Positions 1 to 64,000 of a stretch of 64,000 nucleotides of DNA are shown piece after piece. The notes beneath the pieces are model-generated. The model made no database searches and was not told where the DNA came from. It saw only the letters and a list, made by a program, of their open reading frames with translations. A program made the position numbers and the translations under genes. Origin of the DNA: Chondrosia reniformis (lineage: Eukaryota; Porifera; Demospongiae; Chondrillida; Chondrillidae); assembly GCA_947172415.1 (NCBI GenBank), contig OX359190.1, positions 10,044,001-10,108,000 on the forward strand, given 5' to 3'. Numbering within the stretch: position 1 is the stretch's first letter; every line of letters begins with the position of its first letter.

Positions 1-113
1 TTTGAAGCCTATATGAGGTAATTATGGCAACATTGTATTTTAACCAGATATACAACTGACTTTTCTTTGTACAAAATCTACTTCAACTTTACATAACACA
101 CATATGAGTGAGC

Positions 114-2033
114 TTAGCTATGTGACACAGAATGTGTAATTCTCAAATGATCTTCAGTTTGGTGTGGTAAATTAACATTAAATAAAACAGTTTTATCTTG
201 GAGTAGCGGATATGTCTCTTGTAGCCTCTTGATCCAGGACTGAAGGACCTTCAGATCTGCTGACTGACAGTGACACACAGCAAGAAGACCTACACACAAA
301 CAAGTCAGAAAGAATAAGCTGATAACCTAAAAGATTGTTCTAGTTGTCATGGATACATGTTAATACAGCTAGATATACAAAAGCCATTAAACACTGTTTA
401 ATTAGTCCAATTATACATTCCATAAATGATACATTAAATGCATTAATGCATAAATAAAGTGTTATAATAATAATTATGTAGAAAACCATATTATTTAAAC
501 CTATCTATCTATGAAATATAAATAATAATAATGAAGTATAAAAATATATACAAGATATTACTTTAAATGGAGCTACATATAGCAGTCTATACAGTTCTAC
601 TGACTGACTCACCGTGGGTAACTTCAGCCAGTGGGAAGGTGCTGAGGGTAAAGTAGTGTTGTTGAGTTCCCTTCATCCATATTCGGTGAGGTCCTTCCAC
701 ATGCAGCACTTCACCAGGCAGAGTGATATCCTGGCGACTAGACACTGAAGGAGTGTCACATGTCAACTGAGAGAGGCTTGGGAACACAGCTCCCATCACA
801 GGCACACCATCAATCTGGAGTAACAGAACAGGCACCAGTGACAGAATAGAAACCCAAAATATAGTCACTGCCAATAGTGCTAAATATAGTAGCAATATGA
901 TATCATGGAATCACATACCATGACATAATACATTCATAAATTAATATGTATGTGCACACATTGAAGTAACTAAAGGTTATTTCTAGGGATGCTAGAATGT
1001 AACCATTTTTGATATTAATTTTATTATTAAATGAGTTGTAAAGATTAGTTATTGAGTTTATGATTTTGGGAATACTAGAGTGTATCTTGGGAATTGTACT
1101 TGTGGTCAAAGGGAAATACCCCCTGATATCCCATGCAAATCTATTAACAGTTTTCATTCAAGATAAAAAAACTACATCCAAACTTAATATCTTGCCTCTG
1201 AGAACTGCTTTCTTGGGTAAGATATGGAAGCAACTTATTTGGGACTAGATATATCTCTTTGACAACAAGATTACATATATAGCATGCAATTTAAGGAATG
1301 GATACAAATGTGAGGAAAGTCCCCAACAGACACATATACATGCTCTTACTTCTACATGATCAACAGTTGCTTTACCAGCACATATCCTCTCTAATAGGAG
1401 AGCGCCCAATTCAATTGGGTCAGAGGGGAGTTCCCCCTTAACACTGTAGGGGTTTGCCCCTTCAAACCTGTCAAACCAGTAACCTATCCGAACACACTTT
1501 TCTACTGGAGGACTGGTCCTACCAAATATCTCTATAAGAATAGTGTATGTTAGATTGTCCGGTCTAATTCCATTCTCCTCCATTTTGGTTAAAATTAGCA
1601 ATGCTAGGTCAATCTGAGGATGGGGCTTTGGCCAAAAGGCATCAAATATGTTTCTTGGAATGAACCTTCCTTTTGGAAATAAGTCTAGTACTCTGTTGTA
1701 TGTGAGAAGATCTTTTTGAAGCTCAAAGTCGGCCATTTTAGAGACAGCCAGTTTTATAAACTTCATGTGGCCTCTCAAGTATTTGTCTCTCGATCTAAAC
1801 TCAACCAGTGCCTTTCCAAATTGCTCTTGTCTCTTTAAACCTTCAATATTCTTTACTTGCTCCAAGAATTTCTCCATGGGTACTCTCTCTAGAATCAAAT
1901 TATCCTTTTTGCTTATGCTAGAGTTCTGTCTTATGGAGCACTTCAATCCACTAGTTCGTATCCGCCATCCTACGCTCAAGATTGCCGTTCTTCCATACCA
2001 TATGCAACTCAGACTTTTGCAGGCTGTCGCCAT
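114..2033 (-). CDS. ECSIT: ECSIT: mitochondrial complex I assembly / Toll-pathway intermediate
   Basis: Three exons on the minus strand: 1350-2033, 613-814 and 114-289. Their phases join exactly (0, then 1) to give about 353 aa, against about 430 in human. Exon 1 carries the pentatricopeptide-like ECSIT core (ALVEFRSRDKYLRGHMKFI, NRVLDLFPKGRF, ILTKMEENGIRPDN, IEIFGR). Exon 2 has VEGPHRIWMKG, matching VEGPFSLWLRN of the human protein, and exon 3 has WIKRLQETYPLL, matching WIQGLQETNPTL. About 35 residues of the human linker before the last block are missing. The family acts in mitochondrial complex I assembly and as an adaptor in Toll/BMP signalling. The start at 2033 lies 171 bp from the divergent H3.3 start, so the two share a promoter region. 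The stop is TAA at 114-116. Confidence 0.9.
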
Positions 2034-2070
2034 TTTGCATGGCCTCGACCATCTCTCAAAAGAGGGATAC

Positions 2071-2685
<615 letters not shown>

Positions 2686-2753
2686 ATTCTCTTTCTAACA
2701 CTTTTGTTTCTTATATATTATTGCTACCCACCCGTACTTACAACTGTACATGT

Positions 2754-2759
2754 AATAAA
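2754..2759 (+). terminator. Poly(A) signal of the H3.3 gene
   Basis: AATAAA lies 69 bp after the H3 stop codon. The convergent TMEM87 stop is only about 130 bp further on, so the two 3' UTRs nearly meet. The 2760-2888 stretch holds nothing else that I recognise. Confidence 0.7.
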
Positions 2760-2888
2760 TAATCTTTTGAGCAATGTTGTGGTTAGCTTGAATGGGTGTG
2801 ATAATTAAAATGGCGAACGTGGTATAACTGCGTGCGTGCATTATTTGTTAGAAAAAAATTAGGTTATAACAAGTTGCTGTTTTCAAAT

Positions 2889-5800
2889 TCAATCCATTTT
2901 GGAGAGTTCCAATTTGGTAGTCATCAATTCCTCATCAGAATCCCTTATAATAGGATTCACCAGGCTATAAGAAGATAGGACTAATGACTGTAGTCACCTG
3001 ACAGTCACATGACACTCACTTTTCAATGGCACTGGCTGGCAGGTTCTCTTCAACCCATCTCAAGTCTTCCTCCTTAGAAGGGCAAGATATGATGTGAAGG
3101 AATGAAAGGTGTATAGTATAGACTTGGGACTTACTGTTTCAAAAGAAGGTTTTGGCAATTCAACTGGAGATTTCTTCTGCTGCCTCATTTTTATTGTTTC
3201 TGTTCATATAATGTTATAAGTGATATATGTGAGGCAATGTTCTATATAACACAGGAGCTACACCCAAACACATATAAACATTAGACCATACATACATATC
3301 CCAACTGTGTGGTGCTATACTTAAAATTAGAAGATGTCTGACAGGTCACAGCTCACCAAAATTTTCATTCGCTGTCTGAACGACATCCTCTGGGTCCTCC
3401 CCAGGTACTTTGGAGTAGGCATACCTGAGGGCATTGGAGGCAGGTCTCCACAGTATCATTATGACAACCAGCAATATGGAAAATAGAATGTGCCAGTAGC
3501 ATTCTCTCAGCCAATTGCTCCTCCAGTCCTAATAGTATACAAGAATATACTGTAATATACTGCAGTATACTAAAGGAGTATACTGGAGTATACTGAAGTA
3601 TACTGGAATTACTAGTGAATGTATGCAGATTAGCTAACTTCACATTGAGCAAGGTAAGAGCTGACGTAGTACCACACTTCAAAGCCAACAGCAGCTTCAA
3701 GGAGAGACAAAGAGAGAGGAGAGAGAGAGTAAGAAGAGAAAGAGAGTTAGAGAAATGGACCAGTATTATTTGACTTACCAATAGCAACCAGTACGAGGAC
3801 AATAAGAAGGTGATTATAGAAAGTGAGTTTCTTCAGATTCTTTCTCAACACAAGTTGTCGCCTGGTATCCAAAACTGCTGTGATGGTCCAGTAAACAGTT
3901 ACCATATCCAAGAGCAGTTGAGGAATAGAGGCAATCAGGACCCATAGAGACATTTGAAGTCTGGTTACCTTGTGTTGGGAAAGTAAGAGACAGGTTATAG
4001 AATGGATTTGTACATCAAACAGTCAACACCTTTCAACTGACTCACATATTGGGTAGCCCGTATTCCACCATCTGCCCAAGCCGCAACAAAGAAGACTGCC
4101 CCAAAGAGAAGTATCTTTGGCAACAGCCCTCCCAATCTAGGTCTGTAAATGAGAGTATTTGACACTACTAATCTATCAGAGCTCTATGCTAATATCCAAC
4201 CTGACAGTCCCAAATCCAGAGGCTATCACGATGATTAATATTCTACAAATGGTCTTCTTAAAAGCAGATATTCCTTCTGCTACCACCAAATATACAGCAA
4301 AACCACCTTGAGCTAATTATAGTAACAAGATGATGTCACACAGAAACAGACATATGTACGACTTGAAAAGCTTACAGTTTTCAGCTGTGACATTAACATG
4401 AGCATATTCGGCAAGGAAAAACAACTTTTCCACAAATGCTATCACCAATGCGCCCAGTATAAAATACTACACAAGAATACAAAGTTTTACTGAAGTATCC
4501 AACTGCACAGTCATTGTTCCAAACCTGTAATCTAAGGAGGTCCTTCCAATAGCAGCAGAGACAGGTCGACCAGAGAGCTGTGAGGATCAGGTACAGACAC
4601 ATCATGAGACCATAGAATATCATGGCCGGATAGTCTGCCCCGTCCAGGTACCCATACCAACTTCGGAGAGTCACATCAATTTGAACTGGAAAACAAGAAG
4701 TGTAAACATTAATACAAGTACATTAATAAATCTGACACTTTCCTATATATGTTATATGATTAATTCCATACTTATTATTCTACTCCACTTTCACTCACGA
4801 TTAACATCTTTAGGTTCAACCTTTTTAACATCAACTGTCTCTAAGTGAATTGCTACCACATACCATCCATCATCCGGTAGCGTCATAATAGCTTGTGTCT
4901 CATCGTCATCCTGTAGTACACATTAGTACAAATATATACACAACATATACACACTTACTGTAAAAATTACATACCCAGGTAGAAATATCACTTGGCAGAG
5001 CCACAACTAAATCACTCGAGGATTTATCATTCTTCTGTTTGTCTTCCTTCTGTTTGTCTTCCTTCTGTTTGTCTTCCTTCTGTTTGTCTTCCTTCTGTTT
5101 GTCTTCATTCCGTTTGTCTTCTTTCTTCTGTTTGTCTTCCTTCTGTTTGTCTTCCTTCTGTTTGTCTTCCTTCTGTTTGTCTTCCTTCTGTTTGTCTTCC
5201 TTCTGTTTGTCTTCCTTCTGTTTGTCTTCCTTCTGTTTGTCTTCCTTCTGTTTGTCTTCCTTCTGTTTGTCTTCCTTCTGTTTGTCTTCCTTCTGTTTGT
5301 CTTCCTTCTGTTTGTCTTCCTTCTGTTTGTCTTCCTTCTGTTTGTCTTCCTTCTGTTTGTCTTCCTTCTGTTTGTCTTCCTTCTGTTTGTCTTCCTTCTG
5401 TTTGTCTTCATTCCGTTTGTCTTCCTTCTGTTTGTCTTCCTTCTGTTTGTCTTCCTTCTGTTTGTCTTCCTTCTGTTTGTCTTCCTTCTGTTTGTCTTCC
5501 TTCTGTTTGTCTTCCTTCTGTTTGTCTTTCTTCTGTTTGTCTTCCTTCTGTTTGTCTTCCTTCTGTTTGTCTTCCTTCTGTTTGTCTTCCTTCTGTTTGT
5601 CTTCCTTCTGTTTGTCTTCCTTCTGTTTGTCTTCCTTCTGTTTGTCTTCCTTCTGTTTGTCTTCCTTCTGTTTGTCTTCCTTCTGTTTGTCTTCCTTCTG
5701 TTTGTCTTCCTTCTGTTTGTCTTCCTTCTGTTTGTCTTCCTTCTGTTTGTCTTCCTTCTGTTTGTCTTCTTTCTGTTTGTCTTCCTTCTGTTTGTCTTCC

Positions 5801-6611
5801 TTCTGTTTGTCTTCCTTCTGTTTGTCTTCATTCCGTTTGTCTTCTTTCTTCTGTTTGTCTTCCTTCTGTTTGTCTTCCTTCTGTTTGTCTTCCTTCTGTT
5901 TGTCTTCCTTCTGTTTGTCTTCCTTCTGTTTGTCTTCCTTCTGTTTGTCTTCCTTCTGTTTGTCTTCCTTCTGTTTGTCTTCCTTCTGTTTGTCTTCCTT
6001 CTGTTTGTCTTCCTTCTGTTTGTCTTCCTTCTGTTTGTCTTCCTCAGGTTTAGAATCCTCAGCACACTTCAACTACAACATAAAGTTCAAGTGACATATA
6101 TGGCAAAGTGATTAGTGGATGAGAGTAACTTGCCATCGAGTTTGAATACAAATTAACAGAGCTTGTTGTTACATTTGCAAGAGGAAATGATAATCTTTTC
6201 ACACACTTCTCCTAAATATATGATATATCATAAAATATTATCGTTGTATTATTTAAAGGAACTAACACTCTTTTCTTCTTCACAAGTTGGGTATTTACCA
6301 ACAGCAATTACGATTTTGTAGTCTAAAGCAAGAAGTCAAAAAGATTAATAGTCAGCATTGCTTCAGAGTTCTGAGTGTACCTTTCCAATCACCCGAAACG
6401 TTCAGCCTTACATATACACTTCCTGGGCCATAAATGGTGTAATTAACAGAAATGGTCTAAAAAACAAAGAAACTTAAAAATGATCATCCTGACGGGCGAT
6501 CTACATTCATCTTACTCCATTTGTAGTAATTTGTACAGGTTCGTGTCTAGTACCCTCCGGATAGGCTAGACTGAGTGCCAGTAAAGAAAACAGGATTAAA
6601 CAGGACGCCAT
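2889..6611 (-). CDS. TMEM87: TMEM87-family Golgi seven-TM (GOLD-domain) protein with a giant EDKQK repeat
   Basis: Sixteen exons on the minus strand: 6516-6611, 6381-6456, 6267-6322, 6173-6211, 4975-6072, 4799-4910, 4525-4685, 4376-4466, 4201-4306, 4046-4142, 3779-3968, 3639-3694, 3357-3528, 3135-3199, 3020-3072 and 2889-2964. The phases are consistent; only the donor of exon 4 is uncertain. A signal peptide (MASCLILFSLLALSLA) leads a lumenal region, followed by seven hydrophobic segments. Family motifs include CYWKDLLRLQ, RPRLGG, RKNLKKLTFYNH and ILWRPASNALRYAYS, and a cytosolic tail with EEDLRWVEENLPASA and DSDEELMTTKLELSKMD. The family works in Golgi-endosome retrograde traffic and has been linked to mechanosensing. 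Exon 5 inserts about 67 EDKQK pentads into the lumenal domain, raising the length from about 515 to about 850 aa. It is tandem with FBXO11 upstream and convergent with H3.3. Confidence 0.92.
5033..6047. repeat. 15-bp coding minisatellite, about 67 copies (EDKQK pentads)
   Basis: Perfect or near-perfect 15-mers (plus strand CTTCCTTCTGTTTGT) lie wholly inside TMEM87 exon 5 and stay in frame. Variant units mark sub-blocks: a CTTCATTCCGTTTGT unit recurs at about 5103, 5408 and 5828. At 5103 and 5828 it is followed by the same 18-nt unit (a 3-nt insertion adding one codon), which suggests duplication of a block about 725 bp long. The unit has no stop in the coding frame and contains no GT, so it cannot form internal splice donors. 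Its sense strand is purine-rich (GAAGACAAACAGAAG), like an exonic splicing enhancer. Confidence 0.95.
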
Positions 6612-7349
6612 TTTCCTTAAAAAAGCTTTGTCATCATAGGTGGCCTTAATTATGTCAGCAACAGCCGGGAATTTCCCTAGGGACATTTAGTTTCTCCTAC
6701 CACAGCTTGACTTTTATAAACTGTCAACTTATCATCTATCATCTCAGTAACATGGCGAATTATATATATTTGTAAAAGGCTATGTTGCTTTCCAATACTA
6801 TAACAACACGTTATTCTCCATGCAGTCTTCCCTTTCTCCATCATTTCATGTTACGTATACTACAAACGCTTTTTATTCATAAACTGTAATGTCATCATAA
6901 TTACAGACATAATGCCTACAAACATAATTAAATTTCCTTTGTTTTCTCTATATATTCCCTTAAAAGGACTAAGTGATAGCTACCAGACTGGTTACAAAAG
7001 TAACATGCATTCAAAGGACTCGTGGGCAGTGAAGGAAGGGATAAACTTTGATCACGTTTAGAATAACCAACCAAGTTCGCACTGTATACATTTTGCTTGA
7101 GTAAATTGAACTATATAATGTTTTGGTTTCAATTAATTGACTAACATTACATAAATGAATTGAAACATTGATGATTGAGTTCTGATTTGATGGGATAAAA
7201 ACTGAATTTATATTAGTTACAATGCCAAATCATTGTGTATAATTACAACACAAAAGTGGACTAAAATTGTACAGATACCTGATACAAACAAAATTAACAT
7301 TCACTTGGATATTTCCTGTAATCTGTATGAGTGGGTGGTACTAGGTAAG
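6612..7349. other. Intergenic: TMEM87 promoter side and FBXO11 3' flank
   Basis: AT-rich sequence between the TMEM87 start and the FBXO11 stop, both on the minus strand. I find no credible coding region, RNA gene or repeat. It must hold the TMEM87 promoter and the FBXO11 polyadenylation site, but no motif is clear enough to call. Confidence 0.4.
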
Positions 7350-10300
7350 TCAGTTGTGTTGTACAGTAGGAGAATTGAGTTCCCCAGCCTGTCCTCCAGA
7401 TGTGCCATTCTCGTTAGTGCATACAGGACAGGGAACTACTCTTGGGGAGGTCAGTGCTCTATTTCCAGTTAACACACAATCACATTTGAGGGCCCCTGAA
7501 CCGCAATCACAGTAAAACCTAATTAAGTGGAAAGAATGTTTAGAGTATAAGTTAGGACCGTCTGTACACTAGAGTTACCTACAGGAGTACTTGAGTAATG
7601 CTAAGCATCGTTTCCCTACATATAACATCTAATCTACAGTAAGAGGCCTACAGGGAACTAAACCTAGTGAAAGATTTGGATACAAGAGTCTTCTCTAAAT
7701 GTTTCTGCTCTACTGGGCAAGACAGCTGTTCTGAGAATACATACAGTATATTCATACATACATACATACATATTCATATATATATTCTCTTATGTACTAG
7801 AGCAGTATGGACTGCTGATATACAGATGTGTTGGGGCAGTATTCCCTACAGTAACTCACTTGTCAAATCTGATGTACTCCAGTTCATGGCCTTTGTGACA
7901 CCTTTTTGCGCAATTCTCACATACTGTATCTCCTTCAGACACTTTGCATGTTAAACACCTAAAGGAACCAAATTTGAATATTTAACTGGAACTATCCTTC
8001 TAGGATGAGATCCACATCTTTACAGAATGAGGTCTTATCATTTAGATGTCTGTAAAGCCCTTACCTGTAGAAGTGGTGCATGGGGTAGCAGTGGGCGCCC
8101 GCACTGGTGGACACAGAGAAGAGACAGCACCCTCTGTTCAAGGCATCCTCCAATATGCTGCCATTATCATATTCCTCATTGCCTGGGAACACAAAGAAGG
8201 AATAATTATGATAATACACAGCCTTTCTGGGGCTGGCCTATGGAGACTGACCTACAGGGGGCTGGCCTATGGAGACTGACCTACAGGGGGCTGGCCTATG
8301 GAGACTGACCTACAGGGGGCTGGCCTATGGAGACTGACCCACAGGGGGCTGGCCTATGGAGACTGACCTACAGGGGCTGGCCTATGGAGACTGGCCTACA
8401 GGGGCTGGCCTATGGAGACTGACCTACAGGGGCTGGTCTATGGAGACTGACCTACAGGGGGCTGGCCTATGGAGACTGGCCTACAGGGGCTGGCCTATGG
8501 AGACTGACCTACAGAGGGCTGGTCTATGGAGACTGACCTACAGGGGGCTGGCCTATGGAGACTGGCCTACAGGGGCTGGCCTATGGAGACTGACCTACAG
8601 GGGCTGGCCTATGGAGACTGACCTACAGGGGGCTGGCCTATGGAGACTGGCCTACAGAGGGCTGGCCTATGGAGACTGACCTACAGGGGGCTGGCCTATG
8701 GAGACTGACCTACAGGGGCTGGCCTATGGAGACTGACCTACAGGGGGCTGGCCTATGGAGATTGGCCTACAGAGGGCTGGTCTATGGAGATTGGCCTATA
8801 AGAACAAACTGCCTACACTGTTACTTACTGTTCATTTTAGGAGTACATCCGGTGGCAACACATATTCCACCAGCTTTGTTGTCGTACACTTCATTCTCCT
8901 CGTAGATCCCTCCTCCTCCGTTTGTTATCTCCAGCCCAGCAGACTGGCCATTGAATATCTTGTTATGCTTTAAAATCGGATTGCTTCCATTAACTAGGAC
9001 TCCTACGTACGTACGAGAGAAGAGAAGTGATGACTGGAGGGCTACACTAGTCAAGACATTTGATAACGTACCAGTAAGTGTACTCAGGAATATCTCGTTC
9101 TCCTCCAGTATGCCACGCCCCCTGTTGAAGATGCACACACCTCCCTCCTTGCCACTGTAGATCTTGTTCCTTTTGAGAAGAGGATTTGAATCTGTCTTGA
9201 TCCACACATTGGCTAGGGCATTGCTGTGAATGACATTGTCTTCGATAATTCCCAGCCCTAAAATACAAAGATGAGGCAAGGGATTTACTTTATGAACTCC
9301 TAATTACACTGTGATATGATCTGTTTATCAGCAGTGGAGACAATTGTCACTTCACTAATAATTGGCAACTTTATACCAAAGGAAATTAAACTAATTCCTT
9401 CAAAAAGGAATGTTTTTGATTCTTTTATAAATTGGTCTTGGACTAAAAATTAAACTCTCTGTTCCAATGTAACTGCTCACCTCCAGAGTATATTAGGAGG
9501 CCCCCGTTACGACCAGCATATATAGAGTTCCTCCTAATTAAGGGGTTTGACCCTGAGCGAATCTGTATACCACTGTATGCATGATTGAAAATGTGGCAAT
9601 CCTCCACAACTCCGCCCCCGTTGTCATAGAAATAAATTCCAACTTGTTTTCCACTGTGTATCTTGTTGAAGCGAAGGGTGGGGGCACTTCCTGTGAACAC
9701 AAATAAGACACACCCTTTTATAGAAGGATTCTGTGGAGCAACTGAGATCTGTCAACAAAATGGTGTTCTGAATGTGTCTGCATACAAGTGTCCAAATGCT
9801 TAGCAATATTCTATTGAATGCCAGCCTCACACACTCAGCACAATAATACTGTCACACACCAGTTGTTATCCAAATGCCGGCTAATGCATTCCCATGAATC
9901 TCATTATTCTCAATGAGGCCTTTTCCACTGTCATGCTATACAACAGGTACAAAGATACAATATTGAGTCTATGGCAGTGATATAATATAATATTTATATA
10001 TATATTTATATTACACTACAATAAATATTAAAATTGTGAACAGTATGCTATACCATACAGTGCTACATACATACCACATATACGTATGCTATACCATATG
10101 TATACATACGTACCACATATATGCCCCCATGCTGTCCATGGTGTATCTGGTTGTTCCTAATGATAGGGTTTGACTCAGACCGAATCTGAATACCTGCCAA
10201 AGCATTTCCTAATACAACATAATGGAAACTGAACGTAAATATAAAAGTAACAAGGAAGCAACAGCCATTGAGTTACGGTATTGCAAAATCAGTAAAGTAT

Positions 10301-13300
10301 TGCACAATCATTCCAAAGATACTCCGCAGCTAAACATAGAGAGTAGCTGTTTTATGATGCAAGAGCACTGCTCTGCCCACCGTAAATGTTGTTGCCTTCA
10401 AGGAGGCCACGCCCCCCTCCAAAGAAGTACACCCCCCCTTGTTGGCCATCACAGATCTCGTTCTCTTTCAGTGTCGGATCACTCTCTCCAGTGACCCACA
10501 CTCCAGCATACGTGTTAGAGTGGATCTTGTTCTGAATGAACTGACCATAGCCCTGTACAGACACAGAGGGAATTCCAAAGTATACTGAGGATATACAGGA
10601 ATATACAAAGTTATCCATCACTCACTTTCTCATGGATGTATACCCCACCGGTCTTGCCATGGTGGATGGTGTTCTTGTGGAACACCGGATCAGCTTTGTT
10701 CTTAATCTCAACTCCAGCAATCCTGTAAGTTAGAGGAGGCCAACAGAATAATACTGATAGTATAGGTAGGCAGATACACCTAAGTGATATACACATTCTG
10801 TCAATATCCCTACCTGTTGGAGTGAATATCATTTGATTCAATTCTGCCCTTGCCACTATCAAATACAAAGAAACCACAATCTCTTCCATGATGAACCTTA
10901 TTCCTGAAGAAGCGTGGGTTGGCATTAGACTTGATCCAAACGCCAGCCAGCTTGTTCTCGTGAATGTTGCATCCTTCAAACAGTCCCTGTGATGATGGAA
11001 AGGGTACAGTACTGCACAGCTCCACTTCGGCAATGAAGGACTGAGTGAAATATGGTTGAGCTAAACTTACCTCTGCTCCATCCTCAACAAATACTCCCAC
11101 ACACTTTGAGTTGGCAATCTCACATTTTCTGACTCGTGGTCTGGCTCTTGCTCCGTGGACGTACACGGCAGCTCCATCTGAACAGGAATGGATGGGTGGA
11201 TGGATGAGTGGGTGGGTGGATGGAGGGTTGGTGGATGGACGGGCGGGTGGATGGAGGGTGGGTGGATGGATGGGTGGGTGGATGGAGGGTGGCCGGGTGG
11301 ATGGAGGGTGGGTGGATGGATGGGCGGGTGGATGGGTGGATGGATGGGCGGGTGGATGGATGGGCGGGTGGATGGGTGGATGGGTGGGCAGATGGATGGG
11401 TGGGTGGATGGGCGGGTGGGTGGATGGATGGATGGGTAGATGGCTTATAAAAAGGCAGATTATAAAAAACTCACTAAAACTCTCATTTGTGATGGTGCAG
11501 TTCTCTATGATAGGCGATGCCTTTGGTTCACACTTTACAGTGTAGTTGTTCTGACCGGGACCAGCATTGTCTCCCTGTAGGACAAGAACTTCAGCATAAC
11601 TTGTGTGCATTTATCAATAGTATTAATATCAAGTCAAATAAAGGGACTTACCCTAAGAACAAAATTAATTAAGGCACTGTCTTTAGCCTCCTTTTCAAAC
11701 TTTATCAGATGTTCCCATTTACACTCCAAAACTATTTCACCTTCTCCATCTGGAATGGTAACAGATAACATTCACGGAATTTATCAATAAAGTAGTAGCC
11801 CTGGGCTCTTAACGGAAGCCAAGAGCACTAGTAATTACTTCATCACAGTTAAATTGGTTACACTAACCAATTAAAACAACATTGAGTGGTTGGTCTACAT
11901 TTGGCTAATGGCTCCCAATGGCAGAGTAATAGATATTCAGTGTTTTATCAACACACAATTATTGATAGCCAACACAAATCACACTCTTACCAGCTCCAAT
12001 AATGACCACTGGTCTATCCACTGTGATTGCACAATCATGGCCACTTTCTGATTTTGATTTGTGTACTACAATATACTGGTATGGGACTTCTGCAGCCTCT
12101 ATAGCTTCTTCAATAGTGGGGAAAACCCTCGAATTAGCAAGAGATGTACCAGCTGGATGGTCCACGGCATCTCTTACATGGAAAGCACCATGCTGGAGAA
12201 GGGTCAAAGGTCACATAATTTTGTACTTTCCAAAAATGTATTTTAAAGCAAAAATTCTACTCTGTTAATTAATTAGACCTGTCCGTCCTCACATACTTAC
12301 CATTACACTGAACTGTTCCTTCCAGGTTAGCGACAGAGGTACAGGATTGACAGGCTGGAAGGAACCCTTTGGATGAAAGTATGCCTGCTTGACTCCAAAT
12401 GTACTTGTAAATAGATCTTGCCAAAGCTTTGAATCGTTGGCTAGGCCATAAAACTTCCTACAGAGCATTTGAAACTGATAGTCATGGCAACCCTAGTGAT
12501 CTCATTACACATATATTGTACTATGTATATCAAAGAATTAAACTATTCCAAATTCTCTTTTACTGATAAGATAGTCTTCAATGATGACTTACTTGCACAC
12601 CAAAGATGCAGTACACAGATCTTGTTCATTGAGGTACGAAAATATGTGGAGCAGAATCTCATGAGGTAAGATAGAGTTGATATAAAGACTACTACTGAAA
12701 TGCAATCTACCATCCACATCATCACTGCTGTAATCCATCTTCATTTTCTTCTCTGGAGACTGAGTGAGGCAAAGGAATAGGTGGATGGATGGATGGATGG
12801 ATGGATGGATGGATGGATGAGTGGATGGATGGATGAGTGGATGGATGGATGAGTGGATGGATGGATGAGTGGATGGATGAGTGGATGGATGGATGAGTGG
12901 ATGGATGGATGAGTGGATGGGTCAATGGGTGTATGGATGGATGTTTGGCGAATAACAAGCATTCAGTCAAAACATGTTATGTAAAGGACCCAATTTGTAA
13001 GTGTTTAAATGCACAAATATTCACAGGTTTTACAGGAATTCATTAGTATTTGGTGCTAGTTTCCAGTTGTGTTCAATTTGTAGTGCTTCACAAGACATCA
13101 AGTGTGTGAGCAAAAGGATTCCTCAAATCACAATATGTGATGTTATAAAGGTGTACCTCCCAACCACCCCACCACAAATGACATAATGCAATATAACAGT
13201 CAACACAGTGCAAGGTAGCATTTCTGGAGTAATGTTATTAACAGCACAGAGAAGCTCTCTGGTAAGGAACACCTGTCAGCCAACCAGCTAACCCATACCT

Positions 13301-15384
13301 TCCAAATTAGATAAAGTTCACTTGGGCATAGTGAACTGTAACCCAGTTACTTCATACGGCTAGCAGGAGGTAGCTATTGTATCAAGATGGCCGTAGAATA
13401 GTGGTAGTAACTCTATTAGGACGGTTAGAATTCCCATGATTACTCTGTCAAGATGTCTACAGTTCCCATGGTTACTCTGTCAAGATGTCTACAGTTCCCA
13501 TGGTTACTCTATCAAGATGCCTATAGTTCCCATGGTTACTCTGTCAAGATGTCTACAGTTCCCATGGTTACTCTGTCAAGATGTCTACAGTTCCCATGGT
13601 TACTCTGTCAAGATGTCTACAGTTCCCATGGTTACCTTATCAATGTGGTTACATTATAGGGTGGCTATTGCTATTATATCAGGTATACAGCCGCAACTGA
13701 CACAAAATTAAATTTCTTTTTTCATCATGAAAAGGTTAGTTAAGAATATTATATTCTATGGATTCAAAGGAAGTTCTTTACTGATATACTCAGTGCTGGG
13801 GATCTTCAAAGGAGGAGACCTGGGGTGAATCCTGACATAGCCTTACCATAGGGAAGAATTGGCAATGATCTTTGTGTAAACTAAAACAAGTCAGAACTCA
13901 TCACTCCAAGGGGCTTCTTCCCATGACCACTGCTCTGAAGGGCTTTAGTTCAGAAGACGTATAAGACCACCACAGACTGGTTACAACACAGCAAAGTATT
14001 GCACAATACCTTCTACTCCAGACAGCTTGGACAGGACAACATGGCCAGGTATTGCACAATACCCATGTAAACCACTCACTTTCAAGACAACCAATTCTTG
14101 GCCACATCACAAACGTTGGTTATGTGAATACTAACTGGTACAATCTGAGGGAGTACTAGTACACCTATAATCGGCATATTGACAGGCCAAACTATCTACC
14201 TAGCTATTAGATAACAACTTGTACATCACAGTATTAGGGAGACCTCCTACAACCAGCAACTTGTTATTGATACAACAATGTATCTAACTACTCAATCATC
14301 AACAAACCCTTACTAAAGTTTCTTGTGAAAGGCATAGCCTCCAGTCACGCAAACCCGCAGTATCAACTGCACCCATGTGAGATTTGTTAGTGCACCAACT
14401 TCACACAGTTGGAGGGAGATGATTGGTGGAAAGGAATGTGGGTCAGACCAATAGGAATGCAGCAGAACCTTTTGCACTGTTGCCATGGATACACTAATAT
14501 CTACAAGAACTCTTCCAAAGTCAGATTTTATTTATTTAAAAATTCCTTTATAAGAACTTCCTCTCAGATGACCTTTGCAAGGTTAAGAGATGGAAAGAAA
14601 TCTGGTATAGAATTTGTTATACATTTCTGAGCTGTAATCAACCAGCTTCATAACAGTAAAGTGTTTGGCTGTGAATGAGCGCTATTATTACAATCAATTG
14701 ACTGCCCGGTAAACATGTGCTAAAAGCTCTTCAATAATTTAATTCCTGTATCATCACCTCATGGTAGGATAAACACAGCTATATAGGCAACAATTTAAAT
14801 TAACTGAGTGGGCGTTGTCTTATTCATTACTGTAACGTTATTAATTTACAATGCACAGATTTCTGTGGATCAAACAGGTTTTTTGCAAATGTGTCTAATC
14901 CAATGAGCAATGTCTTCATTGTTAGTCTCCATACATACAAGCCACAACACGATATTCAAACCATTCCACCATACTAAAGTCATAAATCAATTAGCCAATC
15001 AGAGCAATGATTCATAAATTCAAATGTGAAGAGAACATATCATTGGTTAAAACTCAGATATATAATATCATATGAAATTTCAGAATGACTGGACTGAATG
15101 GTAACAGCTACATATGTTTGTATATACATTAACACAATAATCCATTCAATGATTCTTATCACAATACTGACCATCAATACCACTGGATCTGTTGACAATC
15201 TTTTAATTCTTAGCAGTCATTTGGCACCAATCAAAGGGTGAGCATGTTTTGGCTCAGTGCATACACAAAAACATGGATTTTAATCAAATTATCAGAAACT
15301 CACTGTTTCCTGAAACAGGTCTCTTCGTGGTCGCTTGAATAGAAAGCAGCATGGTACCGCTCTAGGAGAATCAGCCATTGCCAT
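7350..15384 (-). CDS. FBXO11: FBXO11: F-box, beta-helix and UBR-zinc-finger ubiquitin ligase subunit
   Basis: Eighteen phase-consistent exons: 15304-15384, 12593-12759, 12301-12457, 11991-12192, 11652-11749, 11475-11574, 11071-11177, 10814-10986, 10626-10722, 10381-10552, 10114-10208, 9860-9935, 9481-9690, 9072-9257, 8829-9002, 8065-8182, 7860-7958 and 7350-7518. They encode 826 aa. A basic N-terminus (FKRPRRD) precedes an F-box ([20 protein letters not shown]) and then [15 protein letters not shown]. Right-handed beta-helix (PbH1/CASH) repeats follow, for example [37 protein letters not shown] and [19 protein letters not shown]. The C-terminal UBR zinc finger has the Cys/His series [16 protein letters not shown] and FYCDCGSG, and the protein ends TVQHN, as human FBXO11 ends TLQHN. 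The family is the substrate receptor of an SCF E3 ligase. Intron 1 is 2.5 kb; the others are short and often filled by tandem repeats. Confidence 0.95.
8229..8802. repeat. Intronic minisatellite, 28-30 bp unit, about 20 copies
   Basis: Units built on GGCTGGCCTATGGAGACTGA plus a CCTACAGGG tail, with run-length changes of the final Gs. The array occupies most of the FBXO11 intron between exons 8829-9002 and 8065-8182. On the sense (minus) strand each unit holds TGTAGGTCAGT, which looks like a fused acceptor and donor. Open frames across it are repeat artefacts. Confidence 0.95.
11188..11443. repeat. GGAT/GGGT/GGCG microsatellite-like array in an FBXO11 intron
   Basis: Degenerate 4-bp units (GGAT, GGGT, GGCG, GGAG) between exons 11475-11574 and 11071-11177. 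The sense strand is C-rich (CCATC, CACCC), and the array ends about 10 bp before the acceptor at 11178. Confidence 0.95.
12781..12947. repeat. GGATGGATGAGT array in FBXO11 intron 1
   Basis: Tandem 4- and 12-bp units. The sense strand reads CCATCCATCCACTCAT, and the array begins about 20 bp upstream of the acceptor of the F-box exon (12760-12761). Confidence 0.95.
13431..13642. repeat. 32-bp minisatellite, about 7 copies
   Basis: Direct repeats with a 32-bp period (starts near 13431, 13463, 13495, 13527, 13559, 13591 and 13623) built around CATGGTTACTCTGTCAAGAT. It lies inside FBXO11 intron 1. The rest of that intron (13.65-15.30 kb) shows no gene, RNA or mobile element that I can support. 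Confidence 0.9.
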
Positions 15385-16929
15385 CTTGCCCTGATTACTG
15401 ATAGTGAATCTGTTTTCGAATTGACTAACTGCAAATTTAAAGAAACAGAAATTCGCCAACAATAGCTCATGCACAGAAAACAAACACAACATGAAAATTA
15501 GCATCAAAATGAAGTAAATTGTAACCCCAAATCAACCACAGCTCCTTCAACACAAGAAATACACGTTCTAGTCTCTTCCAAAACACTTAGTAGAGGCTTG
15601 GAAACGAGAGCAAATATATTATTATTTTAAATCTATATTCCTCAAGATTTACATAGACTACAGTCAAATAATTTTTTTTAAACCAATTTAATCGCCTTTC
15701 ATCGTACCGTACGCATACCAACCAGACTCACCTGTTGATAATATTTCACTGTAATGAATTCTTGATTATGCGAAAGCAGTTATACGGAGAGTACTGTTCT
15801 TTTGATCTTATGATCGATAGAATGGTCTGTCGATTGGAAACGACGCACTAGTAGCTCTCCGAGATTCTTTTGAATCAAACGTACGAATCAGATTCAAGTG
15901 TAACAACTTCAAATCAAATCTCCAAGCCTGCTTTAAATTTCAAGTTTAAAAATTCTTGGAAAAACTTTTTGGGTAAGATTTAAATCTTTCCTTCGCTCTG
16001 GATTAAAATTCCCGTCTCTATATTCCGTTGTTCTTCTATGGTTCGCTAATGGAGGTAAGCCGCAGAATCCTTCCAGATAGGGACGCTTGAAGCCATGAAC
16101 CATTCAATCCCCTCCTATAATACATCATCACAATCCGACCTCAACCACAGATACTTAGTCGACATTGTGCGACCAGTTTCGGGTTTACCTAACCACGAAA
16201 ACAGCTGAGATTTATAAGGGCCCCGGGCACTTAATTGTTTAGGCGTGGCATTAGCAGTGACGTCATGATGTATGCTTGGGGAGTACTTTTCGACTGCATG
16301 TTACAGTAGAAGGAAGCTTGGCTAGCACGTTTATTTCCAAGTTGGTGAGCAAGGTTCCTGTGGAGTTTTCGGCGGACATATCTGACCTCTCAAGCGCTGT
16401 CGTATGCATCGCTGTAGCTACAGGCAGCACTGGTAAGAAGAAAGGGGCGTTGAATGTATTAAGCCATTAACAAATAGGTGTCTATAATGGTCGCTTTTTG
16501 ATTTCTTTAAAGTTCTAATGTGCACATAATTAAGGTCATTCATGTGACATTAATATTATATAATAATATGGTCAGGAATTAGTTGCTGCAGGCAGTTGTT
16601 AAGGAAGTGTTTATTCACCGAGTGACAGATGCAGCCGGATTTATTAAAGGTCTAATCCAATTTAATATTTCACTTCGGTCGAATTTAGCAACTTTTTGTA
16701 GGAATAATTGTAAAGGCCACTTCTCCGTACCTAGATACGTGCAATTTGCACTAATTCCACCATCTCTTTTGCAGTTAAATTACTGATAAAAAGTCTTGTA
16801 TACCAATTAATAAATAAGTTCGGAGGTGAATGTTTGGTTAATCGTTTGAGAGGTATACTTCATTCTTGTTCAGTTAGCTTAACTTGTTGATAGGTGGCTC
16901 CTCCCTGCTGCTGTATAAACAGAGAAGAC
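15385..16929. other. Divergent intergenic region between FBXO11 and PPP4R4
   Basis: About 1.5 kb between the two start codons. A stretch at 16276-16432 is open and ends in a donor-like GTAAGA at 16433. An acceptor-like TAG occurs at 16894, just before the PPP4R4 start. Splicing these would not put the upstream open frame in phase with PPP4R4, so a 5' UTR exon is the simplest reading. No TATA box or other promoter motif is convincing. Confidence 0.35.
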
Positions 16930-19900
16930 ATGGACTGGACAAAAGGATTTCAGTTTATTCCCTCAGACCGAGATGGCTTGTGGTTGGAGGAGCGAGTGGA
17001 GGACTTGAGGCAGGAAAAGACTGTCACTTCTCCACAAAGAGTAAGTTACTATATAACCATTGTACTGTGGCACGGATTAAGATTGTGCACTCTACAACTG
17101 AAGTTGCTTCAGAATAGTTCTTTAATGTGAGGTGTTCTCTTTAATTTTGCAGACTCAGGAGGAGATTGACAAATTGACCCTGGACGAGCACCTCTCTCCG
17201 ATTGACCGATCCATTGTCCTTGTCAAGTATGTCTGCTATTTTATGCAGTTCCTGCTACATGTTATGTGTATAAATTGGTGCTACATTGAAGAGGACTTCT
17301 TGTGCATGTTGACATGTGAACCTCTCTCTCCTCTGTGGGGAAGTTTGCATAATGCATGAGCTTTGATTGAAATGAATACCTCTATAGACCTCTGATCGAC
17401 CTTGTGAACCCTCTTTCCTTATTTGGCATTCTCCTAGATATCAAGTTCTGAATTACATTCTTAGCATTGCTGTTAAAATTAAATAGATTTTAATACTCAA
17501 TTTTATAAACCTTTGTCCACTGAGGTGTGTCATATAGGCTGATCAAGAAAAGATGAATGATATAGGCTATCCCTGAATGATATAGGCTATCCCTGAATGA
17601 TATAGGCTATCCCTGAATGATATAGGCTATCCTTGAATGATATAGGCTATCCCTGAATGATATAGGCTATCCCTGAATGATATAGGTTATCCTTGAATGA
17701 TATAGGCTATCCCTGAATGATATAGGCTATCCCTGAATGATATAGGCTATCCCTGGATGATATAGGCCATCCCTGAATGATATAGGCTATCCCTGAATGA
17801 TATAGGCTATCTCTGAATGATATAGGCTATCCCTGAATGATATAGGCTATCCCTGAATGATATAGGCTATCCCTGGATGATATAGGCCATCCCTGAATGA
17901 TATAGGCTATCCCTGAATGATATAGGCTATCCCTGAATGATATAGGCTATCCTTGAATGATATAGGCTATCCCTGAATGATATAGGCTATCCTTGAATGA
18001 TATAGGCTATCCCTGAATGATATAGGCTATCCTTGAATGATATAGGCTATCCCTGAATGATATAGGCTATCCCTGAATGATATAGGCTATCCCTGAATGA
18101 TATAGGCTATCCTTGAATGATATAGGCTATCCCTGAATGATATAGGCTATCCCTGAATGATATAGGTTATCCTTGAATGATATAGGCTATCCCTGAATGA
18201 TATAGGCTATCCCTGAATGATATAGGCTATCCCTGGATGATATAGGCCATCCCTGAATGATATAGGCTATCCCTGAATGATATAGGCTATCCCTGAATGA
18301 TATAGGCCATCCCTGGATGATATAGGCCATCCCTGAATGATATAGGCTATCCCTGAATGATATAGGCTATCCCTGAATGATATAGGCTATCCTTGAATGA
18401 TATAGGCTATCCCTGGATGATATAGGCTATCCTTGAATGATATAGGCTATCCCTGAATGATATAGGCTATCCCTGAATGATATAGGCTATCCCTGAATGA
18501 TATAGGCTATCCCTGAATGATATAGGCTATCCCTGAATGATATAGGCTATCCCTGAATGATATAGGCTATCCTTGAATGATATAGGCTATCCCTGAATGA
18601 TATAGGCTATCCTTGAATGATATAGGCTATCCCTGAATGATATAGGCTATCCTTGAATGATATAGGCTATCCCTGAATGATATAGGCTATCCCTGAATGA
18701 TATAGGTTATCCCTGAATGATATAGGCTATCCCTGAATGATATAGGCTATCCCTGAATGATATAGGCTATCCCTGGATGATATAGGCTATCCCTGAATGA
18801 TATAGGCTATCCCTGGATGATATAGGCTATCCTTGAATGATATAGGCTATCCCTGAATGATATAGGCCATCCCTGAATGATATAGGTTATCCTTCAATGA
18901 TATAGGCTATCCTTGAATGATATAGGCTATCCCTGAATGATATAGGCTATCCCTGAATGATATAGGCTATCCCTGAATGATATAGGTTATCCTTCAATGA
19001 TATAGGCTATCCCTGAATGATATAGGCTATCCCTGAATGATATAGGCTATCTCTGAATGATATAGGCTATCCCTGAATGATATAGGCTATCCTTGAATGA
19101 TATAGGCTATCCCTGGATGATATAGGCCATCCCTGAATGATATAGGTTATCCTTCAATGATATAGGCTATCCTTGAATGATATAGGCTATCCCTGAATGA
19201 TATAGGCTATCCCTGAATGATATAGGCTATCCCTGAATGATATAGGCTATCCCTGAATAATAAGCAGTATTTCAGACCTATTTAAACCTTATTCATGAGT
19301 TCAGTTAATTTGCTTTCCTCCTCTGAACTGACTGATACATCCACTGGCTCTAGACCATTTCCTGTCTCAACTTTTAATTAGATTCATAGTGATGATGGGC
19401 ATACGACAGTACACAAGGTGTTTATTTAAAGTAAATATTTTCCATGCCTATCTCAGCTAGTGACCAGCTATAAACACATACACGTATCTTGAGAATGACT
19501 TCATTAACCTGCAGCTTCTCAAAATTAAGGTGAAGTTTACCACACTTTTCTAAAAGCTTTCAATATTACTGTAAATGGGATTTAAGATTTGTATGAAAAT
19601 TATTGTGTCAACACATACCACAAATAGTATATTCATATCTATATACAATTACCTGATATATAGCATATAGTCCATCCATGTACGTATATTGTATGCCTCT
19701 TGTTCTTATTCTTGTTGAAATAAAACGCTCATTTAAAATATTGTGCTAACTATGATGATAGCCTAGAGATGAGGTATTGAGGTACGTACGTGAGTGTCCA
19801 TTGGAGAGGTGTTCTTCCGATTGTAGGGGACAACCATTACAGCAAGCCTGTGCCTTGTCCAGTCTGCCAGAACTCTTCAAAAAGCACCAAAAAGATTGTC

Positions 19901-22900
19901 TGTATCGAGTTTTACCTCTCATCTGCGTAAGTGGAGTGCATCCTCTGTTAGCCAGCCCATCCCTTGCCACCATTTTGTCATCCCGTCTTAGCAAGCCCAT
20001 CTCCTACCACCATTTTGTCATTCTCTACCTCATGAGTGGTACATGGGTGACCTGTATGTGTTTCTGTGCACAGGATATGCTCCCGACAGCTCCGGAGGTG
20101 GTCCAGTGCCACGCGGCCGCCTCCTTTGAGACCATCCTGAGGTCCGACTCCATCCAGCCTCATCACTTGGTCAGTAGTCTCCTGCCCACTCTGCTCAAGC
20201 AGATCCAGTCAAAAGAGGAAGGCAAGTCCTAGAGATTAGGAACTGTCCATCCTCGTATACCTGTTTGATCACAAGATATTGATAATGCTCTCCCAATCAC
20301 AGTGTATTAGTGTATTTTAGTAGTGGGTGCTGATAGCTGAAACCACAAGTTTTTTCTAGAACATGACCACCCCTATTCTACATATATGTTTACAAACCTA
20401 TATACTAGAGTTTACTGAAATTTCCAAAGTTCTCATAACATGTACTCAATGCAGATGTAAGTAATCTGTGGTTGGAGGCGGGGATGACAGCCATCAACAA
20501 CCTTCCCAGAGATGTGGTGCGAAGGGAGTTCCTGCCGCTGGTGAAGACCATGTCCAAAATGGCTCTGGAGGTGCACGCAAGGACTGCAGCATGCCAGTTC
20601 CTCGGAGCTCTGGCGGACAAGTTTGAGCCTTTCTGGTGAGTGGTGCTGTGAGGGGGACTACAGTTGAATATACAAGGAGGGGTACTAATACTACTGTATG
20701 TACGTATTATAACATGTTTATAGGACAAGGAAGGAGTTGTGGCCGCTTGTACACAGTCTCTCTCAGGATGTAGACCACGGAGTGAGGAGAGAAATCACAA
20801 GGCAACTAGCTATTCTGGCCAGGACATTTGGGTGAGACACTTTCCTGTTGGTTTTTGATTTGTATATTCAACTACTGAGACACATTTTATGGCAATATGT
20901 CTAGTCTATGACTCAGTATAACTCAGTATAACTTAGTATAACTTAGTATATTGACTATGTGTTCTTGTAGCCAAGAGCAGACAAAGTCCTGCATTCTGCC
21001 AGAGATCACTCAACTTTTGGAAGATGAAGAATATTCCGTTCGCAAGCAAGCAATGGAGACCTACGTAGATGTATTTCAGTTTTTGGACTTGCAAACTCTG
21101 AAATCTGAAATTCTGCCCAAATTTAAAAGCATTTGTCACACTACATTTGACAAAAAAGATCAGATGCTGCCAGTGGTTTCCCACATCTTAGGAAAGGGAG
21201 TACACTTGTTGCAAGGTAAACCACTCCTCTATCTGGTGTACACGGGAGCCTGGTTGTGATGTGTATCTTATCGTATTTCAGATGTGTTGAGCAGTGAAGA
21301 ACGACTGTGGTGTTTGGAGTTTTACAACAAATTGTGTACAATGGACAGTACCTCCAGTACTAGTGATGTAAGCCAACACAAACGTCTCTAGTCTCCTTGT
21401 TTTATATGTACGTACGTATGTATGTCTTGTACGTATACTAATGCATCTAGCTGGAATACTTGTATTTATGTACTGTATATGTACTGTACTACTTGGATAT
21501 ACGTACGTAATATTAATGTATAATTTGTGTGTCTTCTTGTAATCTTGGATATCTTTGTATATCTTCAGGATTCTACCATATCCCTCACGATGGAGCTGTC
21601 CAGTTTTGATATTGACAGTCGGAGGTGGTGCGCCTTCAATTCCCCTTGCATGGTTCTGTTCAGTGGAAAGGAGCACTATACTGAATACATATATCCATGC
21701 ATCTGTGGTTTGGCCAGCGATCCATCTCCTCTAGTTAGGAGGCAACTTTGCTTCGGATTTCATGAGGTAAGACTATCAACTCTTGTCCTACAAATGATAC
21801 TATAGCCCTATAGATCTGTAAACTTGGTAAGGTATATATAGATCTGTACACTTGGTAAGGTATATGTAGATCTGTACACTTGGTAAGGTATATGTAGATC
21901 TGTACACTTGGTAAGGTATATGTAGATCTGTAACTTGGTAAGGTATATATAGATCTGTACACTTGGTAAGGTATATGTAGATCTGTAACTTGGTAAGGTA
22001 TATGTAGATCTGTACACTTGGTAAGGTATATGTAGATCTGTACACTTGGTAAGGTATATGTAGATCTGTATGTAGTACAAGATGATTACACGATGATACC
22101 CAATGTTACAAGGTACAACTAAATGGTACAACTGGATCAATTAATAGTTAATAGTTATCAGATGTACCAGATTTGCTGTATACATGATGCTAGTCCTTGT
22201 AGATGGCTATGATAAGAACGTATCATTGGCATTCACAAGTGACCAATAGATTCGCATTAATATGAATAGTGTTCCTAGCTAATAAGTGTGCATTTAATAT
22301 GAATAGTGTTCCTAGCTAATAAGTGTACATTTATTCCTGTTACATACCTCAAGGCAAGACTGAACAGACTTGTGGGATATTTCTCCCCAAAGTGAAAGTC
22401 TACAAATCGGTAGTCTATTCCATGTCTACAGGAAATGTTTAAAATTGTTTGAGAAGTTCAATATATTTCCATTCCTGCCCATTGAATAGCATGTAGTAAG
22501 TGTACATCTTATTTCATGTATGCAGATTGTCAATACAATACAATCTCACCCCCAGAGGGTGGGGTTGAAGTTGGCCACTATTTACCAGCAGCTACTCAGG
22601 GATACACACGAAGAGGTACTACTCCTGTAGATATGTACATAGGTCAAAGTGCACAGCTGTAACTGAGCCCGCACCACCTCAAGATGTCTACATTATGCGT
22701 TATGCAAGCCTTTATGTATATACATGCGTACATGGACCACTTGCGTACTTGTGTAACTTGTGTCCTCGTATGCTGAACATTTGGACATGCTTGTGACACT
22801 TATTCTTTCTGCTTGTGTATTAGGTCATTGAAGGGCTCTTGGAACATTTAGAAATCACTTTAAACTACTTTGGATGTATTGCTAAACTATCCCCTGATAC

Positions 22901-25061
22901 AAAAGTTAGTATGTTCCTGTATATTCCTGTATATTACTATGCCAGTGTATGTCTAATCTTACCATTGTATACACACTATCACCATTTGACGGCCATTTTT
23001 ATACTTCCATAGCAACCTGGTTTAAGCGATTTCATTGGTCCTCTGTTGTCCTGTGAAAAGCTGCTCTCTGCTGCCACCCAGTGGAGATATCATGAGATGT
23101 TACTGGAGAAGATGGCAGTGTTGCACAAAGTGTTGACAGACGATCAAATTAAGAACAAATTTGTACCTCTCATGCTCAGGTACCTCAGTGGTCATGTAAG
23201 TGTAGAATTGAGGCCCATAGGCCCATAATCTCATGTTAGGGCACTGGGATTAACATATGCTTGATGTTTTTCCTCATTAGGCAGCCCTTCCTGTCAAGAT
23301 GGCTGCTGCTACCACTCTCTTAAAGTATTTAAGAAACATGAGAAAATTGGAGTACAGGGAACATATATGTTTCAGAATAGCAACAGGTATTTTAATTAAG
23401 AGCCACCGTGCACCTGCAATTAAGAGCCCATATGTAAATTAAGAGCCCACTATGCCTCTAATACAGATTGTGGAAAGGCAAAGTCTTATAAAACAAGAGT
23501 CCTCTTTCTTGATATATGTAACAATATTCATGAGACATTCTCAAGGTGCTTCTTCAAGCAATATTTTCTAGACACACTTTTACAACTGGTTTCAGTAAGT
23601 TTGAAATATCTCCCTTCGTTGAGGCCGCACTAATAATTATTCCATCTCATGACTGCAGGATCCGATAGTGAACATACGAACTAAATGTTATGCAATGTTG
23701 CCAAAGATGAAGCAATCACTAAAACTCCCTCAAGACCACACTCTCCTTCAAAGGCTGGAGTCAGCAGTGAGGTTGGTTGTCATGGATTACAGAATAACAT
23801 AGGTTGCCATGGTTACACAGTGAGGTTGGTTTGTGTGCGGAAAAATATATACTGAAAAATTTAGAATTCCTGAGCATCATCATGTGCTGTCAGGCACAGG
23901 ATGTGTGTTAATTCATTAATTTAAACATGTCTGGGCTTGTAATACAAGTAATGGTTAGGTATGCATTTATACATGTACCTATGCAGAGGTGTTTGTATAA
24001 ATACAGGCTTGCCATATCTAAGGAGATGGATGTGGAAGCATCAATTTCTTTGAGGGAAACTGTAGCTCAATTGGATGACATTAAAGTGTCACTTGATACA
24101 GTGAGTCATTGTGCTGAATGTATGTACTTCCTTTCTTGTATACTCTTGGCAATCCTTGTATTTTCCTGTAAATTCTTGTATACTTTCAACAGTCTTGTAT
24201 ACTCTTGTAAATTCTTGTATACTCTTGTATGTTAGTATTCCAGACACACATTCTTTGAAAGTGATATAATTGATCAGCAAAAAGAGACTGAAGAGAAGGA
24301 GCTATGGGCAGAGTTGCCTAGCAACCAACCAACAGCAAAGCCTTCCCAACTTTCTCTGAGGAGACTTGAAAGTGAAGATAAGTTAAGATCAGCCTCCATG
24401 CCTCGGCTTCACCAAATTGACAAAGGTTGGTTTTCAGTTTTATAGCTTTTTGAGTGATTGAGTGTCGCCATACTCCCTGCAGCATCCAGCAAGAAGCTAT
24501 CCACTAAAGCTTCTCCAACACTAAAGAAGAAAGGATCTCACGGAAATATGGCAACTCCAGGTGGATCCCCCCAGTCACTTAAGAGTATGCAGACCAAATC
24601 CAGTCCCACTTCCAATAGAGGGACTTCCCCCTTGTTGAGTACCAAGTCTACTGCTACCAATGGATTATCAATATCTGGTGAAGGAAGCCCTCACTATGTA
24701 CAGAGAACTAGTTCTGGAACCAATTTGAGTTAGTTCGTGTTCCAATCCTCCCTCACCACTCCCTCACCAATCCCCTCCCCTCCCCCCTTAGGTAGCAAGG
24801 CAAGCAGGACTCCTACCAAGACAATAGTCACTAAGAGCCAGCGGGTCTCAGCTGGTCAGAAACTTTCATCATCACGATCCAAGGACTGTGTTCATCTAAG
24901 GTACAGATGAGTTGTGCCAAGTTATAGAATTGTTTGTACATGTTAATAAAGTAGTTCATTTGCTTAAACTGAATATTTTAATGTGCAGTCATGTTATTCT
25001 CACCTGCAGTGTCGTACCAAAAGGTAAACCCCCTCAATTGTCAAGGCAACACAAGACGTAA
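16930..25061 (+). CDS. PPP4R4: PPP4R4: HEAT-repeat regulatory subunit of protein phosphatase 4
   Basis: Twenty exons: 16930-17040, 17153-17226, 19827-19926, 20074-20221, 20455-20635, 20724-20831, 20971-21215, 21282-21367, 21569-21766, 22526-22615, 22824-22904, 23013-23195, 23281-23386, 23467-23594, 23659-23771, 24007-24100, 24236-24425, 24483-24728, 24792-24900 and 25010-25061. They give about 880 aa (human 873). Collinear family matches include EEIDKLTLDEHLSPIDRSIV, VSNLWLEAGMTAINNLPRD, RWCAFNSPCMVLF, WRYHEMLLEKMAVLHKVL and NIRTKCYAMLPKMKQSLKLP, followed by a coiled segment and a Ser/Thr/Lys-rich tail. The HEAT repeats scaffold the PP4 catalytic subunit. The intron after exon 4 has a GC donor (GAAG|GCAAGT); without it the frame stops at once. 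Exon 19 can also read through to TGA at 24907, with AATAAA at 24945, giving a shorter alternative end. Confidence 0.92.
17553..19258. repeat. 20-bp minisatellite, about 85 copies, in PPP4R4 intron 2
   Basis: The 20-bp unit TATAGGCTATCCCTGAATGA is repeated head to tail for 1.7 kb with no spacers. There are recurring point variants (GGTTAT, GGCCAT, CCTTGA, CTGGAT), and blocks of variants recur in the same order, which suggests expansion by multi-unit duplication. It lies in the 2.6-kb intron 2. There is no coding potential. Confidence 0.98.
21811..22070. repeat. 26-28-bp minisatellite after PPP4R4 exon 9
   Basis: About ten units of CTTGGTAAGGTATATGTAGA plus TCTGTACA, starting 45 bp after the exon 9 donor. 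Each unit contains GGTAAGG, a donor-like motif. Confidence 0.93.
22238..22336. repeat. Short direct duplication, two copies of about 49 bp
   Basis: The AATATGAATAGTGTTCCTAG block and its flanks occur twice in a row in a PPP4R4 intron. The rest of this 760-bp intron holds nothing else recognisable. Confidence 0.8.
24945..24950 (+). terminator. Poly(A) signal for the shorter PPP4R4 end
   Basis: AATAAA lies 36 bp after the in-frame TGA (24907-24909) reached when exon 19 is not spliced onward. This fits an alternative last exon. Confidence 0.5.
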
Positions 25062-25265
25062 TTATACAACGAGACTTCATATTTTACGTTATGTAGTCAT
25101 GAATGGAATATAAATCAATTATTCAAAGAATCTACACGCACTGTTCAAACTGTCATAAAATGTGAAAGTAATGTACGTCAGCAGCAGCAGGTAGATACTG
25201 ATGATGTGTGCGCAAGTCTAAAATAGTATATCTTGTACAATGGATCACTTGCAGTATGGAACAGG

Positions 25266-28200
25266 TCACAGAGGAATTCCATTGGTCTCCAAGGAGAAGG
25301 GCCCTGCTCCTCCGCAAGCATTGCATGGAAACAACACCTACGCGTATATACAGTAATAGCACATGATTAACTGAACCACAAGTGTTAAAAGTCTCAACCA
25401 TCACACACTATATAGTATTGGTATATACTACATACGTATACACTACATAGTATTGGTATACACTACATATACACTACATAGTGCTGGTATACACTACATA
25501 GTGCTGGTATACACTACATAGTGCTGGTATATACTACATAGTGCTTACATAAGTGACATCATAGCTTACTTTTGGTTTGAACAATAAAAGTGAAATGATG
25601 ACTACATCTAAAAACACAAAGTAACAAAGCCACACCTTCCAGCTACCACAACATCCTCGCCTGGTACTCTTCAATCTGCAGGAGGGAAGAACAATACACA
25701 CATGTACACTACAAACATAGATTACAAGTCATGTGAGAGTCATGTGAGAGTCATGTGAGAGTCATGTGAGAGTCATGGGGGAGTCATGTGAGAGTCATGT
25801 GAGAGTCATGTGAGAGTCATGTGAGAGTCATGGGGGAGTCATGTGAGAGTCATGGGGGAGTCATGTGAGAGTCATGTGAGAGTCATGTGAGAGTCATGTG
25901 AGAGTCATGTGAGAGTCATGGGGGAGTCATGTGAGAGTCATGGGGGAGTCATGTGAGAGTCATGTGAGAGTCATGGGGGAGTCATGTGAGAGTCATGTGA
26001 GAGTCATGTGAGAAGTAGCCTGAGGTAGGAATGATGGTCACCATTGAATGAAACCTACTGCTTGTTCAGTTTGACAATTGTGTTATTTTGATCACGATTT
26101 CTTTCAGTTAAGTGGAGCACTCTGTACACAGCAGCAAATGAGGAGAACAGGTCGCATGAAGCGCCTGCTGTAATACCGAGAATTAGAACACTCACCTTGC
26201 TTCCAGGACTGTTCTCTGTCTAGCATTTTCCAAGGCTAGATTCCTCCACCTTACCTCAAGAGCTTCACTGTCCTGGAATGCTACAGACAACTTCTCCTTT
26301 AGCTCTTCAAAGGTTTCAACTACACACAGTACATCAGCAAGATGTCACTAAGCACAGCTATACATTGAGTGTGTGTACATACTCAGACTGTCCCTCTCTT
26401 TGATAATATCAGCAACTGACTCTCTCTCTGACTCCACGTCTTCCACTGACAAAGGATAGTCTCTGATTCTGTAGATCAGTGGCTCCTTCTGGTCCATTGC
26501 AAACTGGTGCTCCTGCAGAGATGGATGGATGGGTGGATAGGTGGGTGGATGGGTGGATGGGTGGATGGGTGGATGGGTGGGTGGATGGGTGGATGGGTGG
26601 ATGGGTGGATGGGTGGATAGGTGGGTGGATGGGTGGATGGGTGGATGGGTGGATGGGTGGATGGGTGGATGGATGGATGGGTGGATAGGTGGGTGGATGG
26701 GTGGATGGGTGGATGGGTGGATGGGTGGATGGGTGGATAGGTGGGTGGATGGGTGGATGGGTGGATGGGTGGATAGGTGGGTGGATGGGTGGATGGGTGG
26801 ATGACTTTCTCACTCTAAATCTCTTCACAAAAGGGGTGGGGTCCGCTGTTGTATCTAGGAGACCAAACTCTTCAATATCGCAAATCACTCCTTTCTTGAA
26901 CGGGCCAATCCAATTCTGTGCGGCCACCACTGCTTCCATGTACTCCTCCCAACTTTTCACTCTGATAAGACACAACCACAACCATCACATCAAAGGTTGA
27001 TGTAAACACACACAACCTGACAGCAGACACACCTGTCAAAGTACTTGTCTAGCTTGAAGACAACTTCCTTTAACTTGTGGCCAATCTCCTCCAACTTACC
27101 CCTCTCAGCTTGAACTGGGGAAGAGTCGCCAAAGAGAAGAACATCCTTGTCCTTTTCCAGAGAGGCCAAGTCTCTCTCAGCCACACCAGTCTTCTTTTCA
27201 AGTGCCTACAGTTGAAGGAGAACGATATACTCACTAGCTTTTGTTCTGCCAAACGGAAGCAACAACTAATACACATTCAAATATAATGACGCACTTCCAA
27301 GTTCCTTCTGAATTCTGGCAGATCTGGCAGAAAATCACCAATCGGACTTGAATCTATTCCAATGACCATTCTGTGGTTAACGTCATCAGCTGTCTGATAG
27401 AGGGCATACAAGTTGTCCTTATAACTCAACCACAGCTGCATCTTCTCTGTCAAGCCACCGGTCCACTCTGTAACCAGAGGCGAGAGGTCCTTAGTTTCAG
27501 TGAGAGCACTGTCACAAGCCTCCATCAATCTAGTTGGTACCTAAAACATTTGGCAGGAAGAATATACTGAGTTATACAGAGATAAACATATAAATAACAT
27601 GAGAATATACTGAGTTATACAGAGATAAACATATAAATAACATGAGAATATACTGAGTTATACTGAGTTATACAATGAGCATACCACAACACCTTGGTTC
27701 TTTGCCTTGTTCCTTGCCTTCTTGAGAGCATTCCACTTCTCCTTTGTGGAAGCGACAAGAGATTTGTTGAAGGATAGGAGTGCCTCATGCTGCAGCTCCA
27801 GCTGTGGTCCCGGAAGGGGCGGGGCTTGAAGGAGGTTCCTGGGAGGTAATAGAGAGGTATGGATATCAACACTAAAGCAAGAGCTATTCAACAGAATACA
27901 ACACAAAGTCACACATTACCCACAGAGGCCATTTTAATGAGACAAGACAAAAGTTGTCAGTAAATAGACCATCTCTTAGATGGCTTGCCCAAATTGCTAT
28001 CAAATTTTCAAAAAATGAATTTTTAAAGAAACTACAGCTGCAAGCATTCCAACCTGTGCTGTGTGACTGCCTTCTTCAGGTCTGCTAGTTTCTGCTCCAA
28101 ATCAGACACAACTTCAAAGGCTCTTTTGTATTCTTCCAGTTTGCTCTTTAGAGATTCCTGAACTTCTGCCCACTTTCTATTTAAATGGTCTGTTACCATG

Positions 28201-31200
28201 GTGATGTCGGGGTTTTTAGTAGCTGCATCCTGCATGGTCTCGTCCTCAAGCGATTGTGCAATCGCAGTCAATCTCTGCTGATGTGCATCCTGGTCGCTAA
28301 CACGTTTCTACATTATCCAAGTGTATTCATAGTTTGATTGTGAAGTAATGTTCTATTTTGGCATACCTTACCTCTAGCTTTTCAAGCATGTCTCTAATCT
28401 TATCGCCATCATCATCTTCTGTGAAATCTATATCTAGGTCCAACTGGGTCTCAGCTAGGTACTGCTCAACCTAGAAGAGAAATACATAATAGATGGGTGT
28501 GGTTTATGGAAAGAGGGCGTGGCTTACCTCAACTGCCTCCCCAACTGGAAATTGTTCCCAAGATTTGATTTTCTCTTCAAAAATTTCCAGTTTTTCTTTC
28601 AGTTCCTTCAACAATCTTACATGACACAAAGATTCAATAAAATGGCATTTGGCTAGTAACAAGTTTAGATCAACTCACCTAACATAGTTCTGGCATAGCT
28701 CATCAGTCTTGTGAGTGACGTGATCTCTGTCTTCCTCCATATCCAGTACTTGTAAAATCTCACCTGTTCCATCACTCAAGTCCTACCCAAAACAGTGATA
28801 CCAACACCTCATAATTTGTTGAAGGATTATTAATATCAGCCAACTCACATTAAACTCTTGCTGCTTGCCAGCTGCTTCTTTATACAAGTCACTGATTCTG
28901 CTATAAGCACTTTCAGTCTTCTCCAGGTCACCTGTAGAGGATTCCTACAGTTACCCTCATTCAGTGGGTTTTGTATACAACCAAATATTGCTAGTCAAAA
29001 TCAATGCCTTTTTAATTGCTTAGTAACATCCTAATATTTCAGGGGATCAATACATCTTATGTGGTATACCTACCAGATTGGCATTTATCTGAGGCGAGCG
29101 TCTCTTCTGTTGCAGCAAGCCATTCTGCTAGGGACTCTGTGGCCATATCAAAGGATTCCCAAAGTGGAACTGAAGCTTTCAAATGGGCCAATCTCAGCTC
29201 TAGCAAATCTCTGACTTTCGAATATGACTCACAAATTGCCTAACAGGACAGAATAATAACGATTACTACCTATTTCTGTGGAAAACGACCATTTAAATTT
29301 GCATTCCTGGAATCGGCACGCCCAGTCAACGATTTGTATAGTACCCGTTTAATATTTAAGATTTATCCGTTTAAATTTTATTGATGTACGTATAAACTAG
29401 GTAGCCACATTCGATATATAATTGATGGTCCGAACGGCTTCGAATTAAGTTCGTAAATTACAACCTCGCTATATGCGTAAATCCAATCATCGTCCAAGGG
29501 TACTCGCAGCGGCCATTTTCGTAACGCCGCGTTAACTATATACCTACAGTATAAGAGGGCTGGCTGACCGTGATTGCTGCCCTAAGCTTCGGTCTTTGTG
29601 TCTTCTTGGAGTGTTCCACGATGAAGACTTCGGAGTCTTTGATGTACTGAATATCGTCTTGATGGGATTGTACTTCTGACTGCAGAGCCTCAGAACGTGT
29701 GATCTCCTGAGCTAGCGTTTCCTGGTCCCCGTAGGAGGGCTGGACAACTGTACAGCGCTGCTGGATCCCCTTCAACCACATCTTCTGTTCTCGCATCATC
29801 TGCAACATGTCCTGTAGGTGGTACCAATAGGAGGTATCGTTGGGAACAGGCAAGGGTCAATTATAGATTCTATTAGTACCCCCCCAATATGTTATAAACT
29901 GTTCATTATCATGTGACAACCACATGATCAAGTCCTTACTTGCAGCTGTGAATAGGCTGCTCTCAATCTCAAATCAGTTTCTTCTGAAAGTTCTTCAAAT
30001 GACTTCCAATGTTGGGAAATGTCATTCATTCTGGAGAGCACATCTGTCGATCCATTGGGTTTCTTTCCATCCTCCCCCTCCAGGTCCTCACCCAGTTGGG
30101 TGATCAGACCTGCTGCAGGCCGCCTCTCTTCTATCAGCCTTTTTAGAGCCTTTTAGAGTGTGTAAAACAGAACCTTATTGGTTTAGCATGCACAGGAATG
30201 CACAGCAACAATTTACAATAATATTAACATGTGCAGGATTTAACTAACATATGCTCATATATAGAGTAAAATAAAGGAATATACAGGAATATACAGGAAT
30301 ATACTAACACTGACTGTCAGACATACCTTACAAACTTGGAGGTGCTCCTCCACACCAAAATCTTCCTTGTTTGTAATCTTGCCAGAGAAGAACTGACCTT
30401 GCTGGGTAGTCCAGTCAATCAGTGTCTTGTAAGCTTCTTCAAACTTGTTCCATTTGGCAAGAAGTTTGCCTAAAGATAGAAAACATTAGATGAACAGTTA
30501 ATTAGCCACAATTTACTATATAAATTCTCAATCTAAATGTACTTTACAGAAATATCAGTATGTACTTGCTATATATTTCTGTTAAAGTTTCAGGTTGTCA
30601 TGGTTACCAAATAACCTAGTAACATGTACACTACTATTATTTCATACTCAGATGAGTTGTCCTATTTTCAGAGAGGCAGTCCAGCTCCGCTACCAAGCCT
30701 TTCAGCTCATCAATTCTCTCCTGTAGCCACTTTCCAGGAGGATAACATTGAAGGAGTTCATCGGCCTCTTTGAACAGCTCCGGTAGCTTGTCCTTCTGTT
30801 CTGAAACATCTTTCAAAAACTCCTACAAAACAGTTTATAAAGCACTTCATTTCATAAACACCTTTACAATGTAAATATAGGCACACCTAGTATTATAAAT
30901 ATATGTATGCATAATATATATGTATGCTATACTTATACTTATACCGTACATACAATAAACAAGTCAAACTCATTACCATATGTTCCTCCAATACATTCTG
31001 AGTAACTCCAATGCAGTGTTTGACTGACATCTCCTTTTCAAGCTTAACTTTGCCCTGACTAAACCAAGTCAGTGATACAGTGTACTCCTCCATGAAGCTT
31101 CTGATGTCTTCGAGAGCTGTCTTCACTTCCTCAGGAAGTCCTGCCAGCTTGGTCTCCAAGAGGTCAGTCTTGTTGACTAGCTTCTCTACCAAGGCTGAAG

Positions 31201-34200
31201 CATCTCGCTCCTTGCTTTCCAAACTGCCAAAGTCAAAATTGCAAACTGAATCTGGAGACAGTGATCCTGACAAACGGGAACTAGGACGACTGTGGTGCTG
31301 CTCATACTGGGGGGGTGGGTCCTTAAGAGAAGGGTACATCCCTATTAATCTCTCCCATTCATTCTTAATATTGACAGCTTCAGGAGAATGCTCTGGAAAT
31401 TCTTCAGCTAATGTCTAAAGATTACATTATCATAGAGTACGGTAGTACTCTATAAGTAGGGATGGCCGAAAAAAAACATGGCCGCCCTATTCAATGTATT
31501 ATCAATTAACACCTCATAAATCAACAACGTTCAGATTTTCGGTTGCATTTGTGTGTTTGCAGTCGTTTTTGCATGCTTTTCTAAACGCCAAAACATGTTA
31601 CGATGCTCTACAACCTTCGCAAAGTGGTTAAACCGAAATAGGCCAAATTCTGCAATTCCTCATTTTTTTTTTCTTCTTCTTCTTCTTCTTCTTCTTCTTC
31701 TTCTTCTTTTTTCAAATGAGCTAGCGCTAACATGCGAACTTACGCAGGTACATACAAATACTAAATCGTCATGAATGTTTCCGAACTAGGGAATAGGCTA
31801 CCCTAGATTTCAACGCGCTCCAACCGAAGCGTGTTACTTTTGAAAGTGCCCAATTTAGGGCCTCTTTGAACGCCATTTTTTAATTAAGTTTCAAATTCTC
31901 TGTATATAAAATAAGTAACCCGAATGAGTAATATTTGTGGTACTGCCGTTACCCGCGATCGAATTTCTTAGTCGCTTTGCAGGGCCTATATACAGTCGTA
32001 TTCTTAACGATTATGGACCCTTTAATATCCTAAACTGAATGTTAAAGAACGGTAGAAAACATCTTATCAAATTTGGGATCTTTTCGGACGCCATTTTTTA
32101 ATTTAGAGCTCTCTATTATATCGTCTATTCTGCTACTTTATTTCGATTTTTCGCCAAGAAAACTTTTTAAACAAATATTAACAAGAAAAAAGGAGCAATA
32201 CAAGTTAAATAAAAACATTCAAAAATGAAGTTAAAAGTAGGGATGGCACTATAACAGTGATTGGCACATCTAGAAAAAGTAACGAAACAAGAAAGTGATC
32301 ATATGGTAAGGCTAACATTGCAGAAGTGGCATACTGAAACTTAACTATACACATCACTTCTATGTTTGGGCGCATCGATCCCTACTTCTAGTATATCCAT
32401 GATGCGCCCAAACATAGAAGTGATGTGTATAGTTAAGTTTCAGTATGCCACTTCTGCAATGTTAGCCTTACCATATGATCACTTTCTTGTTTCGTTACTT
32501 TTTCTAGATGTGCCAATCACTGTTATAGTGCCATCCCTACTTTTAACTTCATTTTTGAATGTTTTTATTTAACTTTTACATTATCAGTCTGCCTTCTTGG
32601 AAGGACAAATGTTGAAAAATGCTGAAAAAGGCATTTAACTGTGTGTGATTAATCTTACATGCTATATCTACTTTAGAGTAAAGGCCTATATGGAACTTAT
32701 CTTGACACTCAGGAACGCATATGTGAGCAAGATGGCCGTGAGGTTGTGGAACTCACCGAGAACAAGTCTTGTTGATGCTCCAAGTGGGGAAGATCAGCTT
32801 CGACTGGTAACACTTCCTCAATCTTCTTGTCAACTCCACACAAATATTCTTCAAATGCAATAATTCTCTTCCACATCTCTTCCATCTGTACACGCATACA
32901 ACAGAGAGAATGAGATGAACCTGCTTGGAACCACCAACAGCTCTACTCACCATTGGAAGGCACTGTTCGTGTGTCTGAATGTTACTCTGACACGCCTCCA
33001 TGACACTCCTCCAAGTGGTCAACAAAGAGTCCAATTTCTCTTTCAGTTCAGTTTCCTTGGCAGGACTCAGCTGATGCAATACCCCATTCACATTTTGGAC
33101 TGTTGTTGCCTTGGCAACCTCTCGGGATTCGATATCTCTTAGGAAGCTCTAAGGTGTTTCAAAAGAGAGACAATTACAATCAAGTCCTTTGAGGCTGTGT
33201 AGAGCAGCTAATTTCTAACCTTAAGATCCTTCAGAATCATCATACCAGTATTCACTTCTGTAGTGGGCGGGGTTCTGAGACACACCCTCACCTCCTCCTG
33301 CTGTTTGATCCACATGTAAAGTCCTTCCAAGCTGTTACAAATTAGAGTAATCTCGTCTGATTTTGATTCCAATTCGTACCTCAAATCTTGAACCTTCTTA
33401 GCTATGTCTGACCACCTCTTCAACAAGAGGGAAACCCCTTCATTAACTTTGGGCGAGTCCACGGAGCTATCAGTTCCCTCAGGGCCTTCCAGATCATCTA
33501 TAAATGCCTTGCAAAAATTACCTGGGTCTTCCTCTAAAAACTCAAGTTGTTGCCATGGTAGCTGATCACTAGGCAACCCATTGGCTTGCTCCTTGTGAAC
33601 ATCAATACCAACTTCTACTTCTTGAACTACAACCCACAAATTAATAGGGTCTTCCCCATTATCAGTTTCTTGCGATTCTTTTAATTGAGAGATGGCTTTT
33701 TCTAACTTATGAAGTGCCTCATAGATCCAATCTGAAAAGGTGGCCATTTTAAGGAGAAAATCCTGGAAATCCATCTGAATAGAATTGCACTTTTCTGCAA
33801 CACCTGTTAATTTAGCCCCAAAATCATTCCAGCGAGTTTCCAAAGATTCCATTCCCGATTTAATATCCATCACTTCAGGTTCTTCATTAGAACGGAAATA
33901 GGAACAAATTTTGGATCCAGACTTAAGGACGCTTTGAAAGTGGGGCTTGGCAGCATTGTAGCATTCACAGACTACCTACAGTTAGAGGAGACAAGACATT
34001 TAGCAACACAAATAAATTTTAAACACATGAAAGACTGAAAGAAAATAATTTCCAAACCAATGTCTAGAGAACCCATTGACTATAGAGATGTGGATGAAGA
34101 TATAATCTTTTTTTATATTTTCTCCACAAGTGTACAAATAGCAGTTGATGTAGTGCAGCTGCTAAGGAAGTATAGATTGTCAAGTGGTGTGTACCTGAAC

Positions 34201-37200
34201 TTTGTTGAGCAACGCTGATGGAAGAATTGAAAGGTTTGTTTCTTCTTGCTCGTGTATCTCAAGGTGATGTTTGAGGTCAGCCATGTTTTCTTTGACACCT
34301 TCAAGAAACTTACTTACTTCAGCTGTGGCATCAAGATAGGTCGACCAAGTGTCCATTAACATGGCAAGCCTGGAGATAACCTAGAATATACAAGAATATA
34401 CAACACCTGGGGATAGGTAATATACTAACCTGAGTGGTACAGTATACTAACCTGAGTGGTACAGTATACTAACCTGAGTGGTACAGTATACTAACCTGAG
34501 TGGTGAGCATATCAATGGAAGCAGCCTGCTTTCTGAGTTCTGGGACAGTGCTCTGGTAAATCTGAAGCTTTCCATACAAGTGAGCTGTTTCCTCATTATC
34601 CACAGTAGCCGATGACAAGTGCTGAGATATCTCATTCATGTGGTCCATTTCAAACTTGAGCTCTGAAAGTCTAGTTTCAGTAAAGTATGACTGCAGACAT
34701 ATGGAACGTGTGAGGTAGCTTATCATAGTGTAACCATGGTTACACACTCAATGTACTGCAGTGTGGTGTGGCACTAACTATCACTTTTGTATACTTACAC
34801 TGAATTGGGCAAGTTCATGTTTGACGTTGTCCAATGTACCAGCAAACTGTAGGCTGGCGTTGCACCTCCCCACGTCCCCGTTCACCATCCCCCACACCCT
34901 CTCCACCTCCACACAGCTCTCCAACAGCCTCTCAACATTGTTATTGTCGGGTACCAGCTGTGCCCACCTGTCTACAAGAGCCTTTACATCCTCTTCCGTT
35001 AACTTGGGAGCAATGCCAGGGGAAAGTCCCCTACCCTCAGCAACCTGTTCTGCTATAGGAGAGCCAACTCCTCCAGAGCTGCTCTGAGAAACCTCCGGAG
35101 GAACCGGACTGGCAGCATCATCCGGAGAGAAGACGCGTTGCTGGAGCTTGGAAAGTAGATAATCCTTCTTGTTATCAAAGACAGAAAGTGTCTCTTCAGT
35201 AAAGTAGCCCTACAAGTGTATAGAAGAATGACACAGATACACTTCAGCTGAAAAATGAATATCAACCACACAAAAGTGAGGATCCTATACAACATGACAC
35301 TACTATAAAATGGCCGCCCTATTCCTCATGTCTAACTGCATGTGTGTGTATACTATAGAATTACTCTTAAAGTCCCCAACTGTAATTTTAGTCCTTGTAG
35401 AGATTTAGATGTTGCCATGACAACAGGAACAGGCAGGCTGTTCACTTCATCTTTGGCATCCATCAGTAGACTTTCTCCGTCTTCCACCATTGACAAGATA
35501 GCTTGCCAGGTCGTGTCAATCAAGTCCCTGTGTTCCTAAAGCAATTAAATGTACACACAGATACACACACAGATACACACACATACACACAGATACACAC
35601 ACATACACACACATACACACACGTACACACAGATACACTCTTACTTGTGACAGTGCTTCACAACTGGCAGTAATGTTGTCATTCACCAGCTGCCACTGGT
35701 GTTCCACCTCCTGGAGGTCACCAGCAAATGACTCACTGTTCTGGATCCTGCCAGAGTCAATCAACTTCCTCCCGAACAAGATCAGTCTGTCAAACTTTGG
35801 CTTCACTTTGAGCAATCTCTTCTTGTGGTCCTACGCACAACAGAGCACACAAGAGATGTTTAACAACCTTAGCTTGAAAGGCGATGAAACAAACCCTGTA
35901 TTTCTTTAAAACACTCTGATCTTCCAAAGTGCTTTGAATGGGATCTCTTGGTAACTTGCCATTCATCTTTGTGATGAATGTCAGCACCTCCTGATATACC
36001 TGCAGAATTGACCTGATATTTTAAAAATCTAGTATATTCTAGTAAACTCAAAACACTAGAAATTCCTGCATACTGAAACATGCACATTACCTCAATGTAC
36101 TCATTCCAGTATCCAACCACTTCTTTAACTTCAATTTCAAATTGCTCCAATTTCTGGCAAAGCCGGACCCAACCAGATTTTAGTTCCTCCATCTTGTTGT
36201 CAATGGCAACCGTTGCCTCCTCAACAGCTCCCTGTGCCTGCATATCATTGGCTGTCGACAGGATCTCCTCCAACTCCAGCTGCTTGTCATCACAGGCCTC
36301 TATCAAACCCTTCAAACGAGTGCAGAGAGTAGATATAAGACGAATGTAGGAATTCTGTGCATGGAATCATTAACTAAATTAGTTGAGCTATCTTAAAAAG
36401 GCGTGGCAGGGTGGGCGGGGCTTGTGCATCAACTTATGTATGGACAATCGCATTAGTAATGGTTTCTATGGTAACTGAACTAACCAAGATGGCATTGTAC
36501 AGTGTCTCCGCCTCCTTGACAGTTGTACCAAAAAACTCCCGATCCACCACAGTCTCAGAAGTGCTGACCCATTCAGAGAAGCTGGCACAAGTTGCATTTA
36601 GCCTCTCCCAATTGGTTATTCCTTCCTTTAGAAACTCCTCCACTCTCCGAGCCTGTAAAGCATGTACACACCCCTTTACACATGTACACACCCCTTTACA
36701 CATGTACACACCCCTTTACACATGCACACACCCCTTTACACATGTTCACACCCCTTTACACATGCACACACCCCTTTACACATGTACACACCCCTTTACA
36801 CATGCACACACCCCTTTACATACGTACACACCCCTTTACATACGTACACACCCCTTTACACATGTACACACCCCTTTACACATGTACACACCCCTTTACA
36901 CATGCACACACCCCTTTACACATGTTCACACCCCTTTACACATGCACACACCCCTTTACACATGTACACACCCCTTTACACATGCACACACCCCTTTACA
37001 TACGTACACACCCCTTTACATACGTACACACCCCTTTACACATGTACACACCCCTTTACACATGTACACACCCCTTTACACATGCACACACCCCTTTACA
37101 CATGTTCACACCCCTTTACACATGCACACACCCCTTTACATACGTACACACCCCTTTACACATGTACACACCCCTTTACACATGTTCACACCCCTTTACA

Positions 37201-38939
37201 CATGTACACACCCCTTTACACATGCACACACCCCTTTACACATGTTCACACCCCTTTACATACGTACACACCCCTTTACATACGTACACAGCCCTTTACA
37301 TACGTACTTCAGAACACAAGTTTTCGTAATCATCTTTAATGTCTTGTAAGTACTGCCGCACTTCCTCTGAATTGGGGGCTCCCAGCTCAATGTACTTTTC
37401 AGCTGAGGAGCTGAGAATAGATATGCCTTTGGAGACTTTGTCTTCAAATTCCATCGTGTAGAAGAATTCCTGTTGGAGGGATAAAGTGCAGTTGGAGACA
37501 CGACCATTAGTGGGTAGGTGTGGCTGGGGGTGTGGCTGGGGGTGTGGCCAGCTGTGGGGGTGTGGCTGTACATACCTGAAGACCTTCTCTTGCTACCTTC
37601 ATAGGATCCAACAACTGATAGTTTACTGGTAATTCACGCAGTTCATTCCACGCCTCTTCAATCAGTTCACCAATCAGCTACACAGAGAAAGACTTCCATA
37701 TATAGACATGTTTACATATTTATATACTTCCATATATAGACATATTTCCATATATAGACATATTTACATGCTTCCATATATAGACATATTTACATGCTTC
37801 CATATATAGACTTAAGTGGCAGCAGAGAAGTACAATTATAATTGTAACTAACAAAGCGATTGTGTTGGTAGTCCAACTGTGCTATTCTCAACTGAATTTG
37901 ACCATGAAGAGGTTCCGAGTTTGATTTCAAATTTTCCAATCTTTTCTTTAACTCAGAAGCAGAACTTGAATCCAATATACTTCTTACTAATCGTCCAACG
38001 ACCAACACCTTTTGAATCTTGTGGCCTTGAGAATCCACAGTTGTTAAACATTTCTAGAGAAAGTGAGAAATATGACTGGAGTACAGGAAGAGGACAAGGA
38101 GGAGGGAGAGAGGTAGAGGGAGAGGGGGAGGGGGAGGGAGAGGGGGAGAGGGGGAGAGGGGGAGAGGGGGAGGGGGAGAGGGGGAGGGGAGAGGGGGAGA
38201 GGGGGAGGGGGAGAGGGGGAGAGGGGGAGGGGAGAGGATTCCAACCAACCTTAAGAGCATTCAACAGTGCCTCCGACTCTAATATAGGAACAGAGGAATG
38301 CTCCTCCTCTGTAGACTCCTCCTTCTCTTGTTCTGTCTCTGTTCGCATCTGAAGCATTATCTGTGTCTCCTCAATCCAGTCCTCAACTTCCTTCAAGTTT
38401 ACAAAGAATTGCTCCTTTTTATCATCGTACAAAGACTGCAGGCTGTCAATTTCAGATCTACAGTCTAGGAAGGTGAATTTGGTAGCATGGATCATAAAGA
38501 AGTGGGCGTGGCTGGAGGCAATGGGTGTGTAGACTGTACAGTTCCACCCACTTACCTTCATCAGCCTTTAGCAGCTTCTCCCTTGTGCCCTTCGCATCCT
38601 TCACCAGCTGAACATGATTCTCCAACCAACTGTCAGAAAATAGGCAGAATTAACAGAGAGGGAGAGAGGGAGAGGGAGAGAGGGAGGGAGGGAGAGGGAG
38701 GGAGGGAGAGAGAGAGGGAGGGAGAGAGAGAGGAGAGAGAGAGGGAGGGAGGGAGAGAGGGAGGGAGAGAGAGAGGAGAGAGAGAGAGAGAGGGAGGGAG
38801 AGAGGGAGGGAGGGAGGGAGGGAGGGAGAGGGAGAGAGGGAGGGAGGGAGAGGGAGGGAGGGAAGGAGGGAGAGAGTAGGTCATGTAACACTGAATAACA
38901 AGATAAAAATAAATCAGCTAGCATACCTGTCATCCAACA

Positions 38940-38971
<32 letters not shown>

Positions 38972-41263
38972 CCGCTGTCGTTAGGTGACATAGAGAGAGA
39001 CCTTCTGCTCTTCTCATCCAGCACACGGATACTCACCCTCTCCGTTCCTGGACTAGTTCCTGCGGCTCTTGTGACCTCCTATGAGGAGCACACATCTGTG
39101 GCGGGCACCAATTAGGTAGCGCTGGTACTCACCTGCGTCACTTGAGCTGAGGGCAATTCTGAGGGCAGAGGTGCCGCAATGCTGTACTTTGACCTCTGAA
39201 CCTTAACCATTAATGGAGGGGGAATTCCCAGGATGACCTCATTGTCCTTAGTCATTTCATAAAGCTCCTTCAAAGCACTCTGTGTTACACAACAATGGAA
39301 TGCTATACCTTAGCGACTGATGATCTAATCTTAGATTGTTTTAAAAACAGGGTCATATTACAGGACTCATGTTAAACGTTCATGCCCACAAGGTACCTCT
39401 AATTGTGGAAAGTAGAGAATATCTATTTGAGGAAATGTTTACAAACCTCTAATTCTCCTTTTTTCTTCTCCAAGGTTGAAAAATCTTCAAAACCTTCGGC
39501 CATCTTGTCATCTTTGAGCAATTTTATGATCCTTCTGAGAGCTTCTCCGATCATGTTGAGGTTTCTCTGGGACATGGAGTCCAACTGCTTATAAATCCTT
39601 CCTTCCTTGTTGACCAGCTTTCTAATCATCTCTCTAAATTTTTCCTTGAAGGCCTGGATTCTGATGGACCCTTCCATGGTCACCCAGATTGTATGAGGGG
39701 CTGTCGGGTCTTCTTGTTGCTCTTCTGTTCCCGCGTCAGGAGAGGATGAACGACTTTTTGAGTCTAACACCACATTGGTAAAGTCTCTAACTTCCCAAAG
39801 TCGAGCCTACAAGTCAAAATATATACAGTACACATGGGTGGATGGGTGGATGGATAGTAGGATGGGTGGGTGGATGGGTGGGTGGATGGGTGGATGGGTG
39901 GATGGGTGGATGGGTGGATGGGTGGATGGATGGGTGGATGGTAGGATGGGTGGATGGGTGGATGGGTGGATGGGTGGATGGGTGGATGGAGTTTGTACCT
40001 ACTTGTATAGTTTCAATATTCTTTAGCAGTAACCTCTCGTTCACGCCATGTGGTAAAGCTGTTTCAAGGTCTTTCTTTGCATTTTGTATCCAAACAAATA
40101 GATCTCCTTGAAATGTCGGAGATCCAACTCGTGTAGTTTCTACAACAATACACAAGTACACTATGGTAAGTACGTATAAAGCAGTAGCCAAGTATAATTA
40201 TACACAACAGCAGGTAAGTATATTAATATAAAAATATGGACATTACACATATATTATGATATAGTAGTTATTGAAGATACTTTTACATAGTAATTGTTTC
40301 CAGGGAAACCAAGAACAAAATCAACTACGCGCATTTAGGTTGCTTAGCAACCGGTGTTAGCCAGCCAGTGGAACCTGGGATGTGCTTAGCAACCAGTGGG
40401 ATGTGCTTAGCAACCAATGTACTTGTGGTACACCTCAATCTATTAATGCATCTCAATTGACTAATCTACTTCTGCTCCAAATAATTAAGCAAATAATTTA
40501 CACAACTCAATTGAATTAGTTTGACCCATTAAATGTTATCAAAATGGATCAATTTCTCTGAAAGGTTTCCATAGCAACAGAGCACTTCAGTAATATTACT
40601 CAGGTAATCACTAGAGCTCTCAGGTAGTCACTGGAGCTCTCAGGTAGTCACTGAAGCTCTCAGGTAGTGACTAGAGCTCTCAGGTAGTCACTAGAGCTCT
40701 CAGGTAGTCACTGGAGCTCTCAGGTAGTCACTGGAGCTCTCAGGTAGTATAGCTTACCTTTGCTGGGCTTTAGGTAAAACGGCATGATTCAGATTCTCCT
40801 CAAACAATCGGTAATTCGAGTCTTCGAGACGATTCGACCAATCTCACTGTAGTCTCTTCCATTACCCTCGAATGCAATTCGTATGAAATAATAATAGCTC
40901 TTTCAATAGAGCAATTTATGAGTTTCCGAGTACACAAAAATCGCTATTATTCTGTATGAGAGGATGGTATCCCAGTTAGGAACCAGCACGACTAGGTTAA
41001 CTCGTAGAAGGAAATCAACAGGGGGCGTCTCTTTACATAAAATTTAGCAAGATTAAACTATCGCTTCACTTTATCCTAATCGCACTGCATTAGCTGAGAC
41101 TCATAATACGGCGTATTAAGCCCAAGATACTACGGATATCGACTGATGATAGGACCTATTCTCTGTTACTGAGGAAACGATCAGGTTCACCTTCCCAAAT
41201 CAGCCATAATAAAGGTCATTACTTACGACTCTGTTCCAACGACGGAGGACTCCCTTCAGCCAT
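25266..41263 (-). CDS. Nesprin-like giant spectrin-repeat protein with C-terminal KASH domain
   Basis: About 40 minus-strand exons encode roughly 2,450 aa. Phase-checked examples: first exons 41227-41263 ([12 protein letters not shown]) or 40758-40785 (MPFYLKPSK), then 40003-40139, 39447-39806, 39133-39279, 38927-39078, 38556-38629, 38250-38464, 37853-38053, 37576-37677, 37308-37469, 36485-36652, 36091-36354 and 35895-35999. Long exons follow at about 33220-33976 and 30977-31416. The end is 26383-26513, 26196-26319, 25570-25675 and 25266-25337. The body is alpha-helical spectrin-type repeat throughout, with Trp-anchored heptads ([19 protein letters not shown]). The C-terminus has a membrane segment ([18 protein letters not shown]) and a 27-residue lumenal peptide ending ETNGIPL, like vertebrate nesprin TNGPPPL. 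The family sits in the outer nuclear membrane and binds SUN proteins. No calponin-homology pair is visible in this gene. Confidence 0.82.
25408..25545. repeat. Short tandem repeat, about 20-bp unit, in the last nesprin intron
   Basis: Repeats of GTGCTGGTATACACTACATA and variants between the membrane-segment exon (25570-25675) and the final KASH exon (25266-25337). Confidence 0.85.
25727..26014. repeat. 11-bp minisatellite AGTCATGTGAG / AGTCATGGGGG
   Basis: About 26 head-to-tail 11-mers in a nesprin intron, mixing a GTGAG and a GGGGG form. It lies just upstream, in the transcript sense, of the membrane-segment exon (25570-25675). Confidence 0.95.
26519..26806. repeat. GGATGGGT array filling a nesprin intron
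   Basis: The 8-bp unit GGATGGGT (with GGATAGGT variants) fills nearly all of the intron between the exon at about 26811-26961 and exon 26383-26513. The sense strand is C-rich, and the array abuts the acceptor at 26514. Confidence 0.96.
27561..27672. repeat. 43-bp direct repeat, about 2.5 copies
   Basis: AATATACTGAGTTATACAGA followed by GATAAACATATAAATAACATG, repeated in a nesprin intron. Confidence 0.85.
31662..31711. repeat. CTT microsatellite
   Basis: A T tract followed by about 13 CTT units in the 1.3-kb nesprin intron between exons 30977-31416 and about 32754-32888. Confidence 0.95.
32202..32575. repeat. Perfect 175-bp inverted repeat with a 24-bp loop
   Basis: The left arm 32202-32376 is the exact reverse complement of the right arm 32401-32575; I compared the arms base by base and found no mismatch. 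The loop is 32377-32400. The pairing breaks at once outside the arms. It lies inside the 1.3-kb nesprin intron. No open frame, target-site duplication or known element end is clear. It could be a very young foldback element, a recent inverted duplication, or an assembly or cloning artefact. Confidence 0.95.
34421..34506. repeat. 22-bp repeat that duplicates a splice donor
   Basis: Four units, on the sense (minus) strand CAGGTTAGTATACTGTACCA plus CT. The first copy forms the exon end at 34496 (CAG|GTTAGT). Identical donors follow at 22-bp steps (34474, 34452 and 34430). Confidence 0.9.
35545..35642. repeat. CACA/GATACACA microsatellite
   Basis: Simple repeat filling the nesprin intron between exons at about 35646-35830 and 35396-35535. 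Confidence 0.9.
36661..37307. repeat. 20-bp minisatellite with 180-bp higher-order period
   Basis: About 32 units of CATGTACACACCCCTTTACA. Variant heads (CATGCA, CATGTT, TACGTA) recur in the same order every nine units, so 36721-36900, 36901-37080 and 37081 onward form an 180-bp higher-order repeat. The array fills the intron between nesprin exons 37308-37469 and 36485-36652. The donor GTACGT at 37302-37307 is itself part of a repeat unit. Confidence 0.97.
38086..38238. repeat. Purine/pyrimidine array (GGGGAGAG) in a nesprin intron
   Basis: Strict G/A on the plus strand, so strict C/T on the sense strand. It lies about 32 bp upstream of the acceptor of exon 37853-38053. Mirror symmetry and G-runs could allow triplex or quadruplex structures. 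Confidence 0.95.
38653..38878. repeat. GGGAGGGAGAG array in a nesprin intron
   Basis: A second G/A array. The sense strand is C/T, and the array ends about 22 bp before the acceptor of exon 38556-38629. Confidence 0.95.
39834..39992. repeat. GGATGGGT array in a nesprin intron
   Basis: The array occupies most of the intron between exons 40003-40139 and 39447-39806, ending about 27 bp from the acceptor at 39807. The sense strand is C-rich. Confidence 0.95.
40598..40750. repeat. 20-bp repeat CTCTCAGGTAGTCACTGGAG, about 8 copies
   Basis: The array sits directly after the donor of the MPFYLKPSK first exon (40758) of the nesprin gene, inside its first intron. Single-base variants (TGGAG, TAGAG, TGAAG) distinguish the units. 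Confidence 0.95.
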
Positions 41264-41501
41264 TTCTATAGGGGGCGGTGACGTTAGGACACACCCTTTG
41301 GTTGCTCAATGAGGTATAATACGGTAGATCACAGTGACACACGTCACTCCTTTCATGTTACACTTTACTTGCTAGTGACTATAATGAAATGCTCTGTCTA
41401 TTGAAACTATGTGGTGTACGCTTGATTGAGGAGAGGGACTTTCCCTTAAGAGTAGGCTACTAGCTGTAAAATAATTATTCAACAGTCCTCCCTAACATAA
41501 A
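41264..41501. promoter_or_regulatory. Divergent nesprin / acylphosphatase promoter region
   Basis: 238 bp separate the upstream nesprin start codon (minus) from the acylphosphatase start codon (plus). No TATA box is evident on either side. Shared use is inferred from spacing only. Confidence 0.5.
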
Positions 41502-42064
41502 ATGGCCGCTGGGATTAGCTTGAAGTCAGTTGGATTTGAAGTGTTTGGTAAAGTGCAGGGTAAGTAACATTTGAAAGTATAAACTTAAAACTGAACGCAT
41601 TAATATTTCACTTTTTTTGTTCGACAGGAGTCTTCTTTCGAAAGGTGAGCGTCAAAAGCTGTAACTAGCTGATTTATTCAGTGCTAATTGAGTGATACAA
41701 GCTTCTTCCCTCTTGTAGTACACGCAGAAGAAGGCTTTAAAGTTAGGTCTGAAAGGATTTGTTAAAAACACGCCTCGCGGAACTGTGGTGGGCGTTATAC
41801 AGGGAACTACAGAGTCACTGATTCACATGTAAGTCTGTGAAAGGGGTTGGGGGAGAGGAGTAGGGGCGGGGCCAGAGGAGGGGAGTAGGGCCGGAGGAGC
41901 AACCTCTAGTTCTCCTTATTTGTCCAGCTAGGAAGGAGTGGCTTGAGAAGATCGGCAGTCCGCAGGCAAAGATTGAAAAATGTGTGTTTAAAGATGAAGT
42001 GGAGATACAAGAATTTGGATATTCCAGTTTTGACATTCTTAGAAAGAAATCTACTAAAAGTTAA
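41502..42064 (+). CDS. ACYP: Acylphosphatase
   Basis: Four exons, 41502-41559, 41628-41644, 41719-41828 and 41932-42064, encode 105 aa (family about 98-100). The acylphosphatase signature is complete: GKVQGVFFRKYTQKKALKLG, with the catalytic Arg in FFRKYT and the Asn in GFVKNTPRGTVVG. The enzyme hydrolyses acyl phosphates such as carbamoyl phosphate and 1,3-bisphosphoglycerate in the cytosol. Exon 2 is only 17 nt and supplies VFFRK across two junctions, so accurate recognition of this micro-exon is needed for an active enzyme. The gene is divergent from nesprin and convergent with PH adaptor A, 203 bp between stops. Confidence 0.95.
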
Positions 42065-42267
42065 CATTTATTGTAAATGTACTTGACAATGTTAATTGGA
42101 TTAATATAAATATTTGTTATAGATGTTATGTACATATGTGAAGGCTTATACTCTATTTACCTAAATACAAGTTTCCAAAGACTTAGTATTAAACAGGCAA
42201 CACAAACAATACAAGAACCACAAAATATACCAATAATTAGAGTGTTTGAAAAATAAAAACACATTTA

Positions 42268-45200
42268 CTATTTAATATCTATGTAGTTAACTGTGCTCAT
42301 ATTTCCATTTTCAGATTTAAAATTGGGAAAGGATTTTGCAGTGGGACCTGAATTCACGTCACTTTGGGAGATGTAGACGCAATCTCCAAGTTCATCAGAA
42401 TTCGGTCTGTTGGTGGAAGGAAGCGAACTGCATGCTTGATGGAGAGGATTTGAGAGATTGTATGTACGGTCTTGTAAACTTAATGCTCTGGGGCTGATGG
42501 GTGAATAGCTTGAAAAGGAAGAAGCTTCATCTTTCAACTGTAACTTGGTAATGTCAACATCGTCTAAACAATCCTTCCTCCTGGTTACTGCCTCTGGGGG
42601 CATCATTGGCACATACAAGTCGACATCACTGACAATGTCTGAATACCCTTTAGGTGATGATTCTTTGGCAGTCAAATCTTCCTCCTCCTCCTCCTCCTCC
42701 TCCACAGAAGGTTTTTGCTTGACCAAATTGTCCACTTTGGGCAATTTCTTTGTCTGTTGGCCAAACGGCCTCCAATTCTCATAGTCATACTCTTCGCTCT
42801 CCTCATTCTGACTATCTTTAGGTGACTTTGGGTGACTATCTTGAGGTGACTTTAGGTGACTATCTTGAGGTGACTTTAGGTGACTATCTTTAGGTGACTT
42901 TAGGTGACTATCTTTAGGTGACTTTAGGTGACTATCTTTAGGTGACTTTGGGTGACTATCTTTAGGTGACTGGGATGCATCTGCAGAATATGACAGTCAG
43001 AGTGGTACAGTAGCACAATAGATTGGTAGATATGATATTTATATTGTATTCCTCAGGCTAATTCATACAAAATGTGTCCTATTCCAGCACATGTGTATCC
43101 ACGAGTATCTAAACTCACCAGTAGTCACTGGTTTAGTGATTAAGATTTGGTCAGTGTCTGATGAGACGCTGGAGACGCTGCTACTGTAGATCTTCTGTTT
43201 CCCCTTACTGGATCTGGATGCCGCACTCTGGTCGCTAGTTTTAGAGGCCGTCATCTCCTCATAGACAGATAGGTTGCTTTTATCATCTTCATCTTCATCA
43301 TCATCATCATCATCTTTATCAAAGTCCTCATTGTCCTCAAGCAACATCATTGTCATGTAGTTATTTCCAGGGGCACCATTTCCTTGCTAAAGAAATGTGA
43401 AGAAATTCTAGTCCTTCTTCTCTAACCACACCCCCTTACTCTAGCCACACCCCCTTATGCTTGCCACACCCCCTTACTCTTGCCACACACCCTTACGCTT
43501 GCCACACCCCCTTACTCTTGCCACACCCCCTTACTCTAGCCACACCCCCTTACTTTAGCCACACCCCCTTACTCTAACCACACCCACTCACTCTAACCAC
43601 ACACCCTTACTCTAGCCACACCCACTCACTCTTGCCACACCCCCTTACTCTAACCACACCCCTTACTCTTGCCACACCCACTCACTCTAACCACACCCCC
43701 TTACTCTAGCCACACCCACTCACTCTTGCCACACCCACTCACTCTTGCCACACCCCCTTACTCTAACCACACCCCCTTACTCTAACCACACCCCCTTACT
43801 CTAACCACACCCCTTACTCTAACCACACCCACTCACTCTAACCACACCCACTCCTCCATTACCTTCCACTTGGTATCTGACAGTTTGTCCTCAGCTATTG
43901 GCACCAGTTCGGCTGCAGTGCTACACCTGTTGTTCTTGATCACCTTGGCAACCTCACCACGCAAGTTCTGACTTGCTTCAACTGAAAAAATACATGCACT
44001 GTCAATGTACCTCTTATTAGAGGGAATCAGACAAGTGGAGTAGTACGTAAAACAGTATGTAACCCTGGGTACATCCAACACTGTCACAAATATGTACCTA
44101 CCTACGTATGTGGGTATATACATATATAGTGAATCGTATCATATGAATATAACTGTGATGAGCAAGTAACTATTGCAGAAGTGTGTGGATGGACAGGTGG
44201 ACAGTGGGTGCACTAACCAGACTTCTTCACAGTGACCCTCACAGTTTTACCTCCATATGTCGCCTTATGCCACTGGGAGAGTGACTTCTCAAACTGATCT
44301 CCGTCCCTAGAGGAGATGATTTCCACTAGTGCCAAGGCCTATAGGGAGGACAGCCAGGCATACCTTATTTGGAATACAAAGCATTGTTTGTGGCCAATGT
44401 AGACACCACAAGGGCGTGGCAGGATATGTCTTCCTTATGCACACATACCTAATCACTAGCCAATACCACAATTGCATGACAGATGTACCAAAAGATCTCA
44501 CTTAACCAAAAAGGGAGTGCATTACCTTTGTGAGTGCCAAGAACCACATTTGTTTTTCTTGTTTGCTTTCTGCACAAATCTCAAACTGTTTTCCGGCTTT
44601 GCCGCAGGACACAACAATCCTATCAAACAAGATGGAGGAATGGAGAGGTACGTATGTGGTGTGTGATATTGGTGGGATCATGTCACCATGGCAACCAACT
44701 TGTTGGGGTGCCTTGGGTCTTCACTGTCAGGTACATTGAGCAACTTGCTGTTTCTATTCAGCACCAGCTGCCCCTAATGAGGTTACCAATGAGATAATGT
44801 GGTGATCAAATAATCATACAAACCATTACATAAAAACTCAATACCATACAAGTATTCTTCTCTACAGTTATAAAGTAAATTTACAACATATCTGAAGTGT
44901 GTATTTAGTAGACACAAGTGTACTCCCCAACATCATTAAGTACACAAGTGTACTCCCCCAACATCATTAAGCACACAAGTGTACTCCCCAACATCATTAA
45001 GCACACAAGTGTACTCCCTCAACATCATTAAGCACACAAGTGTACTCCCTCAACATCATTAAGCACACAAGTGTACTCCCCCACCATCATTAAGTGCACA
45101 AACCTTCTTCTCAAGCAGATCTCTTGTCCTGTAGTAGTGCAAAGAGTTGGCCTTCAGAACAAAGAACCTTCTCTTCCAGTTCTTCCTAAAGTGTCCCTGC

Positions 45201-46866
45201 TTGGTCAACCAGCCCTTCATGATGACTCCGTTTACCATGTGGTCCACCAGATCCCCAATCAGTTCACAGGTCAACTCCGTGTTCACCTTACTACACAACA
45301 AAGGTGATATGGGACAGGGTGGGTGTGACCTAATGGGACAGGGTGGGTGTGACCTAATGGGACAGGGTGGGTGTGACCTAATGGGACAGGGTGGGTGTGA
45401 CCTAATGGGACAGGGTGGGTGTGGCCTAATGGGACAGGGTGGGCGTGGCCTAATGGGACAGGGTGGGCGTGACCTAATGGGACAGGGTGGGCGTGACCTA
45501 ATGGGACAGGGTGGGCGTGGTGGCTTGGGTGGGCGGTATTGAGATTAGAAGACTTACAGACTAGCAAAGTATTCACAAATTAGAGCAAGAAATTCAGGAA
45601 AGTTAACAAAATCTCTTCCTTCTGCCGTGTATTCGTGTTTGTTTGGGTTCCATATAAAGCCCGCCATCTTTATCATCTTCTCCAGAAATGTGTTGACTTG
45701 ACCAACCTTTAGTACAAATAGACTCACATAATTTATATGCAGTTGCACACATACAAACATGTATTAAGTCAGGTTCTTAATGAGTTAACCACATCTAACA
45801 ACATACAAAGATTATAATTACAAATTTCAGATTATCTTTACACTTAAACCTTTAACAACAGATATGTAGTACCACTGCTACAGCAAGCCCTTAGCAACAG
45901 ATATGTAGTACCACTGCTACAGGCTACCTCTAAATCTGTTGTATCCTCTCCAAGGAGAAGCTGATTGTAAATGAGAAACAGTCGATAAGTGCACTCTGGA
46001 CTGAGCCACTTGAGGTGCTCCACTGCCTTCCTCTTCTCCATCTGATAATACTTCCAACATAGTCTAAGGAACAGTATAAATATAATATAAATCATATCAA
46101 AGGTACTCATATGCTGCTAGTATACCTCCTGATTGCGTCATTGTTCAGTGTACAGTTGAACTTTTTTGCCCAATTGACCAGTGCATCTGACAACTTCATA
46201 GTGAGATCCCAGGGAGTGTGAGCTCCTAACGTGAATGGGTGAGTGGGTGGATGGATGGATGGGCAGATGGACGGATGGATGGATGGGCAGATGGATGGAT
46301 GGATGGATGGGCAGATGGATGGATGGATGGGTGGATGAATGGATGGATGGATGGATGGATGGATGGATGGGTGGATGGGTGGATGGGTGGATGGGTGGAT
46401 GGGTGGATGGGTGGATGGGTGGATGGGTGGATGGGTGGATGGGTGGATGGATGGATGGATGGGTGGATATTAACCTGAATAATATCTTTGTAGATCAATG
46501 TCACTGATCAGTGGTTCGGGGGACAGACTAGTGGTTGAACTCTTTCTCCCTTTTGAAGGGGGCTGTAGCTGATTTAAGTGATTTTGTAGGTCTTTGAGAA
46601 ACTTTTCAACATTTCCAGCTCCGCTGCTCCTCTGGATAATCTCATACATTACCTAATACCGTAGAGTACATCATGACAAGAGAATGACGAGGTCAAAGAA
46701 ACTTTTCTTCTGATAAACTAACTGTTAGCATGTGAAGAGCACATCTCTTTGAAATGTCTTCTAATAACATGTCTTCATCCTCCACATCTGCTGTTCTCTC
46801 AAGTTGCAGATGTAGGTCCAGGGCACCTTGAGTGTTGAGATTTACCCTCTCGGGCTTCTCTGCCAT
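42268..46866 (-). CDS. PH-domain adaptor A, SWAP-70/DEF6-like, with tyrosine docking tail
   Basis: Twelve exons: 46723-46866, 46475-46652, 46126-46225, 45928-46063, 45558-45712, 45104-45290, about 44703-44774, 44525-44619, 44229-44339, 43863-43982, about 43128-43389 and 42268-42979. The N-terminus is helical and EF-hand-like ([18 protein letters not shown]). A PH domain follows: [52 protein letters not shown]. The tail is acidic and low-complexity, with an eight-fold SPKDSHLK repeat. Candidate phosphotyrosine sites include NYMTMM and LYVPMM (YxxM, the PI3K p85 SH2 type), DYENW (YxN, Grb2 type), VYEEM and a terminal NYIDIK. SWAP-70 proteins bind phosphoinositides and signal to actin through Rac; here that role is inferred from the PH domain only. 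Clearly related to adaptor B at 55-61 kb. Confidence 0.72.
42813..42972. repeat. 24-bp coding repeat (SPKDSHLK), about 7-8 copies
   Basis: Units of CTTTAGGTGACTTTGGGTGA plus CTAT on the plus strand, in frame in the last exon of adaptor A. Each unit gives Ser-Pro-Lys/Gln-Asp-Ser-His-Leu/Pro-Lys and so a proline-directed Ser site. Confidence 0.93.
43408..43857. repeat. 19-bp minisatellite (CCACACCCCCTTACTCTAA)
   Basis: About 23 units with CTTGC/CTAGC and CCCACTCA variants, filling the adaptor A intron between exons 43863-43982 and about 43128-43389. The sense strand is G-rich (AGTAAGGGGGTGTGG), and every unit has a GTAAG. Confidence 0.95.
44923..45089. repeat. 28-29-bp minisatellite, about 6 copies
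   Basis: ACACAAGTGTACTCCCCAAC plus ATCATTAAG units, beginning about 15 bp beyond the donor of the first PH exon (45104-45290) of adaptor A. Confidence 0.95.
45303..45528. repeat. 22-23-bp minisatellite, about 10 copies
   Basis: GGTGTGACCTAATGGGACAG units (GGCGTGG variants at the right end) in the adaptor A intron, just upstream of the acceptor of exon 45104-45290. Confidence 0.95.
46230..46470. repeat. GGATGGGT/GGATGGATGGGC array in an adaptor A intron
   Basis: The array fills the intron between exons 46475-46652 and 46126-46225 and abuts the acceptor at 46226. The sense strand is C-rich. Confidence 0.95.
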
Positions 46867-46891
46867 CCTACCACCTGGCAGACTACACTAC

Positions 46892-47163
46892 AGAGAGGTG
46901 GGCACACTAGAGAGGTGGTCGCACTAGAGAGGCGGTCGCACTAGAGAGGCGGTCGCACTAGAGAGGCGGTCGCACTAGAGAGGTGGTCGCACTAGAGAGG
47001 TGGTCACACTAGAGAGGTGGTCGCACTAGAGAGGTGGTCGCACTAGAGAGGTGGTCGCATTAGAGAGGTGGTCGCACTAGAGAGGTGGTCGCACTAGAGA
47101 GATGGTCACACTAGAGAGGTGGTCACACTAGAGAGGTGGTCACATTAGAGAGGTGGTCACACT
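46892..47163. repeat. 19-bp minisatellite upstream of adaptor A
   Basis: About 14 units of GAGAGGTGGTCGCACTAGA, starting 26 bp upstream of the adaptor A start codon. It is therefore in the 5' UTR, a 5' intron or the promoter. Confidence 0.95.
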
Positions 47164-47850
47164 ACATACATGTATATATACTAAGCTAAATAAGGTCATT
47201 TTACTAACAGAGTTAAAAATTTAAAACCAGCAGATACTGGAAAATTACAAACTCTTCCCAAACAAGTGTAAATAATTTACACAGCTACCATACAAATGAC
47301 ACTTTCGTTATTACTTTCAAAAATCATTATTTACAAATTCGCATTCGCGTCCTTTTATACTGAAGCGAAACTCGAAAGGAGCAGAATTAACCTGCCAACG
47401 ATGGTCTTGCATTCCTAATAGAGACAGACTTAGAATTGAATCGCGAGCCTGCTTCGTTATTCGCGCATATGAAGTAACACTCAACGGAATTTACAGCAAA
47501 TTTGGGGGGCGCACCGGACCTCAACTTCCAAAAGCTACAACCCTCCTCCCATCCTCACCTTACTTAAGCGACAATTGGCTGGTGCTCCGACTTGCTTAAT
47601 AGCGCTAGAATCCTCCTACTACCCAACGACCTTAAAGAGACGCAAAGTCCCTTTAGCTCTAATAACGAGGCACTAATCGAGAAACGGCAGAGAAACAGGA
47701 ACTAGGCAGCCAGCATGAGCTTCAGTGGATCACGTGACGAGTGCCCTCAGGGTACGCCCACATACCAACCCCCAAGTATAAAAACAAATAAATATACGTA
47801 TATATAATACTAAAAGATATTTCTTTATGTACATGTAGTGTTTATAAAGT
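47164..47850. other. Intergenic between adaptor A start and sulfotransferase stop
   Basis: Non-repetitive sequence with raised CpG around 47340-47760. It probably holds the adaptor A promoter and first transcribed bases; a CACGTGA E-box-like site lies near 47730. No gene recognised. Confidence 0.4.
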
Positions 47851-50800
47851 TTAATTCCAAGTCCAGCTCTGCCAATCAATATTGAGTTTTGCTAAATCTC
47901 TTTTGTGACTATCGATCCAGCCCTGAATGTACAGCTTTTGAGTATCAGTGTACGGAAAATCTGACTCCATACTGGATCTCTTGTATTGATCATTTTGCTA
48001 TGAATGGATGGATAGATGGGTGGATGGATAGATGGATGGATGAATGGGTGGATGGATGGAGAGTGGCAGTATATTTTGACAATACCTGGTTTAGTATACA
48101 CTTTAACTTTTCTTCATTAATGGTTTGATTTAAAAATTTCAATACGCCTCTTAATTCTGATTCCAAGTTGACCTTCAATTTCTCATATTGAAGAAAATAA
48201 ACTGGAACCTAACCAAAGAGTAGACAAATTGGATAAACAGATCCTAATTGCTATTCCTAAATGATCATACTACTTAATTGCATACAAATGTACACATGCC
48301 ATTGAACCCCATTTTGCTGTGAAGGAATTTACAAATACCCAATCATTCATAGCAAATTTTGAATACTTTTAGAACCAAGTTTACAAAATAAAGTCATACA
48401 AAGACACTATATTACACACTGCTGAAAAAGTAAATATTAAACAAATGGACATACCGTTGAATTCTCTACATAATATTCCCAAATCCACTCCCATCTGCTC
48501 TTGTAAGTGGCAAACAGCTTGTCGGGAATGCGGACACTTTCTATCATATCATCATACAAAGAGAAGGATCAAGGAGTACGTACTGTAGGTACTGAAATGA
48601 TTTTGGTCTTACTTCTAGTGAGTCCCTTTGTATGGCTTCCCGTGGCCATCCAGCGGTAGTACGAGAGGAAGGCATGCCAGGGATTTCTGAATAGAAGCAC
48701 CACTGCATCAAAGTTTCCGTTTCCCTCGTGTGTCTTTATGACCAGTGTCCTAGTACTGGTTGTAGGCTCACTTTCCCCAAAGAACCCGGTACACCTGTCA
48801 CCAGATAGACATGTACAAAATGAGTAACTTCAGCCCTCGCAAGGCATATAAATGAGAGCGTGGTATAGCTAGAGTTATAGAAATAAGCCATTTATTTATA
48901 GCTGTATATATGAAATGACACCATTGAAAACACTATCTGCGGCATCTGTTGTTCAAAGCTTAGTGTAACGTCTGAGATAATACCACTAATGTTCTTCATT
49001 AAGTCAATTTTTGATACAAAATGTGCTTTTAGTAAAAGTTGCTACTGCTGGATATTGAGAGATTTCAACTATCAAATATTACCTATAAACGTATAACATT
49101 TATACAGTAAACACTTCTATAAGAATTTTCAATACATGGTACAGTTAGTATTGTAGTAGCTAGATAAGCTAAAATGGCCGACAGGATGGGAACTCAAGGA
49201 GAGAAGAATGGTTGTACATGTCACAATAGGTTTGTGCAGTACTTTAATGTCTTGTCATCGTAGACGGATCCAGTCAATATTCCGGTGACCTCCTCCAACA
49301 GCAACCTCATCCAAGTGTTACCAGAGCCCGGGTAACTAGCCAGCGCCACCCTCTTGTCTGATTCTCCATCGTCATGGAAACGCATGTCTTCATATTGAGT
49401 GCAGTGCCTCTCTGTTAAAGGCTTATATCTTGAATATACTGAACACTCTAGAAAATTAATAAAGAACAATAAAATTGTTCCTAAAAGCTATCCTATGTCT
49501 GTAATATGAAATGTAATATGAAAAGCTATCCTATGTCTGTAATATGAAAAGCTATCCTATGTCTGTAATAGGAAAAGCTATCCTATGTCTGTAATATGAA
49601 AAGCTATCCTATGTCTGTAATATGAAAAGCTATCCTATGCCTGTAATATGAAAAGCTATCCTATGCCTGTAATATGAAAAGCTATCCTATGTCTGTAATA
49701 TGAAAAGCTATCCTATGTCTGTAATAGGAAAAATACTCTGCTTACCACTTAAGCGTATTCCTAATTTGCCCTGCATCTTTATAAAGAAGGCAGATCTCTC
49801 TTGTATCACATTATTTGGAAGTGGCTAATGGACATACAAATGAGATTACAAATGAGGCAAATGTTTAGTAACATGTAATGGTGCCTTTTTAATGCCTTTA
49901 GGGAAGTGAAGGTACTTAAAGTGGGTAACCATAACAACCAGGCTAGGATAAAAGTGGTCTTAAAGTAATCCCTTCGTGTTTATCTATGCATCCCATAATA
50001 GATAACCATCCCATATGTAAACAACCCCTTAAAGTACGAGACCATAAGAATTTCACTATTTGATTGGAACACATCAGTTGTTGAGGTAAATGTACAAATG
50101 TATACACAAATCAGAGCTCTGCTTATATAGAAATACACTACTATTTAGTTTCAATATTAAACTGTAGGCTGCATCCAAAAATAGATTGTTATTTGAACAT
50201 GACTATTTTGCTATAATGTGTTTCACTGTCAACTTCAAGTCTGTCTCTCTTAAACACTTTGTGTGCGCCTAGGTTGGTCTAGCATTATTAACATGGCTTT
50301 GAAAGAGTAATTGAAGTGCAACTCTACAGTGAAGCCAAAACCCTAAGTGTCAGCCATTTGTTGACAGATATAATAGGAAGCCATATAAAAGTGGTGATAA
50401 GAAAATGTCAGAACCGACAAAAGAGAAACAGGTGTTACAATTACCAACCTTCAATGAAAGTTTAGTTACAGCTGAAGGGGGTGTGGTTGCCTTTGAAGTG
50501 ATCATAGTTGGGGGCGTGGTCTTTACACTTTCGGGTTCAGTCTTGCTCTTTACTCTGGGGGGCATGGTATATGCTTTTGGGGGCGTGGTCTTTGCTGTTG
50601 GGGGCGTGGTATATGCTTTTGGGGGTGTGGTCTTTGCTGTTGGGGGCGTGGTCTTTGCATGTAAGAAGATGTCCTCTATAATTAAAGATGCTTCAGCTGA
50701 TAACACTGATCTTTCCTTTGCTACGGAAAGTACATCTGAAAGCGGGAAAGATGAGAGAAGAATGTAATTGCTATTAGCCAAAGTATGGACATAACAACAC

Positions 50801-51266
50801 ATGGTAGTCAGTCAATAAAATGCAATATCTAATTAAAATTTGAAATACGTAGAACATCAATAATAATAAATGTTTCAAAACAAAACAAATAATTAAACAA
50901 CAAGAAAGATACATATAGTCGAGTAATTTGCTAGTTAATTTTGCAATGGCTACTTATTAGGTGTCATTTCTGAATATCTTCTGGTGTCAACCACACGCTA
51001 TTTCCTTGTTAAAAATCAAGGTCGATATAATTCAGCGTATTCAACTGAAATATTTGTGTCGTTGTATTGTACAATTTAAACTGGGAAAGTCCAAGTGAAA
51101 GTAATTGGACAACAGCTCCCAACACAAGCACAAACAAGTACACTTCAATACCTTCCCGACTTGCCGGGCCCGCCTCTGGCGCTCGGTGCCTTTGTCTAGT
51201 TAGGAAGACTACTGTCCCACAGAAAAGCACCAAAATTATCAATTTTCTTCTTCTTGACCGCAGCAT
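47851..51266 (-). CDS. WSCD-like Golgi sulfotransferase with TTPP-repeat stem
   Basis: Eight exons: 51152-51266, 50449-50735, 49746-49824, 49243-49447, 48613-48794, 48455-48540, 48086-48208 and 47851-47997. A short basic tail and one N-terminal membrane helix ([14 protein letters not shown]) predict a type II Golgi protein. A Thr/Pro-rich stem (KTTPPTA repeats) follows, likely heavily O-glycosylated. The catalytic domain has the PAPS 5'-phosphosulfate loop ([19 protein letters not shown]), then LVIKTHE and the 3'-phosphate region [19 protein letters not shown], all collinear with WSCD1/2 proteins. It ends WQSWTWN. No WSC domain precedes the catalytic domain, so it resembles only the sulfotransferase half of vertebrate WSCD proteins. 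Substrate unknown. The first ATG used is 51266, because the longer upstream frame starts with TTG. Confidence 0.82.
48001..48061. repeat. Short GGATGGAT array in a sulfotransferase intron
   Basis: 4-bp units occupying most of the intron before the last exon and abutting the acceptor at 47998. The sense strand is C-rich. Confidence 0.9.
49500..49733. repeat. 26-bp minisatellite, about 9 copies
   Basis: GAAAAGCTATCCTATGTCTG plus TAATAT, in the intron between exons 49746-49824 and 49243-49447. On the sense strand each unit contains TTACAG, an acceptor-like motif. Confidence 0.95.
50513..50680. repeat. 21-bp coding repeat in the sulfotransferase stem
   Basis: Plus-strand GGGGGCGTGGTCTTTGCTGT-like units read on the minus strand as KTTPPTA/YTTPPKA heptads in frame. 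The stem gains a run of Thr-Thr-Pro-Pro sites. Confidence 0.9.
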
Positions 51267-51580
51267 GCCTAAAGTTGGCAAATAAAAAAGAATGTCGGGT
51301 CATATAGGGAGAGCCGACCAAAGGCTTATGTCTAGCATTCTGCAGTAATTCGAAAATGCCATCAGACAAGCAATAACAGTTAAAAGGTATTAATCGCGGT
51401 TCGACAATATCCTTTATATGGTGTTAACCTTGACGCGTCTCAGATTCTCAGATTGCTACGGTCTTCCCTTTTCGTGGTACCACCAAAAAGCTAACGCCTC
51501 TCCTCCTGGTCTAGTGCCGTTTCCTAATTAGACAAAATGGCTCCCACGAGTGGTGAATAGATAAATTGTATGTGATTTAA
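51267..51580. promoter_or_regulatory. Divergent sulfotransferase / death-domain gene promoter region
   Basis: 314 bp between the two start codons. No TATA box is convincing. Bidirectional promoter use is inferred from spacing. Confidence 0.45.
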
Positions 51581-52403
51581 ATGGCCCACAGAACTATCAA
51601 GCACTCATCAGGTAGGCATTCGTCAATGCTGCAAAACTAATTGTATTAGGCACTTTGTACTTTCTTTTTCAAAGGCCTACTTTTAATTAATTAATTGTTT
51701 GTCTAAAGTACACTTTGATCATTTGATCATTGATGTGTCATTAATTAGGTGCCGGACCCAGCTTGGATGATGTGATGAGTTATGTCACGTGTCACGTGGG
51801 GCCAAACTGGAGGCACCTGGTGTACCACCTCGGGTTTGATGATCGTGTGATGATTGGTCGCATCAAGCACGAGTGTTCCCGAGCATGGGACAGAGGGGCA
51901 CCTCCGAGCCAAGATGAGGTCAAAGGTCAAAGGTCAAAGGTCAGCCCATGCATGAGGATTGAAATTCTACTCTTCCATCTCTAGAAATGTGCAGAAAGAT
52001 TACTAGCAAGGTGGAGGACAGATTTGAGAAGAAGCAGAAAAAATGAAAAAGAATCAATTTCTAGTCTTCTTGAAGCATTAAAGAAAACTAAACAGTTGAA
52101 AGACCTAGCTAGAACTTGTGAAGATGTTCTGACTGGGAAGACATCATTTTGGCCAGAAGCCCTCAATAACTCGGTAAGCAACATTGCATTTAGTCTAAAA
52201 GTCATAAAGCACATCTGACGAGTGTTTATGGGTTAATTTAACATTGTGGTCACAAAATCACATCCACCTTGTAATCAATACATGCCAGGGTAGATATTAA
52301 TAAATTAGGATTGAGGTTTCCATTACAGATCATAACTATGCCTCAGACACAATCAGAAACCACTCGGGTCACATTCATGAAAGTGCTCTTGCAGGACAGC
52401 TGA
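51581..52403 (+). CDS. Small death-domain protein
   Basis: Four exons, 51581-51611, 51749-51918, 51985-52173 and 52329-52403, with consistent phases, encode 154 aa. Residues about 15-95 look like a death domain: DDVMSYVTCHVGPNWRHLVY, then HLGFDDRVMIGRIKHE, and ERLLARWRTDLRR with the helix-5/6 Trp spacing. There is no second domain, kinase or protease part. That fits a stand-alone adaptor that would bind other death-domain proteins in cell-death or innate signalling (inference). The donor of exon 2 (GAG|GTCAAAGG) is weak and lies in an AGGTCA repeat, so the exon end could differ. The stop is 139 bp from the convergent TTC36 stop. Confidence 0.65.
51917..51943 (+). promoter_or_regulatory. Four AGGTCA half-sites in DR1 spacing
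   Basis: AGGTCA occurs at 51917, 51924, 51931 and 51938, each separated by one A. This is the direct-repeat-1 arrangement bound by HNF4/RXR-type nuclear receptors. It straddles the exon 2 donor of the death-domain gene. It may equally be a tiny tandem repeat. Confidence 0.45.
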
Positions 52404-52541
52404 TCCTAACCACAAACAATAGCCCATCTTCCCAGGAGACGGCCAAACAGCTCTCAATAGAGGGTTCCTTGTTTGCACACATGTGACACGACCTTTCAAT
52501 TCAATGTATTATTGGCAACATACAAGTTGTAGGAAGTTATA

Positions 52542-53261
52542 TTATAGGTCTTGTAATTTAGTGAATGCCTGTTTTAGCATCTGATTGCACAGTTTAGCAT
52601 AGGGGTTCATCTGCGCACAGAGGTGCTTGGCAAAAGTGTTCCCCAACACAGATGCTTTCTGAAAGTCCTCAAATGCTTCATTCTCTTCTCCTCTCAGCCT
52701 CCGTATTAATCCTCTCTGCGCATAGGCTTGTCCTGCCACTCTGCCCTGCCCTGCAAGATCCAGGGGTATAAGATATTAGAAGAGATAAGGAGGAGGAGAG
52801 AAGATATAAAATGTGGTTCAATTCAGATAACCAAGTGACTAACCATGACTCAGTTCTAATGCTCTCTCAATGTCAAGAAGTGCATTTTCAATATCATTCT
52901 TCAAACGATATACCTATCAATATTAATAAATGGGATAGCATTCAAATTGTCGATTGAAACTTACTTGCGCTCTGTTGTTGTATAGTGAAGCGTAATATGC
53001 TGCCAATTTGACTGCTTCGTCGATTAATCGAAGTGCTTCGTCCAGCGAACCCTCCTCCGCCGCGCGAACTGACATAAGTTCCATCTCTTTGGCTCGCCTT
53101 AAATTTTCGTCTCTAATTATCGTATCATCGTGTCCGTTTTCTTCACGACAAGAAGGTTCTGTCTGCGCATATATAGGAGCTGAAGGGTTGAATATTGCGT
53201 TTAATATGTCATCATCCGTCGCATTTCCTGGAGCGCCAATTCTACTTTCTTCCCCGGCCAT
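52542..53261 (-). CDS. TTC36: TTC36 tetratricopeptide-repeat protein
   Basis: Three exons, 52965-53261, 52844-52913 and 52542-52750, encode about 191 aa (human 189). Family landmarks are collinear: ILNAIFNPSAPI near the N-terminus, SVRAAEEGSLDEALRLIDEA and ASLYNNRAQV in the first TPR, YRLKNDIENALLDIERALEL in the second, and AYAQRGLIRRLRGEENEAFE in the third. The protein ends MNPYAKLCNQMLKQAF, matching LNPYAALCNRML of human TTC36. TPR proteins of this type bind HSP70 and act as cytosolic co-chaperones. The gene is head to head with LRRC57; the start codons are 145 bp apart. Confidence 0.93.
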
Positions 53262-53406
53262 TTTCTCTTCATTTATATTGTTAAATCATGCATGTTATAA
53301 TACAAAAACACTCGTAAAATATTCTCTATTTATTATACTAGGTAAATGGTCTACTGCATGTCTTGTATACGAACGTTACAATAGCCTTTGTTACCTGTAG
53401 AGGCTG
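53262..53406. promoter_or_regulatory. Divergent TTC36 / LRRC57 promoter region
   Basis: 145 bp between divergent start codons, the shortest such gap in the window. AT-rich, no clear TATA box. Both transcripts must start within it or within the first codons. Confidence 0.5.
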
Positions 53407-55130
53407 ATGGGCGCTTCCAACAGTACCGTTCATCGACATGTAGAGCAAGCAAAGAGGACGGGCGTCTGTGGGCTCCAGGGTCTGGACCTTTCTAAGGTAG
53501 GACGGTAGGTAGGTCTATCCATCTCCAGTACAGGGCCTGGCAACTCCTAAAGTGTAGAAGGCTCCATCTTTCATGGAACTGAGTGGCAAAAAATTACTAC
53601 CACCATAGATTATCTATACTACGTAACCATTACACTACTACCAGTCTACTACTCATTAGTGGGAACCTGTTCTAGGCTTCAGAATGAGGGAGCTAAGCCC
53701 TCCTGCCCCTCCTCTGCCACTGCCCCTACCAGTAGACAGGTCAAGGTTCAGATACTCTCAAGAAACAGATGCATGACTGTCATATTAAACCATATTAACA
53801 CTCCATTGTGCATTCACCTAAACTTTATAAGATTCCTTTATGACAATGCAAATATTTAATTGTACCCTGAATAAACTGTCTCTTTGAAAAGGCCTGACTG
53901 TATCAGTCCTACTCTAGTTTCCTGAGGAATTGCTAGCTCTCGCGGGAACCTTGCGAACTTTGGACCTTTCAAACAACAAGTTGAGAGCTCTGCCTCCAGA
54001 AATTGGAACATTTAAGAATTTGAAATCGCTCAACATTTCTGGAAACCAAATTAGTTAGTTTACAAATCCACAATGTCTGTCCACAATGTCACTGTTGTAA
54101 CTGCTGTTGCTAGAGCACTTATTTGAGTATACAATTATATTTAGAAGGAGTATAGTTGCCTAATGCATAACTCTGTGCAACTGTGAACAAATCACAAGCT
54201 CTAGTAACTTGAATTTCATTTCTTTTTCTGTGTATATATTTAAGTTATATATACTGTGTCATCAACCAATGTTATATGGTATGGATACATTGGTTGTATT
54301 TATAGTGTATTTATACGGTTCCTGTGTGTAGGTCTGCTTCCAGTTGAGCTAGGACAATGCACCAAATTGGACACGTTGACATTAGATAGGAATCATATTT
54401 CAGAACTACCTCAGACCTTTCAAAACTTGAAAAACTTGAAAAATCTTCACATTTCAAGAAACAGGTAAACTTTTCTCTTTAATTTGAGGTGTATCCATAG
54501 AAACAGACATGCCATGTTTTCCTCGATCTCAGATTCTCAGGGTTTCCTACACTGTTATGCCAACTCTCCAAGCTTGACCTAGTGGATATTTCTCATAACC
54601 AACTCACCTTTCTCCCTTCTGAAGTTGGCCATGTCAGCATGGTGGAACTCAACCTTAACAACAACCAAATAGCTGCTCTTCCAGAAGAATTAGCTAAAGC
54701 AGAGAGGTTGAAAGTCCTTCGAATTGATGAGAACACTCTCTCTGTGGAAGGCATTCCAGAGGCCTTGCTCTCTTCATCAAAATTATCTGTTTTCTCTGCT
54801 GATGGAAATATATTCACTCAACGAGAGCTCGGTGAAGCACCTGGCTATGATGAGGTATATTTATATTTACTGGGCTCTTAGTAAGAGCCCAGTAGCCTTG
54901 TATCAGCTGTGATCTGTTTTCTAATAGGCAATTAGTAAGAGCCTATACGACTGAGTTTGTATTGTAATCTTTTGTTAATGCAACCATTATAGTCACTGGA
55001 GACAGTACACTCCACATTCGATGTGTTGACATTATATAGTACATGCTTGTATTACTGTGTTTATTAGATTTAATTCTTTCTTGTTTAGTATATGAAGAGG
55101 TACACTGCCTCGCAAAAGAGGTTAGACTGA
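53407..55130 (+). CDS. LRRC57: LRRC57 leucine-rich-repeat protein
   Basis: Five exons, 53407-53496, 53918-54053, 54332-54464, 54533-54854 and 55089-55130, give 240 aa (human 239). It begins [20 protein letters not shown], like MGNSALRAHVETAQKTGV, with an N-myristoylation-type MGxxxS start. Leucine-rich repeats follow: [56 protein letters not shown] and [19 protein letters not shown]. It ends [19 protein letters not shown], as human LRRC57 ends LEGYDKYMERFTATKKKFA. Cytosolic or membrane-tethered by lipid; the biochemical role is not known. Tandem with adaptor B, whose first ATG is 175 bp downstream. Confidence 0.95.
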
Positions 55131-55305
55131 TGATGTGAAGAAGTGAATTATTGTACATATTTGTTGTTGTACTACTGTTCATGCTGGTTCGAATAAATGA
55201 TGGACGACTCACGCAAGACGCGTCTCACGTGATGCTTCCGTGACCCGAAGGAAGGAATACGACGGTTGTTGTGGAATAGATCTAATTTGTAATCGTTCGG
55301 AAGGA

Positions 55306-58300
55306 ATGCAAGCAGGCGGCCAATTATCGCGGGAGGTACAGAACAGCTTTAGATTGGTCTACTGCTCGTTGAAGGATCACGGACGACAGAGCCTTCAGGG
55401 GGCGTCGCCGATCGAGGACTTTTACGAAAAGTTGTGGCGATGCGTTCAGCCGGGCCGCTTGTACGAACGTTTGGCAAAACCTAGAGTGGAAGCATTCTAC
55501 TCAAATAATATGTCGGCAGAAGGGTTTTGTAGCCTGCTAGAGAAGAACGTGCTGACGCAAAATTTCGAAGAATCAGGTGTAGTTGATATATGCCTCGATA
55601 CGTTTGTACTGCTGGATCCCCTGGAACAGGAAATAGACAGATACTTGACGAGGGCAGCTCTGAAACAGTTGTGGATGGTGTTTGCGAAGCTGGATACGTT
55701 TAGGTGTCAAGGTGTGTGCTGTACTTTAAGTCTGCTCATACTAGCACTACCCCGGCCTAGTGTGTGTTATTAGAATGTGTGCGAGCCGTACCAATAGGAG
55801 TTGCCTTCATTTTAGTATTGCATTTTGAATATTAATAAAGATGTAGTCTCTATATTGGAACAATCATTTCTTAGAGTAAATATATTGAATTTTTAACACA
55901 TAAATTGTTTATTTATTTATTAAATATGCTCTTTCCTTTCAGTTTTAAAGAAACTGTTGAAGTGAAACAGTTTATTAAAACACCTTTTAACCACTCTCTA
56001 AACCTTAGTGTACTCTAAATTGTGTTACTTGGAACAGTGTAGGTATAGAGTATTGACATGAGCCATGAGGATGGTTGGAAATGGGCGGGATATGTGGGGG
56101 CGTGGTCTTTTATCTACTGCACCACTGCTCCAGTAGGTAATGTATGTGTGTTGTTGCATAGCATTGCCATCCTGCTGCTTAGTCCACTAGCAGTCAACCG
56201 CTCATAGGAAGCCATCTGAGGTGTTACTACAGAATGGTTGTCGTGGTAACTGGTGCTATGTATTCTTATTTGGGAGTGAGGCAGTATAGTAATCCAACCA
56301 ATACAATCTACTGACCCATGTTTCTTGCTTTTATGCATTCTAATGATTGAGTAATATTTAGTCTTTGTAATTACCTTTACATTTGTATGTCCTATCGCAT
56401 CACTTGTGCCAGCTCCTATGATGCAATAACATACAATGATAGTTGCACTTTCTGTTACTCCCCCTCCCCGCCCTCTCCTCTTCCCCTCCCCTCCCCCTCC
56501 CCCTCCCCGCCCTCTTCTCTTCCCCTCCCCTCCCCCTCCCCGCCCTCTCCCATTCCCCTCTCCCTCTCCGCCCTCTCCCATTCCCCTCCCATTCCCCTCC
56601 CCCTCCCCGCCCTCTCCCCTTCCCCGTCCTCTCCTCTTCCCCTCCCCTCCCCCTCTCCGCCCTCTCCCATTCCCCTCCCCCTCCCCCTCCCCGCCCTCTC
56701 CCATTCCCCTCCCCCTCCCCGCCCTCTCCCATTCCCCTCCCCCTCCCCGCCTTCTCCTCTTCCCCTCCCCTCCCCCTCCCCGCCCTCTCCCATTCCCCTC
56801 CCCCTCCCCGCCCTCTCCCATTCCCCTCCCCCTCCCCGCCCTCTCCCATTCCCCTCCCCCTCCCCCTCCCCGCCCTCTCCCATTCCCCTCCCCCTCCCCG
56901 CCTTCTCCTCTTCCCCTCCCCTCCCCCTCCCCACCCTCTCCCATTCCCCTCCTATCCTCCCACTTATTGTAGTGTTACCATGTTATTCTTGTAGGTCTGC
57001 CAAATGCTGAGGTGAACGAGATCCTCTTTAGAATAGCTAACCTCAGTCAACTAGAGAGCCTCCAAGCAGAGATGAACAAGATTAGCAACATGGAACTAGT
57101 GTCATTTAAGCACTTTCTCAATCTGTTGATTGCCAATGCCTTCAAGCTTTTCAACAAAATGGTGTCTGAAAAGGTACAACTTAACATACTCCTACCTTGA
57201 CACATGTGTAGTTTCAAACTAATGAAGACTTATGGGTCAAAATGTCTTAATCCTTTAGTTGAAGAAGTGTTTCTGATTGCTCAATTTTCTTCTTATCATT
57301 TCATTTAGAAATACATCCACACACAAACACGTGCACACCACCAAGTACAAGACACATTCCTATAAACATTGCTATTTTAACTCGACACAGAAAATGGCCT
57401 CACTTTTATTTGTTGATACAAAAGTCATTTTGAAACCATTACTTTCAATTCATTAGTGGGTTTTGAAAGTTTAAAGAAGTATCATGCATATAGGATCAAT
57501 TGCCTTTAGCATACTTGAATACTGGACAAAGACTTAGCTGTTATTGCCATACCTCCATACTGTAGTTGTATTGTTATTTAAAACAAGAATATCTTCCAAT
57601 TCAACCTCAGTAGTTTCAATACATCTTCTTTAGGCCTCAAATGTGTGCTTCACTGTTAATGTTTGCCAACTGTGACCAGAAAGACTGTGAAATGGACAAT
57701 TTTTAAAATCAAACAATTGTTAATATGGGCTATGTACTTGTGTCTGTATGTATACAACCACTTCAGTTTGCATAAGTGTATCCGCTATAGTTCCCATTAT
57801 GGGATGGTGTACCTCTGAGGTTCAGCCTTTGGTGTTCAGGTGACCTTTGACCTTTCGAGTATGCTGTACATATATATGACCTTTTACTTGGGGGTGTGCC
57901 TGCGTGACCTTTAACCTTTGCCCTCTGTCCCAATGCAGATGGTGCAGGATCTATATGATGGAATAGTCCATGAGGTCCTTAGGACTGGCAGCATGAGAAA
58001 GAAAGGACATCTTGTGAAGAACTGGAAGGAGAGGTTCTTTGTACTGACTGTTAACAGTCTAAAGTACTACGAAACAGCCCAGAGTCTTCAGGAGAAGGTA
58101 CAAAGGTCACCTTACTATTACATATGTTTAGCCGGTCCCAGTGAAGAACGTGTTTCTCCTGGGAGACCATGTATACACCTTGTACTGCTCAGTAAGTGTT
58201 GCCACGGATCTAAAGGAGATGTCCTTCCTCATTTTAGGGTGAAATTATTATTAACAAGAATTCTTCAGTTTGTGTGTACAGCGAACAGTCCAGACAATCC

Positions 58301-61300
58301 GGAAGATTCCGCGTGACATGTGGAAGTAAAAACACTGCTACTGACATAGTTACAAGTGACTCTGCCTCGGCAGTCTCCTGGGTGAAGGCAATTCAGTTGG
58401 TGAGCAAACATCTCTCCTTTGTGAGGCATACCATCCACCCATCCATCCAGCCATCCATCCATCCATCCATCCATCCATCTATCCCTCTCTTAGGCTATCA
58501 ACTTTCACAAGGTGGAAGGAAGGAATTTCCTTCACAGACTGGGTCAGGCAAGAAAGTTATCTTCCGAAGACTCTTCTATTCCTTTTTCCGCAGAACCCCT
58601 AACCTCACCCACCAGTAGTGCAAGCGACCTTCGACCTCAAATGTCCAGTAACCTACCTCCCAAAATAGCATCCAGTAAGTGTAGCACAGGTAACCTGTAT
58701 TGTCCATGTAGCACAGGTAACCTGTATTGTCCATGTAGCACAGGTAACCTGTATTGTCCATGTAGCACAGGTAACCTGTATTGTCCATGTAGCACAGGTA
58801 ACCTGTATTGTCCATGTAGCACAGGTAACCTGTATTGTCCATGTAGCACAGGTAACCTGTATTGTCCATGTAGCACAGGTAACCTGTATTGTCCATGTAG
58901 CACAGGTAACCTGTATTGTCCATGTAGCACAGGTAACCTGTATTGTCCATGTAGCACAGGTAACCTGTATTGTCCATGTAGCACAGATAACCTGTATTGT
59001 CCATGTAGCACAGGTAACCTGTATTGTCCATGTAGCACAGGTAACCTCTATTGTCCATGTAGCACAGGTAACCTGTATTGTCCACGTAGCACAGGTAACC
59101 TGTATTGTCCACGTAGCACAGGTAACCTCTATTGTCCATGTAGCACAGGTAACCTGTATTGTCCATGTAGCACAGGTAACCTGTATTGTCCTTGTAGCAC
59201 AGGTAACCTGTATTGTCCATATTTAGAGTCAGACCGAAAACCTGTGGCACACTCTTATGAAGACTTAGATGTTGTTGATGAAATGGTTGCTAAAATGAAA
59301 GTTACTCGAAAGGGATCATCTCCGGACCCTTTGAGCACCAGCAGAGAGGATGGAGGGAGGCAGTTCAAGAAGAGCAGTGATCCTGGACACATTCCTGAGA
59401 GCAGTAACCCACCACTCCTCCCCCCAAAGACAAGGGCTGAACCAGTCCAAGAATTAAATTATGTAGATCTTAAATTCAAGGATGTTCCTGTTGCCACGAC
59501 AACAGTAAGTGATGAGCTGCTATGTATTTAGCTCTTATGAATTCTAACTGTTTGTACAGAATATACTAGTATAGTAGCAGTTATACTGGAATATACTGGA
59601 TTATTAGATAGTACTGTACTATGCAGGGTAAAAAGGCAATTATCAGCAAAGTGGAGGAAGTGGAGTACTTTGATGTCAACCGCATTGCAAAGCTGTCAGC
59701 TGTGGTAAACAAATAGCCCCTGTGTATAAATATCTACAGCAGAAGGATTGAACAAGGAGTCAGTGACTTTATCTTTTCCGTTTACAGGAAAAGGAAGACA
59801 GTGATGCCAAACCTCCGGCTGTTAAGCCCAGAAGGAATCTACCCCAGGGAGAAGAGAAAGTGACAAGTGGCAAAGGAGCTATCCCTAAGGATGGAGAGTA
59901 TATCAACTTAACATCTTTAGAACAAGTACATTATTAGCATAGCTTCTGTCTTGTATTCTAAAAATCGTAGTTTAACAATTTCTCTTTGGTCATGTGATGA
60001 TCATGTGATTGTATGCCATGTATCTCACTTGATTTAGATTGTGCATACTTCAAAGGCCTCTCCTGGCTCATCTCCTCAAGACAAGCCAATGGAGATTGTT
60101 CATGGGTAAGTCCTGCTAATACTGATACAAGGAAGCTATTGTGGAGAGATGGTAATTATAGTCTAGTGTAGCTTGTGATGGTCATGTGATGGTCATGTGA
60201 TGGTCATGTGATTGCTGTTGTGCAGGAAACCTTTTAAGAGGGAGCCCTCTAAAGATGGAGACTATGTAGGTCTGAACTTCAAAGGAAAGGTCTGTGTGGT
60301 GTATCTCTCCCATAGTAGGGTCTTTATTGATTTGTCTGTCTCCTAGGCAACAGACAGCGAGGCACCACGTCCTATCCGAGAGCACAGCCCTATTCCTTCT
60401 CACAAATTCAAGGTACACACACTCATTGGTTAGCTGTAGTTTCAGGTTTTCTACTAATCTAAAGTGTTCTTAATATCCTGAGAAATTCAATATTATAATT
60501 ATACATTATTAATGTGTTCTCCCTCCCTCAGAGTCACTCTGTTGATGTAGAGGTTAAGGAAAGACCGATGATGGTCATTGACAGTAGCAGAGTGTAAGCA
60601 TTTACGGATTGAATTATGTTCCAAATTATTCTTTTAACTAAAATCTGTGAAATGCAACTGAAATGAGAAATTATATTGAGTGATTAACTTTCCCTTTTTG
60701 GTAACTTAGCCATTTTGTTGTTAATTGTATTCATTGATTTGCAGTTCTTCAAAAGGTGATGGCGAGTACATAGGGCTGTCCTTTGACAGCCCTCAGGGTA
60801 AGCTCGCTGCAAAGGGACAGTCTTCTCCTATTTTAATTGCTAGGAAGAAACATCATTCAAAAGAAGATACTTCCCTTTTAGCTCCAAAAGTGCCTGCAGT
60901 CAGAGAGAGACCTCATTCCTCAGTGATCCCAAGAGGTCAGCTACCACCCATATCTGGCCCAGACACCTAGATTGTATAAGGCCTACCCATATCTGGCCCA
61001 GACACCTAGATTGTATAAGGCCTACCCATATCTGGCCCAGACACCTAGATTGTATAAGGCCTACCCATATCTGGCCCAGACACCTAGATTGTATAAGGCC
61101 TACCCATATCTGGCCCAGACATTAAAGTTCTTAATAGTATGCATTGCATTTCTCTTTGCATAGAATCAGAATACATTAACATACTTCCTGAAGAGGCTTC
61201 CCGGAAATCCCACAAGGGTAACCATGACTACCTAATGCTCCTACCAGGGGAAAAAGGAAGTTCCTCAGGGACTAAAAGATCGGACAATAAAGATTATATA

Positions 61301-61477
61301 AATTTGGAAACTGTAGAAGACACAAGATCAAAGCCTCCTCCCCCAAAGCCTCTCCCGTATCACCAAACTCGTCATGCTTACGTGAATACAACATCTGCCA
61401 CTGTCCCAGAATCACAGTTAGTGAAGTCGCTGCATATTCTGTCAAAGGACTTGCCCCCTAACTATTGTGACTCTTAG
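55306..61477 (+). CDS. PH-domain adaptor B, SWAP-70/DEF6-like, with repeated YxxL tyrosine motifs
   Basis: Fourteen phase-consistent exons: 55306-55711, 56995-57173, 57939-58097, 58238-58399, 58494-58674, 59227-59504, 59627-59704, 59788-59925, 60038-60105, 60226-60289, 60347-60412, 60532-60593, 60745-60935 and 61164-61477. They encode 781 aa. A helical N-terminus of about 195 aa leads into a PH domain: [34 protein letters not shown], and the final helix [13 protein letters not shown]. The rest is disordered, with Lys/Pro/Ser-rich linkers, two PPxPxR/PPPPKP-type stretches, and a series of tyrosines in one pattern: NYVDL, EYFDV, EYINL, DYVGL, EYIGL, EYINI, DYLML, DYINL and AYVNT. The architecture matches docking proteins of the Gab/Dok/IRS kind while the front half is SWAP-70-like. 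It probably arose by duplication with adaptor A. ATG 55306 is the first in-frame ATG. Confidence 0.72.
56455..56958. repeat. C/T-rich minisatellite in adaptor B intron 1
   Basis: Units of CCCTCTCCCATTCCCCTCCC plus CCTCCCCG for 0.5 kb, almost pure pyrimidine on the sense strand. The array ends about 35 bp upstream of the acceptor at 56993-56994. Long open frames over it on both strands are artefacts. Confidence 0.96.
57841..57853 (-). promoter_or_regulatory. Perfect DR1 nuclear-receptor-type element
   Basis: TGACCTTTGACCT is the reverse complement of AGGTCA-A-AGGTCA. A degenerate second copy, TGACCTTTAACCT, lies at about 57904. Both are in intron 2 of adaptor B, 30-100 bp upstream of the first PH exon. 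Motif visible; binding not shown. Confidence 0.4.
58430..58488. repeat. CCATCCATC array before an adaptor B acceptor
   Basis: 4-bp units abutting the acceptor at 58492-58493. This is the only member of the GGAT family inside a plus-strand gene, and it is inverted accordingly, so the sense strand is again C-rich. Confidence 0.93.
58675..59226. repeat. 27-bp minisatellite occupying a 552-bp intron of adaptor B
   Basis: Twenty units of GTAGCACAGGTAACCTGTAT plus TGTCCAT lie between a good donor (A|GTAAGT at 58675) and acceptor (TTTAG at 59226). The intron is 184 x 3 nt and has no stop in the host frame. Retention would therefore add about 184 residues of CSTGNLYCP nonapeptides. Each unit also carries CAGGTAAC, a donor-like motif. 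Confidence 0.93.
60941..61124. repeat. About 38-bp minisatellite, 4-5 copies
   Basis: CCCATATCTGGCCCAGACAC plus TAGATTGTATAAGGCCTA units, starting 5 bp after the donor of adaptor B exon 13. Confidence 0.93.
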
Positions 61478-64000
61478 CTGTGTACTCTGCACCTAGCAGT
61501 ATGGCCTACTATTTAAATCCTTTCAGCTGTCTCCATGACTATCTACAGTGTCTTCAGTTACCACAGTCCCGTTTAATGTTCTCCAAGTACCCAGCACTCC
61601 CCAGCACTCTCCAGCACTCCCACTGGACCTCCATTCTCAATTGGTTCATGCATACATAACACTTGGATACAACTACATATTTATTTTCCTATCAAAATCA
61701 GTTAATCCCATGTTTCTGTTCTTTTTTGTCAGTTAAATCTTTACAGTTTATCATGTAGACATCTCTCTTGTCTCCCACTTTCTATACAGACCACCAGTAG
61801 TCCCTCCGCGCAGATGAACTGATAACTGATCTGCTGATATCGCTATTTATGTATTGTTTATAAGGTCTGAAGAATCACAGATCGTCTAACTTAATTTTTT
61901 TGTCACTTTTCTCAATAACTTTAGCACTGCCGAATTTTTGGTATTTTAAATATATTTTTCTGTACTTTCAAGATATTTGTGACAGTAACATTTGGCAAGA
62001 GACTCTAAGATTATAACTTCAAGTACTGATCATTATTCAAACATACACGTGCACCCTGAATATATGATGAGACGTGTCATAAGGTGTTGACTAGAGTTAT
62101 GAGGTTTGTTACCAGGGGGTTGGTTGCTATGGAAACTCTTTATTTTGGTTTTGTTAAAGATGAAACTGGACTGTGAAGAGAGAAAATAAATGTACATTTT
62201 ACTAATATATATATAGCTTATTATAATTATACTCTACATGAAGACATTAAAGGATGAAGACATATATTTTGAAACTTCTTACATTTCAAATTGTATGGTG
62301 TCACAGTTCTTTGGGTAAATCAATGGACATAGAAGACAAACATAAAAATAAACAATCAATAATTAGCCGTTTGCTTGAGACAAACTTGGATGAACTAATA
62401 TATCAGAAAGATTTAATGTGTATATTAATTAACTTACTAATATATCAGAAAGATTTAATGTGCATATTAATTAACTTACTAATATATCAGAAAGATTTAA
62501 TGTGTATATTAATTAACTTACTAATATATCAGAAAGATTTAATGTGCATATCAATTAACTTACTCTTTAAGTACTTAACGATGATTTCCCTAAACTCATA
62601 CTTAAACTAAAACACCAATTTACTTGTAACAAGAGAAACGTGAACAATATGTACATACAGCGATGGCAAAGTGGTCAGGAGACAGTGTACAAATATAAAA
62701 TGCAAATTGATTAGTTGGCCATTACTATACCAGATGCAAATCTACTGATTGTCAGAATTATAATTGTTTTGCAAGTGATCTTTAAAGGCATCCATTATTC
62801 TACAGCAATACATTGACAGCCATTGAGAGGAATTAGACAATAGGCTACATGGACCCATGTACAACTTAAGCTTAGCAATAATAACAACATCACATATGCA
62901 TATGAAGAGAAATATCCTCCTAAAGTTAGTTGCTATGATTAACATGTACATGGCCAGATTTAATACAGACATGCTTGTAGAATCTATAGAGCTGTACTAA
63001 AACTACTATTTGTAAAGTAATATACAGTCTCTTTACAGATGATAAGAAGATAAAGATGATATATATAATTGCAAACTCTGTTTTTCTACAAACAACTTAT
63101 ATAGCATCAGCCTATAGTAATGAACATGGCTAAAAGCACACTTTTTATATTGTCCTACATGGACTGGTATTGATATTCTAAGAAGAAATCAAATGATTCT
63201 ATGGTCTGACTTGATGGACAATAGTCTAACCATTAAAAACTTTTCTAAACTCATACTACCTTACAAGTTCAAACTACCATTAACATTACCATAGTAACAG
63301 CTGCAATGGCTAGTTTTTGAACAGTTAGAGTGTTAACTTAACAGGTAATCTAAGCTTGGGAATTCCACCAGCTGGGTAGGACTTGTCAGACACAAACCAT
63401 ATACACAGACACTTAGAAATTCAAATGATATTATATCCAAATTCCATGTTCAATTTAGAACAAAGTCTTATGCTATAAGTAACTGATATTTGACTTGATT
63501 TGAACCTGTTAAGCATGTACTACACACCTCCCCTAACTGAATTACAGTAGCTGGGAGTTACTAGGGACTGGCAGACATGCTAAATCTGGTGGTCCCATTG
63601 AACAGATGTAATCCAGGACCTCTACAGTTGTTAAACTCACTGTAAATGTCATGCAAATTTGCCCTTGATCCAACATTTTCTTTCACTATCTTTTCCCACC
63701 TGAATGGGTTAAGCCAATAACAATTGCACTCAGTTCTTAATTGGACATGTTGCTAGGTAACTGATATTTGACTTCCATGACAATTCTATAAATAGATAAA
63801 TATACAGCAAATCAAGTATAGGCTGCACAGTAAGACATATGTATAAACGTTTACATTTTGAACAGTCTCACAAGTAAAGAGTATTTTACAAGATGTAAAG
63901 ACGCTGATTAATACGCACAATCAAAACATTATAATTTAAAATAAAAAGAAACATTATTTAAAGTAGCTATATAGTTTGTCTGATTCTCTAAACAAGATAA
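61478..64000. other. Adaptor B 3' UTR and downstream sequence
   Basis: AT-rich. A poly(A) signal AATAAA at 62185-62190 could end adaptor B. Short open stretches (61548-61736 and 62742-62972 minus) show no family resemblance, coding bias or splice partners that I can defend. Nothing else was recognised to the end of the window. Confidence 0.4.
62393..62566. repeat. 42-bp direct repeat, four copies
   Basis: CTAATATATCAGAAAGATTT plus AATGTGTATATTAATTAACTTA units. The 42-bp period (14 codons) keeps a frame open across it, but there is no other sign that it is translated. Confidence 0.93.

Follow-up and report, generated by a model that had tools for sequence, protein, structure and literature searches.

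The window analysed here, a 64,000-nt stretch of the 117.38 Mb genome of the kidney sponge Chondrosia reniformis, carries seven CCAT/CCAC arrays in predicted introns. By reading, the host genes number five: an FBXO11-like gene and a long minus-strand gene that we take to be spectrin-like, each with two arrays, a gene without a name near 46.2 kb, a sulfotransferase gene and a PH-domain gene. Pfam searches recognized the F-box of the FBXO11-like gene (in an exon downstream of its second listed array), the sulfotransferase and the PH-domain gene. A Pfam search with the spectrin-like gene gave no match, and the spliced FBXO11 peptide matched none of the solved structures. The arrays are listed below, with d5 for the distance from array to donor and d3 for that from array to acceptor.

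11188..11443, minus strand: CCAT/CCAC array, C-rich in sense, filling FBXO11-like intron 11178-11474; d5 37, d3 8 (TRF, reading, gene model)
12782..12943, minus strand: array C-rich in sense, FBXO11-like gene, acceptor 12760 clear, donor not placed; 20-22 nt before the acceptor (TRF, reading, gene model)
26520..26803, minus strand: array C-rich in sense, filling intron 26513-26813 of the spectrin-like gene; d5 10, d3 6 (TRF, reading, gene model)
39834..39989, minus strand: array C-rich in sense, filling intron 39807-40002 of the same gene; d5 11, d3 27 (TRF, reading, gene model)
46244..46468, minus strand: array C-rich in sense, filling intron 46226-46474 of the unnamed gene; d5 6, d3 17 (TRF, reading, gene model)
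48000..48060, minus strand: array C-rich in sense, sulfotransferase intron 47998-48085; d5 24, d3 2 (TRF, reading, Pfam, earlier gene-model run)
58431..58484, plus strand: array C-rich in sense, PH-domain gene intron 58421-58493 (or from 58400, an alternative donor, GTGAGC); d5 9, d3 9 (TRF, reading, Pfam, gene model)

The gene models come from a self-trained model, used in place of an earlier run that over-split exons. The final model missed the last sulfotransferase exon, and that acceptor was taken from the earlier run, direct reading and an open join. A preliminary description of this DNA had placed all seven arrays in introns of five genes, with the C-rich strand as sense, ending just upstream of the acceptor. 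TRF, direct reading and the self-trained model bore this out: the C-rich strand is the sense strand in 7/7, the plus-strand gene included, and every array stops 2-27 nt short of its acceptor (in map order 8, 20, 6, 27, 17, 2 and 9 nt, or 10, 22, 7, 27, 5, 2 and 9 nt with TRF limits). The probability of seven like orientations is 1/64, or about 1/16 when counted by gene.

The orientation bias reaches past the window, and the claim that it exceeds chance holds. Among 49 non-redundant loci elsewhere in the genome, 37 were C-rich and 4 G-rich in sense (p=1.0e-7), and 8 had no strand call (L034, L036, L037, L058, L060, L069, L074, L084); the paralogs L048, L068, L050, L053, L051, L052, L077, L079, L081 and L083 were left out. 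These calls used a strand-model score cut-off of 8 that was chosen after the scores were known, and Pfam overrode the model at L029, L031 and L041, which were called sense (L031 contrary to the model). When the overrides are removed, the model's count is 34:5 with the cut-off applied and, by sign alone, 37:11 with one zero; this least favourable count still yields p=0.0002. The model is imperfect, being wrong on ZIP genes; the call at L080 is the model's own, and that at L078 comes from a domain about 220 nt away from the array.

Orientation supported by Pfam was 18:3 in favour of C-rich sense, or 15:2 above the Pfam cut-offs. The main searches mostly took ORFs of the winning strand; later ones took the other strand, at C-rich-sense and G-rich-sense loci alike, and found zero Pfam matches in 20 opposite-strand ORFs of the former and zero in the other-strand ORFs of the 4 latter. 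Patterns independent of annotation agreed: GTAAGT stood within 30 nt upstream of 12 C-rich vs 2 G-rich arrays, and arrays preceding TTNCAG favoured C-rich sense 6:1 (p=0.125 taken alone). The bias toward C-rich sense is not without exceptions. In a kinase gene (L028), the array is G-rich in sense and, by reading, a 35-nt pyrimidine-rich region separates it from the AG; in a nucleoside transporter gene (L061), on weaker evidence, the array is likewise G-rich in sense and the acceptor is not placed.

The acceptor side had also been thought special, and this part of the preliminary description failed. The six window introns with a placed donor have their array 6-37 nt from the donor too. In the enlarged set of 43 introns (the acceptor of L047 reset by hand), the median distance was 25 nt to the donor and 27 nt to the acceptor (Wilcoxon p=0.32), and array placement along the intron fitted a uniform distribution (KS p=0.30, n=43). 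Because the first array limits extend into degenerate units (d3 of L044 is 4, but 41 by TRF; that of L071 is 32, but 5 by TRF), distances were recomputed with TRF limits (n=42, L029 having no TRF array), and again donor and acceptor distances did not differ (p=0.66). We therefore consider it improbable that the arrays nucleate from the acceptor polypyrimidine tract as extendable versions of it. All seven window arrays do lie no more than 27 nt from the acceptor, and 24/43 in the enlarged set lie within 30 nt of it; however, 24/43 lie equally within 30 nt of the donor, and the nearer splice site was the acceptor in 17 introns and the donor in 25 (20 vs 22 with TRF limits). The preference for the acceptor side expected of a polypyrimidine or branch-site element was not seen among these introns, and growth specific to the acceptor was rejected on the equal distances.

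What remains of the proposed polypyrimidine or branch-site role is anatomical. In 15/43 introns (14/42 with TRF limits), fewer than 18 nt, namely 1-17, separate the array from the AG, so that the array occupies the stretch in which a branch site and tract are required, and the branch adenosine should lie inside the repeat. The arrays, 54-701 nt long among those in the window and those with a sense call (from 33 nt in the full listing), leave a median of 59 nt of non-array intron. The transaldolase intron (L073), for example, is made of 2 nt, a 211-nt array and 3 nt. Spliced peptides aligned without a gap across the junction with known proteins in four of five cases tested (IDH3, PAPS synthetase, transaldolase and TBC), each of these being a locus beyond the window.

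Another idea is that some of these introns were born from the repeat, an exonic or inserted CCAT array having become spliced out. The transaldolase intron fits such an origin, and 36/44 arrays have no stop codon in any of the three sense frames, so that a retained array would not terminate translation. We regard this origin as very improbable, since the 59-nt residue looks like a normal short intron that contains an array, and duplicated genes have the array at the same place, so that no empty site was seen among them.

The two strands of the array differ greatly as RNA. As transcribed, the 44 sense arrays (10,292 nt) contain 14 AG, 88 GT and 1 GTRnG; flipped, they would contain 260, 550 and 184, respectively. 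The CCAT and CCAC units carry neither AG nor GT, and the 14 AG and 88 GT stem from variant units. With quadruplexes allowed, folding amounted to -0.19 per 100 nt as transcribed vs -16.4 flipped, and GTGAGT was found beside or inside G-rich arrays. Part of the AG asymmetry may reflect how the repeat unit mutates.

Given the bias, the filling of introns, the gap-free joins in four genes and the dinucleotide and folding asymmetry, all of them demonstrated, we lean toward the reading that only C-rich RNA is tolerated as an intron body and that the arrays persist under splicing constraint. CCAT/CCAC microsatellites would expand within short spliceosomal introns and come to occupy a large part, or almost the whole, of them. 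Copies with a C-rich transcript would mostly persist because their RNA works as intron body: AG or GT dinucleotides open to misreading as splice sites would be scarce, folding would be slight, and among the pyrimidines an adenosine would recur at every fourth base. Where other intron sequence is nearly gone, a number of these adenosines may serve as branch points. A flipped array would present cryptic donors like GTGAGT or GTGGG, many AGs and quadruplex-prone runs, and would be removed unless the intron retains its own acceptor region, with which the 35-nt pyrimidine-rich region at L028 agrees. The repeat itself probably carries signals needed by the splicing machinery, and we infer that selection on splicing, not mutation, sets the orientation.

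Alternatively, transcription could destabilize one orientation: G-rich RNA transcribed off a C-rich template would form R-loops or quadruplexes, through which the array would be deleted or broken, and C-rich-sense copies would survive or expand while playing no part in splicing. The strong quadruplex potential of the flipped strand fits this account, as does the turnover of array length between duplicated genes whose flanks are about 91-99.5% identical, which indicates that array instability is real; very C-skewed arrays (C-G difference >0.5) were also C-rich in sense in 4/4. A general R-loop effect, however, is argued against by the other arrays in better-supported introns, in which G>C and C>G in sense were equally common (24:23, and 4:4 at a C-G difference >0.3), and introns overall have slightly more G than C in sense (0.191 vs 0.172). 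We consider this mutational origin unlikely, though to be taken seriously.

A stronger form of the splicing-constraint reading is that the tetranucleotide repeat is an intron sufficient in itself and tolerant of length change, consisting of GT, many CCAT units and AG. Branching would then occur at any of dozens of equivalent CCAUCC/CCACCC adenosines, all poor matches to the branch-site consensus, and arrays could vary freely in length in essential genes and might seed new introns. We put this forward tentatively, as possible but short of an even chance. If the splicing-constraint reading is right, natural introns of conserved enzymes such as transaldolase and IDH3 shrink their interior to a four-base repeat and provide a natural test of the minimal sequence for branch-site choice by the spliceosome and of why genic repeats are oriented. 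That reading predicts branch points scattered over equivalent repeat units and a failure of splicing once the array is inverted.

Strand-biased intronic repeats are already known. The available text of PMC3152781 describes, for Daphnia, Drosophila and honeybee, intronic tandem-repeat motifs with a preference for one strand, with poly-T, CT and CTT on the Daphnia sense strand exceeding their reverse complements. The sponge arrays share this strand preference: in sense, the C-rich orientation outnumbers the G-rich one, and the seven window arrays lie in predicted introns. Few intergenic arrays were identified in the sample. That text, however, counts the density of short motifs and mentions no nearly all-repeat introns, branch-point link or CCAT. 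Human short tandem repeats, according to the portion of PMC13174678 at hand, also show strand bias relative to the gene, being T-rich, enriched within 100 bp upstream of exons and tied to splicing variation, explained by the polypyrimidine tract; repeats of at least 50% G+C were excluded there, whereas the CCAT arrays of the sponge have a high C content, extend through the intron and are no nearer to one splice site than to the other. The dog LHX3 intron 5, as the accessible part of PMC3223203 presents it, is a short (75-nt) intron likewise containing a tandem repeat, in six copies whose number affects splicing; that paper marks a putative branch site apart from the repeat, and shortening is harmful via spacing, whereas the sponge arrays have the lengths given above and in some cases should contain the branch site. 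Intron and tandem repeat also coincide in genes such as UBC (PMC10809524, in its available part), where AG|GT dual-specific splice sites sit in the repeat unit; CCAT/CCAC units lack such sites. Among the open-licence literature matches listed we recognized no description of introns almost wholly of tetranucleotide repeat, which does not prove absence; introns of almost nothing but repeat thus seem new.

The behaviour of the CCAT/CCAC arrays was not a rule for minisatellites. The 51 generic arrays in better-supported introns lacked orientation, as given above, and side preference (25:26), and a general orientation rule was dropped; without that filter there were 144 arrays, the seven window CCAT arrays among them, and the counts were 66:73 for orientation and 67:77 for side. 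In pyrimidine or AG content, no difference separated the 20 generic arrays close to an acceptor from the 22 close to a donor. Some predicted introns (36661-37300, 58680-59220) are filled by G-rich or AG-bearing minisatellites, suggesting that freedom from AG is not obligatory. In predicted array-free introns, AG depletion was weak and a branch-motif search gave no clear consensus. GTGAGT was dropped as an annotation-free donor test because G-rich arrays generate it themselves. CCCT vs AGGG arrays numbered 3 vs 1, too few to weigh, and TG vs CA arrays beside GTAAGT 22 vs 4; the latter excess, confounded as the GTGAGT test was, suggests that other repeats may be stranded.

The seven CCAT arrays (CCAT/CCAC tetranucleotide repeats) of the window were found where the preliminary description had placed them, and a self-trained gene model and direct reading agreed that all seven are intronic, the sense strand being the C-rich one. 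The model combined frame-specific Markov coding scores, learned from the sequence itself, with a donor matrix and an acceptor matrix; the latter was restricted to positions -4 to +1, so that pyrimidine tracts had no influence on the strand call, and tandem repeats were masked. As had been claimed, every array ended close to the acceptor, 2-27 nt before it. In six of the seven introns the exon join was open in the best of three frames; for the array at 12782 only the acceptor side was assigned and the intron donor was not placed. For the plus-strand intron, the donor may be either 58400 or 58421.

We then analyzed orientation across the genome, which is given as 117.37 Mb on 14 chromosomes plus a 17.45-kb mitochondrion (PMC12181767). 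CCATCCATCCATCCATCCATD had 157 genome matches; the sample was drawn from the 100 listed (C1 to part of C7), which form 65 distinct places, and 58 of these were analyzed together with L001; the remaining seven comprise the array from the window itself and probable duplicates. Sites were picked from the match list before their context was seen. Each locus was scored by the model three times, with the array constrained to a sense-intronic, an antisense-intronic or an intergenic state, and merging 10 paralogous loci left 49. The array was C-rich in sense at 37 loci, G-rich at four (L028, L061, L078 and L080) and in neither class at eight (p = 1.0e-7), a count that rests on a score cut-off set after the scores were known and on three Pfam overrides. 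The ratio was 34:5 at the cut-off without the overrides and, least favorably, 37:11 with one zero by model sign alone (p = 0.0002). These data show that the C-rich-sense orientation holds beyond the window. The strand model was wrong at the ZIP transporter genes L031, L048 and L068, which were placed in the sense class by Pfam (L031) and by common flanks.

Pfam matches supported the sense strand at 18 loci and the antisense strand at three:
Sense: L029, L031, L032, L035, L038, L040, L041, L042, L044, L045, L049, L056, L059, L070, L073, L076, L082, L085
Antisense: L028 (kinase), L061 (nucleoside transporter), L078 (fn3)

Four of these (L029, L044, L049 and L061) do not reach Pfam's cut-off, and leaving them out gave 15:2 (p = 0.0023); L045 and L082 are both NUP210-like genes. 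Among opposite-strand open reading frames of C-rich-sense loci, 0 of 20 had a Pfam match at E 0.01.

Splice signals were also counted genome-wide, independently of annotation. Within 30 nt downstream of GTAAGT, CCATCCATCCAT was matched 20 times in 12 arrays (11 if a similar C14 pair is merged) and GGATGGATGGAT three times in two arrays. TTNCAG within 30 nt after the array end was found for six C-rich and one G-rich array, which is not significant alone (p = 0.125). TG exceeded CA beside GTAAGT (22:4 arrays), suggesting that repeats other than CCAT may also be stranded, though this test is confounded.

Position was analyzed in the 43 introns, including six from the window, for which both a donor and an acceptor had been assigned. 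Median distances were 25 nt from donor to array and 27 nt from array to acceptor, and the array lay within 30 nt of the donor in 24 introns and of the acceptor likewise in 24. The array lay nearer the acceptor in 17 introns and nearer the donor in 25 (Wilcoxon p = 0.32), and relative placement was compatible with uniform (KS p = 0.30). TRF limits gave medians of 27 and 29.5 nt, 22 of 42 within 30 nt on each side, and the acceptor nearer in 20 and the donor in 22 (p = 0.66). Thus, the proposed acceptor proximity is true of the window arrays, but across the 43 introns the donor is equally near. Intron length minus array had a median of 59 nt for CCAT arrays, against 309 nt (51 generic arrays, better-supported introns) and 136.5 nt (36 in the window). 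Closeness to the acceptor therefore follows from arrays filling short introns; in nine of the 43, exceptions, the array lay more than 60 nt from it.

Some introns are almost wholly repeat (donor side + array + acceptor side, in nt), their sizes shifting with TRF limits where array ends are degenerate:
L073, transaldolase: 2 + 211 + 3; by TRF 2 + 210 + 4
L085: 6 + 137 + 3; by TRF 18 + 124 + 4
L042, IDH3: 7 + 230 + 10
L064: 12 + 112 + 6; by TRF 12 + 101 + 17
Window array 26520, minus strand: 10 + 285 + 6

Spliced peptides aligned without gaps across the junction for L042 (human IDH3 alpha), L056 (PAPS synthetase 1), L073 (a transaldolase) and L076 (a RabGAP/TBC protein); the window's FBXO11 peptide had no match among solved structures. 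The array-acceptor gap was below 18 nt in 15 of the 43 introns (14 of 42 by TRF), and there, judging from sequence, the branch adenosine should fall within the array. YTNAY was absent at -45 to -14 in nine of these 15, versus 32 of 77 array-free predicted introns. The earlier suggestion that arrays serve as polypyrimidine or branch-site material is thus consistent with the short gaps, but the acceptor side is not favored.

The two orientations differ in splice-like motifs. Counts over 44 sense arrays (10,292 nt in total), for the transcribed orientation and the flipped one, are 14 and 260 for AG, 88 and 550 for GT, and 1 and 184 for GTRnG; GTGAGT adjoins or lies inside G-rich arrays (125 overlapping matches). 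Per 100 nt, the folding energy averages -0.19 for the transcribed orientation, -2.9 for the flipped one and -16.4 when the flipped one may also form quadruplexes. At the exceptional L028, our reading of the kinase frame leaves a 35-nt pyrimidine-rich region between array and AG. Introns overall are slightly richer in G than C in sense (0.191 vs 0.172), and the C-rich sense arrays are therefore not accounted for by an overall skew; a mutational asymmetry is a possible source of their orientation. Generic minisatellites in better-supported introns had no orientation bias (24:23). AG depletion before the acceptor was weak in predicted array-free introns, so the intron ends called by the model are noisy, as is the generic control that depends on them.

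Certain G-rich or AG-bearing minisatellites are also predicted to fill introns:
36661-37300: 20 bp x 32, G-rich in sense, AG in the unit (donor side 7 nt, acceptor side 8 nt)
58680-59220: 27 bp x 20, in the predicted PH-domain gene intron 58675-59226 (5 and 6 nt)

The first, as modeled, contradicts any strict rule that such arrays lack AG. Each unit of the second carries CACAG/GTAACC, an AG/GT motif resembling the dual-specific splice sites described in PMC10809524.

Intronic repeats are already known to be stranded, with pyrimidine motifs on the sense strand (PMC3152781), and other reports describe a T-rich bias of human STRs tied to splicing (PMC13174678), a short, length-sensitive repeat-bearing intron in dog LHX3 (PMC3223203) and an intronic minisatellite linked to alternative splicing in C. 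elegans (PMC4039745). The CCAT arrays belong to this class but are more extreme, and we judge that what is new is the repeat as intron body.

Array lengths differ between duplicated genes whose aligned flanks are about 91-99.5% identical, and several copies share the intron place:
ZIP transporter (L031, L048, L068, same place): 262, 242, 226
TBC (L076, L077, same place): 197, 463
NUP210-like (L045, L079, L081, L083, same place): 460, 525, 396, 215; one pair aligned at the 3' flank alone
Another duplicated pair: 347, 544

Tandem repeats are very abundant, with 77,878 of 257,020 bases TRF-masked at score 40 in the window, L001 and 19 ten-kb stretches. By our criterion, no CCAT array was found in those 19 stretches (L009-L027) and six or seven were in the window; the arrays thus cluster regionally. 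The arrays also lean toward the ends of chromosomes (the outermost fifth of C1-C6 contains 22 of 46; KS p = 0.0002; p = 0.04 after thinning to 30 places), and the window itself is near the end of C2 (10.04-10.11 of 10.29 Mb). Its long minisatellites include 17554-19262 (20 bp x 85) and 5032-6044 (15 bp x 67), the latter with long open frames on both strands.
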